DNA from: Liolophura sinensis
Lineage: Eukaryota; Mollusca; Polyplacophora; Chitonida; Chitonidae
Length of the DNA: 64,000 nt
Direction: 5' to 3'
Assembly (NCBI RefSeq): GCF_032854445.1
Contig: NC_088302.1
Span: 40,986,191-41,050,190, forward strand
The position numbers and the translations under genes were made by a program. Under the pieces are notes generated by a model. That model searched no databases and was not told the DNA's origin. It saw only the letters and a program-made list of their open reading frames with translations. Below, piece by piece: positions 1 to 64,000 of this stretch (the first letter of the stretch is position 1; each line of letters begins with the position of its first letter).

Positions 1-731
1 TTTTTTTGGTCTGATCAGACTTCTAGAGAAAGTTGCAGCATGTATATACATATCAAAATAGGACAGCTTTCCCCTTGGATGGTACATATGCAACATTTAT
101 GATTTTCATGATTTTTATCAGTTTTATAGATTAGAACTTTGATGGACACTAAAACTGTAACTTACATGTATCCTTATTAAATAGTGTCCTTTAAAACATA
201 CAAGTACATACATGTAGTAACATAGCTGCATTAAAAGATAACTCAATAAGTGTTCCTGCATTAAAGAGGCGTAAATCTGTATTTGTTTTTCTAATTAGAA
301 TTTCTGTTTTTTACCAAGAATAGGTCAAATTTTGCCTGTTGATAAGCACTGAACAACCATCTGTGCTATTTCTAGTGGTAAAATCATTCTAGTGTTTGAA
401 AAAGTTATAATGCGACCCACTATACAAAGTTTAGCAACTTTATTATAGATTTTAAACATGTGATCAGAAAAGGCTGATATTTTGCTGGAAGTAATTATTT
501 TGGCTAGACTAATACCAAAACTTTGATGGATTTGTGGTGATTTTTTTGCCCAAAGACCCTTGTTTGACCCAGGCTTTTAATTTTATGGTTTTCTGAGTTT
601 GTCCTTTTGTTGAGTACATGGCAACATTACTTGCTTTACATCATGTACACTGAGACACAGTTTGTTTACATGATGCTAGTTTTTGCAGTACAGTACATAT
701 GTACTTAATCTGTTGTTTTGATACATTGCAG
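1..731 (+). other. Intron of the BTBD-family gene (partial)
   Basis: AT-rich sequence upstream of the first visible exon. I see no exon or recognisable repeat in it. Confidence 0.6.
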
Positions 732-878
732 ATAATTCACAGTGATACTGGTAAAGTGATGGGCCAGAATGACACTAGCTTTCAATGCGATGGCTCTAAT
801 TCCACTTTCCGTGTGATGTTCAAAGAGCCTGTGGAAATCATGCCAAATACAAGTTACACAGCCTGCTCTACCTTGAAG
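732..878 (+). CDS. BTBD1/2/3/6: BTBD-family exon, first half of the visible PHR segment
   Basis: The acceptor is TTGCAG at 726-731 and the donor is AAG|GTTTGT at 879. The exon has 147 nt (49 codons) in phase 0. The open frame runs on into the intron, which is only read-through and not coding. Confidence 0.88.
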
Positions 879-1641
879 GTTTGTATTTTGTCCTGTGAAA
901 TATATTATCTTAATATTAACATACTGTTGTCTTCTCTTCCACCTGAGCAATCTGTTACCCTCCACCATTAGACACGGCTGCTGTCGTACAAGAGAAAAGG
1001 TCTTTAGTATGATGTTAAACATCAGTCAAATTGAATTGAATGTTCTCTTCCATCTAATTACAATTCTTCCTTTTATGAAATGGGACTCTTTCTGGCTCTG
1101 GTGGTGAAAGTGCTGACCTACTGCAATTGTTTATTCCTTGACCAGTACGGTGGCATATTTGAAGCAGTCTCTTGTATGTTGGTCAAGCTGTGCTTTTAAG
1201 TCAGGAGGTTTGTCAACTGGTGAAGCGTGGTTGCTTACACTAGACACTCTGTTTTTCTTCACCCATGAACCTTACTGGTGTCATATATGTGTAAAATTTG
1301 GCGTTACATAAATAAATCCGGCACTGAAACAAAACACAAAACAAGACACATATTATTTATGCAAAGGTGAAATGTCAGTCTTCTGGTCAATGAGACTGGC
1401 CACAAGGTGTCATGGTGATATGGCTGAAACATAACTGGAAGTGGCATAAAATGTTTTTTTTTTCACTAAATCTGTTTTGCAGGGTCCTGACTCCTATTAC
1501 GGCTCCAAAGGGCTACGAAAGGTTACCCACGAGTCAGTCTCCAGTGGGAAGGTGACATTTCAGTTCACATATGCCGCAGGCAACAACAACGGTACATCCG
1601 TAGAGGACGGACAAATCCCAGAAATTATATTCTACACCTAG
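732..1641 (+). CDS. BTBD1/2/3/6: BTB-PHR domain protein, BTBD1/2/3/6 family, C-terminal part (two exons)
   Basis: Exons 732-878 and 1483-1641 join in phase 0 and encode the last 101 residues of a BTB-BACK-PHR protein. Seen: the first exon reads [19 protein letters not shown], then [15 protein letters not shown] and YTACSTLK. The second reads [18 protein letters not shown], then [20 protein letters not shown] and TAG. Family knowledge: this is the C-terminal half of the PHR beta-sandwich, and the GNNNGTS(V/I)EDGQIPE ending is characteristic of BTBD1, 2, 3 and 6. These are adaptors for Cullin-3 ubiquitin ligases. The wording recalls BTBD1/2 more than 3/6, but I cannot settle the paralogue. The BTB and BACK exons lie left of the window. 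The gene is tail to tail with the WD40 gene. Confidence 0.9.
879..1482 (+). other. BTBD-family intron with two decayed SINE tails
   Basis: Positions 955-1035 resemble the shared SINE 3' tail (CTCCACCATTAGACACGGCT, then a ...GATGTTAAACATCAGTCAA end). Positions about 1100-1318 resemble a second, more decayed copy ending GGCGTTACATAAATAAAT. Both are in plus orientation. Confidence 0.5.
1483..1641 (+). CDS. BTBD1/2/3/6: BTBD-family terminal coding exon
   Basis: The acceptor is TTTTGCAG before GGTCCTGAC. The exon has 53 codons ending in TAG at 1639-1641. It carries the invariant PHR ending [15 protein letters not shown]. It is too short and too late in frame to appear as an ATG-started ORF. Confidence 0.92.
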
Positions 1642-2451
1642 TCATAGAGCCTATCCAAAGAAATTACTAATAGTATTAGAATAGGGCTTTGTTTTGTTAA
1701 TGTGCAACGGTGAAGAACAAATCGTAGAGAGAAAGTAAAGTATTGGTGACAATGTTAATGCAAAATAATGCTCAACTTTTGTTTTCATTAATTCTGTTAC
1801 AGATCAGTTGTCTAGTCATGAGAGTATTGTTTGTTTGTAGAATCCATGTCACTGTTGTGGTAACATTTTTCTTAACATCTTTATAAAGTGGACAATTGTG
1901 TTTGTTGTGCCCATTAATCTGGCCTCAATGTTGTATTATTGCTATTGTGTTTTGACCTCTGAACCCATCTGTGAATGGACCAGACAGGAAAAAAACTGTA
2001 TATGAAATAACAAAAAAGAGATATTGTGTTTATGTGAGATAATTATTTATTGAAGTACATGTATATACCAAATGTGTGTGCGGCAAAGTATCAAAAACAA
2101 TGTACTGATACCGTAGAATGGAATTTACACAGCCTATTTTGTTCTCTGAGGTGTGAATGTTTAAGTGATGGTCAGTAAGCTTACACAAATTTCTACAGAC
2201 TGTAAAAGTCTTGAAAAATAGCCAGAGGCATCCTGTATTGAGAGCATCTATGAACAAGTGAATCAGGATTTTGTTGATAAAAGCAACATAAGATTCCTTT
2301 TAGTATTAAAATAGGACTGTATGAGCAGGCAGTACAATCTTCCTGAAATACAACATACATGTAGTTTTAATACGTGATGAACAGTATTGCCATTTGCCTA
2401 TATTTGATATGACAAGCCTGCCCTTGTTGATTCTCCCTGCTCAGAATTTTA

Positions 2452-2457
2452 AATAAA
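2452..2457 (+). terminator. Candidate proximal poly(A) signal, BTBD-family gene
   Basis: AATAAA in plus orientation, about 0.8 kb past the stop codon. Use is inferred. Confidence 0.3.
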
Positions 2458-3953
2458 CAAAAAAGAAGTATAACTTAACTAAAAATAACTTGATAGCAAA
2501 CTTTTCTCATTTTTTATTAGCCTTGATGTTTTTGAACTAACAGGTTGATGTTTTTTTGCACTAACAAGTTGATGCTTTCAAGTTTATGTCGTGCTGGGAT
2601 ACATGTAAAACCCAGGTCAGCAGTGTCTGTCGTGACTGTCTTCTATTTAATATTTGCGGTGTATTAAAGAGGCAGCAGTCTATCCTAAACAGGTATTTAG
2701 GAGGGGACCTTGTCCTCAGTGTATGTCCTGTTATTTTTGACAGATTGTACACACACATGCTTTAACCAGGAAAGGTTATGCTGGCAGTAACTTGCCTGGT
2801 AGTGTTGTTGAAGCATTTCTTGAATGTTTTAATTTTATATAATTGTAAACTTTACGCCGTGCTATTGCCCTACTGTTAAAGTGGGCGTGTATTTGTAGGT
2901 CTGAGTGTATGTACGCTGTTTGTATACATAAGCATTTGTATGCATTGATGCACTGGTGTACCTGTCTCTGCTACTCAAAGTGTTTATTTATGAGAACTGT
3001 TCTAATCTCAGACATACATTTACCATGTGATTGAGGAACAAGTTGAACATGTTCTGTCTGGTATGATGGTTAACAAAATCTTGGGCTGCTTACAACATTG
3101 AAATCAATGGGTATCCAGTCAGCCTGTAGAAAACTTGTCCCATGTCATTTACAGAGATGAAAATTTGTGGTCTTTGTCCAAAATTTTAAAACGTACTAAA
3201 AATGTAGAACATTAACTAAATTTTGTTAATGGATTGGTGTATGTCAAGCGAACTATTGTCCTCCTTGCTTTATGATTTTTGACCTTGTAATGTAGAATGT
3301 TCTGGATTTACAAAACACAAATCAGTGCTTCAGCCTAGTCAGTAAAGGAAAAGGTAAATGCAAGATGATGGTCAGGTCATGTCACACAGGGAAGTCACTC
3401 TGTCATTACAATATTTGGACTCGTGAATGGTGTGGTGCATATATGTTCATGACATAGTCCTTTAATGTGTTACTAATTCATGCCTGTTCTGAGTGGTGGA
3501 GTTTGTGAACAGACATACATGTATGCCTATAGCCAGAGAAGACTTTAAGTCAGTAAATCATAAGCAACTGGTATATCAATTTTATATTACATGAAAAAGC
3601 TCTGGATTTGTGGAACACCTAGGGTTTGTGCTATTTTCTCACTTTATCTCATATGTGCAAATTCCACGAATGAAGAATTCACATATGCCCTATAGCAGAT
3701 AGGATCTGGTGGTCACCAAAGAAAACTGACAACCTTTCTGGTCAGGTCTGCTACGGGTAAGGAATGTAACCTTAAATGATGAGCATGCAGTTGAACGAGC
3801 CAGAGAGAAGGTATGGGCCGTTTCTGAGGTCTGTGATAGTCTAAGTGTTTAGGCCAGTGTTGTCATGATCATGTGCAATATGTTGTTTGTCCTAGAAGCT
3901 GTGACATCAAGTCTTGTATTGGCTGGCATTTTGTGATTTTGGACAAAACTGTG

Positions 3954-3959
3954 AATAAA
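3954..3959 (+). terminator. Candidate distal poly(A) signal, BTBD-family gene
   Basis: AATAAA in plus orientation, about 40 nt from an oppositely oriented AATAAA at 3998-4003. This is consistent with two convergent genes ending next to each other. Confidence 0.4.
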
Positions 3960-3997
3960 CAAGTGAACCCTAATTCTGGTAATGTTTAAATTTTCAT

Positions 3998-4003
3998 TTT
4001 ATT
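3998..4003 (-). terminator. Candidate poly(A) signal of the WD40 gene
   Basis: TTTATT on the plus strand reads AATAAA on the minus strand, about 560 nt past the WD40 gene stop. If used, the SINE at 4114-4356 sits antisense in that gene's 3' UTR. Confidence 0.4.
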
Positions 4004-4113
4004 GCATTAAATTCATTAAAGCAGCCAAGTAAAGAGGTTGTACAGGTAATACAGGTGTTGCTCTCCATATGCATCATTGTGTCTATTGATTTCGGTGTGC
4101 TTTGTGTAAAATA

Positions 4114-4356
4114 GGGGGGCCTCCGTGGCACAGTTAGCGCGCTAGCGCAGCATAATGACCCAGGAGTCTCTCACCAATGTGGTCACTATGAGTTCAAGTC
4201 CAGCTCATGCTTGCTTCCTCTCCGGCCGTACGTGGGAAGGTCTGTCGGCAACCTGCGGATGGTTGTGGGTTTCCCTGGGCTACGCCCGGTTTCCACCCAC
4301 CATAATGCTGGCCGCCGTTGTATATGTGAAATATTCTTGCGTGCGGTAAATAAAAC
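4114..4356 (+). mobile_element. tRNA-derived SINE (family A), near full length
   Basis: It starts with a tRNA-like head (GGGCCTCCGTGGCACAGTTA, then GAGTTCAAGTCC as B box). A central part follows (CTCCGGCCGTACGTGGGAAG), then the tail CCACCATAATGCTGGC and GAAATATTCTTGCGTG, ending AAATAAAA. It is the best reference copy in the window. Confidence 0.85.
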
Positions 4357-4566
4357 GGGAGGGGTGAAATATTGTAGTGTATGTGGTGAAGATATTTGGT
4401 TCCTTCTCTACATTCTACCTTCTCAAAAAAAATTTTGTATCACAGTCAAGCGCAGCCTAATTAAAACCACTGCCACATTCTAGATACCTGACAAGCTTGA
4501 CACAAAGACATTAGGATCTGGTGCTGTAAGATCTGGATTTGAACTTGCAATTTGGGTATACTTGAT

Positions 4567-5552
4567 CTATGTGGGGGACAGAAGGTAGTTGATTACACTG
4601 TTGGGTAGAGGTAGCATCTTAATGTTTGTTACAATGCAGCACTGCTGGATCTTTAGTTTACAAAGATAACGCAGGTCCATTTTAATGGGCAGCTGCCAAA
4701 TTCTAACTTGCCCATCCGTGCTGCTTATAGCCAGATGTTCACCTGACCTGTCAAAACTCATCCTTATCACAACAGGTAGGCGTCCACTGCAGGCTTGTAC
4801 CTGAATTCCGGGACACTTAGTCTCTCCTCCAAGTGTCATGGTAACTTGTCGGCTGTAAGGGCAAAATAAACGAATGGTAAAGTCTGAGATTGCAATGGCA
4901 AGGCAGTCTCCATTTGGACTGTACTTGACACAATCGACAGTCTCTGCATCAATGTGAAGGTCTTCCTCATGCAGTACCTTGCAGGTGTCGATGTCTATCA
5001 GGAATATATGACCGTTGTTCCCTCCTGCTGCTATAAAACTGTGTCCAGATGTTGGGTCAAAGTCGTAGCTCCTTTCATTTGAAAGACTGACACCTGAGTC
5101 GACACCTGGGAACAGCTGACTGTGCAGCGATAGATCCCGTTTGTTCACGGTGAACAGAATACCTTCAGAGTGTGATAGGGCAATCAGGGAGCTGTCTGGG
5201 GAAAAGTGACACTCCACCTGCTCTGTGTAGGACCGCGTACCTGTGAACGAGGGACACACATTGTGACAAACTGTGGTGTTCACCCTCAGTAGTCGTATAT
5301 CAAGTCTGCTAATTTCCAGCTCAAAGTGACACTGTATGCGATACAATACAGCTAAGTACACACCATCGGGTGAGAAGGTGCAGTATTTGTAACTGACAGG
5401 CCTGATAGCATCGTCTTTTATGTAACGGTCATTGTTATATGTGTCTACGACTCTGACGCAGCCTCTGCCCACAAAGCCAAGGTATTTCCCATCAGGATGT
5501 AACTGTATTTTCGGACGAGATGTTGTTGTGGTCCCCTTCAGCACGCCACAGC
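4567..5552 (-). CDS. WD40-SOCS gene, terminal exon
   Basis: Minus-strand acceptor TTTCACAG precedes GCTGTGGCGTGC. The first two bases complete a Cys codon begun in the exon at 6965. The exon encodes 327 residues with most WD40 blades and the SOCS-like end, stopping at TAG (4569-4567). A GTG near the exon start is not an initiator, since the frame continues upstream through a splice. Confidence 0.85.
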
Positions 5553-7962
5553 CTGTGAAAGAAGCAATATGCTACATGTACGTTCACTGCACATTTTGAC
5601 AGGCAATAACGGTATCACACTAAATAACTGCAGGGTGCAGCCATGGCATTTATTATTATTCCACACTTTTATTTTTCCTCTAAACTAACAAAATGTTTGG
5701 TCAAAATATATTTTTGTAGCTATATGTGGTTTTAAACAGCAGAATCCTCAAGAACAAAATAAGTTCACTGCACATGTCTAATGATTTATTTATTTGATTG
5801 GTGTTTTACGGGGTACTCAAGAATATTTCACTTACACGACGGCGGCCAGCAAAGCCCAGGGAAAACCCACAACCATCCGCAGGTTGCTGGTAGACCTTTC
5901 CACGTTCGGCCGGAGAGGAAGCCAGCATGAACTGGACTTCAACTCCCAGTGACCACATTGGGGAGAGGCTCCTGGGTCATTTTGCTGCGCTTGCGTGCTA
6001 ACCAACTGAGCCATGGGGGCCGCCTCTAATAATGAACATCTGACAATATTCATATAAGTCTCTCCAGATACTTAAAGGAGAGGAAAACATAAAAATGATG
6101 CCAAAATCAGATGAAAAAGCACCAAGACTTATTTGCAAATATGGTCTTTAAAATTTCTTTTTTTTTTTTTAATTTTTTTTCTGCACACAAGGGCATTTGA
6201 ACACATATTTGTAAGTGTGAGTGTTTGGGACCACATTCTGGTATTTATCATTGTTGCACAATCCTGTTTTAAATAATGATATGATGCAAGTCTAATACAT
6301 TTATTTGAATGTAAATTTGTTTTTATATCCAGTCATATGCATTTACTCTGAATTATGATAATAGTTTAACAACATAATAGAATATATTAAAAAGTAAATC
6401 TGATAAAAATCCAGATTTAAAACATTTTTTAGCTGAAAAGACTAAATTCTAGTGCAAACACATTTATCAAACATGTGTTACGTCCTCATTTATAACACTA
6501 TTACACAAAAACTATATGTATCAAAAGGTGGTCCCAAATACCCATCATATTAAAAATTATTTTCAAGTGTCTTTTTCTCTTCAAAGAAAATCTGAAAAAA
6601 ATATTAAAGACCACATCTACGACTAGTTTTTCGCACCCTTTCATCTGAACTTATTTTTTATGTTTTCTCCATGTTTAATAAGTTCAACTACAAAGTATAA
6701 CTTCAGATGCAAGTTGAAAATGTAATTTATAAGATTTTGAAGACAAAAATGAAGTGTGCAGGTGGAACACACATGAATTTCACAGACAATAGAAAATAAC
6801 CTGTCCAGATTAGAGAATGTTCCTCTAATATACCAAACGTGCAATATGTCTGTCAAATTTGTTAAGGATTCGGGGCACATAACAACCAATACTATATGTA
6901 TACCTAAAAATACCAAAATTACATACATCTACATATAAACAGTAGAGAATGTATGAAGTCTTACAGAGTTCATCTTGGCTGATCTGCCAGTGTGTGATAA
7001 GCCCTGCCCTGACCCCTTTACACTGGACCCAGGTGAGACCTGTCCTAAGGCTGTACGCCCCTGCGCTTACCACAAGCTGACTGCTGTCATAAGGCACAAA
7101 CTGACAGTCCACCCACCAGTACGGACTCACCTCATCACACGGCTCACCTGTAAACACAGAAAGCTAACAAGTTTGAATTTGCAATAGCCCCATAGACTGA
7201 GGAGCAAGATATCCAGTGCACCATTATCAACTACTAAAAATAGAGGCAAAGCACTGGCACAAAGATTGAAAGATTCTGTTCATATCAGTTATCCAAGAGA
7301 TTTGAGATTATTTGTGATACTGCTCATTTCAGAATAAAGGTCAGTTTTTCTCTCCTTCAGACTAATGTGAGGAAACTAGTGGATATAGCTAAGTATGAAA
7401 GTTAGAACAATGACAAAGATCTAATTAAAATTTATGCAACAAACGTCTGTAAAGGCCTACATAAAAATGCAATTTCAACATTACCCAATTCTTTAGGATA
7501 AGCAGAAAATTCCAGGACCACTTCTCCTGGTATGCCCTGCCTTTTACGTGGAAACAACTTGACTTTATTCCTGGAATTAACTGTCCTGACGGGGATATCT
7601 TTAGGATCCCATGCCAGAGATACTGGTATTCCCATTTTGGCTTGGCACAGCTTATTCAGTCCGTGAGAAACACTTTACAAGAAGAAGTGGTCACATGATG
7701 GAATATCATGCACAAAACAGCTACGGATGCCAGGCTCAATTCCTACATCAGTGATACCCCAGATCCAGAGCAGATGTGAGCCTATATGCGTGTCACGAGC
7801 TATAACTACTGTACTGAATACATCTTCATCTGTATAATATATGCTGTCAATCACCCTGGAATGCAAAAAAAGAGAATGTTGAGCTAAGTAGATGAATACA
7901 ATGCATAAATATAATACTGTAAAACTTGATAAAACTGTGCAGATTATTTGTCCTCACCTCAT
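4567..7962 (-). CDS. WD40-repeat protein with a C-terminal SOCS-box-like motif
   Basis: The minus-strand model is 7962-7958, 7855-7485, 7147-6965 and 5552-4567. All junctions have GT-AG borders and matching phase, giving 514 codons plus stop. WD40 blades are visible: CTFSPDGVYLAVL, CHFSPDSSLIALSHSEG, FIAAGGNNGHIFLIDID, VKYSPNGDCLAIAISDFTIR and MSFDRSGEHLAISSTDGQ followed by VRIWQL. The end, LRYLCKLKIQQC then MLPLPNSVINYLL, fits a SOCS box, which recruits Elongin B/C and Cullin-5. WSB1/2 have this layout at about 420 residues, but the N-terminal part does not look like WSB, so I give no name. Codon 62 of the long model is TAA (7677-7675). Starting after it, at ATG 7635-7633, gives an intact 439-residue protein. 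Confidence 0.75.
5784..6025 (-). mobile_element. tRNA-derived SINE (family A), near full length
   Basis: The reverse complement shows the whole family A order, from the GGCGGCCCCCATGGCTCAGT head to the AAACACCAATCAAATAAATA tail. It lies in the same sense as the WD40 gene, within an intron. Confidence 0.85.
6072..6678. mobile_element. MITE-like element with inverted ends and TTAA flanks (copy 1)
   Basis: The left end is TTAA then AGGAGAGGAAAACATAAAAA. The right end reversed reads GGAGAAAACATAAAAAATAA. Inverted similarity runs about 80 nt on each side, both arms reaching ATGTGGTCTTTAA or ATATGGTCTTTAA. TTAA occurs at both borders. A second copy lies at 57411-57869. There is no ORF, so it would be non-autonomous. 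TTAA targets are known for piggyBac and Kolobok elements; which group this belongs to is open. Confidence 0.7.
6965..7147 (-). CDS. WD40-SOCS gene, internal exon
   Basis: The minus-strand acceptor is TGTTTACAG and the donor is CTCT|GTAAGAC. The 183-nt exon is GT + 60 codons + T, matching both neighbours. It encodes EPCDEVSPYWWVDCQFVPYD, then SAGAYSLRTGLTWVQ and ITHWQISQDEL, a WD40-blade-like stretch. Confidence 0.75.
7148..7484 (-). other. WD40-SOCS gene short intron
   Basis: 337 nt, AT-rich. I see nothing else in it. Confidence 0.7.
7485..7855 (-). CDS. WD40-SOCS gene exon interrupted by an in-frame TAA
   Basis: Minus-strand acceptor TGCATTCCAG, donor TTGG|GTAATG; 371 nt. It reads VIDSIYYTDEDVFSTVVIAR, then GSHLLWIWGI and HDIPSCDHFFL. 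TAA follows at 7677-7675, and then, in the same frame, SVSHGLNKLCQAKMGIPVSL, AWDPKDIPVRTV and EVVLEFSAYPKELG. The frame is otherwise open throughout. I found no frame-keeping short intron that removes only the TAA. One that loses more (GAT|GTAGGA to AATAAG|CTG) keeps frame and is possible. Confidence 0.65.
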
Positions 7963-8003
7963 GGTACTATCAGGATGTCTCAAACTATTAGTTGTAGAGA
8001 CGG
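7958..8003 (-). CDS. WD40-SOCS gene small upstream exon with likely start codon
   Basis: Minus-strand acceptor ACTTTCAG and donor ATGAG|GTGAGG give a 46-nt exon. Its last 5 nt are ATG AG, in the strong context ACCATGAGG, giving MRVIDSIYYTDEDV. If spliced to the upstream candidate exon ending AAAATAAG, a TAA lies in frame before this ATG, so it would be the true start. Without that, the frame would stay open (NSLRHPDSTMRV). Confidence 0.5.
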
Positions 8004-9392
8004 CTGAAAGTTTGATAAATTAGGGTATGTAGTCACTCAAAGGTGAAAAATTTTGCAGCCAATTTGTGGTCAATCATTGAACATGATGATTTAGAATGAA
8101 AGTTGGTCGAATGCTACTGGTTTTTTACTCTCCATCCACATCTTGAGCAATAATATTCCTAAATCTTGATTATGAGCCACGCCAAATCACAGAAAAAATG
8201 AAATTCAGATAAAATATTTTCAAACACTTAAAATATGCTGCAATAACAATTGAACTATTCGAAAGTATTAACAGGAGTCTCATAACAACCAACATTTGAT
8301 GAAGTACCCGGTAGGTAAATTTAATTTGCTGAATGATGGTCGCCTAGACCTATGCCACGGCTAAGCTAGCCCAAAGCTAAGCTGGACGTTCCTACCGTAA
8401 CGACCTGCTTCGGTCATATGGACTTCCACGCAGACAATTTCACTAAAAAAAAACAACAAAAAAACGGCTCGAGCCCTACCTTATTTTGCTATCCACCGAT
8501 TCCCTGATACGAACAAACGCCTAAGCCTAATTTCACCCCCATGTCACGGGCAATGTCGAGAGACTGGGGTGTCGGAAGGCGATTAAGATATGAATCTATG
8601 AAGCAGCAACATTAAATGCTACAAACTATTCGAAGGTTAACTGAAATGTACATAACTACGGCAAGCCTGGATTTCGCTGGCCAAACAAGTAGTATGAAGT
8701 GAGAGTTATTCCCATCATTTAATACGCGACAAACGCGCACTTGTTGCTACAACTATCACGACAATATTAACTTTATACACAGAAGAGTTAATGAGGGGAA
8801 CTAACTTACGCTGCAAAGCGTATACAAATTATAACATTAATTTTTAGGATATTTTAACCTTTTAAAACTTCACTTGACATTTAACCTGTTTTCCTTTTCT
8901 TCTTTTTGTTAAATTTTGCATGTATATTTTCAACAAATATGAAAGTTACCAAAAAATGATCAATTTTAGTGATGTCAAGTCACTGTAAATTGTAATATTA
9001 CTTACTTATATTTTTTGGTAAAAAAGTAAAGACGGATCAGTTTATTGTGAAATTTATTGCATGCAATGCTTTTTTACAATTTTAGTCACGGAATAGGAGC
9101 AGTTCTGGAGTCCAGTCCTGACTCCTGTGTGGCCTCAAGGTGAGGAGAGGGACGCGAAGCTGGGTACCATGTATTTCACTTACATCTCAAAACTTTGATG
9201 TACACCCATACCCCCTATACTGTGTAATAGACTTGACCTCAAAGCGGTCACATGATTGACAGGTCATCACACGCAGGACGCCATCTGTTGGGGTTCTCGC
9301 CGAGGGTGCGCCTGAGTCATCTACAACATTATGGAAAACGACTGAAAATTGCTGATAAATCACTGTATTCTGACCCGAAACCCTTAGCAACG
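8004..9392. promoter_or_regulatory. Divergent intergenic region between the WD40-SOCS and zinc-finger genes
   Basis: The two genes start head to head about 1.4 kb apart. Positions 8340-8770 have more CpG than the surroundings, as expected of an invertebrate promoter. Minus-strand donor-like sites sit at about 8474 (AATAAG|GTAGGG) and 8809 (GCAGC|GTAAGTTAG), possible 5' UTR exons. The plus-strand 5' UTR probably lies within 9100-9392. No TATA box is claimed. Confidence 0.4.
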
Positions 9393-9440
9393 ATGGCAGA
9401 AGACCCAAAGAACATGGATCTGGGAGATTTTGAGTCTAAG
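9393..9440 (+). CDS. Zinc-finger gene, first coding exon
   Basis: 16 codons ending TCTAAG|GTAGGT. It joins in phase 0 to GTTGATCAGATGGCGGCC, giving FESKVDQMAAMLNQLQEAG, a short amphipathic helix. The longer ORF upstream in another frame is not used. Confidence 0.75.
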
Positions 9441-12400
9441 GTAGGTTGATGAGGGCAAGTTTGTGTTGTTGAGACATGCGGGTTGGGCGGTTCCCACCCC
9501 TCTTTCTGTACGACAAAATGCCGAGGGTCTCGCTGCATACATCTGCAAATACACTCCGAACTTTTGCACAGCTTAACGCTGTATTTCATCGAAGTACCTA
9601 TGAAATATCTAGCTCTTCAAAATGTTTGTTTCATTAGGGAAATTGTTGTGGTGTTACTGGGTAATTTAAGTGCTCTGCTGGCTCCGTGAAGGCGTGAAAC
9701 TGTGCTGGGTCGGGAAAATAAGAGGCAGTAAGGGCGCTGTTTGTAGAGGCCATATTGCAGCCGAGAAAGAGGCTCCAGTCGGTAGATGTCGTCGAATGTG
9801 GGTCATGTGGGAATAGAAATAATGTATACGTCTGTCCTGAGTCAGCGAGCCTTCAATCAGAATGAACGAATTGGATTTTTAATAGCATGAAAGTAAAGTT
9901 AATAAATAAACGAATTAAAAAAACCCCAAAAACACACACACACACGAAAAAGAAATAAAATAATAACGTGTAGGCCTTATTTCATCTTTTTTAAAAAATT
10001 TCGTATTACACTCTTTGACTTACACAGTTTACCTGATAAGGTGAACTGTAAAGGTCTTGGAGCTGGAACTGAAAGTTACCAGTAAAACACATGGTCATGA
10101 TTGTGTGTTCTTTTGTGTATTTGCAATGTACAGTCTATAATACTGAAGTCTATTTACTGAAGACATAACATTAATTTTGTTGTATTTCAGCGTCAAAGTG
10201 ATCTGGGCTCATTTGTCTGACGGTCAATCATATCACAAAAAAAAAAAAAAAAAATATGCCATAGGCCTATTTATACCAAACAAAAATTATTCTTGTGACT
10301 TGTGTGATTAAAAAAAGGTGTGGAATTTTAAGAGATACTCTAAAGGAAAATACAGAAAAAAACTATACTGGTACTGAACAGAAAACTCACTGTTGTGTCA
10401 CTGGGATAATAACAGATACCAGTATTTGTGAAATGCTGTTTAACTCATCCATTTCAGCTATGTGCCCATTTTTTTTTTTCAAAGGAGTGAATACAGGTAT
10501 CTGAGTTTAAGTATGTTTGGACATCTTTTGGACTCTTGATTTCTTTCGGGGTTTGTATAAGAATCAGGGAAATCATTGTAATACAAGTGAATATGTAGTA
10601 AACTTTTCAGCACTTGGGAAATAATAAAAAAATGTCAACCAGCACCCAAATTCTGAAATTGTGGCAGAAAGTGGGTCATTTTCTATTACTCTTATCTTAA
10701 TATCCAAAGTAAATTACTATGTCCAAGGTAAATCACTTCCATGCAATGTATAAATAGACCTACCCACAGTACCCCAATGGTTAGAGCACTCGTCTTGAAG
10801 TCGAGAGACCTGGGTAGGGGCATTCCAAAGAGTTTAAAAATGGTACTTGCTGCTGCCTTGTTTGACAATCATCATTGGCAGGTTAGAGCAAGGACACTTA
10901 ACTGGTTGCCCTGCTGTCAGTATAATGTGACTAGGTGCGGCGTCATGTCTGGTGTCGTCAGCGTGATATATGTATTTCAGTAGTGGCAGGGACTCACCCT
11001 GACACAAGAAGACACACACCCAATGACTTCTCATCGTCATATGACTGAAAACCTGTTAAGCACAACATTAAACCCCAAGCATGCATACATACATGTACAT
11101 ACCCACAGTTCAACTGACTTGAATTTGAAGTTTATTAAATTACTCTGGCAGAAGTCATGTTGTTTTTTTCCCCTTGGTAGGAACACCTGTTATATTTTTA
11201 GTACCTATCAAATTATGTTAAATCCACCGCAGGGGGATGGTAGAATAACAGTATACTGCTGCAAATGAGGCACCTTTCCTGTGTAAGGGTCACTTCTGCC
11301 TAACTAAGTTCTCTTGTAATAAGCCAAATCTGCACTTCATGAGTCTTATGATTTAAGGCACTTTTAGGCGACATTTAAGGTGGAGGCTCACAAAAACTAA
11401 CATGGCTTAAGTATGCGATTTTAAGGTGGCTGTATTTGGTGCTATTGAGCTGACAGATCTGGTTATACAAAGCGAGCCTTTTTGCTGCATTAGTTTGCGA
11501 GAGAGCCAACCTTGTATCGTCTAAACCTGCGTGAACTGGCAAGAATTCTGAAATGGTGATTAGGAGTGCTACTTTGCCAGTTTACCCACATGTTGTTATC
11601 GCACTGGCCTGAATAAACAGGAAACTACAAAACTTCAGTCCACTTAGCTGCTTTATAGCCAGCTCCAGTTCTAATTAATGGTTAATTAATTTGATCTGTA
11701 TGTTTATTTTGCATGTTCTTTCAATGTTCTACAACACGCTTGTTTGACTGAGGGTCTGCAATACACATTTTGCTTGTTGCAGGTTGATCAGATGGCGGCC
11801 ATGTTAAATCAACTGCAAGAGGCTGGTCGCCAAGGTGAAGCAGTCAGCAAACTGAAGCAGTTGATGAATACATTGGTGAAAGTGTGTCCAGAGACTGTCC
11901 CCCATGTGGATGGATCAGGGGACCACACCCACATGGGGGGAGAGGAGGAGCCGGAGGAGGATGAGCTACAGGATAACCCAAAAGCTATTGCCCGCTCAAT
12001 AGTTGAGGAGTTGGTGGACCAGACACTAGCTGAGGAGGTCCCACGCAAAAGGTCATCCAAATCAAGGGCTTGTAAAAACCCTGCAGTTGAAAAGGCTGGA
12101 GTTAAACGACTTGTGAAAAAAAGAGGCAGAGGAAGACCTCCAAAGCATGCTCAGGCAGCTGTTAGAGCAGAGAAAGCTGCACGACGCAGGGAGTTGTTGG
12201 AAAGTGGCAGTGGCAGCCTGGGCGGACCTGGGAGGAAAAGGAAGAACCCCAATCCTCAGAAGATTCCTGTTGAGGATTCCGATGAGGACACCAACTTTGC
12301 TGAGCCACAAGATCAACAGGACATCACGTTGGTTTGTGACAAGTGTACCAAGTTCAATACAAAGAGCGTCTCCAAGTTCATCCGCCACATGCGGCTGCAC

Positions 12401-15400
12401 GGTGAGGCCTTACTGAGCTGCTTGACCTGTCAGAAGGACATGTACTGTCTGCAGGAACTTCAGCGGCACCAGTGCTCAAAAGCGTCCACCGTGAAAAGGA
12501 GACAAGCGTCTGCCTGTACCTGCGATATCTGCGACGAAACATTCGTGAACAAGAGGATGTACAAGGAGCACTTGAAGACTGCTCACAGCATGTCGGGAAC
12601 GCAGTGCGAATCGGAGAGTCGTGCACAGCTTAAGTGCCAGTACTGTGACCGGACTTTTAGTCGCAAACTCTCTATGTTTATACACTACAAGGAACATGCA
12701 GGAGACAAATGGGTGTGCCAAACCTGTGGAGACTTCTGTGAGGACTTTGACGTCTACACCGCCCACATGGCTCAACATGCCAGGGACGCCAAGTTCAACT
12801 GTGACAAATGTGGCTTGACTTTTCAGAGAAAGCAACAGTTTGATCAGCACCTCTCGGCGCATGCAAAATACGACTGTGCCAGCTGCAAACGTAATTTCTC
12901 CACAAAGAAAGATTTACAACGTCATGAGAGAAATGAGCATGGTGCTAAGGTGCCGTGGGAACACAAATACCACGAGTGTGACATTTGTGGGAAGAGCTAT
13001 CCCCGGCCTGGAATGTTAGAGATCCATCGCAGGATTCATACAGGTAGCCTGACTTTCCCATTTTTCTCAGAAAAGATGTTTCAATTTAACTCTTTGCTTG
13101 CATACTATGGTTTTGACTAGTTTCTTATTCTGCTTAACTCAGGGACAGGGATTCAGTGATCATTATGCAGTTAAATTTACCTGTACATGGTGTTTGTAAA
13201 ATGGAATATGTCTGAGCCAGATTAACTTTATATATCATTTTGGTGCGTGTTCTTGGTGTAGATTTATTTATTTATTTGATTGATGTTTTCCTCGTTACTC
13301 AAATATATTTCTCTTATACGACGGCGGCCAGCATTATGGTGGGAGGAAACTCTTGGCGAAGAAAAGGAATGGCTTATTGTATAACTGGCAGATGTTCATT
13401 TCATTAGCCAGGTTCGCATGTTCAAATCTAGCTTGTGTTTGTGGAGACACAACGTACATGGGAGTAAGGAGGATTGTCAGTGCTGTCAGATACTGTATGA
13501 GCGACCCGGTGTCTTTGTTTACACTGTTCACTTTGAAAGTTTCATTAACTCATAAACCTGACAGACATAATGTGCAAGTGTCTCTTCTAGAGCACAGTGT
13601 TGAACATTTCATTGTTGTACTTGTCTTTATTTTGCAAAACATTTCTGTTCACCAGGTGAAAAACCCTTGGAGTGTTCGGCCTGTAAGTTATTTTTCCGCA
13701 CCCCAAAGGCATTGTCTAAACACAGACAGACGTACACGCACATGCAGAGGAGTGGCAGCATAGGCAAAGAGCGACGCTACCTGTGTTCCCTGTGTGGGAA
13801 GGCTTACTTCAGGTTTGTGTTTCTTCTGCATAATCTTCTGTTAAGACACTGTGTGATTGTGTAGCCAATAAAAAAACTATCAGTTTTATTGACCTGACCT
13901 TTGAACTTACTGCCATTTATCAATCACTTCGCTTTCTTTTTTACGTGGTCTTTATTTGAGCATTTATAAAGCATTTTTATTGACATCATTTTGTGTAGAA
14001 TGATGAAATTATACTGTTTTCAAAGCCTTGACAAAATTTTAACCAGCATCAAGCTTTTACAAAACCCCCCCCCCCCCAAAAAAATTATTGATTTGTAATT
14101 TGCTCAAACCCCAAGGACTAAAGGTCTACCTGAGGAAGAATTTTGTTTTTGAGCTACGTCCCTAAAGTGTTTTGTGTCATACAACAGAATTTCTTTAGGA
14201 AATTGATATTGTGAAGATAGAAGAAAATTGTACATTTTGAATGATAGACTTGGCAAAAATTTATCTTTTGAAGATAAATGTAAAAATCTCATTGGATTAG
14301 TTTTTTGCTGACATACCAGAAATATCTTCATGTAGTTGCTGAAAGTGTCTAACAGGGTCTAACCATGAAGTGGATTATGAATTTCAGTTAAAATCAGACA
14401 AATAGAGTCATCATAATGATTGTCATGAATAAGTGTTTCTCTGTTTGCAGACGTCAGGCCCTGTTACGTCATCAGAAGTACCACACTGGAGAGAAGCCGT
14501 TCAAGTGTCCGCACTGCGAATATCGGTGTCCAGAGGCTAACAACCTCAAGCGCCACATGCTGCTTCATTTCAGTTCCCAGCGGAGTTTCATGTGTGAAAT
14601 ATGCGGCTCATCCTTCCATGCCAAGAAGACCCTTGAAATGCATCATGTCTACAAGCACAGTGAGGATAGGCAATATCCCTGTTCTGAATGCAATATGTCG
14701 TTCAAGGCAGCAAATGCGCTTAGACGCCATTTGAGAAGCCACAGCACCGATAAGCCTTATGCCTGCTGGTGTGGAGCATCGTTCAACCGGCAGTACAACC
14801 TGAGACGCCACATGAAGTCCGTCCATGGGAATGATGAAACCCTGCCGCCAGTACGTAAAGTGGCTGTGCTGGACACGCCACCAGAAGAACTGGCAGCAAA
14901 GGCTGAAGCGGAAAAAGAAATGACGAAAGTCAAAGGGAAGAGAGGAAGGAGGACTAAGCCATATGGTAGCACGGTCTCCAGACCGGTACCCCCAGTGCAG
15001 CCTGTGCAGACGGTCAGTGTAGAGACTCACCCCCAGCACATCGTGATAGCAGCCCCACAGCCGCAGCCTGGACAGCTGGCTACAGAGATGACAGACCAGG
15101 AAATCCAGCAACATGTGATGGCCACGCTGCCGCGGGTGCTGGATGACGCATCCCTCATCAACAGCCACCTGCAGCATCAAGAGGTGCACATCCAGCACAT
15201 CCAGCTGCATGAGGTGCATGTCCAGCACCCTCAAATGGAGGCAGCTCCCCAGACCGCCCCCACCCACGTCATTGTGTCAGCCCAGGACAGCCATAACATG
15301 ACCGCCTCCCCCGTCAGTCGCCCTATGAGCGTGCCTCACCCAGGCTATAGCACCGGCACGGCCCATCAGCAATGGCATCACATGCCCATAGTCATGCAAT

Positions 15401-15936
15401 CACAGGTCATCACCTCTCAGCACCTGCCCATAGAGCAGGAACAACAACAACAACAGCAAGTCCAACAGATACAGCATGTAAGTCGTTCGGAGACACCAAC
15501 CTCCCAGCACAGCTTGGTGACAGTGCCAGTGGCAACACGCCAGGTGCGCCAGGTCACCGGAGCGCACCTGGTACAGGAGCGCCCTATGTCACACCCATCT
15601 GCACAGGCGGTGCAGCACCATCACACCCAGATGACACCCGTTACCCATGTGCATCATCCTCATTCCCAGCAGCACCACACACAGCCCACCCATCTCCAGG
15701 CCACCCATCATGTCACTTACCCAGAGGTGACCTATCCTGATGGGGAGACAACCAAACAGATGGTGCTCATCCCCAGCATCGCCCCAGGCACAGAGGTGGT
15801 CAGTCCACAAGAGGAGCAATTCTTGGCTAAAGCGGAGCAAGCGGCCATTGAAAACATGGCCCAATATCAGCCCGGCAGCACTGGTTACACAGGCCTGCCT
15901 ATACTGCTACATCAAATCAATACGTCCAGTCAGTAA
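9393..15936 (+). CDS. C2H2 zinc-finger transcription factor with AT-hook-like motif
   Basis: Coding exons 9393-9440, 11783-13043, 13656-13812 and 14451-15936 give 983 residues; every junction keeps phase. The start ATG has good context (AACGATGG) and begins MAEDPKNMDLGDFESK. Next come an acidic stretch (EEEPEEDELQD) and an AT-hook-like KKRGRGRPPK near residue 128. About 14 fingers span residues 201-615, most with CX2C...HX3-5H. The second (CLTC...HQC) is imperfect and the last has CWC, only one residue between cysteines. HTGEKP linkers occur twice. Residues about 640-983 are Gln/His/Pro-rich without domains, with a QQQQQQ run near 818. Inferred role: nuclear DNA-binding regulator. I do not recognise the orthologue. 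Confidence 0.88.
9441..11782 (+). other. Zinc-finger gene first intron with a SINE (family B)
   Basis: 2.3 kb, AT-rich, with poly(A) near 10234-10252 and SINE 10761-11086. I see no further exon. Confidence 0.7.
10761..11086 (+). mobile_element. tRNA-derived SINE, second family (B)
   Basis: The head looks tRNA-like (CCCCAATGGTTAGAGCACTC, then TTGAAGTCGAGAGACCTGGG). Its 3' part is CAAGAAGACACACACCCAAT, then CATATGACTGAAAACCTGTT and AACATTAAACCCCAAGC. The same 3' part recurs at 42625-42846. It differs from family A in head and body. Confidence 0.7.
11783..13043 (+). CDS. Zinc-finger gene, exon 2 (N-terminus, AT-hook, fingers 1-8)
   Basis: Acceptor CTTGTTGCAG, donor CATACAG|GTAGCC; 420 codons + 1 nt. 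The open frame before 11783 and after 13043 is intronic read-through. Eight CX2C fingers lie between 12335 and 13043, the last ending RRIHTG at the splice. Confidence 0.9.
13044..13655 (+). other. Zinc-finger gene intron with a SINE fragment
   Basis: 612 nt with a reversed family A tail at 13262-13351; otherwise unremarkable. Confidence 0.75.
13262..13351 (-). mobile_element. SINE family A, 3' fragment
   Basis: ATTTATTTATTTGATTGATG, then ACGACGGCGGCCAGCATTAT and GGTGGGAGGAAAC. The tRNA head is missing, as in typical 5' truncation. Confidence 0.75.
13656..13812 (+). CDS. Zinc-finger gene, exon 3 (finger 9, start of finger 10)
   Basis: Acceptor GTTCACCAG, donor TTCAG|GTTTGT; 157 nt. It begins GT GAA AAA CCC, so the canonical HTGEKP linker is rebuilt across the splice. 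It encodes CSAC...H and YLCSLCGKAYF. Confidence 0.9.
13813..14450 (+). other. Zinc-finger gene intron
   Basis: 638 nt, AT-rich, with a C homopolymer near 14067-14078. Nothing else recognised. Confidence 0.75.
14451..15936 (+). CDS. Zinc-finger gene, terminal coding exon
   Basis: Acceptor TGTTTGCAG. The first A completes an Arg codon, giving FRRQALLRHQKYHTGEKP. It carries fingers 10-14 and then the low-complexity tail ending LLHQINTSSQ and TAA (15934-15936). The exon end is the first copy of the tandem array that follows. Confidence 0.9.
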
Positions 15937-16580
15937 CACATTGTATTAGCTTTTGTATGGTGTTCGTAAATACAGACAACTGAGTCATGTATGTAACAGG
16001 GCTTCCTGTACTGTAACACCTGATGAACATATCCAGTCAGTAACACACCATATAGACCTTTGTGCAGTGTAGATAAAAACACTGCATAGTCCTTTCGTGC
16101 AGTGTTTGTACATGTATATAACAGACCTGCTTATGCTGCTACACCAGATAAATACAGCCAGTCAGCAAGACACCGTATAGACTTTAGTGCAGTTTGTACA
16201 TACGGACAACAGAGAGGTGTATATAACAGACCTGCCTATGCTGCTACACCAGATAAATACATTCAGTCAGTCAGCCCCATATAGACTTTTGTGCAGTGGT
16301 TGTAAAATATAGACAAGTCACAACTGACGTGTAGCCCATAAAAGGCCTTCTCATACCGCCACACTTGATCAGTGCATCAAGCCAGTGAAAGATGGTGTTT
16401 GTGACTATAGACAACTGAGACATGTATATAACAGGCCCCCCTATACAATGTACTGTTGCACCGGATTGACGCATCAAGTCAGTAACACGGTGTACAATCT
16501 TTTGTGCAGTGTTTGTAAATACATGTATAGAGAATGAGACATGTTCATGACCGCTTACACTGCCACATGCACACCAACAA
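15889..16580 (+). repeat. Tandem array of about 105-bp units starting in the last codons of the zinc-finger gene
   Basis: Unit 0 is the gene itself: ACAGGCCTGCCTATACTGCT, then CCAGTCAGTAACACA with the stop codon. Diverged copies begin near 15996, 16121, 16226, 16334 and 16431, with a partial one to about 16580; spacing is 97-125 nt. Copies keep ACAGRCCTGCYTATGCTGCT, GATAAATAC and CAGTCAG. The array probably forms the start of the 3' UTR. Confidence 0.85.
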
Positions 16581-17051
16581 CTGTATATTGCAAGCAGAAT
16601 TCATTAACACACTTAAGTTGTGTTGACATTTATAATCCATGTTTATAATTGTTTTAAAAATACTTATACATAGTTATGTATCAAATTCTACAAATGAGCT
16701 TCAAAATCTCTGGGTCCCTTGAAACTCCAGGTAGCATGAATTTGAATACCATGTATGATTATCAAGCTTGGTCAATAATCTGATTCTAATAATCTGCTGT
16801 TATCAATGATGAATTATCAATTCACGCATACACATACGTAGGCTACCATTGTCACATGCTCTCAAATTGGTATACGATGAACTGCAATAATGTGTCCTTA
16901 AATATTTATATATTTACATATATCATATTAACAGGAATTGTAGATTAAATGTACTGCATATGTTTTATATAAAAGGAAGAATCAACTGACAAGAAGATCT
17001 ACAGTATGAACTATACTTCATCTTTTAGAAGTGCTATTCTGATTGAACACT

Positions 17052-17057
17052 AATAAA
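17052..17057 (+). terminator. Candidate poly(A) signal, zinc-finger gene
   Basis: AATAAA in plus orientation, about 1.1 kb after the stop, past the array. Use is inferred. Confidence 0.35.
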
Positions 17058-17683
17058 CACTGAATATATGTAATTCACTGCTATTGATAACATATTTGTT
17101 GCCTTTGTTGTTTAGACCAGTCCATAAGAAGATTGCCTTGTGTAGGGTTGGTTTATTTCTGTTAACCATATGATAATTTATATAAAGAACAAGACCGCAC
17201 AAAATTGTAGTATATGTAAACAATGCCAGCTAGAAAACTAAATCTAGTTTACACATATTTTGAGATGTTTTAAAAATACATGTAGAATTAATTGCATTCA
17301 GGTGTTTGAATTCTAAGGTGATCTTGATGGGAAATTTGATCAAACTGCCAGTGTTAGATACTCCTGTTACATCACATATTTTCTTCTATATATTCACCTA
17401 CAGGCACATTTTTTGAGCACTTTGGCGTCCTCAAAACAATGGCTACAGACATGGTTCACAAAAGCACACTATAGAATTCAAAGATGTAAATGCTTTTCTC
17501 TCTTGTCAAGAGAAAAAAAAATTACATATCAACTGCATCATTCACGTAGGAAACATACTTTGCTGTCGACAGGATAAGAATAATATGGTCACGCCTAAGC
17601 CCGCTTCAAATCCTACACACGCCCAGTGTCATCCTATACCTGATATTAAGATAGATTCGTCTCTTAATCCCAGCTAGTACTGA

Positions 17684-17714
17684 TAGTATATATATATATA
17701 TATATATATATATG
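17684..17714. repeat. TA microsatellite
   Basis: An uninterrupted TA run of about 30 nt. Confidence 0.9.
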
Positions 17715-18723
17715 GCCAGGTTATATAATGGTGAGCTTTATCATTGCCATGATTGATTGGTCTGACGTTGGGTTTGGCAATCAGAACAATCTTGGACTAA
17801 ACTAAACGTGTACGGCGCATGTCCATCGACCATGCACGTTACACACTGAGGCCTGTATAAGGGTAGGCCTACTCTCAAAACATTAAACTGTTAATTTTAG
17901 CAAAGTCTTTCGCCTGCGTGAGTGATGCTAGAATGTATTCTGATAACATTATTCTGTCAAATATAACATACAGGTATTCTATTGGGCTAATTCAATATAA
18001 AGATTCTATTAGACGAACACGATACTATGTGGTAATAACACATTCCAGCATCACTTGGACAACAGACGTTCTGTTAGAAATAACAGATTAATTTTTTGAT
18101 TGTAAATTTATTTATTTATTTTCTCACATATTTTAATCGGTTTGAGGAAATAGGCCTAAACGTACAACCTGTCTAGAACGCTAATGTGCTGTCAATAATT
18201 CTTATTATATAAATCATTCAGAGTTTTCTTGTAAATGTATAAGAGAAAAGACTCACTTTGAAAGGTATGACATTTTTAAAAGCTTCATGTATGCTTTTGT
18301 ACACGCGAGAGTTGCGTCTGTTTTTGTTGGTTTAAAGCTAAGATACATAGGCCTTTCGTATACTTGTACATGCACAGCGAATATGTAAGATTTGAGATTG
18401 ATAAATCATAAAGAAACACGTGCTCAAGTTGGAGATCGAGGAGAAAAAGTAAAATGTGACCATTCCTAAGAAAAATCACTTCCTGGTCAAACTGATTTGC
18501 ATGGGACCTGCATGTATTTGTTTGTACGTGTGATAGTTTTTGCATTGCTTGGCCGAGCTAACCTTCTGAACAAGATGCCTATGTATGATGGCATCATAAG
18601 TAGTCTCCCCTGGTATATAATTACCTGGGTGACAATAACCGCTAACCGATTCAAGTTTTTTGCTTCACTTTTGTTGTCTTGAATGTTAATAAATCAGTTT
18701 AGCAGTAACATTATACTGCTTAG

Positions 18724-18725
18724 CA

Positions 18726-18790
<65 letters not shown>
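18724..18790. repeat. Long TA microsatellite
   Basis: An uninterrupted TA run of about 65 nt; the YIYIYI ORF read across it is an artefact. Confidence 0.95.
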
Positions 18791-18795
<5 letters not shown>

Positions 18796-18933
18796 TCCAA
18801 AATATACTTCATGTGCATTTGATAGCATGCAAACATATCAGTATGACTTACAGTGAATGGTATTAGGAATGACTTGATATGTGCTACTTTTAGATAACCG
18901 GGCAATCTTCCGCTGTACAACTTCCCATTAATG

Positions 18934-19202
18934 TTTATTTATTTATTTGGTGTCTTACGCCGTACTCAAGAATATTTCACGTATACGACATTAAGATGGG
19001 AGGAAGCATTAAGGTGGGAGGAAACCGGGCAGAGCCCTGGGAAAACCCGCGATCATCCGCAGGTTGCTGGTAGACCTTGCCACGTACGGCCGGAGAGGAA
19101 GCCAGTCTGAACTGGACTTAACTCACAGTGACCGCATTGGTGAGAGGCTCCTGGGTCATTACGCTGCGCTAGCGCGCTAACCAACTGAGGCACGGAGACC
19201 CC
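18934..19202 (-). mobile_element. tRNA-derived SINE (family A), near full length
   Basis: The reverse complement shows the head (GGTCTCCGTGCCTCAGTTGG, GCGCGCTAGCGCAGCGTAAT) through to the tail. A short internal duplication (GGGAGGAAGCATTAAGGTGG) sits where other copies have GGCGGCCAGC. Confidence 0.85.
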
Positions 19203-20340
19203 GGCCCATTAATAAGGTCGCACGATGGAATGCATGCAGCTCCATTTTGTTTGGCTGTGGCTTTAAGTCACTAGGCGTGACAGGCATCTGGCGGTTGTAT
19301 CCCTGTCTGCGTCCGGTTACCGCTGGCTGTGCCCGTTTTCTTCTAACAATCAACATGATCTCCGTCGTGTATGTGTATGTACAAGTGATATATGCTTTAG
19401 ACTTTTGTCGACGTGTGTAAAGACGACTTGAAATACCAGTGCGATGATGAACACCGATGATAAACACGCATAACAAGCAAACAAATAAAATTCATTATAT
19501 TTAAGCAAAACACAGTGTATTACTCAATATACATAGTCCAACGACTGAAATTGCGCTTTATAAGCATTGCTGGAAGGAAGCTTTGATAGAGAGATCCAGG
19601 TCGTATATTAAGGTTTTTGATTATGAGACATGCATGGCTATAGAATTGTATGATAAATCATCTCTGATGGCTGTAACGCGTTACTTACCGACCATACACC
19701 TGGGACTGAAGCTGATATGCGAGAAGTACTGAAGCGTAAATGTAAAAACTAATCACATAACTAATCACAAACCCATAACATATCATAACTGATGGTGATT
19801 TAAACGAAATTCTTCTTAATCCTTCCAATACAGACATATCTAACATTAGAAAATCTTTGGAACGACACTGCTGCTGATTGATGAAGCAACTAGACCTGCC
19901 TGCCTATAATATCACTGCTACACCCATCACTTCCAACAAGCAGGGATTAAGAGTCAAATAGAGGAGCCAGGTCATAAAAACATCGCATAAATTCTCAATC
20001 AAATTTACTTTCAAAGAACATAACTCAAATACATAATTACGTTTATTAATTCCTGTAACAGTTCATTTATACCAAGACCTTTGGTCTGGCAAACATCAGA
20101 ATTATCCGCACTCTCCACGAAAACAACCCTTGTATACATGGATACATTTGTCAGATTAGCAAACATTTTCGAAACCAGAGAATAATTATTACCAGTATTC
20201 CCAGTCCTTTGGAATATTTTTTTTTCATTCTTGTGTATTTCCTTCTTCCTTAAAATGCAACAAATGTAACACCCATCATACATTCAAATCCTGGAACGGC
20301 TTCGAATTTTCCAAAAACTTATACAGATCTATTTCGCTCT

Positions 20341-20745
20341 GACCAGTAAAATGTTCGAATGTCTTGTATTTCCAATATAGATTTTCACCATGCATCTTCC
20401 CTCAAAACATTAATCCTCATCAACAAATGGCAAGCTCCATTTGGATTGCAACCTACTTCGGCCATGGATGACATTGGGTCCCGCATGCAGTTATATATAG
20501 GGTATGCATGTTTTAAACCATCTTTTCTCTCACTTTTATAAACGATCTCCAAACATGATGACATTCTAAATAACACAAAGCTCTTTGCCGATTTTATGTC
20601 CGTGTTGCATAAAGACCTCGTATTCCACAATGTTAATTGATCCTATATATAAGTACACTTGATATACATTTGATAACTGGGCAAAATCTTGGCTTGTTGG
20701 CTTCAATTCAACAAAGACAAAACTCCTTATATTTTCGAGACTTAT
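20341..20745 (+). pseudogene. Decayed non-LTR retrotransposon (LINE) reverse transcriptase
   Basis: Scattered pieces in shifting frames follow the order of jockey/CR1-type RT. SKMFECLVF comes first, then FINDLQ near 20533, then ILNNTKLFADFMSVLHKDL at about 20560-20620. NWAKSWLVGFNSTKTKLLIF follows at about 20675-20735. In active elements the third block reads FADD; here the second Asp is lost. Stops and frameshifts separate the pieces, so it is dead. Confidence 0.6.
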
Positions 20746-22828
20746 ACACAGAACAAGCTCCCATCAAATCCCAAACGTTACGATATATTTATAGGAGAAA
20801 TGAATTGACCAACACACAGAAACACTGCTTAGGTATCTTTATAATAAAACAGCAATGATATAACAGGATAACAGGGACAGGATTGTGTAAAATCTCCTTG
20901 AAAGTCTAATTTTGAGCTATATGCATGCATGCATGTTTATAGTTCTTATATAACCACATGATTAAAAGACGTACCATGCTTGGAGATAATGTCAAAAGTT
21001 ATGGGTCCATGTGCCCTTACAGAAAATACGTACGTCGTTTCATGGGACAAAATATCCAAAGTCCAAGTCTGTGAATTAAGAAGACATTCACAAGGACAAC
21101 TGAGCGAATCATTAAGTGTTGTAAGCATCGTTAAATCCATAGCAAACCTATATGCATGCAACAAACAAACAAAAACTGGTAATTATTGTAGGTCTATTAA
21201 GTCCTACAGACATTATCTGTTCACCCAGGCAATAATAAAAGGCCTATATATGCAAAAGAAAGTTTCCACGCATGTGGACAGCGTTTCAAATTTTCAGCAA
21301 GTTTTCAAGGGCTTTCCTGAAATTCGTAAACATGTAGTTTTTGCGACTCTGTACGGATTTTAGCTGACGAACAAGATGTTTTAGCTATAGGCATTGTGAG
21401 CTTCCACTATATGAATCGGCTGTCGCGTTAAGTCAGGAAATTTTTCAGGCATCTTGATGAGGGACGGTGCTTACCTGCAAGCTGTGCCTGTGGTTTCCTC
21501 AACCCGTAAACCCGACAGCCGTCATATGAACGGTATACTTAGTGAAATATTCCTCAGTGCGGCGTAGAAATATAGGGAGCACGTTACGTGGCTCAGTGCA
21601 TTCGTGATAACTTCGAGTTTTCAACTGCCAAGAGTTCAATACCAGTCTTCGATCGACACTGAATTCATGTGTACATGTGAGCGGGCGGTGACGGGTAGGT
21701 TAAGTTCTTATGCTTTCCAAGTGCAAGGATATACAATGTACGGGATCAATGCCCCTTGGAGAGGGAATTTAGGCGAACCTGCTCTCACCGCTGTTCATGG
21801 TTTGGAATTTAATTTCTGGTAATGAGTATATAATAACGAAAATATCTGTCAGAGTTGCCAAAGGTCGATTAATACATGCATGCTCCCCAAAAAATCAAAA
21901 TGGAAAAAGCAGATATAGGAATTTTCGTTGGCATGATGTTTTCAGTGTACATTTCTGGTATGGGATTTTTCTTTCAACCGAAAAACGGCCATATAATCAT
22001 GCGTATACAATGTCTAAAATCTACCACAGAAAAGTAGAAACGGAATCCTGATATCAGCATAAACTTCCCCACCCCCGTCACACATGTAGCTGGATGAAGA
22101 AATGTGATTGTGTATACAGACTGCCTATCTTGAGATAATACTGATGGCAAGACATAAACTGGGATGCAACGACTGTTTCCACAAGGCACATGTATTCATG
22201 CCGTACAGGCAGAATAGCGTTTTACGTCCACATAATCTATAAAATTATACACTTACAAACTTTGCATGTATAGACGGTTCCACAAAGACATTTATGCATG
22301 CTTTAATAATAATACTACATGTAAAAAGATTTTCACCGTTACGCATGAAAGCAAGAAATATACCTGAATTGCTTTCTTTACTTAGCCACTGCGTGCAACA
22401 ATCATGCATATCAATTAATAAGTAACACATTAACTGTACAATCCATGTGTAAGTTAAGGCGCATGCATGATGTGTCTGCTAAATTTATAGATGAAGTATG
22501 CCCGATGACGTTCCTCACTCGAAAACTTTGAATTTTATGGCAGTTCATATTTTGCACGACTTCCATTAGCTTAAGACATGGGTAACTTTACAAGAAGTTA
22601 AATACACCCCACAACTCGACCATGCAGCTTTAACCATGATTTTCACTACACGAAAAAATATACTCTGAAATCAAATTACTTAGTATAATTCCACATCCTA
22701 TATGCAAAAACACACCTTTCTCAAACTGCTTGCATGGCTTTCTTAACTCGTTTTGCGTTATTAAGCTTCGCATGCACTTGTGTCGCATCATATTATTTTG
22801 GTTATGTTTTTGGTGGCGTTTGTTTGTA

Positions 22829-22898
22829 CACAGCTTGACCTTGGGCACAACTTGACCATGGGCATAGTTTGACCTTGGGCACAGCTTGACCTTGGGCC
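22829..22898. repeat. Short tandem repeat, about 20-bp unit, four copies
   Basis: CAGCTTGACCTTGGGCA-type units with small differences (ACCTTGGGC or ACCATGGGC). Confidence 0.75.
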
Positions 22899-23370
22899 AA
22901 ACACCGATTAATCCATCCATATTTATTGGTGGTGATCCGTACCTAGAAATTTTGGAACGATTTTTCATGCATGCACCACTGCAAGACTGAACAGATATGC
23001 ATATTTCTTTTCTAATTTACTTTATATAAGAATGTTATGATACCATCCATTAAATTAATATACCCCTATATTTTGTGGGCCCTTGTAATCTAAGTGCAAT
23101 CTATAGTCTTTGACCATGCAGGGAGTTTGTTATGTATAGCACGTATGCTTATATACAGGCTTACTCAACACCGTCTTAATCTCTTATGTTGACGGATATA
23201 GCCTACCCATAGGCCCTCATCAAGTGGTTTAATTTGTCAGAAATATAAATCTGTCAAAGCACTGTGGGTATTTGTTTTCGCTTATGCCAAGTTCATAAAT
23301 CAAGAAAAAAAAAAACCAATGAAAAAGCATGCATATTCGGCGTAAAGAAAAATCATCACAGAAGATCTAA

Positions 23371-23436
23371 GGGCAGAGCCCGGAGGTAACCCACGACCAT
23401 CCGCAACTTGATGGCAGACCTTCCCACGTACGCTGG
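23371..23436 (-). mobile_element. SINE family A, central fragment
   Basis: GGGCAGAGCCCGGAGGTAAC then CGACCATCCGCAACTTG and GACCTTCCCACGTACG. Head and tail are absent. Confidence 0.6.
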
Positions 23437-23815
23437 TATATAGGAGCCTGTATGATACATTATCTCTATGTATGTTGTATATCATGTGCAAAACTATATT
23501 TTCTGGACGGTTACGCACTTCATCACATTGCGAATTAAGTCTTACCTTCTGATGTGTAATCTACCCACTGGAATATAGGCCTATAATAGTGGGAATAACT
23601 GACAGTTTATCAACAATTGTGAGAACTACTTGTTTAGCAGAGATGACACAGCAAGGCCCGGATGTGCTATTGACCTGCGTGGAGGTTAGCTTTGTGATCG
23701 CTTGTCAAACGTGGCTCGCTCGCATCTTCTCTTCCTTAACGACATTACCATAAAACGTCGGAGAAATTTTCGGAAACGTAAGTAATTTTAAGTCTTGTTG
23801 TTCCTTACCAGGTGC

Positions 23816-23879
23816 ATGGAATATGATGGTGTCTGTATGTGTCGTGAAACACACATTGAAACCGTTGGCATATCAACGG
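23816..23879 (+). CDS. Candidate first coding exon of the ATP8B-type flippase
   Basis: A short ORF from ATG (preceded by an in-frame TAA) encodes MEYDGVCMCRETHIETVGIS + T and ends ACGG|GTAAGTACG, a strong donor. One extra G is left over, which fits the phase of the flippase exon at 53474 and would give a Glu codon. The sequence just upstream (23640-23780) is CpG-richer, with another strong donor at 23778 (AAAC|GTAAGTAAT), as in a first-exon region. The phase could match by chance one time in three and the peptide is not recognisable. Confidence 0.3.
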
Positions 23880-24321
23880 GTAAGTACGCGGATAGCAACA
23901 ACAACAACAACAACAGCGTCAAGCTAAACGATACATGTTTAGCAGCATACTGGTATCAGATGTGTGTCGTCTTCTCAGTGTGGGGCTGTTTGAAGTTTTC
24001 ATTTGAGGCTGCCAGTGTCCGAAATGGTCATTTTTCAGAGCAAGAACAGTACTGAGGGTTATTCATTGTTGGTTCATCTGGATGTGCAATTTAGTCTGAA
24101 TTGTCTGACTAAAACTTACATTTACAGCAGATATTGTGATAACCCTGTTAAGGAAACACTGCAGTTCTAGTCAGAAGTGGCTCTATTTAGAATAAGTTTC
24201 CAAGCAATGCTACTAACGCTAAATTACTCACCTCATCTTCATGTTTCACCTACATTCAAAGACAAGTTACACTTAACTTGGCCGTGGATTTCTTGGCTTT
24301 GCTCTTTTATAGGGACAATAC

Positions 24322-24510
24322 TTCAAGTCCAGCTCATGCTGGCTTCCTCTCCGGCCGTAAGTGGGACGGTCTGCCAACAACCTGCAGATGGTCGTGGGTT
24401 TCCCCCGGGCTCTGCCTGGTTTCCTCCCACCATAATGCTGGCCGTCATCGTATAAGCAAAATATTCTTGTGTACGGCGTAAAACACCAATCAAATAAATA
24501 AATAAATAAA
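24322..24510 (+). mobile_element. SINE family A lacking its tRNA head
   Basis: It starts at TTCAAGTCCAGCTCATGCTG and keeps the body and tail to CAAATAAATAAATAAATAAA. Confidence 0.8.
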
Positions 24511-24570
24511 TTTATAGAGCCTATGAGAGACACAAGTTCACGGGAGTTCCTATTGGAGTCCCTCGCGAAA

Positions 24571-24664
24571 ATACCAGAAGTTGGTTTTTAGAACCCTGGT
24601 GATACACAACCCTGGCGCATGAGCGCTGTCGAGTGGAGTGTTCTCTAACCCCAACTTCTGGTAT
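24571..24664. repeat. Inverted repeat / foldback sequence
   Basis: ATACCAGAAGTTGG at 24571 is matched by CCAACTTCTGGTAT ending at 24664, separated by about 65 nt. It could be a small MITE or hairpin. Confidence 0.65.
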
Positions 24665-24988
24665 ATGCACAAACGCCCCTGTGTGGTGCTGCCATGAACT
24701 GGTGTCACATAGTCATGGATGACTGTCACTCACCGTTAGTTCAATTAATTTAAACGTTGAGGTCTATATTCAACAATTTCTGATATTTAATCGTTGAATT
24801 CAGAAACACGGTATGTCCATTCTACAAGGCACTTAACCGAATGAAGTTAGCCGTTAAATCCACTGCAAAATGGCAACACGCGCCGATTTCTGGTGTTCAT
24901 TAAAGAGAATAGGTCCTTTATTACCACTCCTGCAAGTGTAAATCCATTCCCGAATTGAAATGTTGAAATCCAAAGAAATATTTCCTTC

Positions 24989-25306
24989 ATGCTCGTCAAA
25001 ATAACTTTGTGCTGTCGTGGCGAGTGGGCAGTACTAAAATCTTGGAACCGTGCGCCAAAAGATACAGAACTCAATCTAACAAAACAAGAACATGCAAACA
25101 GCTTTAATGACAACTTTAGCGGTGATTTTATCAGGCATCATGGATGTAGAATAGAAAGAACAATTTGTCCTGTCCTTCAAGAGAGAAAAATTAATTGTAA
25201 AGGTCCCCGTCAAGGCTTGTGCCAATCATGTTCACATTTGCTTTGTTATGCATGTTTTTCTGCCCCTGGCCTCAGATACGATCCGGATTTTGCTTGTACC
25301 CAATGA
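24989..25306 (+). other. Unassigned 105-codon ORF with a cysteine cluster
   Basis: The last third has closely spaced cysteines: NCKGPRQGLCQSCSHLLC then YACF and FACTQ, recalling a zinc-binding end such as those on some transposases. No splice sites or neighbours support a host gene. It may be a mobile-element relic or chance. Confidence 0.2.
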
Positions 25307-28300
25307 GTCTCGAGTGCACACCACAATTTTGACGAAAGAAAAGTTCACACCTTATCAGATTTTCTGTATATAACTAGTCTGAAATGAACTTTTAACATGT
25401 ATGAGTGATCCAAAGCGTCATTTTTTCGTCAATCCTTGACAGATATTGGCGTTAAAAGTTAAGAAATAATGGCTTCATTTACTGCGCCTGCCCCTTTATT
25501 ATATGCCTGTTTTTTCTTTCCAAATGTACCCTAGTCACACAATTTATGTTAGTCTGTAAATTGCATTAAAAAAATATGACGTTATCTAGTTCCAGTGAAA
25601 AAAATCCATTAAAGTTGGACCGTTGGCTTATCTTGTCTGCTGCAGGGTTCTGACTGTGTGACAATTGCATGTGTGTATTGAAAGGCCCTGCCAAGCATTG
25701 ACAAATGAAATCCACTATCCAGTGTGTGCTTTTCCAGAAGTCATGGTATGACTTAATATGTAATTATCCTTAATGTACATGTATAATTATCCATAACTAA
25801 CTCTTACTTATAAGTAGAACCCTGAATTATGACAAATATTTTGACAGAGTGGATCAGATTTGACAGAGGAGTTGCTTTAGATCCTAGAAAAGGATGTACA
25901 GCTTAGAGTCTGAGCGGAATGATGACTGATTTTCGCTCACATACTTGCCACTGTAGATAACACAAACATGCTCCCGTCTGACACAAACTGTACATTCATG
26001 GAATGATGGAAGAATTATTTTTGACCCATTCTGGAAGAGGGATTGGTGAAATTCATATGGCATCTTGTAAATTTCCAGATGCCTCAAATTCTGAAGAGCA
26101 TTCATGTTTCTATCTCGGAAGCAGGTGATGCTCGTGTGGTTAAGGGTGCATGCCTTTCAGTCACTTGGTCACTCTAATGGCTGGTTCCATCCCTTTCTCT
26201 GACAGATGAGGAGGTTTCAAGATTCCCCTACTTGCATTGTAGTTGGGGGCCTCTGTCACAAGAAATGGCTGGTGATTCTCTCTTGTGGGTATTGCATGAA
26301 GTTTGCTTGCCTGTAAATGAGGTTTCCACTGTAAATGTATATGTCGAGACAGTCACTGTTATACCAGCTATAATATGTGACATGTGGGAAGCATCATCTG
26401 TTGGGTTGATCTGCTGTTAACATCCTAGTTTCCTCCAGCCATAAACTGGCTGCTATCATTATTGCAATCATTATGAACTAAGGATACACATTTCAGTGTT
26501 TATTTAAAAAAAAAAAAGTTTTGGATGGAAAATGCTGAACACCTGGAGTTGATGTATTATTGAGATGTCATTTGCTTCAAATCAGATTACAAACTGGCTG
26601 TGTAACAGCTTACTTATTAAAAGGGTTTAGTTCTGATCTGTGTCTCTGAACTCGCCAAGATCCCAGTCCTTAATTGCCTGCTCAGAGTTGAATATTGAGG
26701 ATTGACTTCTCAACTCACATCGTCATGAACTAATGGTGTGACAGTTCCCACGGGTTATATGACTAAAGTAGTTCCTGTAAGCCTGCTCAGTTCAGCTCAG
26801 CAGTCGGCAATTGTTGAGGTGATTGTCAAGGTTGAAATGGCTACTTAGCCACAGCCAACAAATTGTCGAGGGCTTTAATGCAGTCAATTTTGTTTTTTTG
26901 ATGAAATTTCTGTAGCAAGTACATGTAGTTTTCCTGCCTAGGAAAAAGAAAGTTTTATCAGTCTTGTTGTATCAGTTTTTTTCCTGCAAAAGCAAATTTG
27001 TAAATTGAGAGGGTTGAAGATGGGAGCACTAATAGACAGCCATTTTTATTGAATGACTGAACCCAAAAAATGTCAGTGGACTTAATTAATGAACTTTGAA
27101 TGCAGAGTGTCAACAGGCTGTTTATCAGAGCTCATTTTCAGGTTTCGCACCAGGATTCACATGATGGCATGATGGATAAACTAAAATACATGTATTTGTA
27201 TTGAGAGTCATTGTATGTACGTGGTATTTAATGACGTTGGAGTTGTAGTTTTACCTGGATGGTAAATGCACTGTACTCTGTAGAATGGGTGTACCTTGTA
27301 TTAAATCATGGTGTATGTATTAGGTAAAATTTAGCCAAGCTGTAACTTGACAGGCCATGATAGTGCCTAGAATATTATCAGTATGGTATTGGTGTGATTT
27401 GGACCATGTTTTGTACTGTTTTTTTGCCTTCTGTTTGGCATACAAAGAATTAACGTCAGAAGTAATCAGTTTTGTTCAATATACATGTAAATGTATGCTG
27501 ACATTTTGAGGATGGAGTTTATATTAGTATACGTACATGTACATATACATGTGTTGCCATCACTCTGTTTTAGGACAAGACTTTGTACAGTACCAGTACA
27601 TATGTACATGTATCTACGATATTCGATGATGGGGTACGAAAGCATGTACAGAATGAATGAGGGTTTGTGGTAAAGCCCACTTTAATAGAGAACATTGCAA
27701 CTAATCAGCACCTGGCAGCTTGCATGCTCTGTCAGATAACTGTCCTAAGTTCTAGGCCAGAGTGTTGATGAGCTCTGCTGCTCTTAATGTACATGTATTT
27801 ATTAATGGAAACCAGACTGGTGTTTCCAGCTGTCATTGACCCAGGGGATGGACCTGTACTATGGTGCCAATCATGGCTAAGAGGCTTTCTAATGTTAGGG
27901 AGTTGAGGTAATGGCCAGCCAGCTGATGTTAAGGACTGAGGTTTGTTACACATGCAGTATTGGGATCAACAAGCCTAAATGGATTCAGGTTACAGCCTGC
28001 ATCAGTTCCTGTGTTAGCCACAAGGAGGTTCAGCCAGTACAATCTGGCCAAGGTGACCAGGGTGGTCAGTTCAAGTGCCCATAGAAGCCCATTAGGGGGG
28101 CTGTACATGTGTGCACATTGTGCCAGTGAACAGATACTCTGTCTGGTCTACAGCTTTGATGATAACCTTTCTTAAAACTGTCCAACATATCAGAACATTT
28201 GTGTTATTAACATTCCAAAAGAAGTTTAATTTATTCACTTATTTGAGTTGTTTAATGCAGTGCTCAAGAATTTTTCAATTATGTCTGAAGGAAACTGGGG

Positions 28301-30692
28301 TTAACCACGTCTCTATGTCAACTACCTGACTTAAGGCTGGAATGAAAGCGGCAAGAACTGGGTATGAACACATGACATTGATCATTGGCACGATAGTCTC
28401 AGTCTGTACATTGGCGCTTTAAGCCTCTGAGCCAGCAAGGCCCCAAAGAAGGTTTAAGTCTGTTAAAATTGAAGTTGAGTATTAAATTTAGTCTGGACAA
28501 GTTTAGAGTCCATGAATTATGTATTAAGATGCCACGGGTATACTTTTCAAGTATGGCCCACATGTATCTTCTAATCAGAATCGTTTGAACAATCTGCTCT
28601 GTGTTTTTTTATGCGCTGGAGTTTTTAACATTTTTATGTGTGAAGCTATGGGAGATAATTCAAGGGCTTTCATGTTTCAGCGTTTCGTCACAGTATTAAT
28701 TAAATCTAAGGCTGTTAAAAGGACACTAACATAAAATCATATTTGTACGTTTTTCAAAAATGTTAAGTGCTTTTTCTAAGAAATCAAAATGGAAGATGTG
28801 AATGTCATAGATTCCATGAACCAGCTAGCTTCTTGTTTTCTGGTATGGACACAGATAAATAATCCAGCTCTGATCTAACCCAGCTTGATCTCATCAGCAT
28901 ATACATGAACGTACATGTACTGCTGTCTTAATCTGATTTTATTAAAAATTCACATATGCAGAGATGAGAATTTTCATCTAATTTCAAGGGAAGTCAGGAG
29001 TATTTAATCTTTGATCAAAATGGCCAAAACTAATCGATTTACTAATTAGCAAGTTGGTGGGGGGGTGGGGGGGGTGGTGGCTCAGAATTTTCAGCTGATT
29101 TTGATGGAAAATATTCTTTTCCCTGCATATGCTTCGATCACTGTACATAGCTACATGTAGTTGGTTTGGATGGAATTCTAGATACATTCACAGGCATCTG
29201 TTGTGGAATGTCATTTGGAGGTGTGTGTCCAGAATATTACAACCCTTGTCTGAATCTGGAATAGTGGGGTTCATACATGAACGTGTGTATGGCATATGAT
29301 CGAGAGCACACATGTAGTTCTGTGTAGTGATGTCTTGGGGGCTGAAGGCGTCATCGTAATAGCTTGTCCATTGTACTCTAATATATATATGGATATGAAA
29401 GTGGCAAGCCTGCGGGTCAAAAACACATTGATTGTTTTTGCCGAGGGATGAGGGGAATGACATAGTGTTTGTAGATGGCTGTTAATATCGGATAGAATGA
29501 CAATTAGGCACACGTATCATTTCCTATAAAACATCTTTGTTGGGTGCAAGTGGGTAGTGGAAATATTGACACATGTGTCATGTGCAGAGCTACAATTTGT
29601 TATCGTGGAAGCTGGAAGGAATGGTGAATGTGTATTGATGTGACTAGTGCAGCTCTACCACCTCACCTTTATCCTACAAAGACAAAATCGAAACTGAAGC
29701 GGAGAAGGGTCATTTGTTTTTCTACCTAACCAGTATGCGCTTTGTCAAGACCTTAATAGCAAGATGCCAAATCAGTGATTCCAAAACCGGATATGTATTA
29801 ATATATTTAGCAAGTGAAGGCTTGTCATATTGATGTGACGTCGGAAATAAGAGACAATTCCATGATTTTACAACATGTAAATGATGTGAGGTGTACATCT
29901 TGTCCTAATAATTGCCCAAGGGCAAATCCAATATTCTGAATGGTTTATTACCTTAAACATGTTGTTTGAAAGCATGTCAGTTTTGTCATTGGGTTGAGGC
30001 TACATCAGCCAGCATGGGGTTACATGGACGTCGCTGTGAGGCATACCTGTATGTACCATGTTTGTAGGTTCCATTAACCTAGTCAGCATGATGTATTAAA
30101 GCTGGAAATCACAGGGGGTTGCGTGGTAACAGCTTCATAAACTAAAGAAAGCTTATTAGGGATTCTGTTGATTGAAAGAGGCGAATCTCTGCCTGGCTGA
30201 TACATTTACATGTGAGAGACATTTATGGTTTATTTATGGCAACGGTAATTTTCTTGTTTTAATAAGAATCCTGGAAGTTAAACTGATTTAGATGTTTCAC
30301 TGCACCCGAATATGTGGCTCTAAACAGAAGAAATGTAGATTTTAGCCTGATATAAAAAGCAGTCTGTAATGGGTCTGTATCAATATTAGAATGAGAGACA
30401 TACAAATGCACTGTACATGTTACAGAAGCAGTTATAGGAACTCCCCCACAAGGTGGAGATTTTTACACTATTTAGGGTTTACTGGGAAAAAAAGATGACC
30501 TTATTCTGAGAGTTTGTTGCGTTCACGTTTTAAAGTAATATTGTAATTTTTGAGTGCTAAAACTTATAATTTTCAAGAAAAATATCATCCTTCCTTGAAA
30601 AGCACCTTTCTGTGATCAGTAAGAACTCTTATAATGAGACAAAATATGCAGTTTGGTCATGGGCAAAATTACAGTTCTGTGTCACCTTGATT

Positions 30693-30901
30693 GATTTATT
30701 TGTTTGTTACTCAAGAATATTTCACTTATATGACTCAGGCCGGCATTATGGTTGGAGAAAACAGGGCGGAGCCCGGGAAAACCCATGCCATCTGCAGGTT
30801 TCTGACAGACCTTCCCACTTACGGCTGAAGAGGAAATAGCATGAGCTTGACTTGAACTCACACCAACCGAATTGGTGAGAGGCTCCTCCTCATCACACTA
30901 T
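30693..30901 (-). mobile_element. SINE family A, diverged
   Basis: TACTCAAGAATATTTCACTT, then GCCGGCATTATGG and GGCGGAGCCCGGGAAAACCC, on to GGTGAGAGGCTCCT. The head end is eroded. Confidence 0.75.
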
Positions 30902-33900
30902 GCATGTATTCATATTACAGTGTATGGTAATTAATAGGCAGAATGACACTCTGAATTACCTGTTTGTTCCAGTGAAGACAAGATCTACAGTGAAATGTAT
31001 GCGTTGTTATACAGCTGCGACTTTTGCATGTACATGCACTTGTTTATTTTCCGTATGTTGCTGTGTATGTATTTTGTTGATTTATTGCAGTTTCATGTGT
31101 TCAAGGTCAAAGCTATGTGTGTGGGATTGAGTTACACTTTTATTACACACATTGAAACATAAAGAAATGAGTTTACAGTTTTTGCTTACGCTTTTTACCA
31201 GACATTGCCAAAGCGAAAAAAAAAACAATGTGTACATGTAACTGCATCTACAAGCATTTTACATGCGTTGAAATGTTTAATGCAGACAAACATCCCTATC
31301 TCAACCAAATGCAGTTATCTGATTCACAACATGTTTACTAAAGCAGTGATTAAATTGAGTTCTTTATATGAAGAATTTTCAGCGAATACCAGTAGAAAAT
31401 TTTTACAATATAATACATACATGTGCTTGTGCTGCAAGGTAATGTTGCTGTTCTGGGGGAAGGCCCGAGTCTGCTCTAGTATTAATAGTGCACAAGTACT
31501 TGATCTAATAATGCTGCTGAAACAGTTATGAGTAATACATTACTATTATAGAATACATGCATGCATAAGCTATACTCAGTGCTTTAATGCTCATTAGTAT
31601 GTGTTTCACTTGACAACCAGGTTTTACGCCTAGTTTGTGTATGTGTACAAAGTTTTGACTGTCCTCGTTCGATCAGCTGAAACAGACCAACGCCCCAAAG
31701 TGAGCTGTATAATCGACGGCTTTCAGCACTGGTACTGTATATGTATTGATCATATGTTACTGTCGCCAGGGTATTGATCAAGCAACTGTGTAGTCAGCCT
31801 GGTAAGCTCTACCGATAAACTAAATGTCAGGCAGTAAGTATGTTGTTTATCATGCCAGTATCCCACACAAGTGACCTACCTGTCAGAAAGGACTAAAGGC
31901 CTATATCCACATCAGTGTTGGTATGGAGATCTATACATGTACAGTTATATTGGACTGCATACCAGTCCAGTTACATGTAGATGTACATGTACACATGGCT
32001 TTGGTCTGGATTCATGTAACAGGTGAATTACTACATATGTACGAGACATGCATGCATTACCTAAAGCAGCATGTTACTGTTGTTATTTTATGTACTTTAT
32101 TACATTTATGCGTTAATAATTTGATTAACTGACTTGATCATTTTTACATTGTCAGCATGTTAATTTTGATTCCCCAATACTGAACTAAAAAGAACAATCT
32201 GACTATAATAGTATAAAAAATATAATGAATGCTTTCCTTTCACGTTATGTTTTCTGGATATTCTTTAGAAGTGTTCACCATTTGAAATTTGAGCTTGTCT
32301 GGGTGATGACATAAACAAAAATTGAGCTCAACCAGTTTGATTTTTGTCCATAAAATAATATGAAGGGGATGAAATTACCACAAACATTTGTATGCCTTGA
32401 ATTATGTGTATTTGTATGTTTAAAAGTCATCTTTTTGATGCCCTCGCAGCAATTTGAGGTCCTTCTTCTTTCTTTGAACTCTTAAAAAGCAAGTAAATGA
32501 GAAGACATTTTGACCCCTACTTGACTTCAATCAAGACAATGTAGATTAAGTTTCATTTTCTGCTGTTTTGTCCATTTTTGGTCTGTTGACTTAGACATAC
32601 CCTACACATATATTATTCTCACAGCTCAAAATGGTAAAGGATACATACTTCAGAAGCAATGCGGTGCTTTCAGAGGGTTGATTATGCCTACATGTATATA
32701 TTTTAATTTCACCTGTTGATATCTTTAGGATCTCAATATATATACAAAGCTTTTAGCATATCTTCACAATTATTTGTTTTCCATTCTGAAGCATCAGTTT
32801 AATGAACAGACCAGAAGTCTGCTACATGTATCCCTTTAACCCAAGCTTTGGTTTATTTGGCTCCGGCTTTCTTTGAAGTCCTGAGACTTGTTAGGTGCAC
32901 ACATACATGTGATAAAAGTGGGGATTGTTTTGCACCTGGTGTGGTCTGGCCAATTTCTTTCACCCAGTTAGACTTGGCCATTGTTAGCGGTCATATATCA
33001 CATGTACATTAGGCAAAATTAGGAGGTACTGTAAGCATGGTGTTTTACTTTGCAGTATGCTTATGTGGTTTGTGGTTTCTTTCCAGAAGCAGGAGTCAGT
33101 TTTTGTGGTACATGTACCACAACTGTGTGGCTTTCATGCACGGAGTAGAAGCTCACTGTGCATGTACATGTATGTATATGGGTTTGCTATTGTGATCTCC
33201 ATGTGAACCATCATTTACATTCTTGGGGTTTTAGTGTGCCACATAGAGATGATTTCTGTACACATCCAGCAGCAGGCATTAGAGTTCTACCAATAGGACA
33301 TCAAGATATATTGTTTCGCCACACTGCTCATGAAGGTGGTTTCCTTGGTCTTCTACCACATCCCCATCTACAGTACAGCCAAGATTTAGTCTAATCCCTC
33401 AACCTTTTCACATATGCAAGACAAACTTTTAGCGTAATGTATGGACATTTTTAATTTAATTTTGGAGACAAAACTACATTGATTGGATTGGCTAGTTTCA
33501 GAGCTTCACAGAAAGTATTATTTTATCAGGTAGCACAGAATAATGCTTTCAGAATATGCTTGAGTACATGCATATTCTGTTTTCTTCAGGAATACTTCAC
33601 TGTATAGTGCAATGGCAGCCAGCATTTTGGTAGGAAGCAGTTGCTAGATGTATATGTAGAATTGTACCATTTGATTGTAACTTCTAGATTCACCAAGTAT
33701 GAATGTACATGTGTTTAGGTGTCCCATTTCAACATACATGTAAAAGTGATTTCAATGAGGAACCAGTTGCTTGATTTAATACTGAAGACATTCTTACCAC
33801 ATCCACATGTACATGTACATGCTGTTGTAATATGTTAAATGTGTTACCAAAGCCAGCAGCTGTATGAAAGTTGACATGTCTGTAAGAAACATTGACTGGA

Positions 33901-36700
33901 CACGGCTCAGTGATAAGACACATAACTCCTCCAGTGAGGCACACAAGGTGTGAGTTCAGTCCTGACCTTGGATAGGATAGGTTTTACTGAACTGAACAAT
34001 CAGTTCTCCTAATTTACGAGTATGGCATATAAATGAGCATGTTATACAAAGGGAAACTCATCAGCACTCTGACTTCCTCCACCCATACACGTAGATCTGA
34101 GTGCCATCATCTGTCGCCCATTGTTTTAATGTGGTGTCATCTGAATGATTATGCATGACCAGCTTCAGTGATGCACCCTATACTGAAAGGCAAATATTCT
34201 TAGGTATGGCATAAAACACCAATCAAATAAGTAAATAAATAAATACTATAAGGTACAGGTTAACTTGCACATTTGGCAGCTGCACGTAGGTGTACCGGTA
34301 AGTGTACATATATGTGATCGTACAGATGTACTGTGTTCTGGTCACATCTAATTTTGTAATTTAGGTGCTAATGACTGCAATCTGACCATTTTGTGTGTAA
34401 GGATTTGTACTATGCAAAATGCTGATTTGACCATTAGGCGTACATGTACACACACTCAAAGCTTTTGTATGGTGTTATGAAACATTGCATTGGTCATTCA
34501 ATATTAATGTACCTGCTCATCATTTTGCAGGTCACTGGTTTTACTCCTTTTTACTGCTCCATGCATATTCAGTGTTTGACCAAGCTTCATTGACTATTTT
34601 GATTCCAAGTGACTAGTTTTACCATTTTGTGAATAGTCGTATCACTGTTAATCTCACAATTTTGCAATATAGTAGAGAACCTACACGTGTACAGAAGTAC
34701 TTCCATGTAGGTAACAAAATTAAATGATGTATTCACAGCACTGTTGATAACAGGTTTAACCATATGAGGTATCAATTAATTCACTTACTTGAATTGAATT
34801 CTGAATATACATACTGAATACACACACATACATATGTACATGTAGGTCACTTATTCTTTCATTTTGTGCCTAGGTTTGGGAGATATCAATATTTTTTGTG
34901 CTATAAGTCACAGATTTTACCATTTCAATATGCACAAAATCGGGATTACATATATGGTACATGTACCAGCCATTCCTATGTGTTTGTGAAATATATACAA
35001 ATGTATTAGCATTGTAAATATTTTTTGGGGATACATTTATAAGAAAGCAAGTAGTTTTTCTTTTTGCCATATGAGCTGTAGTGATCTTTTTTTTTTTTTT
35101 TTTAGCTTGTACTTATTGTACATTGATGTTATATACATGTGGGCGCATGTACAAGTATCCACTGACCCGAGCTAAGATGGATGGACTCTGCTTGATCCAT
35201 GGCCAATAGCTTGTGCCTAGTGCTGTTCTTCCTGGTAACTTTGTATTTACTGGGCTAGGCCAATCAATAGCAGGTGTGGCTCTTGATGTGTATCGCAAGG
35301 TGGCCTACTCTGGTCTTTAAATAAGGGATAGACTAAGTTGTTTTTATCTCACAGGTATGTATACAAACATCATTGGACAGGTATGTCCCATAATATTAAT
35401 GTCAAATTGTGTAAGGGTTTGGTGAAAGATACATGTAGTTGTTAAGGGAGATCAGTACCAGTTGTACTAGAAGAACAATTCTGTGTAGGCTGTATAGGTA
35501 CATGTATGTCTGTGTTTTGTGTGCTCAGGTGATCTACTCTTTATACCTTGTGAAAGGCTGAGGTGTGGGTTAAGTTGTATGTAGGCATGGCTGCACATGC
35601 TTGTTCCTATGTTTACAGGTAGGGGCATTTCTTTCACTGCTTTGGCTTTCGACCTTTGAACAACTTGTAGACAAGTAGTACAGATTAAAAAGCAAACATC
35701 ACAGGCCATGTGCTTCATGCTTCTTCATGTGTGTACATGTACTCTTGAATATAGTTATTTGATGCCTTAGTAGCTGGAGTACACAAGAAATGCTTCACAC
35801 CTGTAGTCCCATGATGAGTTTAGAGATCAGGATGCTCTAGCTGTCAAGGTTCGTTTCAGTTTATCATATGCTAGAGTATGAAGCACAGCTCTATACCTTT
35901 GTATAGGATTAGGATGTACACACGTACATGAGGTGTTCTGTCATGTCAGTTTACAATATTATTAAAGGGTGTGCTCAAAAAGGGTAGCTCCATGTAGCAG
36001 GCTACAGGAAACTGTTTACTACAGCTCTGTGTGGCCACCTACTTTGGATACTCTGACTATTTAAACCAGTAGTAATTATGTCATAATTGCTTTCAATTCA
36101 GTTATCTGATTTTGAGCTCTGGTCATCTTCTCTAATTATGATTCTAAGTGAAAACCCTGTTACATACAAGCATATGAATTATACAGGACTTGATTGAGCG
36201 CTGTCATTAAATTTCACTCTTAGCACTTCATGATTGTGCCTTGTCCCTTTTTTGCTGTTCAACACTCAAAATAAGTGCATCATCTACATGTGTAGGTATA
36301 CTTGATGTCTGTATGCATGTATAAAACACTGTATATGTGGTGTAAGAAAACCATATAGTGAACGTTATACATGTAAATAGCCAGATAGAACTTAGAGAAT
36401 GATTGTTTCCTCAGAAAGTTGTCTCTCATTCACACTGACTAACACATTAGGTATTTATTATATGTACCTGTACGTATTGTGTTAATGTACATTGTAGGTG
36501 TGGGAACCATTAAGTGAAACCTTAAATACATGTAGTCTCAGTGAATCAAAAGTCAACAGTTTGACTTGTACATTTTGGCATGACTTACATACACATATGT
36601 ACAACACCCGTAAGCTATGTACAGTTAAGTTTACTTAGTTGTACATGAACTATATGTATACCATACTGTATTTGAATATCTTAAAGTGTACATATGTTTG
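30902..36700 (+). other. Non-coding stretch, putative flippase intron
   Basis: AT-rich and dense in ACATGTACATGT-like words. A SINE tail relic lies at about 34168-34243 (AAACACCAATCAAATAAGTA). A T homopolymer lies at 35089-35103. No exon recognised. Confidence 0.5.
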
Positions 36701-36893
36701 GTTTATTTATTTAATTGGTGGTTTACACCATACTCAGGAGTATTTCACTTATACGTTAGCGGCCAGCATTATAGTGGGGGAAACCCACGACCATCCACAG
36801 GTTACTTGTAGACCTTCCTAATTACGGCTGGAGAGGAAGCCAGCATGAGCTGGACTTGAACTCACAGCGACCACATTGGTGAGAGGCTTCTGG
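36701..36893 (-). mobile_element. SINE family A, head-truncated
   Basis: GTTTATTTATTTAATTGGTG through GCGGCCAGCATTATAGTGGG to CCACATTGGTGAGAGGCTTC, with a small internal deletion of the GGGCAGAGCC block. Confidence 0.8.
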
Positions 36894-37424
36894 TTGTGTA
36901 CATATGTATATGCATTTTTGAATCATATCAGAATGTATGGAATTAACACCTTTCACACAGAGTTTCAATTTCCAGTACAATTTGTCTTTGTTCACCTCTA
37001 ATTCTTTGCAATATACAGTCAGTGCAATATACATTTAGTTAACTGTATATTTTGCCTTCATATATGGACATACATACTGTATTAATTAATACATGTGTGA
37101 ACGTATATGGGGTTGTAGAACCAGGATGTATGGTAATTGATATGGTGAAACCTGTTCAGGTACATGTGAATTCTTTATCTGTTTGTGTTAATATTTACTT
37201 CAACAACTGTTCAGTGTCTACATTAATATCCTGAATGGTTTGGTCGCATTCAAGATTTCAACATAATTACAAGTACCTTGTATGAATGCAGGAAGTAAAT
37301 GATACTTTTGTTATCAGCTGAACCAGTAGGTACATGTAGATATATGTAACTTTGATATAGAGTCTACATAAGATTATGATGTACTTCTACAGCAGAGGTG
37401 TACAGTAAGAAATTCATTTGATAT

Positions 37425-37576
37425 GTGGGCGTCCATGGCTCACTTGGTTATCATGCTAGCGCAGTGTGCTCCTAGGAGCCGCTCACCAATGCGGTGGCTG
37501 TGAATTCAAGTCCAGCTCATGCTGGCTTCCTCTCCAGTCGTAAGTGGGAAGGCCTTTGAGCAACCTGCAGAGGGTG
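37425..37576 (+). mobile_element. SINE family A, tail-truncated
   Basis: Head GGGCGTCCATGGCTCACTTG and CATGCTAGCGCAG, B box GAATTCAAGTCC, stopping after CAACCTGCAGAGGGTG. Confidence 0.75.
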
Positions 37577-37761
37577 TTTAGGAAGACAGATGTCTTTGTA
37601 ACCTATGCCTGAACTAACTTTTTACAGGTACATTTCCCTTGCATATGTACGTGTATTTGTGTACATGTTCATCCGATTCTGTCATGTCTACCCATCATGA
37701 CATTCTTAAGTATCACTACATGTACATGTAGGTGTGTATGTATACATGGACTTGTATAGAT

Positions 37762-37872
37762 GCCTCCAAAGCATGTTGGTTACTGTGCTAGCGCAGCACA
37801 ATGACCCAAGAGCCTCGCACTGATTTGATCGCTGTGAGTTTAAGTCCAGCTCCTTTTGGCTCCTCTCGTGTT
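37762..37872 (+). mobile_element. SINE family A, head fragment
   Basis: GCCTCCAAAGCATGTTGGTT, then GCTAGCGCAGCACAATGACC and GAGTTTAAGTCCAGC. It ends in TCCTCTCGTGTTGT. Confidence 0.7.
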
Positions 37873-38289
37873 GTACATGTACATGTATGTGCATTGTAGT
37901 ACTTAAAGGTAAATGCACACGCAACACCTTTTACATGCATTTACACAGAAGAAATGGTGCTACATGTGGCTTGTATGTGTCTGAAGGTATTTAATGCCAG
38001 TTTATACACCTGCTAGTAAGCCAGACGCAGGATAAACTCAGATGTTGCATGTGGAGCGTGTTCTATACACATACAGACAATCCTGATAACACGCTGCACA
38101 TGTTTACTTACGTGTACATGACACGAACCCAGACACTGTATTGCAACTTACATGTATTGGGGATGAAAAGAACATACTAACGAGCCACATTAATAGTGGT
38201 TCAGAAGATGGCCAATTAATAAAAAATCTGTCAGTATGTACCATGAACTTTTCTGTGGTGTCTTGTAATAGGCCTCATTTCATAATTTT

Positions 38290-38411
38290 GGAGTACTGTA
38301 CGTGGGAAGATCTGTCAGTAACCTGCAGATGCTCATGGGTTACCCCGAGCCTGGCTTCCTCCCACCATAATGCCTCAGTGTCGCATAAGTAAAATGTTCT
38401 TGAGTACTCTT
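38290..38411 (+). mobile_element. SINE family A, body and tail fragment
   Basis: GTACGTGGGAAGATCTGTCA, CCTCCCACCATAATGCCTCA and GTAAAATGTTCTTGAGTA. Confidence 0.7.
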
Positions 38412-39387
38412 TCAGATAAGTAATCATTTTGAGTGAAGTGGCGACAGAATACATTTGTACATGGTGCTCTTCACACAGATTTGAAAATGACCCTGTACAT
38501 ACGTATGCCTAATCGGTCTATTTCGATTTGTTTCAAAGTACTCATTTTTTTCCTCATTGTTTGAGTTGCTGATTTTACCCATGACTCAGATTCGCTAAAG
38601 ACACATGTTCATCGGAGGAAAATTGGCTGAAAATTTCATGCATTTTCATTGGTGAAATTTGTACACCATGCATATTTGAACAGTTTACATTTTGCAGCGT
38701 TTGTTTTTATAAGTCGCCTGTTGAACTGTCACATGTTGTGTTCAGGTCTGGGTCATCCCCTGCAGTCAGTCTGAGTGGGTCACCAACAGTTAACTGTTGA
38801 TGTGAGTTACTGCTGAGTGATGGATATACAAGCAAATACAGTATGGCTTTGTGGATAAATGGCATGTGGAGAAGGAAATGGGAAGTGAAGATTAAAGAAA
38901 AATCATAGAGAAATCATTTCTGCAGCTGAACAACATGAAGAAATACATGGAATAAAGTCTGTGATTGGCACATGTTCATGCATTACCACATGGCATTGCA
39001 TGGGAGTTGATCTCGCCAGTTTTGTACACGTTTCTACTGTTACCATGACCTCTTTGTGTATATACAAGTTGATGGGCATTGTTTATCTGTATTTGTCAAA
39101 CTTCTCGAAACGGACAAAAATCTATACGCTGAGTGTGTCAGTTTATGAGGCAGGCGAGGTGAAGAAAGAGCAGATGTTACCAGTGCTGGTGAATACTGAC
39201 AATAGGTCAGGTTGATTCTGGACACCATTCAAATGACCCGATGGATGACTGCATTGTGTGTCTACAGTCTGTCCTTACATGTACACCTTTGTCAACGCCA
39301 GCCACGGATGGTATACAGAATCCTGTACCATGACGTCTTGGATGGTTTAGAATTCTGCCAACATACTGCTGTATGTTCAAAAAGAAT

Positions 39388-39980
39388 GGTCTGGGTCTGA
39401 TTGGGACATCTTGTAAACCGAAAGGGTTTGAGCCTCACTCTGGACATACATCTGGATTAGACTTGTATGCCCTTGATAAGCAAAAAGGGTTTGAGAGGAA
39501 CATGTACTGTTTACATCCTGGGTCAGATGCTCAATAAACCAGAAGTATTTTTGAGGCACTAAGTTAGACTTTGGACCGAAGTGGTTTGAGAAACCGTGGG
39601 TATATCTAGATGGTCTGCCTTAAACTCAGAGATCATACATGTATATAAACCAAAAGGGTTTGGGGGGCAATATGTAGGTTGGTCTAGGTTAGACTGGAAC
39701 ATGCTCTGTAAACCAAAAGGATTTGAGAGGCAATATAGCCGTAGGTTAGACCAGGAAGTACTCTGTAAACCCAAGAGCACTCTGTACATTTATGTATGGT
39801 GGTCTGGGTTAGACTGGGGCACCCTCTATAAACCTAAATGATGTGAGAAGCAGAGACCATGGTGGCCAGGGATAGAAGGATAGACAACCTAGGAAGTATT
39901 TGAGAGGAACTACTTCCAGGATGGTCTGGGAGACTGGGAATTGATCATCTACATGTATTGATCAGAAGTGTTTGAGAGTT
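39388..39980. repeat. Diverged tandem array, about 60-bp units
   Basis: Roughly ten units, each with a form of GGTCTGGGTTAGACTGG, then TGTAAACCAAAAGGGTTTGA and GAGGCAATA. Length varies from about 50 to 70 nt. Confidence 0.75.
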
Positions 39981-40765
39981 ATATTACTTGTACCAAATAT
40001 TATGGTATATTATATTTTCTGAAAATCCTGAAAAATATGTTCTACGTTAACAATATTGGCAGGTACTGTCTTGTCATGGGTACAATGTACATGTAGGTGA
40101 AGATCAAATCATCCTGATATCATTAGGGTGGGATTGGATGAGGTGTCCTACTGGTACCCAGTATAAGTACATCAGTCTGCCTCCAAGGAAACATTGTCAT
40201 GATATTCATGACTGAAATTATATTTCAGAAAGTGCGGTAAATCCCAAAGAAAGAGGCAAACTTTTTACTTTAACATTGTGAAAGGTAAAAATGTTTTTGA
40301 AAAAAAAAATCTGCACAAACCTGCTTTAATATAGTACATCTAGATGGCCTTGTGAGAAAACAGGGTTATCATTGCGCAATAACGTTTTGAGGGTACTTTA
40401 TCCAGTTAGGCACACCACTACCTGCCCTCCCACCTCCCAGGAGCGTCGTCCTGTATGATTTGACTAGTGTGCATACTTATAATCAGGTGATGTGGTGATT
40501 GATCATCGAGGGGCCTGTGCTCTTGCGCAATCCTGCCCTGAATAGTCTCTCTTAAGTGGACTAGTCATTTTGAGTGTGTACACACACCTGTGTACCTGAA
40601 CCTTGTTTGTCATGACAGATTTACAGGTGGTGGTTATGAGGGTTGAAGTGTCTAGCCTGACGTAATGTTGCACAGTTTAATAAAGGACAGGTACACTGTA
40701 CATGTACAACACTTCTAGTTTCGTTTTCGTACCCAGCTGTAAAATCAGTTCCATGTAAAGCCTTG

Positions 40766-41156
40766 TTCAGACCCAGGTGTAAAATCAGTTCTGTGTTATT
40801 GGAAATGTCTGCAGAACGAAGGTAAAGTGTACACAGATATAATGAAAATGTAAGCTTTGTATGGAAAACCTTGTTTACAAATGTGGAAGGCAAGACTTTT
40901 ACAGTATAAAATCAGTCATAGAATTATATTCATGTACAAGTACAAATGTGCTCAGTATGATGTTCAGACCCAGGTGTAAAATCAGTGCTGTGGTATTGGA
41001 AATGTCTGCAGAACGAAGGTAAAGTGTACACAGATATGATGAAAATGTAAGCTTTGTATGGAAAACCTTGTTTACAAATGTGGAAGGCAAGACTTTTACA
41101 GCATAAAATCAGTCAGACTTATATTCATGTACAAGTACAAATGTGCTCAGTATGAT
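40766..41156. repeat. 197-bp tandem duplication
   Basis: TTCAGACCCAGGTGTAAAAT starts at 40766 and again at 40963. The two copies are nearly identical through ACAAATGTGCTCAGTATGAT. A partial third start lies just upstream (GTAAAATCAGTTCCATG). Confidence 0.85.
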
Positions 41157-41230
41157 GTACATGTACATGGATGCTTGCTTTTGGCTTTATTACATACACA
41201 TGTAGTATCTGGTGATGCTGATGACTAGAT

Positions 41231-41392
41231 ACCATGCTGACTTCCTCTCTAATCATGCATGCTAAGGTCTGCCAGCAACCTGCGGGTGCTCGTTAATTTC
41301 CTATGGGCTCTGTCTGGTTTCATCTTATCATAATGCTGTCTGCCGTCATATAAGTGAAATATTTTTGAGGACAGTGTTAAAGACTAATAAAA
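41231..41392 (+). mobile_element. SINE family A, diverged, head-truncated
   Basis: CATGCTGACTTCCTCTCTAA, CCAGCAACCTGCGGGTGCTC, then CATATAAGTGAAATATTTTT. Confidence 0.65.
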
Positions 41393-42624
41393 TATACAGT
41401 GCACATGTAAATATGACTAGATACTGTTTAAAGAGTACATACAAATCGGCCTAGATATTACACAGTTGCATGTTGATGAAATTGTTGTGTCAGCGACTGC
41501 CACATTGTGCTGCTGGCTGCCACTGACTGTACACCCCTGTAAGTTCTCTCTATGACATTTGTAGCATAAGTAACTAACCAAGTTGTCTTGATTGCCTGAC
41601 ATTGTGCTGCTGCTGTTTTGTGTGCACACCCATATATACCTGACCTCAGAACAGGGGCGTTAATACATATATCTGTATATGGCAGTGGTTTGCTTGTGCT
41701 TCATGCTGTGTCCTCTGCACAGCTTCATCAATACCTGGCATCATTCCTGAGAATGTGTTAGGAGAATTTCCTAGTTTATAGATACTGAATGACAGCAGTC
41801 AGCAGTCACAATGTTTGTTGGCCATTGAAATCCGCTAAGAGAGTTCCAATTACCTGTGAGGCAAGTGCTCTGGACCAGCCAAAGAGTTAATTGATCCCTA
41901 AATTGGAAAATCATGCTAGGTTGTGGTTGGTTTTTTGCCTCTAAAGTGTTATCTTTCAGTGTGCGGGATTGATTGGGATGTTTCCCGCGCTTATGCTCAA
42001 CTTAGCCCTTGCTCAGAATTGTCTGCTTGCGTTCTGTTGAAATTAGCTGCCTCACTGCACATGTCTTGTTGGTTTGTCAGAATTGCTTGTTTACGTTATT
42101 TAACATTCCCTGTCTGTGTACATATAATTATTCTACCATTAAATTACGTTAAATGCACGTGTGCATTTGCCATTGAACATCCCCTCGATTAAACTGTTGG
42201 TTTGTCAGATTTGCCTATTTCTTTCGTGATTTCATTGCACATAAATTTACATATGTGTATAAAATCAGTGAATCAGTGACTGTGCATGATACATGTACAT
42301 GCAAGCTCTCTGTTACATGTATTTTTGTCTTTGTAACTAAAAGCTATACTGTAAAGTGGTTTATCAGGGAAGTATTATTTATTAACAGGTTGGTGCATTT
42401 TTTATGTTTCAGAAGATGTCCACTGGGGTGTTGATATAAACTTCTTGTAAACTGAACTAACTCAAGCCTTATGTATCCAGCCTCAGGTAAGGGTAAAAAG
42501 ATACAGAGGTCTTCCTGGACAAATCGTTACAGACAGGTGAGAGATAATTAATAGACAAACTCTTACCCGCAGACTGTTTTGGCAGTGGTCTTCAGAAAGT
42601 TCAGTGAGTTTGTCAGGTACTTGG

Positions 42625-42846
42625 CATAGGTCGGTGGTTTACTCCGGGCACCATTGGCCCATTGTCAGTATACTGTGACTGGGTGGAGTGTCATGTAAGG
42701 TGTCTTCTGCATGATACTTCAGTGGAGGCAGCATAGACCTGCCACAAGAAGACATGAAATATGTCTACACACCGAATGACTCCTCGTCACCATATGACTG
42801 AAAAGTTGCTAAGTATGACGTTATACCCCAAGCATTCATTTATTCA
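42625..42846 (+). mobile_element. SINE family B, 3' portion
   Basis: CACAAGAAGACATG, CACCATATGACTGAAAAGTT and GACGTTATACCCCAAGC match the end of the copy at 10761-11086. TTGTCAGTATACTGTGACTG matches its middle. Confidence 0.7.
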
Positions 42847-43300
42847 TTCAGGTGAAGGGTTACATGGACAAAGAGTAACTGACGGGTATAGGTTACATGG
42901 ACAAAGAGTAACACAAAGGTGAAATGTTGTGTAGACAGAAAGTAACAGACAGGTGATAGGTTAAACTGACAAAGAGCAATAGACAGGTAAAAGGTTACAT
43001 AGACAGAGACTAACAGGCAGGTGAAAGGTTACTCAGACAGTGAGTAACAGACAGGTTAGAAATTATACAAAGAGAGTAACAGACAGGTAAAAGCTACATG
43101 GACAAAGAGTAACAGACAGATAAAGGTTACATAGAGAGTAATAGACAGGCGAAAGGTTACACAGACAGAGAGTATCAGGCAGGAAAAGGTTACACATAGA
43201 CAAAAAGTAACGGACAGATGAAAGATTACACGTAGACAAAGAGTAATTGACACATGAGATGTCACATATGGAACACTTTTATATAGACAGGTGAGAAGTA
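42847..43300. repeat. Diverged minisatellite, about 30-36-bp units
   Basis: About a dozen units like GGTTACATGGACAAAGAGTA followed by ACAGACAGGTGAAA. Confidence 0.8.
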
Positions 43301-43974
43301 TTTTGCGCAAAGCTTTTCAGACAAGTCAGAGGTACATGTGTCTTCATGCCTTTACTTGAATAGTAACAAACAAATTACTGGTTCGACATACATATACATT
43401 GTAGACAAAGAGTAACAGGGAAGTTAGAGGTTATTCATATATAGATAGATCATAAATATGTGTTCATGTACTTACAGGTAGACCTACATGTTCATGGAGG
43501 CGTTAAGCCATAATCATTCATTCATTCATGTACCTGAACTAGCAGATGCTTCTATAAACACATGTATATAGGAATAAACACATACGAATAAACACAAATC
43601 AGATAAATAAATAAATGAACACATGTTTTGTTTATGTTCCAATATCAGTAATGATGCTCGTGGCAAGTGGTGTGTAACACCTGCATCCATGTTATATATG
43701 ACTATCTGTACGATGTCATTTGCTCACATGATGACTCACTATGCACATGTATTTACTTAAACAAATGATTGAAAATGAACCGAATTAGGAAGGATTAAGG
43801 TCTGTGCCGTTAATGGAAAGTTTTGTTTTCATCAGATCAGACCTGACTTGACAATGCGGCCATGTTGGAAGAAAGAAAGAGCCCAAGGTGAGAACTGCAG
43901 TGTTAATTATACAGGTGTTGATTATGTGTCAAGTGGATATGTGGATCGGTGTGTTGTGAAGATTGACAAATAAT

Positions 43975-44187
43975 GTACGTATTCATGAATACTGATGTCA
44001 GTGCACGTACAGTGATGTTAGTGCATGTACATGTGTAATGATCTTAGTGCATGTGTAATGATGTATACATATGGTAATGTTAGTATACCTGGATATGTAA
44101 TGTCAGTGCCCTTATAATGATGCCAGTGCATTTATAGTGATGTTAGTGCATGCATGGTGTATACATGTAGTAATGTTAGTACACCAG

Positions 44188-44218
<31 letters not shown>

Positions 44219-44460
44219 ATGTCAGTAAACTTATGATGTCAGTGCACTTATAGTGATGTTAAGTGCATATAGAGTGATGTTAATGCTTGCATAATGATGT
44301 TAATGGGCAGTAATGGGCACAGTAATGCTAGTGCATCTATAGTTATGTCAGTGACCATATATAGTGATGTCAGTGCACAAAGTGATGTCAGTGCACAAAG
44401 TGATATCAGTGCACAAAGTGATGTTAGTGGATATATGGTGATGTTAATGCACATGTGTAA
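43975..44460. repeat. Diverged tandem repeats with an embedded TA run
   Basis: Many GTGATGTCAGTGCACAAA-like units of about 17-32 nt. A TA microsatellite lies at about 44191-44214. Confidence 0.75.
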
Positions 44461-44481
44461 AAAGTCATGGCGTTTTTTTTT

Positions 44482-44740
44482 TTTATTTGATTGGTGTTTT
44501 ATGCTGTACACAAGAATATTTCACTTATTCGACGGCAGCCAGCATTATGGTGGGAGGAAACCAGGCAGAGCCCGGGGAAAACCCACAACCATCCGCAAGT
44601 TGTTGGCAGACCTTCCCATGTACAGCCGGAGAGGAAGACAGCATGAGCTGGACTTGAACTCACAGCGATCGCATTGATGAGAGGCTTCTGGGTCATTAAA
44701 CTGCACTAGCGCGCTAACCAACTAAGCCATGGAGGCCCCC
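44482..44740 (-). mobile_element. tRNA-derived SINE (family A), near full length
   Basis: The reverse complement runs from the GGGGGCCTCCATGGCTTAGT head to the AAACACCAATCAAATAAA tail, with a poly(A) end. Confidence 0.88.
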
Positions 44741-45455
44741 TACATGGCGGGTGTAAGTCTTGGCTGTAGGCTGTACGACTACTAAATGGAGGAAATGGGA
44801 AATGTGTAGTTGGAAACAAGAAGTGTTTACACCTCTGCCTCCTGCTTCATACTGTGGGAGAATCAACTGGCCCACATTTACAGTCAATTTCAAGTGAAAA
44901 CATCTCATACATGTACTCTGCTTGAGGGCTTGTGAATATTTTCTTGTGAGTGCAACACACACCAAGGTACATATATATGTACATGTTGCTTGGAATGCAT
45001 AGTTTTGCCAAAGATGAGAATATTTTTTGCTCGAGCTCCCCATTGAGTATTGGTACTGCTCTCCTATACTACGTGTGATATCGCACTGAGAAGCTGGGTG
45101 TCTGTTTACATTCAAGGGAGACAACTCTTCATAGTCAAATGATTGTGAAAATCATTGTATGTTGACATAGAGCAGTAAGATGTTCTGTTAATTGCAATTA
45201 TAGAAGGTGGAATTTACAGAGGGTCTTTGTGATAAGCAAGATGTGTCTGAAGTAGAAAATAGAAATATGAACGTAGTTCTGATATTTGAAATTTTACATT
45301 CAGAGATTTGAAATAATATTGTCTACTCTTATTAATATACAGTACAAGTATGCTTAAAACGAAGAGTGTGTGTGTACATCGTATCTTGATTCTTTTTAGT
45401 GGTGTATACCTTTTAAACCCAGTAAGGGCATGCCTGATATACTGGTTGTAACCAG

Positions 45456-45598
45456 TGTCCTGGGGGGTGTTTCACAAAGTGCGCGTAACATTACGTTCAT
45501 GTATCTACCATGGTGACCTGTTCTGTAGGTATTACGTCATCATGGCAGTTACGTTGACATAGCGCTACGTGGGTTTAGTAACACGGGCCCCTGGAGAC
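45456..45598. mobile_element. Foldback MITE-like element
   Basis: The left end GTCCTGGGGGGTGTTTCACA pairs imperfectly with the reversed right end GTCTCCAGGGGCCCGTGTTA. Inner segments (CGTAACATTACG and GTTACG) also pair. A GGGCCCGTTTCACAAAG-type palindrome is common in marine invertebrate genomes as far as I know. Confidence 0.55.
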
Positions 45599-45742
45599 TA
45601 GATGACCTGTTAGTTTTATCTCCACTATATACATTTTTGATACTTTATCTCTTTCGTCTTCCTTATGTTCACAGACTTTTGACGTTCAAGTACATGTAAG
45701 TCTGGCCTTGGCTGGTATAACCTGGCCTCAGGGGCAACAGTA

Positions 45743-45780
45743 TACATATATATATGTGTATATTTATACACATATATGTA
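45743..45780. repeat. Near-perfect AT palindrome
   Basis: TACATATATATATGTGTATA faces TATACACATATATGTA around a short TTTA centre. Confidence 0.7.
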
Positions 45781-46266
45781 TGAAACCTAGCAGGACTACT
45801 TTTACTATGCTGTTTTCTCCCTAACGTATGAAGAACTTGCAGTAGTCATGGCAATGTCAGAAACATACACATAGACAGGGTAGTGCAGTATAGCTTCATG
45901 AAATTTTGAAACAACAGAACATTGTCAACAGTCCACCAGGTGGCACTCCACTTTCGAATAATGTTCTTGGGTACAATGAAAGCCCACCTTTATAGTTTAA
46001 AAGACACTCTGTAAACTCAATTCCGTCTGACCTATTGTGGCAGTCATATGGTCGTTTTGGCCGATATGGTAGACAATATGTCGAGCTAGGCAATGCTCAT
46101 AGGTATATTTTATAAGATTCCTAATCAATCAACATTCGAGGTATAGGGAAACCCTCCTTCAGCATTCCGATTTCTAATAACAGCACCACCATATCCAGAA
46201 AGTCCTTCTCTTTTACACGCCATATGTGTTTCATGATCATAGAAAACAAAACTGAAAGAGCTAGAG

Positions 46267-46354
46267 GCATGATACACACATGTTATTAGCATGATACACA
46301 TATGTTATTAGCATGATACACACATGTTATTAGCATGATACACACATGTTATTA
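46267..46354. repeat. 22-bp tandem repeat, four copies
   Basis: GCATGATACACACATGTTAT-type units, nearly identical. Confidence 0.9.
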
Positions 46355-46660
46355 GCATGATATTTATTTTCAGTGGGTTTTGTTGGACATTTGATTAACA
46401 TTGCTCTCATTTTTTTTGATAACACCAAATTCTTCCAGGCATGTCTGTGAAATCTAAAGTAAATTTCAACCTCTGCCTAATATTACTCTTATTCTCCTAG
46501 AAGTTTGCCTCAGTAATTTAAATGTACATGTACATGAATTAGTGAGTGCTTGCTGTGACCATTCAACTGCTGGCAATCTTCAGATTGCCCATGTGCTGAA
46601 TACATGACGTATTTGTTGCACACTCAAGCTGTATACCTACTCTGCCTGCACAGGTACAAT

Positions 46661-46868
46661 ATTTATTTATTTACTTCATTTTTGTTTTACCCCGTATTTA
46701 ACAATATTTCATTTACATGATGAGGACCAGCATTATGGTGGAAACCCATGATCATCTTCAGATTGACTGGAGAGGAAGCCAGCTTGAGCTGGACTTGAAC
46801 CCATGCGATCGCATTGATGAGAGGCTCCTGGGTCATTGTGCTAACTAGCACGCTAACCACCAGTCCAC
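46661..46868 (-). mobile_element. SINE family A, diverged
   Basis: ATTTATTTATTTACTTCATT, GGACCAGCATTATGGTGG, then GAGGCTCCTGGGTCATTGTG and GCACGCTAACC. Confidence 0.75.
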
Positions 46869-47889
46869 TCCTGTATAAACTTCAAAGTGAACATTCCTGC
46901 TACTGTAGGTTCCCTGCTGATATGTTTAAGTCTCACATACACTCCCAGGAAGTGTGGGCTTACTGTATACAAATATAGACCTCAGAGTGAATCTTCATGC
47001 TATATACATGTACTCAGACAGAAACAACACTCAGTCCTATCCGTCTACTGAATGTTGTATTGGTTATTATGATGCATTAATTACATCTATTAATACTGTA
47101 TAGTGCTCTCGAGGGGTTACAGTGGTCGACTGTTCCCCCTTCCACAGATGTGTGCTGCAAAGGCCTTGGCTGACTGATAAAACACAACATAATATTGACC
47201 CAAATGTAGGTGTGCCTGAAGGATGCCTAGTAAATGTATAGGAGGTGATCATCACTGCATTCTGGTCACTGTGACAACATTGTCATTTAATGTGTTTACG
47301 TTAAACGTGTACATTTATTTACTCCCTCTGGGCAGGAGCAGCTTTTTGCAGCAGACATGTATAAATTATGATATGGATTATTAATAATGAACCATGGTGC
47401 AGATGGGGAGAGATGCGCTTGTTTGGATTGATTTGCGATTGGGGACCTGGTGCTTCCTGGTTACATTGACACGGACTGGAGTTGATGATATTCAGCAGCA
47501 GGCCTACATACACGTCATACAGTGTACATATATATTACGTGAACCTGTTAGCTAAACTTCACCTGAATCATATGTCTAAGTGCTGTACTAAGTAGCTCAA
47601 ATAGTTCTTATTCCACATCTGTTATGCCATGTAGCCACCTTTATAGTGTTTATGCCACTATGACAACTGCTGTGATGTTTAAAAAGAATGTAATAAAAAA
47701 AGCTACTTATTTTTGTATGAACATGTAAACGTATCTAGATCGTTAAGTGTCTAGCTGGGCTAAGCTTCCTGAGTGGAAAGAAAACGTTGATTACATATGA
47801 AAACTGATTTTTTAGAATAATTCTTAATTATGATGCGAGTTATACCCATGTAGCTTCCCAACTATAGTTTCAACAGGACTGATGACAAC

Positions 47890-48620
47890 TTTACTCTCTG
47901 TATCAGTGGGGTGGAATTTACTCTCTATATCAGTGGGGTGGAATTTGCTCTCTGTATCAGTGGGGTGGAATTTGCTCTCTATATCAGTGGGGTGGTATTT
48001 GCTCTCTGTATCAGTGGGGTGGAATTTACTCTCTATATCAGTGGGGTGGAATTTGCTCTCTATATCAGTGGGGTGGAATTTACTCTCTATATCAGTGGGG
48101 TGGAATTTACTGTCTATATCAGTGGGGTGGAATTTGCTCTCTATATCAGTGGGATGGAATTTACTCTCTGTATCAGTGGGGTGGAATTTACTCTCTGTAT
48201 CAGTGGGGTGGAATTTACTCTCTGTATCAGTGGGGTGGAATTTGCTCTCTATATCAGTGGGGTGGTATTTGCTCTCTATATAAGTGGGGTGGAATTTACT
48301 CTCTGTATCAGTGGGGTGGAATTTACTCTCTGTATCAGTGGGGTGGAATTTACTCTCTATATCAGTGGGGTGGAATTTACTCTCTGTATCAGTGGGGTGG
48401 AATTTACTCTCTGTATCAGTGGGGTGGAATTTACTCTCTGTATCAGTGGGGTGGAATTTACTCTCTCTATCAGTGGGGTGGAATTTACTCTCTGTATCAG
48501 TGGGGTGGAATTTACTCTCTATATCAGTGGGGTGGAATTTACTCTCTATATCAGTGGGGTGGAATTTACTCTCTGTATCAGTGGGGTGGAATTTACTCTC
48601 TCTATCAGTGGGGTGGAATT
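47890..48620. repeat. 27-bp minisatellite, about 27 copies
   Basis: Units TTTACTCTCTGTATCAGTGG + GGTGGAA with few variants (TAT or TGT, ACT or GCT). As 27 is a multiple of 3 and the unit lacks stops, all three plus frames stay open for hundreds of bases. This explains the repetitive ORFs across it. Confidence 0.97.
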
Positions 48621-50454
48621 ACGAAATGATATCCCTGCTGTGGGTTTCTAACAATAGTTTTATAGTAAAGTGGTTTATGGTCGCCGTCTTTTCATGTCCC
48701 CAAAATGGTGAAGTTCTACAGAATATTGCTTGTACATGTATATAACTAAAAGACTGGCCCATGTACCTAGAGATATACATGTAGGTACATGTGCAAGTTG
48801 TGGTCATGTAAATGAACGATGTTTAGACTTATTACATATAAAGTTGCCCATTGTGCCAGATTCTTATAGTTCTGTTGATCTTAGAAAGGTATTTCAAGAG
48901 TAAAATTAAAATTTTCAGAACATAAACAGATTTGATAGGAATTTTATTGGCTTCTAAAAGTGGAGTTTTTGGGAGTGAAAATTTGAGTCATTTATATTCA
49001 TGTTTATACTTTGTACACCTGTGGAAGTTACACCGAATCTCTTGGCTAGGAACCAGCAAGCATTTAAGCTACTGCAGACTCGCAGATCAGGTGTGGGTGA
49101 AATATTCATCAGGTGACTTGGGACAGTCTGAGAATAGCTGTTAGCAGTCAGCGAACAGTGAGGCCGTAGTATCAGATGCTCATCTTCTTTAGGGATCATG
49201 TTACCTTTCTACATGCAAGATTTCAGCCCTGCTGGAATGTGTTAATTGTGGTGTTACATAGATGATTGGTGTGAACAGATTGGGCGTGGTGGTCCCTTGT
49301 ACAGACACCGGAGGAGCAGTCACGCAGGCCGGTCACAGAGCTGCGCTATTATGGCTACAATCGGATTGTGGCCTTTAGCCAGTTTATGAGCTGTATTTAA
49401 AGCCATGAAGGGCTTTTCCTTTCCCCCAATGGAGCTGTGAACACAGGACAGGTGTGTTGGAAACAATGTGTTAGTAATAACCTGCTTATGTGCAGAGTTC
49501 ACAGGTAATACCTGAGCATTGAGGAGACATTGAGCCTGCAGCAGGCATTGTCCACAGTACTGGGTTACTATGGGGCCTCTGACAACCAGGCTGTCAACAA
49601 CAAGCCACATGAGCTTGTCAGAATACAGCAAAAGGACCAGTGGATATTCATACCAAGGGATCTATACACGTGTGTTCAGCTGTACACCGTAGGCCTGAAC
49701 GATACGTGTACATGGCACTGTGGTATTACATATTCTGTTAGGGTCTACGTGTACATGTAACTGGTGAAATGAGCTCTCTCTTTGGATTTACTGCCTATCT
49801 GTCAATTTTAATACTTCACCTCTCGGATCTACCTGTCACCGGCGCTTGTGTTATCTATGAGTCTGAGAGACATGGCCCTTGCATTTCTCTATGACAGCTA
49901 CATGTAGTATATAGACATTTATATCCATGTGGAGATATGCCGTGTTGTGTGTCTAGTCAGGTCCATGATTTGAGCAAGGGTAAGATATAGGTCTCTTTGT
50001 GATTTGCTGCTTCACATATAGTACTGTGAAGTAGTACATGTTAAATATTGTGCAGTACTTACAAGTGTACATTCGTGATTTATGTATCGTATTCATTTTG
50101 TCAACTTTGTATGGTGCGCTTACCAATATTTGTCTTTTGGTAAATGTACAGTACTGCATGGCATACAAGTTTATGAGAGAAGAAATCTAAACAGAGCCAT
50201 TTGGGGAAATTACTACATTGAGTAGAAAAGCCTAACAAATCTGTTATAGGTGAAAATGTGTCAGTTAGTAGGTGTTAGGTTTGATCATCAAGGCCCACTT
50301 ATAGGAGCTGGTTTGTGCTCTTTGCCAGTGGACATCTGAACTTGTACATGAACATAAATGAAGTATATGTATTTCATACCATGACTTTTAGCTGCATTCG
50401 TACATTCGAACATGTCTGATTCCACAGTACCTTACTAGTTAATATGTAGCTATT

Positions 50455-50601
50455 AGAGGTCTTCCAGCAACCTGCGGATGGTCATGGGTTTCCCCGAGTT
50501 CTACCCGGTTTCCTCCCACTATAGTGCTGCCCACTGTGGTATAAGTGATATATTCTTGAGTATGTTGTAAAACATCAGTGGAAAAAATAAATAAATAAAT
50601 G
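50455..50601 (+). mobile_element. SINE family A, body and tail
   Basis: TTCCAGCAACCTGCGGATGG, CCGGTTTCCTCCCACTATAG, then GATATATTCTTGAGTATG and an AAATAAATAAAT end. Confidence 0.8.
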
Positions 50602-52017
50602 TTGCTGTTAGATTTAATGCAGGATGTTAATTGTTAATAACTTAGGCATGTGATGAGATGTACCTGTAGATATGGTAGTAAAAGGAATTAAAACATATTA
50701 AATAGCTGATCTAACAGATCACTGGACTGACTGGATCCTAGGCAAAAGCCTCACTCCGTCTTGTCGTGTTAACAGGTAATGCTCGAACCTTGATGGTTCG
50801 TCGGACCTTGACAAATGGAATCACGCGCTACTGCTGGTTCCTTGGCAGCTTACATCATGATGTTTTTCAGGCATATTAAAGGAGAATTGCAGTGGTTTCC
50901 TTCAGAATCTGTCTTGGTTTCCTCCAGGATGTGTCTGCAAAGTTTCCTTACCCACAAACCTGAGTGCTCTTAATTATATAGGCGAAATATAGAAAAAATG
51001 GCAATTAATAACTTTTAGTCAAGTAAAGGTACAAATGATTCACCTTGAACTACAAGTATTCTTGTTCACTTTTCTTAAGTTAAATTATTAAAATATCACA
51101 AAATTTATTTTGGTAATGATAATCAATTCATTTACCAAACAAAATAAATAGGCCGAGCTTTGTTAATGTGTATTATGATGTGTGCATGTACATGTATGTA
51201 TGATGAAGTTGCATCTGTCAGTCATGTAAATTCAAACCACTTCACACAGGTGGCTGAAGAAACATACCATATTTATTCTACATGTGTGTATATATATAGG
51301 CACATATAGGCATTCTGCTACCTGTTGGTCTGTACAAAATTAGAAGGGCTTGCTGAGATGCATGATGAAGTTGTGTCTGGTTTCAATCAATTTGAATGTG
51401 AGCCCAAGTACACCAAACATACTGAAGCTTGAGCAAGATATAAAACTTTGTTTCTTTCTAATATTATCAAAATAGAACATCACATCAGAACCAAGTTGCT
51501 TCACCACATTTGGTGTGATCTGGTCTACGGTACAGTGGATGTTTTTTTTTGCTATAGAGTGTTTGTTATGTTTCATTATCATGCTGTGACTGTGATATGA
51601 ACAAAGCGTTGCAGCTGGAAGTTACAAAGATGACAGCTTCATGTAGGAAACAACTGACGCGGATCTCTTGCATGCATCAGTGACTCAGTTGTAATCAGTC
51701 TTACTCAGACATGTTCTACCGTATGCAGACAGTACATGTATTATTTATGCATGTGTGTTTGTGTGTGTGTTTTGTTTTTTTCATGTTTAACAGCAGTCTT
51801 TGTTTCTATAAGATAAATACATGTATATGTACATGTTAAGCTGTTGGATGCCATGCCAATGTTTTAAGTGTTGTGAGCTATTACACAAGAACAGGTGCAT
51901 GTAGATTGTGAAGTGGATATGTAAACATGGCTTTTCATGAGGCGATGGATGTTCATGTAAGTGTGTACACATGGCATAGAGGAAGTGATAATGGTAAATA
52001 CTTTTTTTTTGTTTTGT

Positions 52018-52161
52018 TTTTATTTAATTGACTGGTGTTTTATGCCATAATCAAGAATATTTCACTTATATACAATATTGGCAAGCATTATGATATGGGA
52101 AAACCGGGTAGAGCCCAGAGGAAACCCATGACCATTGGTAGGTTGCTGACAGACCTTCCCA
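52018..52161 (-). mobile_element. SINE family A, body and tail
   Basis: GGTGTTTTATGCCATAATCA, then CCGGGTAGAGCCCAGAGG and CAGACCTTCCCAAG. The head is absent. Confidence 0.78.
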
Positions 52162-53473
52162 AGTTTCCCGTATTTAGTTGTCATCGTGTATACATGTGTG
52201 TGGATACACATTATCAAACTGATGTACATGTAAGTGCATCTGTGGCTTTGAGCTTACAGCGTAAGAACATGTGATGTTTGTGTAGTTTTGATGCATTTGC
52301 GGTTTATGTACTTAAGGATATTGAAATATCAGATCTGAAATATTTATTGTATGTATCAATATAATCATGTATGTCTGGACATGCCGTGTATAACATATGG
52401 CAGCATAGTGGTTAGAATTCCACTGTAAGCAGGAAACATGGAACTAACCCTGAGTTGCACATGTATGTTGTTGACACACCAAAAACGGTTTTATTTATTT
52501 CTCATTAGTTTGAATTGATTCACATTCAATCGTATAGATTTTCAGTTGTCACACTGCGGATCGATGTGGATCGAAGTGGACACGCTGGATTCTGTTTGAT
52601 ATGCTTCCCAAAGTGGGAATATGTCATACTTTCAATTAAGCTTGTAGAATCTGTGTTCTACACATGAGCGGTCGTCATCAAATTAAATTTAGCGGAATTA
52701 AACTGTATTCCTGTTGACACACAAAATAACTGTTGAAATCGAACAGAATGAAATCAAATTTCTCAAACTATGTACCTGATAATGTGGATGATAAATGCAC
52801 AGTGAAGTGAATTTGTTACTGAATCTGGTGTGTCCACAACTGTTTTAAATGATAATAGATGCGTAGATATATGTATTCTGTTTTGTTGTGTCAGCGGTCC
52901 TCTTTGATCGCAAGTTAGACGACTTTGCAATTCGCAAGTTTGGTACTTTCTTGCTTGGTTCTTAATATGATAGACCCTGCTCTGGCTAGACTGGAATTGG
53001 TATTACAAGCTATAAGACTGAGTGAAGCAGCACTGGAAATATGGACTATCTTATGTGTGATATAGCTATCTATTGTCAAAATAATGTTAAAAATGATGTT
53101 AAAACTGGGACAAACAAAAATCAGGATTTTCAGTTTGCCCTTGAATCATACAATTCTAATAAATCAATCGAATAATACAGCTGTTGAAAGTTTTGCAAGA
53201 TGACCAGAAAAGCAAAAGTTGTTGACCTTGAATTTTGAGTGGAAAAATATGTTTGCCTATGGTTGTATAATGGAGCAAAAAAAGCCTCCATAAAAGTGAT
53301 ATATGTAGATAGATATATTCAAGATAATTTTAATGGATGTGCATTTATTTTTCTTGCACATGTGTACACGTATTTATGTGATGTACTACATATATTTTAT
53401 GTAAACCTGCATTCATTCTTCAGTACTTCTTACATGATGTGACATTAATTTTCCCTTTTTCATTTTCTTCCAG

Positions 53474-53532
53474 AAATCGAAAGGAATATCAAGGTCAACA
53501 ATGTCAGCTATAATGCCCAGTTTAATTATGCT
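53474..53532 (+). CDS. ATP8B: ATP8B exon: N-terminal cytosolic segment
   Basis: Acceptor TTCTTCCAG, donor GCT|GTAAGT. 59 nt: AA + [19 protein letters not shown]. It requires a preceding exon that ends with one base of a codon. Confidence 0.88.
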
Positions 53533-56500
53533 GTAAGTTGATTATTAATTTTGTGTACAGTTACATGTTTGTATGCATATTTGTGTGTGTTTTAAGTCCC
53601 ACTGAATAGACAAGTGAATGTTATTCATTCTAAAGACTGAATGGAAACTGACTTGGGCTCATTTTATTAATTGAAAGCTTTCACAACAATAGTCTATCCT
53701 TGTACATGGGCATGCAGTCATTAGGTGAACACGAAGTGTCAGTTCACTCTGTTTCTTTTTGGAGCAGGAATGCTGTCTGTTATCAGAATGAATCTTTTTT
53801 ACAAATGCAAGCCCAACAACCCCCTCCCCCCCACCCTCCCTCCCCCCCAAAGATAACCCTATTCTTTGTATGGTGACTGGTAAGAGCAAGGTGTTTATGG
53901 GGTAGTCACTGACTCTCTACATACATCCTGTTCTATCTGTCATGTCTGTAGTCCCCTTATCGTTTTGAGGGTAGGAGAAATTGATTTACAAGGCCATTAT
54001 AGACACAGACTATGGAATATGTCATACTTAGGCTCTGTACTTTACAAGGAGGGTTATAGTACAGCTTTGTAAGGCTTCAGCATAGCCTGATGAAAATGCC
54101 TGTCCCTTGGGAATGTCTCTAATCTTGGGGCTAGCATGTAATTTGCATATAATCTCAAACTTGTTACCCAGCTTCATCTTACAAGCTGTGTAGGCTTCTT
54201 AATAGAAGCTACCAAAATGAAACTGTATAGCTGCAGATGTATATTTGTAACTTACAGTGTCATTTTAGAAATCTTTTCTTTGTCTAAGTCACAGAAATGC
54301 CATTGTATTAATTGTCATTGGGGATTATAAATAGATTTTTAACAATTAATTCACATGAACTGATTGATTTCTGAGTGCTGTTAACCATAATCTAACTGTT
54401 CAGAGTTAGGGTCTATAGGTGGATGGTGATAGGTTGATGGTTAGAATTATTATGGAACGTGATCTACATGCACATACACTGTGGCTGCTGTAAGCCAGTT
54501 ACATATTTCAAGTGGTTATAATGTCTTTCGGGGCCTCCATGGCCGAGGGGGCTACCACGTCAGCACAGTGCATGTGGGAAGGCCTGCCAGCAACTTCAGG
54601 AAGGCTGTGTGTTTCCCGTGGGGTCTGCCAGGTTTCCACCTGTTATAATGCTGGCTGCTGTCGTACAAATGAAATATTCTTAAGTATGGTGTTAAACACC
54701 AACCAAGTAAATGAAGTAAATATAATGCCTCTCTTGCATTCAAGGATTGTTAAATTTACTTGTAATCATATTGACTTACATGCAGAGAGGTACACCACAT
54801 AATTGCTCTGGCTCCTCTGCTTGTCTCTGTTTTATCTGCTGCTTATAGACATTCAGTCTGAACGAAAGATACATGTATAGTTAATAGAATTATTTCATAT
54901 TACTTCTTGGAGAGTCCCTGTTTTTACTTGGGGTCCAGCTAGTGGTTGGCTTGCTCACAAGACTAAGTACAGGTACATGTAGTCTTACATGAAGTTTGTA
55001 TGACATAATGTGCAATCCAGTGCAGACAATCCTGTCTCTTCCGCCCATAAAACATGGACAGTGAATGCATTTATAAATGATTTTTCCACCATAATGCTGG
55101 TTGCCGTCATATAAGTGAAATATTCTTGAATATGGCGTTAAACACCGATCAAACAAGCGGACAAATTATTGATTGATTATGTCTCAATACAACTGTGGCA
55201 GTATTGCAGCCATATTGTGTTTAGAAGTTGTCAGAAAAGTTAATGAGTACGGCGTTTCACATCAATAAACAATTGATATGTGTTGTATCTCACAGTTTGT
55301 ATGACATATTTCTTTGTTTCACAGAGCAATCACATCAAGACCTCCAAATACAACATCCTCACCTTCCTGCCAAAGAACTTGTTTGAACAGTTCCAGAGAA
55401 TTGCCAATGCATATTTTCTGGGACTCCTTATACTCCAGGTAAGGTGTCTTGTGTCTGCTGCTCTTGTAGGATTGTATTGGAGTCAGACACACAGCATGGA
55501 TTCATAAATTATATATGTTAAGAGAAGAACATGTTATTGCAGACACAATTGGCAGCAACTATACCACTCCATCATTATATTGAACACGCTGAATCATTAT
55601 AACATACTATTCAATATTTATACCACAGTCACGGTGGAGTTTTTTCTCAAATTGCTGTCCAAGTTGCTGTTGAGCGCATAATTTGGGAAGTTTTAGTGAA
55701 GAACACCATCAGAGTTTGCATCTCCTTTGCACTAAGATGCCTGGCTGTCATGTTATTATTCAATGAAAACTTCAAAATTATGCAGATCTGGCTTACAATC
55801 AACATCATTATCACACTGTCCGTTAGTCTATTAGGCTGTCAGTACGTGGCACACTATTTCTGACATGAAGGGTACATCTGTCCCCAAACAGCAGTGTTGT
55901 AATGAGGAAGAAGCTTACATATATGTAGTTTTGTAGGTTCAATAAAAGGGTGACTTCCCTTTGTGGCATTTACAACTCTGTCAGCAACACATTATGACAT
56001 AGTAGTGCACTTATGGTATTTTATAGGACAATATACAATATACACCATGTACATGTACATGTCACAGAAAGTGCCCCAAAAAAGTGTGACTTATTTAAGT
56101 TTACATTAGTAGCCTTGGATATTTGTAACTGCAAATAATTGATTAATTAATAATTTGTGGCATTGTTCCAAAAGTTCTATACTAAAAGCTGAATTATCAG
56201 TGTTCATTTGTATTGAAAGGCCAAGAGCACTTAACTACGCATTGATTCAAAGTCACAAAGCGTTGTCGTAGCAACACAACTCAGAACCACACGTTTGGCA
56301 ATGTATATTTGATCAGTAATGCATATTTCTTTTTCACTGTATTTATTGTTCAAGAATAGCATGTAGTATGTTGTTTCTGTTATAAAATCAGTCCATGATA
56401 GAATATTAAACCACTGAGGAGACTAAAATGTTTAGTATATACCTATTATGGACATTATTAAAGGGAATGATGCAGATAATTACAGTAGGGCTGTAATTTT

Positions 56501-59500
56501 ATTGAAATGTTATACCTAGAGTATACATGTACATATGTTGACTTGCTCTTCACTATATATGAACAGTGCTCCTTACAATGACCAATATTGCAGTGTGCAG
56601 AGCCGATTGACATAGTTGTTCCCTTGGCTTTTGTGTTGAAAATTTCATTGGAGTGAATGCAGTTGTTTTGGGAGTTAACTGTATTACATATACTTGTATA
56701 TACCACATATCGTGTGAAAAAATGTTAAATGGGGTATTCATAACTGAACTGTTGCATTTCAGGTAAAATTAGGCTGTGAGGAGAAGGGCATTATGGCAAT
56801 TTTATTTTTCATGATATCATGATGTAGAAATTGATATGACTGGTCATGATTTGCTTGCCTTTTGTATTTTTAACTTGGTGATGTACATGTACTTTGTTGA
56901 CTGCTTATAATTGGTCATAGTGCACAGTGTTATAGTGATGTGATGTGGTAGTTGAAGTGACGTGTTGCCGCTGTGTGGATGATACGCTGTCTGGTAGCAA
57001 AACAGTTAGATACATTAGAGTCTGTCAAATACTGTATCCCATCACTTATGTCTGTTATCCTCTCCATGCAGCCACCAGGTGACAATGATGGGGCACACTA
57101 TTTGATAGATTGCGTTTAAGGACACATGAAAAAGTAATACAGAACAGAAAGTATGATTTTGAGGAAAATGAAGATAGATACACAAGCAAAAAATGAGAAC
57201 ATTTTTTACGTTTTTAGCCATGTTTTATAGTTTTTAACAACCCCTGTATTTTATGCATATTTTCTGTCATTGGTCGGAAATATTTAGAAATGACATCTTT
57301 GATGAACAGACTGGGAACAATTTAACGCTCCCAATTCAAACTCTCCCCCAACAGAGCTATTTTGACAGCTATCGTCACCACAGCAGGCTACTTAATTTTT
57401 AGATTAACTGTTAAAGGAGAAGAAAACATAAAAATGATGACAAAATCAGATGAAAGAGCGTCAAAACTTATTTGCAAATATGGTCTTTAATATTTTTTTA
57501 TTTTTTTTTATTGTTGTTTATATAGGAACATATGCATTTAACCTAAATTATGATAATATTTATAAACATATTAAAAATATAAATTAGATCCAAATTGAGT
57601 TTTGATACATTTGCTAACTGAAAGGAACAAATTCTAGTGCAAAAATATTTATTAAACCTGTGTTACATCCCCATTTATGACATTATTAAATAAAGACTAT
57701 AAACACCAAAAGGTGGTCCTAAATACCCACCATACAAAAATTATTTTCAAGTGTCTTTTCTCCTTAAGGAAAAATCAGAAAAAATATTGAAGACCACATT
57801 TAGGAATAATAACTTTTCACACTCTTTCATGTGAACTTTATGTCATTTTTATGTTTTCTCTACCATTAACTTTTATACATGTTGGACAGCATACTAAATA
57901 TACACCGTATTAAGAAATACAAACCAAGCATTTCCTGTATCCTTCAACAAAGAAAAATATCTCCTATATAGTTAAGTTACCTGCCATGGAGATTGTGCAG
58001 GTTATTATAAACTATTGCTGAGGATAACTTTGTCTGGAAAAGCGTTGTACATGGAGCATATTCTGTCAACAGAGGCCACTTTTTCAAAGCAGAGTACAAC
58101 ATTTTTTGTCATGTATTTGTCATACGATATTTTGTTCGTCACAATTAATGGACCATTATTCTGTATGTGCAATATCGTAGAAGTATGACATCTTTGTGAA
58201 AGTGGCCGCTGACATCTAATTTACAGAGGAATCAAAATGCTCTGGATGCTAAAGCAGTGTACACATCACATAGCTGAACTGTTTGCTCTTTCTGCCTTGC
58301 GACTTCTGGTTAGACGTCTTCCTTGTGCACATGTGAAAAATTGCACTTGAATTAAAATTACGTGATAAAAAAATCGGATTTGTCCATAAGTCGTAAGGAG
58401 CAAAGCAAGTGAGATTACGCATGCATAGGTTGGCTCTCGCTCACACTTTATCATCCACAGAAGGAGTTTTGTGCAGCTGCATTCAGTGACCTAGGCACTA
58501 TTATGCTTCAGTGTGATGTCATGACTGTGAGCTCAGTACAAGTATGCTGCTGTATTGACACTGTGTCCAGAGGTTGATTGTGTGCGTTTCATCAGGTAGA
58601 CATGCTAAAAGTTAGAATAGTACATGTAAAAATGAAGTTGGCATCAAAGGATCAGCCATCAAAAACTGTCCAAGAAAATGGCTTTACTTTTAAGAATTTT
58701 TCCATTGAGTTCTAAACATTTGAAATATGAAGTTAGTGGTGGCTCATGGGGATTATGGATTCCCATGTAAGCCCAAGTGATGACATGTGGCATTTTTTTG
58801 CAACTGCATTCTCTAGTAAAGCATTTAGTTTCTACATTTGATGGATGTGTGTTTGATCTGTACTGAGTGTACTGACTAAACACCACAAAACAAGCTATTT
58901 TGAAACAGAAACTTTCATGTAATGTCACTTAATGCTCTCACCTTGTTGTTGTGTCCGGTCTAATGCTTTAAATGTAGCTGACAACTTGTGCAGAAAAGTA
59001 AAGAAAAATTTAGCGTATGCATTAAGCCTTAAGAAGTGGTTGTGGGTTTCCTCCCACTGTAGTCCTGCCGCTGTCGTATAAGTGAAACATTCTTGAGTAC
59101 TGTGCAAAACACCAAACAAGAAAAAAACAAAAAATAGATCAAATTTTTCTGGCATAGTTTTTAATGGCCATTCTCTTGATGTATAAAACTTCACTTTTGT
59201 ATTTACTGTTCGTTTAACCTAGCCTTTTTATGTGATCACAGTTGTTCTTATCGAAAGTGAAAGTTGAAGCTTGTACTGCATTGTTTGCATGGTGTGTTAA
59301 TTTCATGTTAATGCATTCAATGCATTTTTATTATTGTCTTTCTTGAATGCTGATTGTAGCTGATCCCACCAATCAGTTCATTGGAACCTGTCACCACCAT
59401 CTTCCCCCTATTTCTGGTGCTCTCTATATCCGCCATTAAGGATGCAATCGACGACATCGTAAGTGGATATAGTTGTGACCGCAAGCAATGTGACATGATT

Positions 59501-62500
59501 ATGATTCTGTTGACAGCTCATCATAGTCGCTCCCTCAGCACCCTCATCTTGTCATGTTCTCATCTTCGCCAGTCACTTTCACTTTTATAGATGTTGTTGA
59601 GCCTTGACCTAGTTTGCATTTTTAGCACCAGTTTCATGTTTCATAGTCAAATTTGCATTTGTTAACAACACCTTACTTACTCTTTCTGATATCTGTGTTT
59701 TATTTTCAGTTCATTTCATTCTCTGTGTTTGCTTCTGTGTTGTGTTATTATAATTTGCTACTTGTTTTATTGTTATCTTTTAGGTTAAAAACATCACTCA
59801 TTTAAACATTGTTTTTTTGCACTGGTGAAGGCCTGTAACTGTCCATATTCTTGGATTGCCATGCCCTCTATCAAGTACTTGTTTCGGATAACTGCTAAAC
59901 ACTTAACACATATTGCTCAGAATGCTGCATTTTTGTGTTGAGCATGTGTGGCAAAAGTTTTTGCATCTTGGAATGTTGTTTTTAGTTTTGAAATTACAGC
60001 ATGGAACAAGTATGATGAAGCAAATTACCCAGTATGTACATGAAGTTGTTTTGTACATAAGGTTGTTTTGTACTTGGGTTGGCTATCACATGGCAAGATT
60101 TGCTAATATTCTACATAAGGCTGTACTTTCACTAGTCCTGGAGTCAGCTGCTAACTTGTTGGTGTGAGGCACCAATCTAGGTATGGACAAAGCACAGGCC
60201 TAACCTGCAACCTCCAAACCCCTCTCAGTTGTACGTGGGATTTTTGTCAACGGGGTCACCCCCTGTCTCTGTCTCTCTCTCTCTTCCTGTCCGCCTCCCC
60301 CTGATGCCCTGGAGTACAGCTAGTTCCTTGGATCTCGTCACTGACACCTTTTGCCACCTCCATCCCTCTGGTAGCTGTGCTCGCAGTCACCGCCATTAAG
60401 GATGGTTACGATGACTTAGTGAGTTTCTAATTACTTAATTAACATACTAAATATAAGATACATTTAATTACTTAGTTAACATATTAAATGAGCATTATGT
60501 GTACAACCATGCGCTGTGCATACACTGTAGTTGTATATTTTACTTTCAATCTAAAGGCCATTAATTCAGGTATCAGATTCTTGTCAGCACAACTTTTTTT
60601 ACATGAAAATTTTTATAAAGCAAATGTTTATAATTATTAAAGTGTCAAAGCATTTTACCTACATTGCAAGAGCCTAGAAATTGGAAACATTTTAATAGTT
60701 CAACAAAACTAATACTTTTCTTCTGTCTTATTCAATGCATTGTATAGAAATGAAAAATCCACTCAGGTGTTTTAAAATGTTTATGTAATATGTAAAGTAC
60801 ATACCACAGTCTCAGTGTGTATTTAGTTTAACTAAAAGTTTAAATTACATGATGAACACAATTCATTATGAATTATTGTATTGATAAATAGATGCAAACA
60901 TGCTGAACATTTAGAGACCTGTTTGCAAATTAAGTTCATTCTGTAAATGAAATACCTGTACCAGCACACAAGTAGTTTTCAAAATATTTGAAATTACCAT
61001 TTTAATAAAATGTACATGTAGGAATGGTTAACATTAGATAGATTAACATAGTGTTGCAGCAGGAGATCTAAGTTATTGACGATTTGTAAACTACATGTAT
61101 GTGTAGACGTTGAAGTTTACAGGATAGTGTAATTGTAGCTTGAGTCTTAGTTAATGTTTACATTGGTTCATCCACTGGGCTTCAGCTTTTATTGGTCCTC
61201 AGCTTGGTGGTATTTAAGGAAGGGAGCAAGGATGAGTTTTTTCTTTTTTTTGGTGTGGTGTTGATTAAACATGGCACAGACTTCTCACATAACTCTTACA
61301 GATCATGTTAATATTACCATTTCGTGTGAATTATTAATACTCAAACTTTAATGAAGTGTTTAGCGATACAAAGAAATCCCCTGTAACTTTTTAACTCTCA
61401 AATATTAATAATAACCTTATATATTTAATATAATTTCTAATCTGTTGAAGTATCTTTTATACAATATGCAGTATGAATTTGTAGGTGTTTTCATATAAGT
61501 GAACAAAATCTAAATCATAAAAGTTAAGATTTAAAAAAAATGTCATGTCTTATTTGTGGTCTGGTACATGGTTTTACTTTGTGCTGTTTTGTTGTCTGTG
61601 TCATCAGCAAAGGCATCGTAGTGATAACCAGGTCAATAGCCGGCTATCCTCCGTCCTCCGCAATGGCCAGATGGTGGAGGAACGCTGGGACAGCGTGGTC
61701 GTCGGCGACATCATCCGCATGGAGAGCAACCAGTTTGTGGCTGTAAGTATGCTTATTGTCTGACTTAAAGTAAATGGGTTTTATCTGTAAATAGAAGACA
61801 AATTGTCCGCAGATAATAGTCACCAGGTTGCAGCTTGAGATCCATCATCAGTTAAATGAGTAGGCAGCCTCATAATCCACATGGAGAGTAGTCAGTAGGC
61901 TGATTGTAGGCTCTCCCACTGTCCACATGGAGAATAGTGAGTGGGCAGATTGTGAGCTCTCCCATTATCCACACAGAGAGAAGTCAATGGGCACATTGTA
62001 GGCTCTCCCATCATCTACACAGAGAGTAATCAGTAGGCAGATTGTAGCCTCTCCCATCATCCACACAGAAAGTAGTCTGTAAGCAGATTGCAGGCTCTCC
62101 CGTCATCTACACAGAGAGTAATCAGTAGGCAGATTGTAGGCTCTCCCATCATCCACACAGAAAGTAGTCTGTAAGCAGATTGCAAGCTCTCCCGTCATCT
62201 ACACAGAGAGTAATCAGTAGGCAGATTGTAGGCTCTCCCATCATCCACACAGAAAGTAGTCTGTAAGCAGATTGCAGGCTCTCCCATCATCCACACAGAA
62301 AGTAGTCTGTAAGCAGATTGCAGGCTCTCCCATCATCCACACAGAGAGTAGTCAGTAGGCAGATTGTAGGCTCTCCCGTCATCCACACAGATGGTAGTCA
62401 GTAGGCAGATTGTAGGCTCTCCCGTCATGCACACAGATGGTAGTCAGTAGGCAGATTGTAGGCTCTCTCGTCATCCACACAGATGGTAGTCAGTAGGCAA

Positions 62501-62767
62501 ATTGTGACAGCACATTATTCACATGGAATGTAATTAAGCCACGTTCACATTTTGTCTCCATGGTGAGTTTTAAGATCGTACTTTAGGTTCACATTGGCTC
62601 TCTTCATTCTAAACAATATTGTAAATGACACTTTACACGACACTTTATTTGTCACCAGACTGATAAAAAGTTTGTTCTCTGCTCTGTGTGTTAAAGGCTG
62701 ATCTGTACCTCCTGTCTACCAGTGAACCCAACAGTCTGTGTTATATAGAAACAGCTGAGTTAGATGG
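53474..62767 (+). CDS. ATP8B: Class I P4-ATPase (phospholipid flippase), ATP8B type, N-terminal part
   Basis: Certain exons are 53474-53532, 55325-55438, 59360-59458 or 60320-60418 (alternatives), 61608-61742 and 62697-62767. All are GT-AG and phase-matched. They encode the cytosolic N-terminal lead-in, M1 ([11 protein letters not shown]), M2 from either alternative exon, and the start of the actuator domain ([29 protein letters not shown], then [10 protein letters not shown]). The window ends just before the ET of the P4 DGET motif. Family knowledge: P4-ATPases move phospholipids from the outer to the cytosolic leaflet, usually with a CDC50/TMEM30 subunit. [12 protein letters not shown]...NLFEQF and SDNQVN resemble vertebrate ATP8B2/8B4 more than ATP8A or ATP11. 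The phosphorylation site and M3-M10 lie to the right. Confidence 0.93.
54533..54721 (+). mobile_element. SINE family A with an internal deletion
   Basis: Head GGGCCTCCATGGCCGAGGGG and GCACAGTGC run directly into CATGTGGGAAGGCC. The B-box region is lost while the tail is present. Confidence 0.78.
55081..55158 (+). mobile_element. SINE family A, 3' tail
   Basis: TTTCCACCATAATGCTGGTT then GTGAAATATTCTTGAATATG and AAACACCGATCAAACAA. Confidence 0.8.
55325..55438 (+). CDS. ATP8B: ATP8B exon: pre-M1 signature and M1
   Basis: Acceptor TTTCACAG, donor CTCCAG|GTAAGG. 38 codons in phase 0: [20 protein letters not shown] then [23 protein letters not shown]...F.P.NLFEQF is a P4-ATPase signature. Confidence 0.95.
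57411..57869. mobile_element. MITE-like element with inverted ends and TTAA flanks (copy 2)
   Basis: Left TTAA then AGGAGAAGAAAACATAAAAA; right end reversed TTAA then TGGTAGAGAAAACATAAAAA. It matches copy 1 at 6072-6678 across both arms and shared inner blocks (CTAGTGCAAA, AAAGGTGGTCC, AAATACCCA), and is about 150 nt shorter. Confidence 0.75.
58072..58210. mobile_element. Foldback element with GGCCACTTT ends
   Basis: Left GAGGCCACTTTTTCAAAG, right end reversed GCGGCCACTTTCACAAAG. Inner GTCATACGATATT and reversed GTCATACTTCTACGATATT also pair. No ORF. Confidence 0.6.
59026..59125 (+). mobile_element. SINE family A, 3' tail
   Basis: GGTTGTGGGTTTCCTCCCAC, GCCGCTGTCGTATAAGTGAA, CATTCTTGAGTACTGTG. 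Confidence 0.75.
59360..59458 (+). CDS. ATP8B: ATP8B alternative exon A: start of M2
   Basis: Acceptor TGATTGTAG, donor GACATC|GTAAGT. 99 nt in phase 0: [20 protein letters not shown] then [13 protein letters not shown]. It aligns without gaps to exon B (18 of 33 identical). It starts at the M1-M2 turn and covers M2 with the conserved AIKD..DD end. Confidence 0.93.
59459..60319 (+). other. Spacer between the two alternative flippase exons
   Basis: 861 nt. It ends in a long pyrimidine tract (about 60260-60300, CTCTCTCTCTCT). Open frames within it have no protein features. Confidence 0.75.
60320..60418 (+). CDS. ATP8B: ATP8B alternative exon B: start of M2
   Basis: Acceptor GGAGTACAG, donor GACTTA|GTGAGT. 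99 nt in phase 0: [20 protein letters not shown] then [13 protein letters not shown]. Same length and phase as exon A. Both together would duplicate M2 without shifting frame, so mutually exclusive use is likely. Confidence 0.92.
60419..61607 (+). other. Flippase intron
   Basis: 1.2 kb, AT-rich. No repeat family or exon recognised. Confidence 0.8.
61608..61742 (+). CDS. ATP8B: ATP8B exon: start of the actuator domain
   Basis: Acceptor GTGTCATCAG, donor GCT|GTAAGT. 45 codons in phase 0: [20 protein letters not shown] then [20 protein letters not shown] and QFVA. Its last 30 nt resemble the unit of the minisatellite that follows. Confidence 0.94.
61804..62512 (+). repeat. 46-bp minisatellite downstream of the actuator exon
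   Basis: About 14 units of CATCCACACAGAGAGTAGTC + AGTAGGCAGATTGTAGGCTC + TCCCAT, partly in a 92-bp two-unit register (GAGAGTAATCAGTAGG alternating with GAAAGTAGTCTGTAAG). More decayed units lie at 61804-61874. The first clear unit has ATCCACATGGAGAG, against ATCCGCATGGAGAG in the exon. Confidence 0.9.
62697..62767 (+). CDS. ATP8B: ATP8B exon: actuator domain up to the DGET motif
   Basis: Acceptor TTAAAG, donor GATGG|GTGAGT. 71 nt: [20 protein letters not shown] then ELD + GG. The next exon (outside) should supply the rest of Gly and ET. The acceptor has a poor pyrimidine tract, but the protein match is decisive. Confidence 0.93.
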
Positions 62768-63052
62768 GTGAGTATTACATGAAAACATCAGAGTTAGGTG
62801 AGTGAATATTAGAGTTAGAGTTAGGTGAGTGAGTATTACATAGAAATATCTGAGTTAGATAGGTGCGTAATACACAGAAATGGCTGAGTTAGATAGGTGA
62901 GTATTATACAGAATCGGCTGAGTTAGATAGGTGAGGATTACACAGAATCGGCTGAGTTAGATAGGTGAGTATTACACAGAAACATATGAGTTAGATGGAT
63001 GAGTATTACACAGAAACATATGAGCTAGATGGGTTAGTATTACATACACTAC
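62745..63052 (+). repeat. 34-bp minisatellite that copies an exon end and its splice donor
   Basis: Unit 0 is exon sequence plus donor: ATAGAAACAGCTGAGTTAGA + TGG|GTGAGTATTACAT. About eight more units follow, e.g. CTGAGTTAGATAGGTGAGTA. Most keep a GGTGAG donor core. Confidence 0.93.
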
Positions 63053-64000
63053 TCCCTCGAATTAACAAGCCAATCGGGACCCGAAGATTCATACTGTGGT
63101 GTAGTCGAATCCACACAAGGGAGATAATTTGTAATGGCTGGAAAGAGCAGAAATGTGAAATTGACTCGCAACATTTGTGCAATTCAAAATGTACAAAAGA
63201 ATTTCAGGTACTTGTGTTGGTTGCCTGGTTTAATAAAACAATATCTATTTTGAAGCCCAAATTCTTACATGTCTCCCAATAAAGTCTTGACATAATGGAA
63301 CATTATCAGGTATAAAGTTATTTGCCATGCCAAGTATTACTGAATGGATTGCTTTATCCGCAAATCAAGTGTGTTATTTTCGAGAAAGGCAACCTTTAGA
63401 CCAGCATGACAAGAGTATGTCGAGAATTCTTCATTTTTTAAAATGGTATAATGTATTTTTTAAGAGAAAAAATCTTAATTCATAATGCTTGACAGTGTGT
63501 AAGAAAAAAGATTGCGGCGACACAGTGTTACATCGCTGGGCTGGAGACAACAAATCTGCTGCTCAAAATAAACACAAAGGAGAATTCTTGCCAAGTTATC
63601 GCAGGTCAAGCAAAGATTACTCCACATTACATATATTTCCATGTTTATTTACATAACGGCTGCACAAATTGATACTGTTTTTTTAATTAAATTTCCACCG
63701 CTCTGGCAGCCTAGCTGCTTGGTGATTTGAAAGAAACATAACCTGTCAGGAGATTCGCAGTTTTGTTCTGCGCTAACTGTCTGCTATTTGGTGGTTCAGT
63801 AAATGTATTGTAAATTAAATGCTGCATACCAGAAGAATACATAATTATGTACTAAAAACAAAGATAAAAAAAATTGAGGACTCCATTCCATCGCATTAAT
63901 TCAGATTTAGCCGTAAATTGATCCATGTAAATTCGAGGGACTAGTGTGGAAAGAACCAAGTTAAGTGGGTATTAAATAGAAGCAACCAGGTTTCATTGGT
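63053..64000 (+). other. Flippase intron, right edge of window
   Basis: AT-rich. The last 50 nt (AACCAAGTTAAGTGGGTATT and on) faintly resemble the 34-bp unit, so the array may resume. No exon seen. Confidence 0.5.

Follow-up and report, generated by a model that had tools for sequence, protein, structure and literature searches.

Minisatellite-like tandem duplications of exon/intron boundaries have been described in amphioxus genes (Adh3, troponin C, the globins BflGb6 and BflGb9, and PGBD5) under the name of mirages (PMC3087553, PMC3902484). As the relevant passages of those two papers describe them, the units are 10-160 bp long, many of them contain splice signals, and both 5' and 3' exon boundaries are affected; some mirages are reported to be unstable, with splicing undisturbed. 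The stretch analysed here, referred to as the window, is 64,000 nucleotides of the chiton Liolophura sinensis. An earlier note on this DNA had proposed that three arrays in two genes begin at the 3' ends of coding exons, and knew of no described name for such a phenomenon. The name existed already. The chiton arrays share the anatomy given in the amphioxus passages, ie boundary-spanning units, splice signals and involvement of both boundaries, and are probably of the mirage kind, with array A standing apart by definition.

Arrays in the flippase and zinc-finger genes

The features of the window are collected in Table 1. The first unit of array C (62738-62779) is the end of a flippase exon with its donor, and seven copies lie within 62783-63045. 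The alignment score was 54, against a maximum of 29 in 1000 shuffles. TRF found that the array runs on beyond the window, with 24 copies of a 34-bp unit at 63998-64824 (C8:41050188-41051014). A genome DNA search with unit C, in which common words are skipped, gave six matches, all of them inside C8:41048890-41051178, ie only in the array's own intron region. Array C is confirmed as a real array of exon end plus donor, and its tandem units span an exon/intron boundary as those of mirages do. The same gene, which is ATP8B-like, contains a further donor array (donor at 75525) and an acceptor array with its copies upstream (at 84897), both in extended coordinates. Pfam E1-E2_ATPase matched the open reading frame of the first flippase exon in the table with E=0.003, below the curated cut-off, and the 23-aa piece of the next exon gave no Pfam match on its own.

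Table 1. Exons and arrays located in the window
Feature	Position	Strand	Basis
Last coding exon, C2H2 zinc-finger gene	14451..15936	+	Open frame to 15936, Pfam zf-C2H2; start by eye from AG
Array A, first unit = coding end + stop	15889..16505	+	Local alignments, shuffles, genome DNA search
P4-ATPase (ATP8B-like) exon	61608..61742	+	Start by eye, donor GTAAGT at 61743, Pfam match on open reading frame
Array B	61871..62505	+	46-bp unit x 13.8; weak likeness to exon end 61709-61734, without donor
Next flippase exon	62697..62767	+	Sequence, open frame; donor GTGAGT at 62768
Array C, first unit = exon end + donor	62738..63045	+	TRF, local alignments, shuffles, genome search

The first unit of array A (15889-15936) comprises the final 45 coding bases of the zinc-finger gene and its stop codon (TAA, 15934-15936), and the copies lie in the 3' region. 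Locally aligned, 15889-15956 matches degenerate copies, whole or in part, at 15996-16047, 16121-16188, 16226-16271 and 16474-16505. The score of 57, where 1000 dinucleotide shuffles reached 28 at most, confirms array A as a real exon-end array. The genome DNA search, again skipping common words, placed it only at its own position; a dispersed satellite or transposon as the source of A and C was set aside on these searches. The boundary involved is a stop codon and not a splice site, so array A works like a mirage yet falls outside the definition. Its polarity, ie an origin from the exon end, is unproven.

Array B resembles the exon ending at 61742 in a single 26-bp match, in which 21 bases agree and the donor is not included; about 128 bp free of any copy lie between the exon end and the array. 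Its score was reached by 4 of 1000 shuffles when the query was exon tail plus donor, by none of 1000 for the exon tail alone, and by 2 of the 1595 further 66-mers taken from the window. It has no unit with exon end and donor such as mirages have, and was dropped as a proven case; its derivation from the exon end is suggestive only. Of the three arrays claimed earlier, A and C therefore stand, having beaten 1000 shuffles each, and B does not. The further claim that copies lie downstream only holds for A and C and fails in general, since upstream copies occur at acceptors, in the flippase gene and elsewhere. Among the other arrays reported in the window, TRF recovered the 27-, 22- and 197-bp ones but no 60-bp array.

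Frequency of arrays at donors and acceptors

The 222 Liolophura coding exons sampled came from kinase (52 of 138 matches listed, at most 300 bp, two qualifying ones missing), kinesin (89 of 132 matches listed, taken in listing order, at most 300 bp, at least one missing) and myosin (81 of 81 matches listed); matches to PF16212 and PF07714 are left out of these counts. The P values are approximate, as exons from the same gene do not count as independent observations. The donor query was extended up to 90 bases into the exon. An initial comparison scored any copy lying downstream, and exon ends showed no excess over intronic 60-mers (12/133 versus 42/399). That comparison was replaced by counts of first units, with upstream and downstream copies separated, because it counted inner units too.

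After checking by hand, the donor fell within the first unit of an array downstream in 15 of the 222 exons (17 raw hits), ie about 7%, or 1 in 15. Flanking non-coding points, taken from the first sample only, lay in a first unit in 63 of 4330 cases (1.45%, bootstrap 0.9-2.1%), and the excess of donors over introns is roughly 3.5-5-fold. The claim that arrays are tied to exon 3' ends beyond the chance of one window is thus upheld, and exon ends do not behave as random intronic sites. Counted by TRF, donors gave 13/222 against 1.4%, or 11/222 less two cases rejected by hand (L056 and L154, which have doubtful donor calls and were kept in the TRF-based count). A third candidate, the L007 exon C1:26642195, was rejected as a mirage because its copies are alternative exons; the accepted cases include two with weakly predicted donors (L146 and L105). 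At scores of at least 30 both the strand-reversed control proposed earlier and the wrong-side control gave 0/222. At the laxer score of 26 the donor reverse complement gave 2/222, and the acceptor end against the downstream intron 1/222.

A replicate, for which 7-10% of donors had been written down beforehand, gave 6/89 before checking and 5/89 after, slightly below expectation and above background (P=0.01). First-unit hits in the first sample, before any checking, became rarer with distance from the donor, from 13/133 at 0 and +20 to 3-7% at +40 to +120 and 0-4% at +140 to +520. Acceptors fell within the last unit of an array upstream in 5/222 exons (about 2%, not filtered by hand), and the background last-unit rate was 2.0% by TRF and 121/4330 among the flanking points. 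Donors exceeded acceptors by 15 to 5 (P=0.04), by 15 to 6 (P=0.08) or, with raw hits, by 17 to 5 (P=0.02). Acceptor-side arrays with upstream copies were also found outside the flippase gene. In the sample, as in mirages, units span the boundary (15/222 donors) and contain splice signals, and both exon boundaries are affected (5/222 acceptors, together with the acceptor array at 84897).

Some 8 to 90 bases of exon end were copied with the donor in the 15 accepted cases. Over the 17 raw hits the site is included in 72 copies, 68 of which keep GT, and the 9-base donor site was no less alike than the remainder of the unit (92 versus 91%). GC content was slightly higher at mirage donors (0.443 versus 0.415, P=0.04). 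Donor-spanning TRF arrays had a period below 28 in 0 of 17 cases, compared with 52 of 94 others (Fisher), but a period filter was left unused because array length biases this result.

Origin of the arrays

We think it probable that the arrays are mirage-type minisatellites, formed by tandem duplication across the downstream edge of an exon, followed by minisatellite expansion, and tolerated. A segment of about 30-140 bp straddling that edge (the donor, or the stop codon in array A) would be duplicated in tandem and then expanded as an ordinary minisatellite; that duplication preceded expansion is the presumed order. The first copy would remain joined to the exon, so that coding and splicing continue, and the remaining copies would land in the intron or 3' UTR, where they are seen only downstream and leave coding unchanged. 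The direction would thus follow largely from geometry, since coding is kept by whichever copy remains attached to the exon. Tolerance is expected because the first donor should still serve, and it is probably the only one used. The copies, their donor motifs and their excess over flanking non-coding sequence are observations; the exon as source is a reading of them, a conserved domain being encoded in the sampled genes and the flippase, and for array A it is unproven. The donor excess probably reflects tolerance and a conserved anchor, perhaps with a local mutational bias.

If selection alone were at work, duplications would be uniform and near exons only those straddling donors would survive. 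Acceptor copies would be purged because they duplicate the branch point and pyrimidine tract as well, and old arrays would stay recognisable through the conserved exon. The acceptor rate, which lies near the background last-unit rate while donors lie above theirs, agrees with this, and the intact donors within the copies imply that donor copies are tolerated. Part of the donor excess can be put down to selection, through tolerated duplications and the exon as conserved anchor. Tolerance cannot, however, lift donors past the intronic rate: a pure chance-plus-tolerance model predicts that donors are hit no more often than introns, unlike the data. The anchor effect should be two-fold or so at most, and the pooled data are higher. 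Against a doubled background 15/222 gives P=0.002, while the replicate alone is not above it (5/89, P=0.12). Since the pooled donors exceed even the doubled background, something beyond chance plus tolerance may be needed, and we give selection alone a little less than an even chance. The opposite reading makes exon 3' ends mutational hot spots, at which tandem duplications start through a process linked to transcription or splicing (R-loop repair, transcription-replication conflict or breakage at the exon-intron step). It draws on the excess over flanking sequence, the predominance of donors over acceptors, the fall with distance and the slightly higher GC content of mirage donors. GC skew, our sole probe for the R-loops suggested earlier, was nevertheless the same at the 15 mirage donors and the 207 others (0.076 versus 0.071, P=0.72), which lends R-loops no support; arrays are present deep in introns and at acceptors too, and selection can produce a similar bias. 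We regard the hot-spot process as rather unlikely, and doubt equally that chiton donors are true hot spots of tandem duplication, with about one donor in fifteen carrying an array of intact decoy donors.

Chance resemblance of unrelated minisatellites lying beside exons could apply to array B, and in its favour about one-tenth of the sampled intronic 60-mers are followed by a copy. Against it, the exon tail of array B alone beat 1000 of 1000 shuffles. For A and C coincidence is refuted by 1000 of 1000 shuffles, and together with the empty control orientations at scores of at least 30 this makes it a very improbable account of the arrays. Duplication of whole exons, giving mutually exclusive exons, is suggested by the rejected L007 case, which has two exon-like copies downstream, one of them itself a listed match with the same domain positions. 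The 15 accepted cases copy exon-end bases and the donor instead, and exon duplication as the general explanation is scarcely credible.

Comparison with known systems

If mirage-type duplication is accepted, a phenomenon described in amphioxus genes is now seen in a second, distant phylum, with a rate and controls. Behind about 7% of the sampled coding exons lie repeats of the exon's own end with its donor, in many cases several of them and almost perfect. Should splicing ignore the copies, they would provide a natural test of the spliceosome's choice among near-identical donors; should donors be hot spots, the arrays would bear on intron growth and on new introns arising through tandem duplication. 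In the open literature searched no mollusc mirage was found, and passages dealing with the introns of earthworm metallothionein (PMC12783039) and of gastropod hemocyanin (PMC7931591) contain no exon-edge arrays.

Compared with the mirages in the amphioxus passages, the chiton case is a mollusc, its frequency is given with controls, donor sides predominate and one array involves a stop codon. The chiton arrays are known from the sequence of one assembly. The final exon of the amphioxus opsin Bl_op8 has a unit of an intronic satellite as its beginning (PMC5802833); there, as in the chiton, a unit of the adjoining intron's array forms the exon edge. That example is a single case on the acceptor side, and the passage describing it does not use the mirage name. 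In human segmental duplications internal tandem repeats or minisatellites expand at exon-intron boundaries, according to the passage in PMC2812944, and give rise, in young paralogs, to new introns or altered exons, whereas the chiton arrays lie within introns after conserved exons. In the system of PMC4974935 the duplicated segment likewise runs across an intron-exon boundary and brings splice signals with it; the chiton copies sit inside the intron.

Exon-end arrays in the window and the flippase gene

The earlier note had claimed three tandem arrays beginning at coding-exon 3' ends, of which arrays A and C were confirmed. Array A, at the end of the zinc-finger gene, also takes in some bases past the stop codon, and its first three copies lie at spacings of 107, 125 and 105 bp. 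Its score of 57 was reached by none of 1000 dinucleotide shuffles (maximum 28). Array C repeats the end of the 71-base flippase exon, donor included, seven times within 263 bases, and again none of 1000 shuffles reached the score. A second block of array C, with 24 copies of a 34-bp unit by TRF and 21 places at a score of at least 40, lies in the same intron about 950 bases further on, outside the window. A DNA search gave six matches to the array C sequence, all within one interval and nowhere else. The relation of array B to its exon end is open: 21 of 26 bases of its first unit match the exon end, the donor is not included, and about 128 copy-free bases lie between exon and array. Its score was reached by 4 of 1000 shuffles when the query was the exon tail plus donor, by none with the exon tail alone, and by 2 of 1595 other 66-mers.

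Past the window, a further flippase exon carries a donor-type array and another an acceptor array, each unit of which consists of a pyrimidine tract, AG and eight exon bases. Two more arrays were observed in this gene; the 54-bp unit of one has a tRNA-like look, which we take to be a SINE head.

Positions of arrays and repeats (plain numbers are window coordinates, continued past its end as x, where the position on contig C8 is 40986190 + x)
Feature	Position	Unit
Array A	15889-15936 (stop 15934-15936), copies down to 16505	45 last coding bases and stop, recurring at four places
Array B	61871-62505	46 bp
Array C, flippase exon	62697-62767, donor 62768	34 bp (TRF)
Array C, all DNA matches	C8:41048890-41051178	
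Flippase exon, donor-type array	exon end 75524	
Flippase exon, acceptor array	exon start 84897	40 bases
3.6-kb array in flippase intron (locus L101)	C8:41063906-41067510	66 bp, 55 copies
Array shortly past another flippase exon (L101)	C8:41069223-41069716	54 bp
27-bp array	47890-48620	27 bp, 27 copies
Translated stretch GEEASMSWT	4194-4439, 24323-24511	
Translated stretch GEEDSMSWT	44448-44657	

The assembly comprises 632 contigs (609,464,459 bases). The Pfam-backed genes within the window are a PHR-domain gene, a WD40 gene with a SOCS-box match slightly below the cut-off, the C2H2 zinc-finger gene and the 5' part of the P4-ATPase flippase gene. The peptide stretch common to three places in the window points to a short dispersed element, most likely a SINE. 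The unit of the 27-bp array being a multiple of three, its frames stay open for 247-265 codons on either strand and need not be genes. In a mitochondrial stretch translated with code 5, COX1 was named by search; nad3, nad2, cox2 and atp6 are presumably alongside it, all on one strand. Contig G000:C99 (108,685 bp) has seven COX1 matches spaced about 15.5 kb apart, which suggests a mitochondrial concatemer joined head to tail, probably produced by the assembly.

Rates at donors and acceptors

The first sample consisted of 133 exons from domain matches (81 of the 81 listed for myosin head, 52 of the 138 listed for kinase). Donors were predicted from consensus, and the 60-mer across each was compared with the following 500 bases. 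At a score of at least 30, 12/133 donors had a copy, 5' ends had one upstream in 4/133, and reverse-complement and wrong-side controls had none (0/133). Of the intronic 60-mers, 42/399 were copied further downstream, so that taken naively donors show no excess. This comparison includes inner array units. Restricting the count to first units, which have a copy downstream and no copy on the upstream side, gave 11/133 donors against 41/2979 intronic points; the mirror count of last units gave 4/133 acceptors against 80/2979. Along a profile the first-unit rate was 13/133 at the donor itself, 3 to 7% between +40 and +120, and 0 to 4% between +140 and +520; the last-unit rate stayed level, at 3 to 5%, over the stretch that runs from 240 bases ahead of the match start to 20 bases past it.

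For the replicate (89 of the 132 listed kinesin-motor exons; window 270, score 30) the expectation, fixed before fetching, was 7-10% of donors and 3-4% of acceptors. Before hand-checking 6/89 donors and 1/89 acceptors were positive, both slightly below expectation. Pooled under these settings, 17/222 donors and 5/222 acceptors were positive; the four control orientations gave 0/222, and three matches in total at score 26. The hand-check accepted 15 donors (10/133 and 5/89), loci L056 and L154 being left out as doubtful. The background first-unit rate, from flanking non-coding sequence of the first sample only, was 63/4330 points (1.45%, bootstrap 0.9-2.1%); the window's own was 61/3149. Exon 3' ends were thus first units more often than non-coding points, as the earlier note had proposed: 15/222 exceeds 1.45% (P=1e-6) and double that rate (P=0.002), P values being only approximate since exons from the same gene are not independent observations. 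The replicate alone exceeded 1.45% (P=0.01), and did not exceed double that rate (P=0.12). With hand-filtering applied to donors only, donors outnumbered acceptors 15 to 5 (P=0.04; raw 17 to 5, P=0.02), or 15 to 6 (P=0.08) with the borderline acceptor L022 (score 28). By TRF arrays the counts were 13/222 donors (11 without the doubtful pair) and 5/222 acceptors, with flanking points at 1.4% (first unit) and 2.0% (last unit). The donor excess over flanking sequence is 4.7-fold by alignment and 3.5- to 4.2-fold by TRF. The idea that copies lie only downstream held for arrays A and C and failed at acceptors, where copies lie upstream.

Anatomy and possible origin

In the accepted arrays the TRF period or copy spacing ranges from about 31 to 140 bases, and what is copied is the donor together with about 8 to 90 bases of the exon. 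At L081, where the spacing is about 66, two TRF runs returned 67 and 197, the latter three times the spacing. Among the 17 raw donors, GT is kept in 68/72 copies covering the site, and identity to the original is 92% at the site and 91% in the rest of the unit, which gives no indication of decoy donors being either removed or favoured. Across 78 arrays with TRF periods of 26-200 bp (window and fetched loci, 350,367 bases), periods cluster near 31-34, 55-67, 90-97 and 124-130 (resultant 0.46 at 32.25 bp; jitter null 95% 0.25). Higher-order repeats account for some of the long periods, but 9/10 units of 62-67 bp are without significant internal repeat.

This anatomy suggests that a donor-spanning segment is duplicated and that the first copy stays where it was. 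Provided splicing uses the donor of that copy, the mRNA would be unchanged and the remaining copies would be intron, which would place copies on the downstream side of exon 3' ends and, at acceptors, on the upstream side of exon 5' ends. Units would afterwards be added and lost by ordinary minisatellite turnover. For exons encoding a conserved domain (myosin, kinase, kinesin, flippase) the exon itself may be regarded as the source; for array A it is a candidate source. Tolerance alone cannot account for the donor excess over flanking sequence, and a conserved anchor would yield a two-fold excess at most. Local mutational bias is a possible cause; GC skew gave no hint of one, being alike at mirage and other donors (0.076 and 0.071, P=0.72), and GC content was slightly higher at mirage donors (0.443 against 0.415, P=0.04).

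Relation to mirages

The earlier note knew of no name for such arrays; one exists, the mirages of amphioxus, minisatellite-like duplications of exon/intron boundaries. In the parts of PMC3087553 consulted their mechanism is called unclear and they are proposed as a route to new introns. Portions of other papers add the amphioxus genes PGBD5 and troponin C (PMC3902484), an amphioxus opsin whose last exon starts as one unit of an intronic satellite (PMC5802833), and minisatellites at human exon-intron boundaries (PMC2812944). Literature searches found no mollusc mirage, which is no proof of absence. The chiton arrays belong to the mirage kind, in a phylum new so far as those searches reach; here their rate is measured against controls, and it is the donor excess that deserves further attention.
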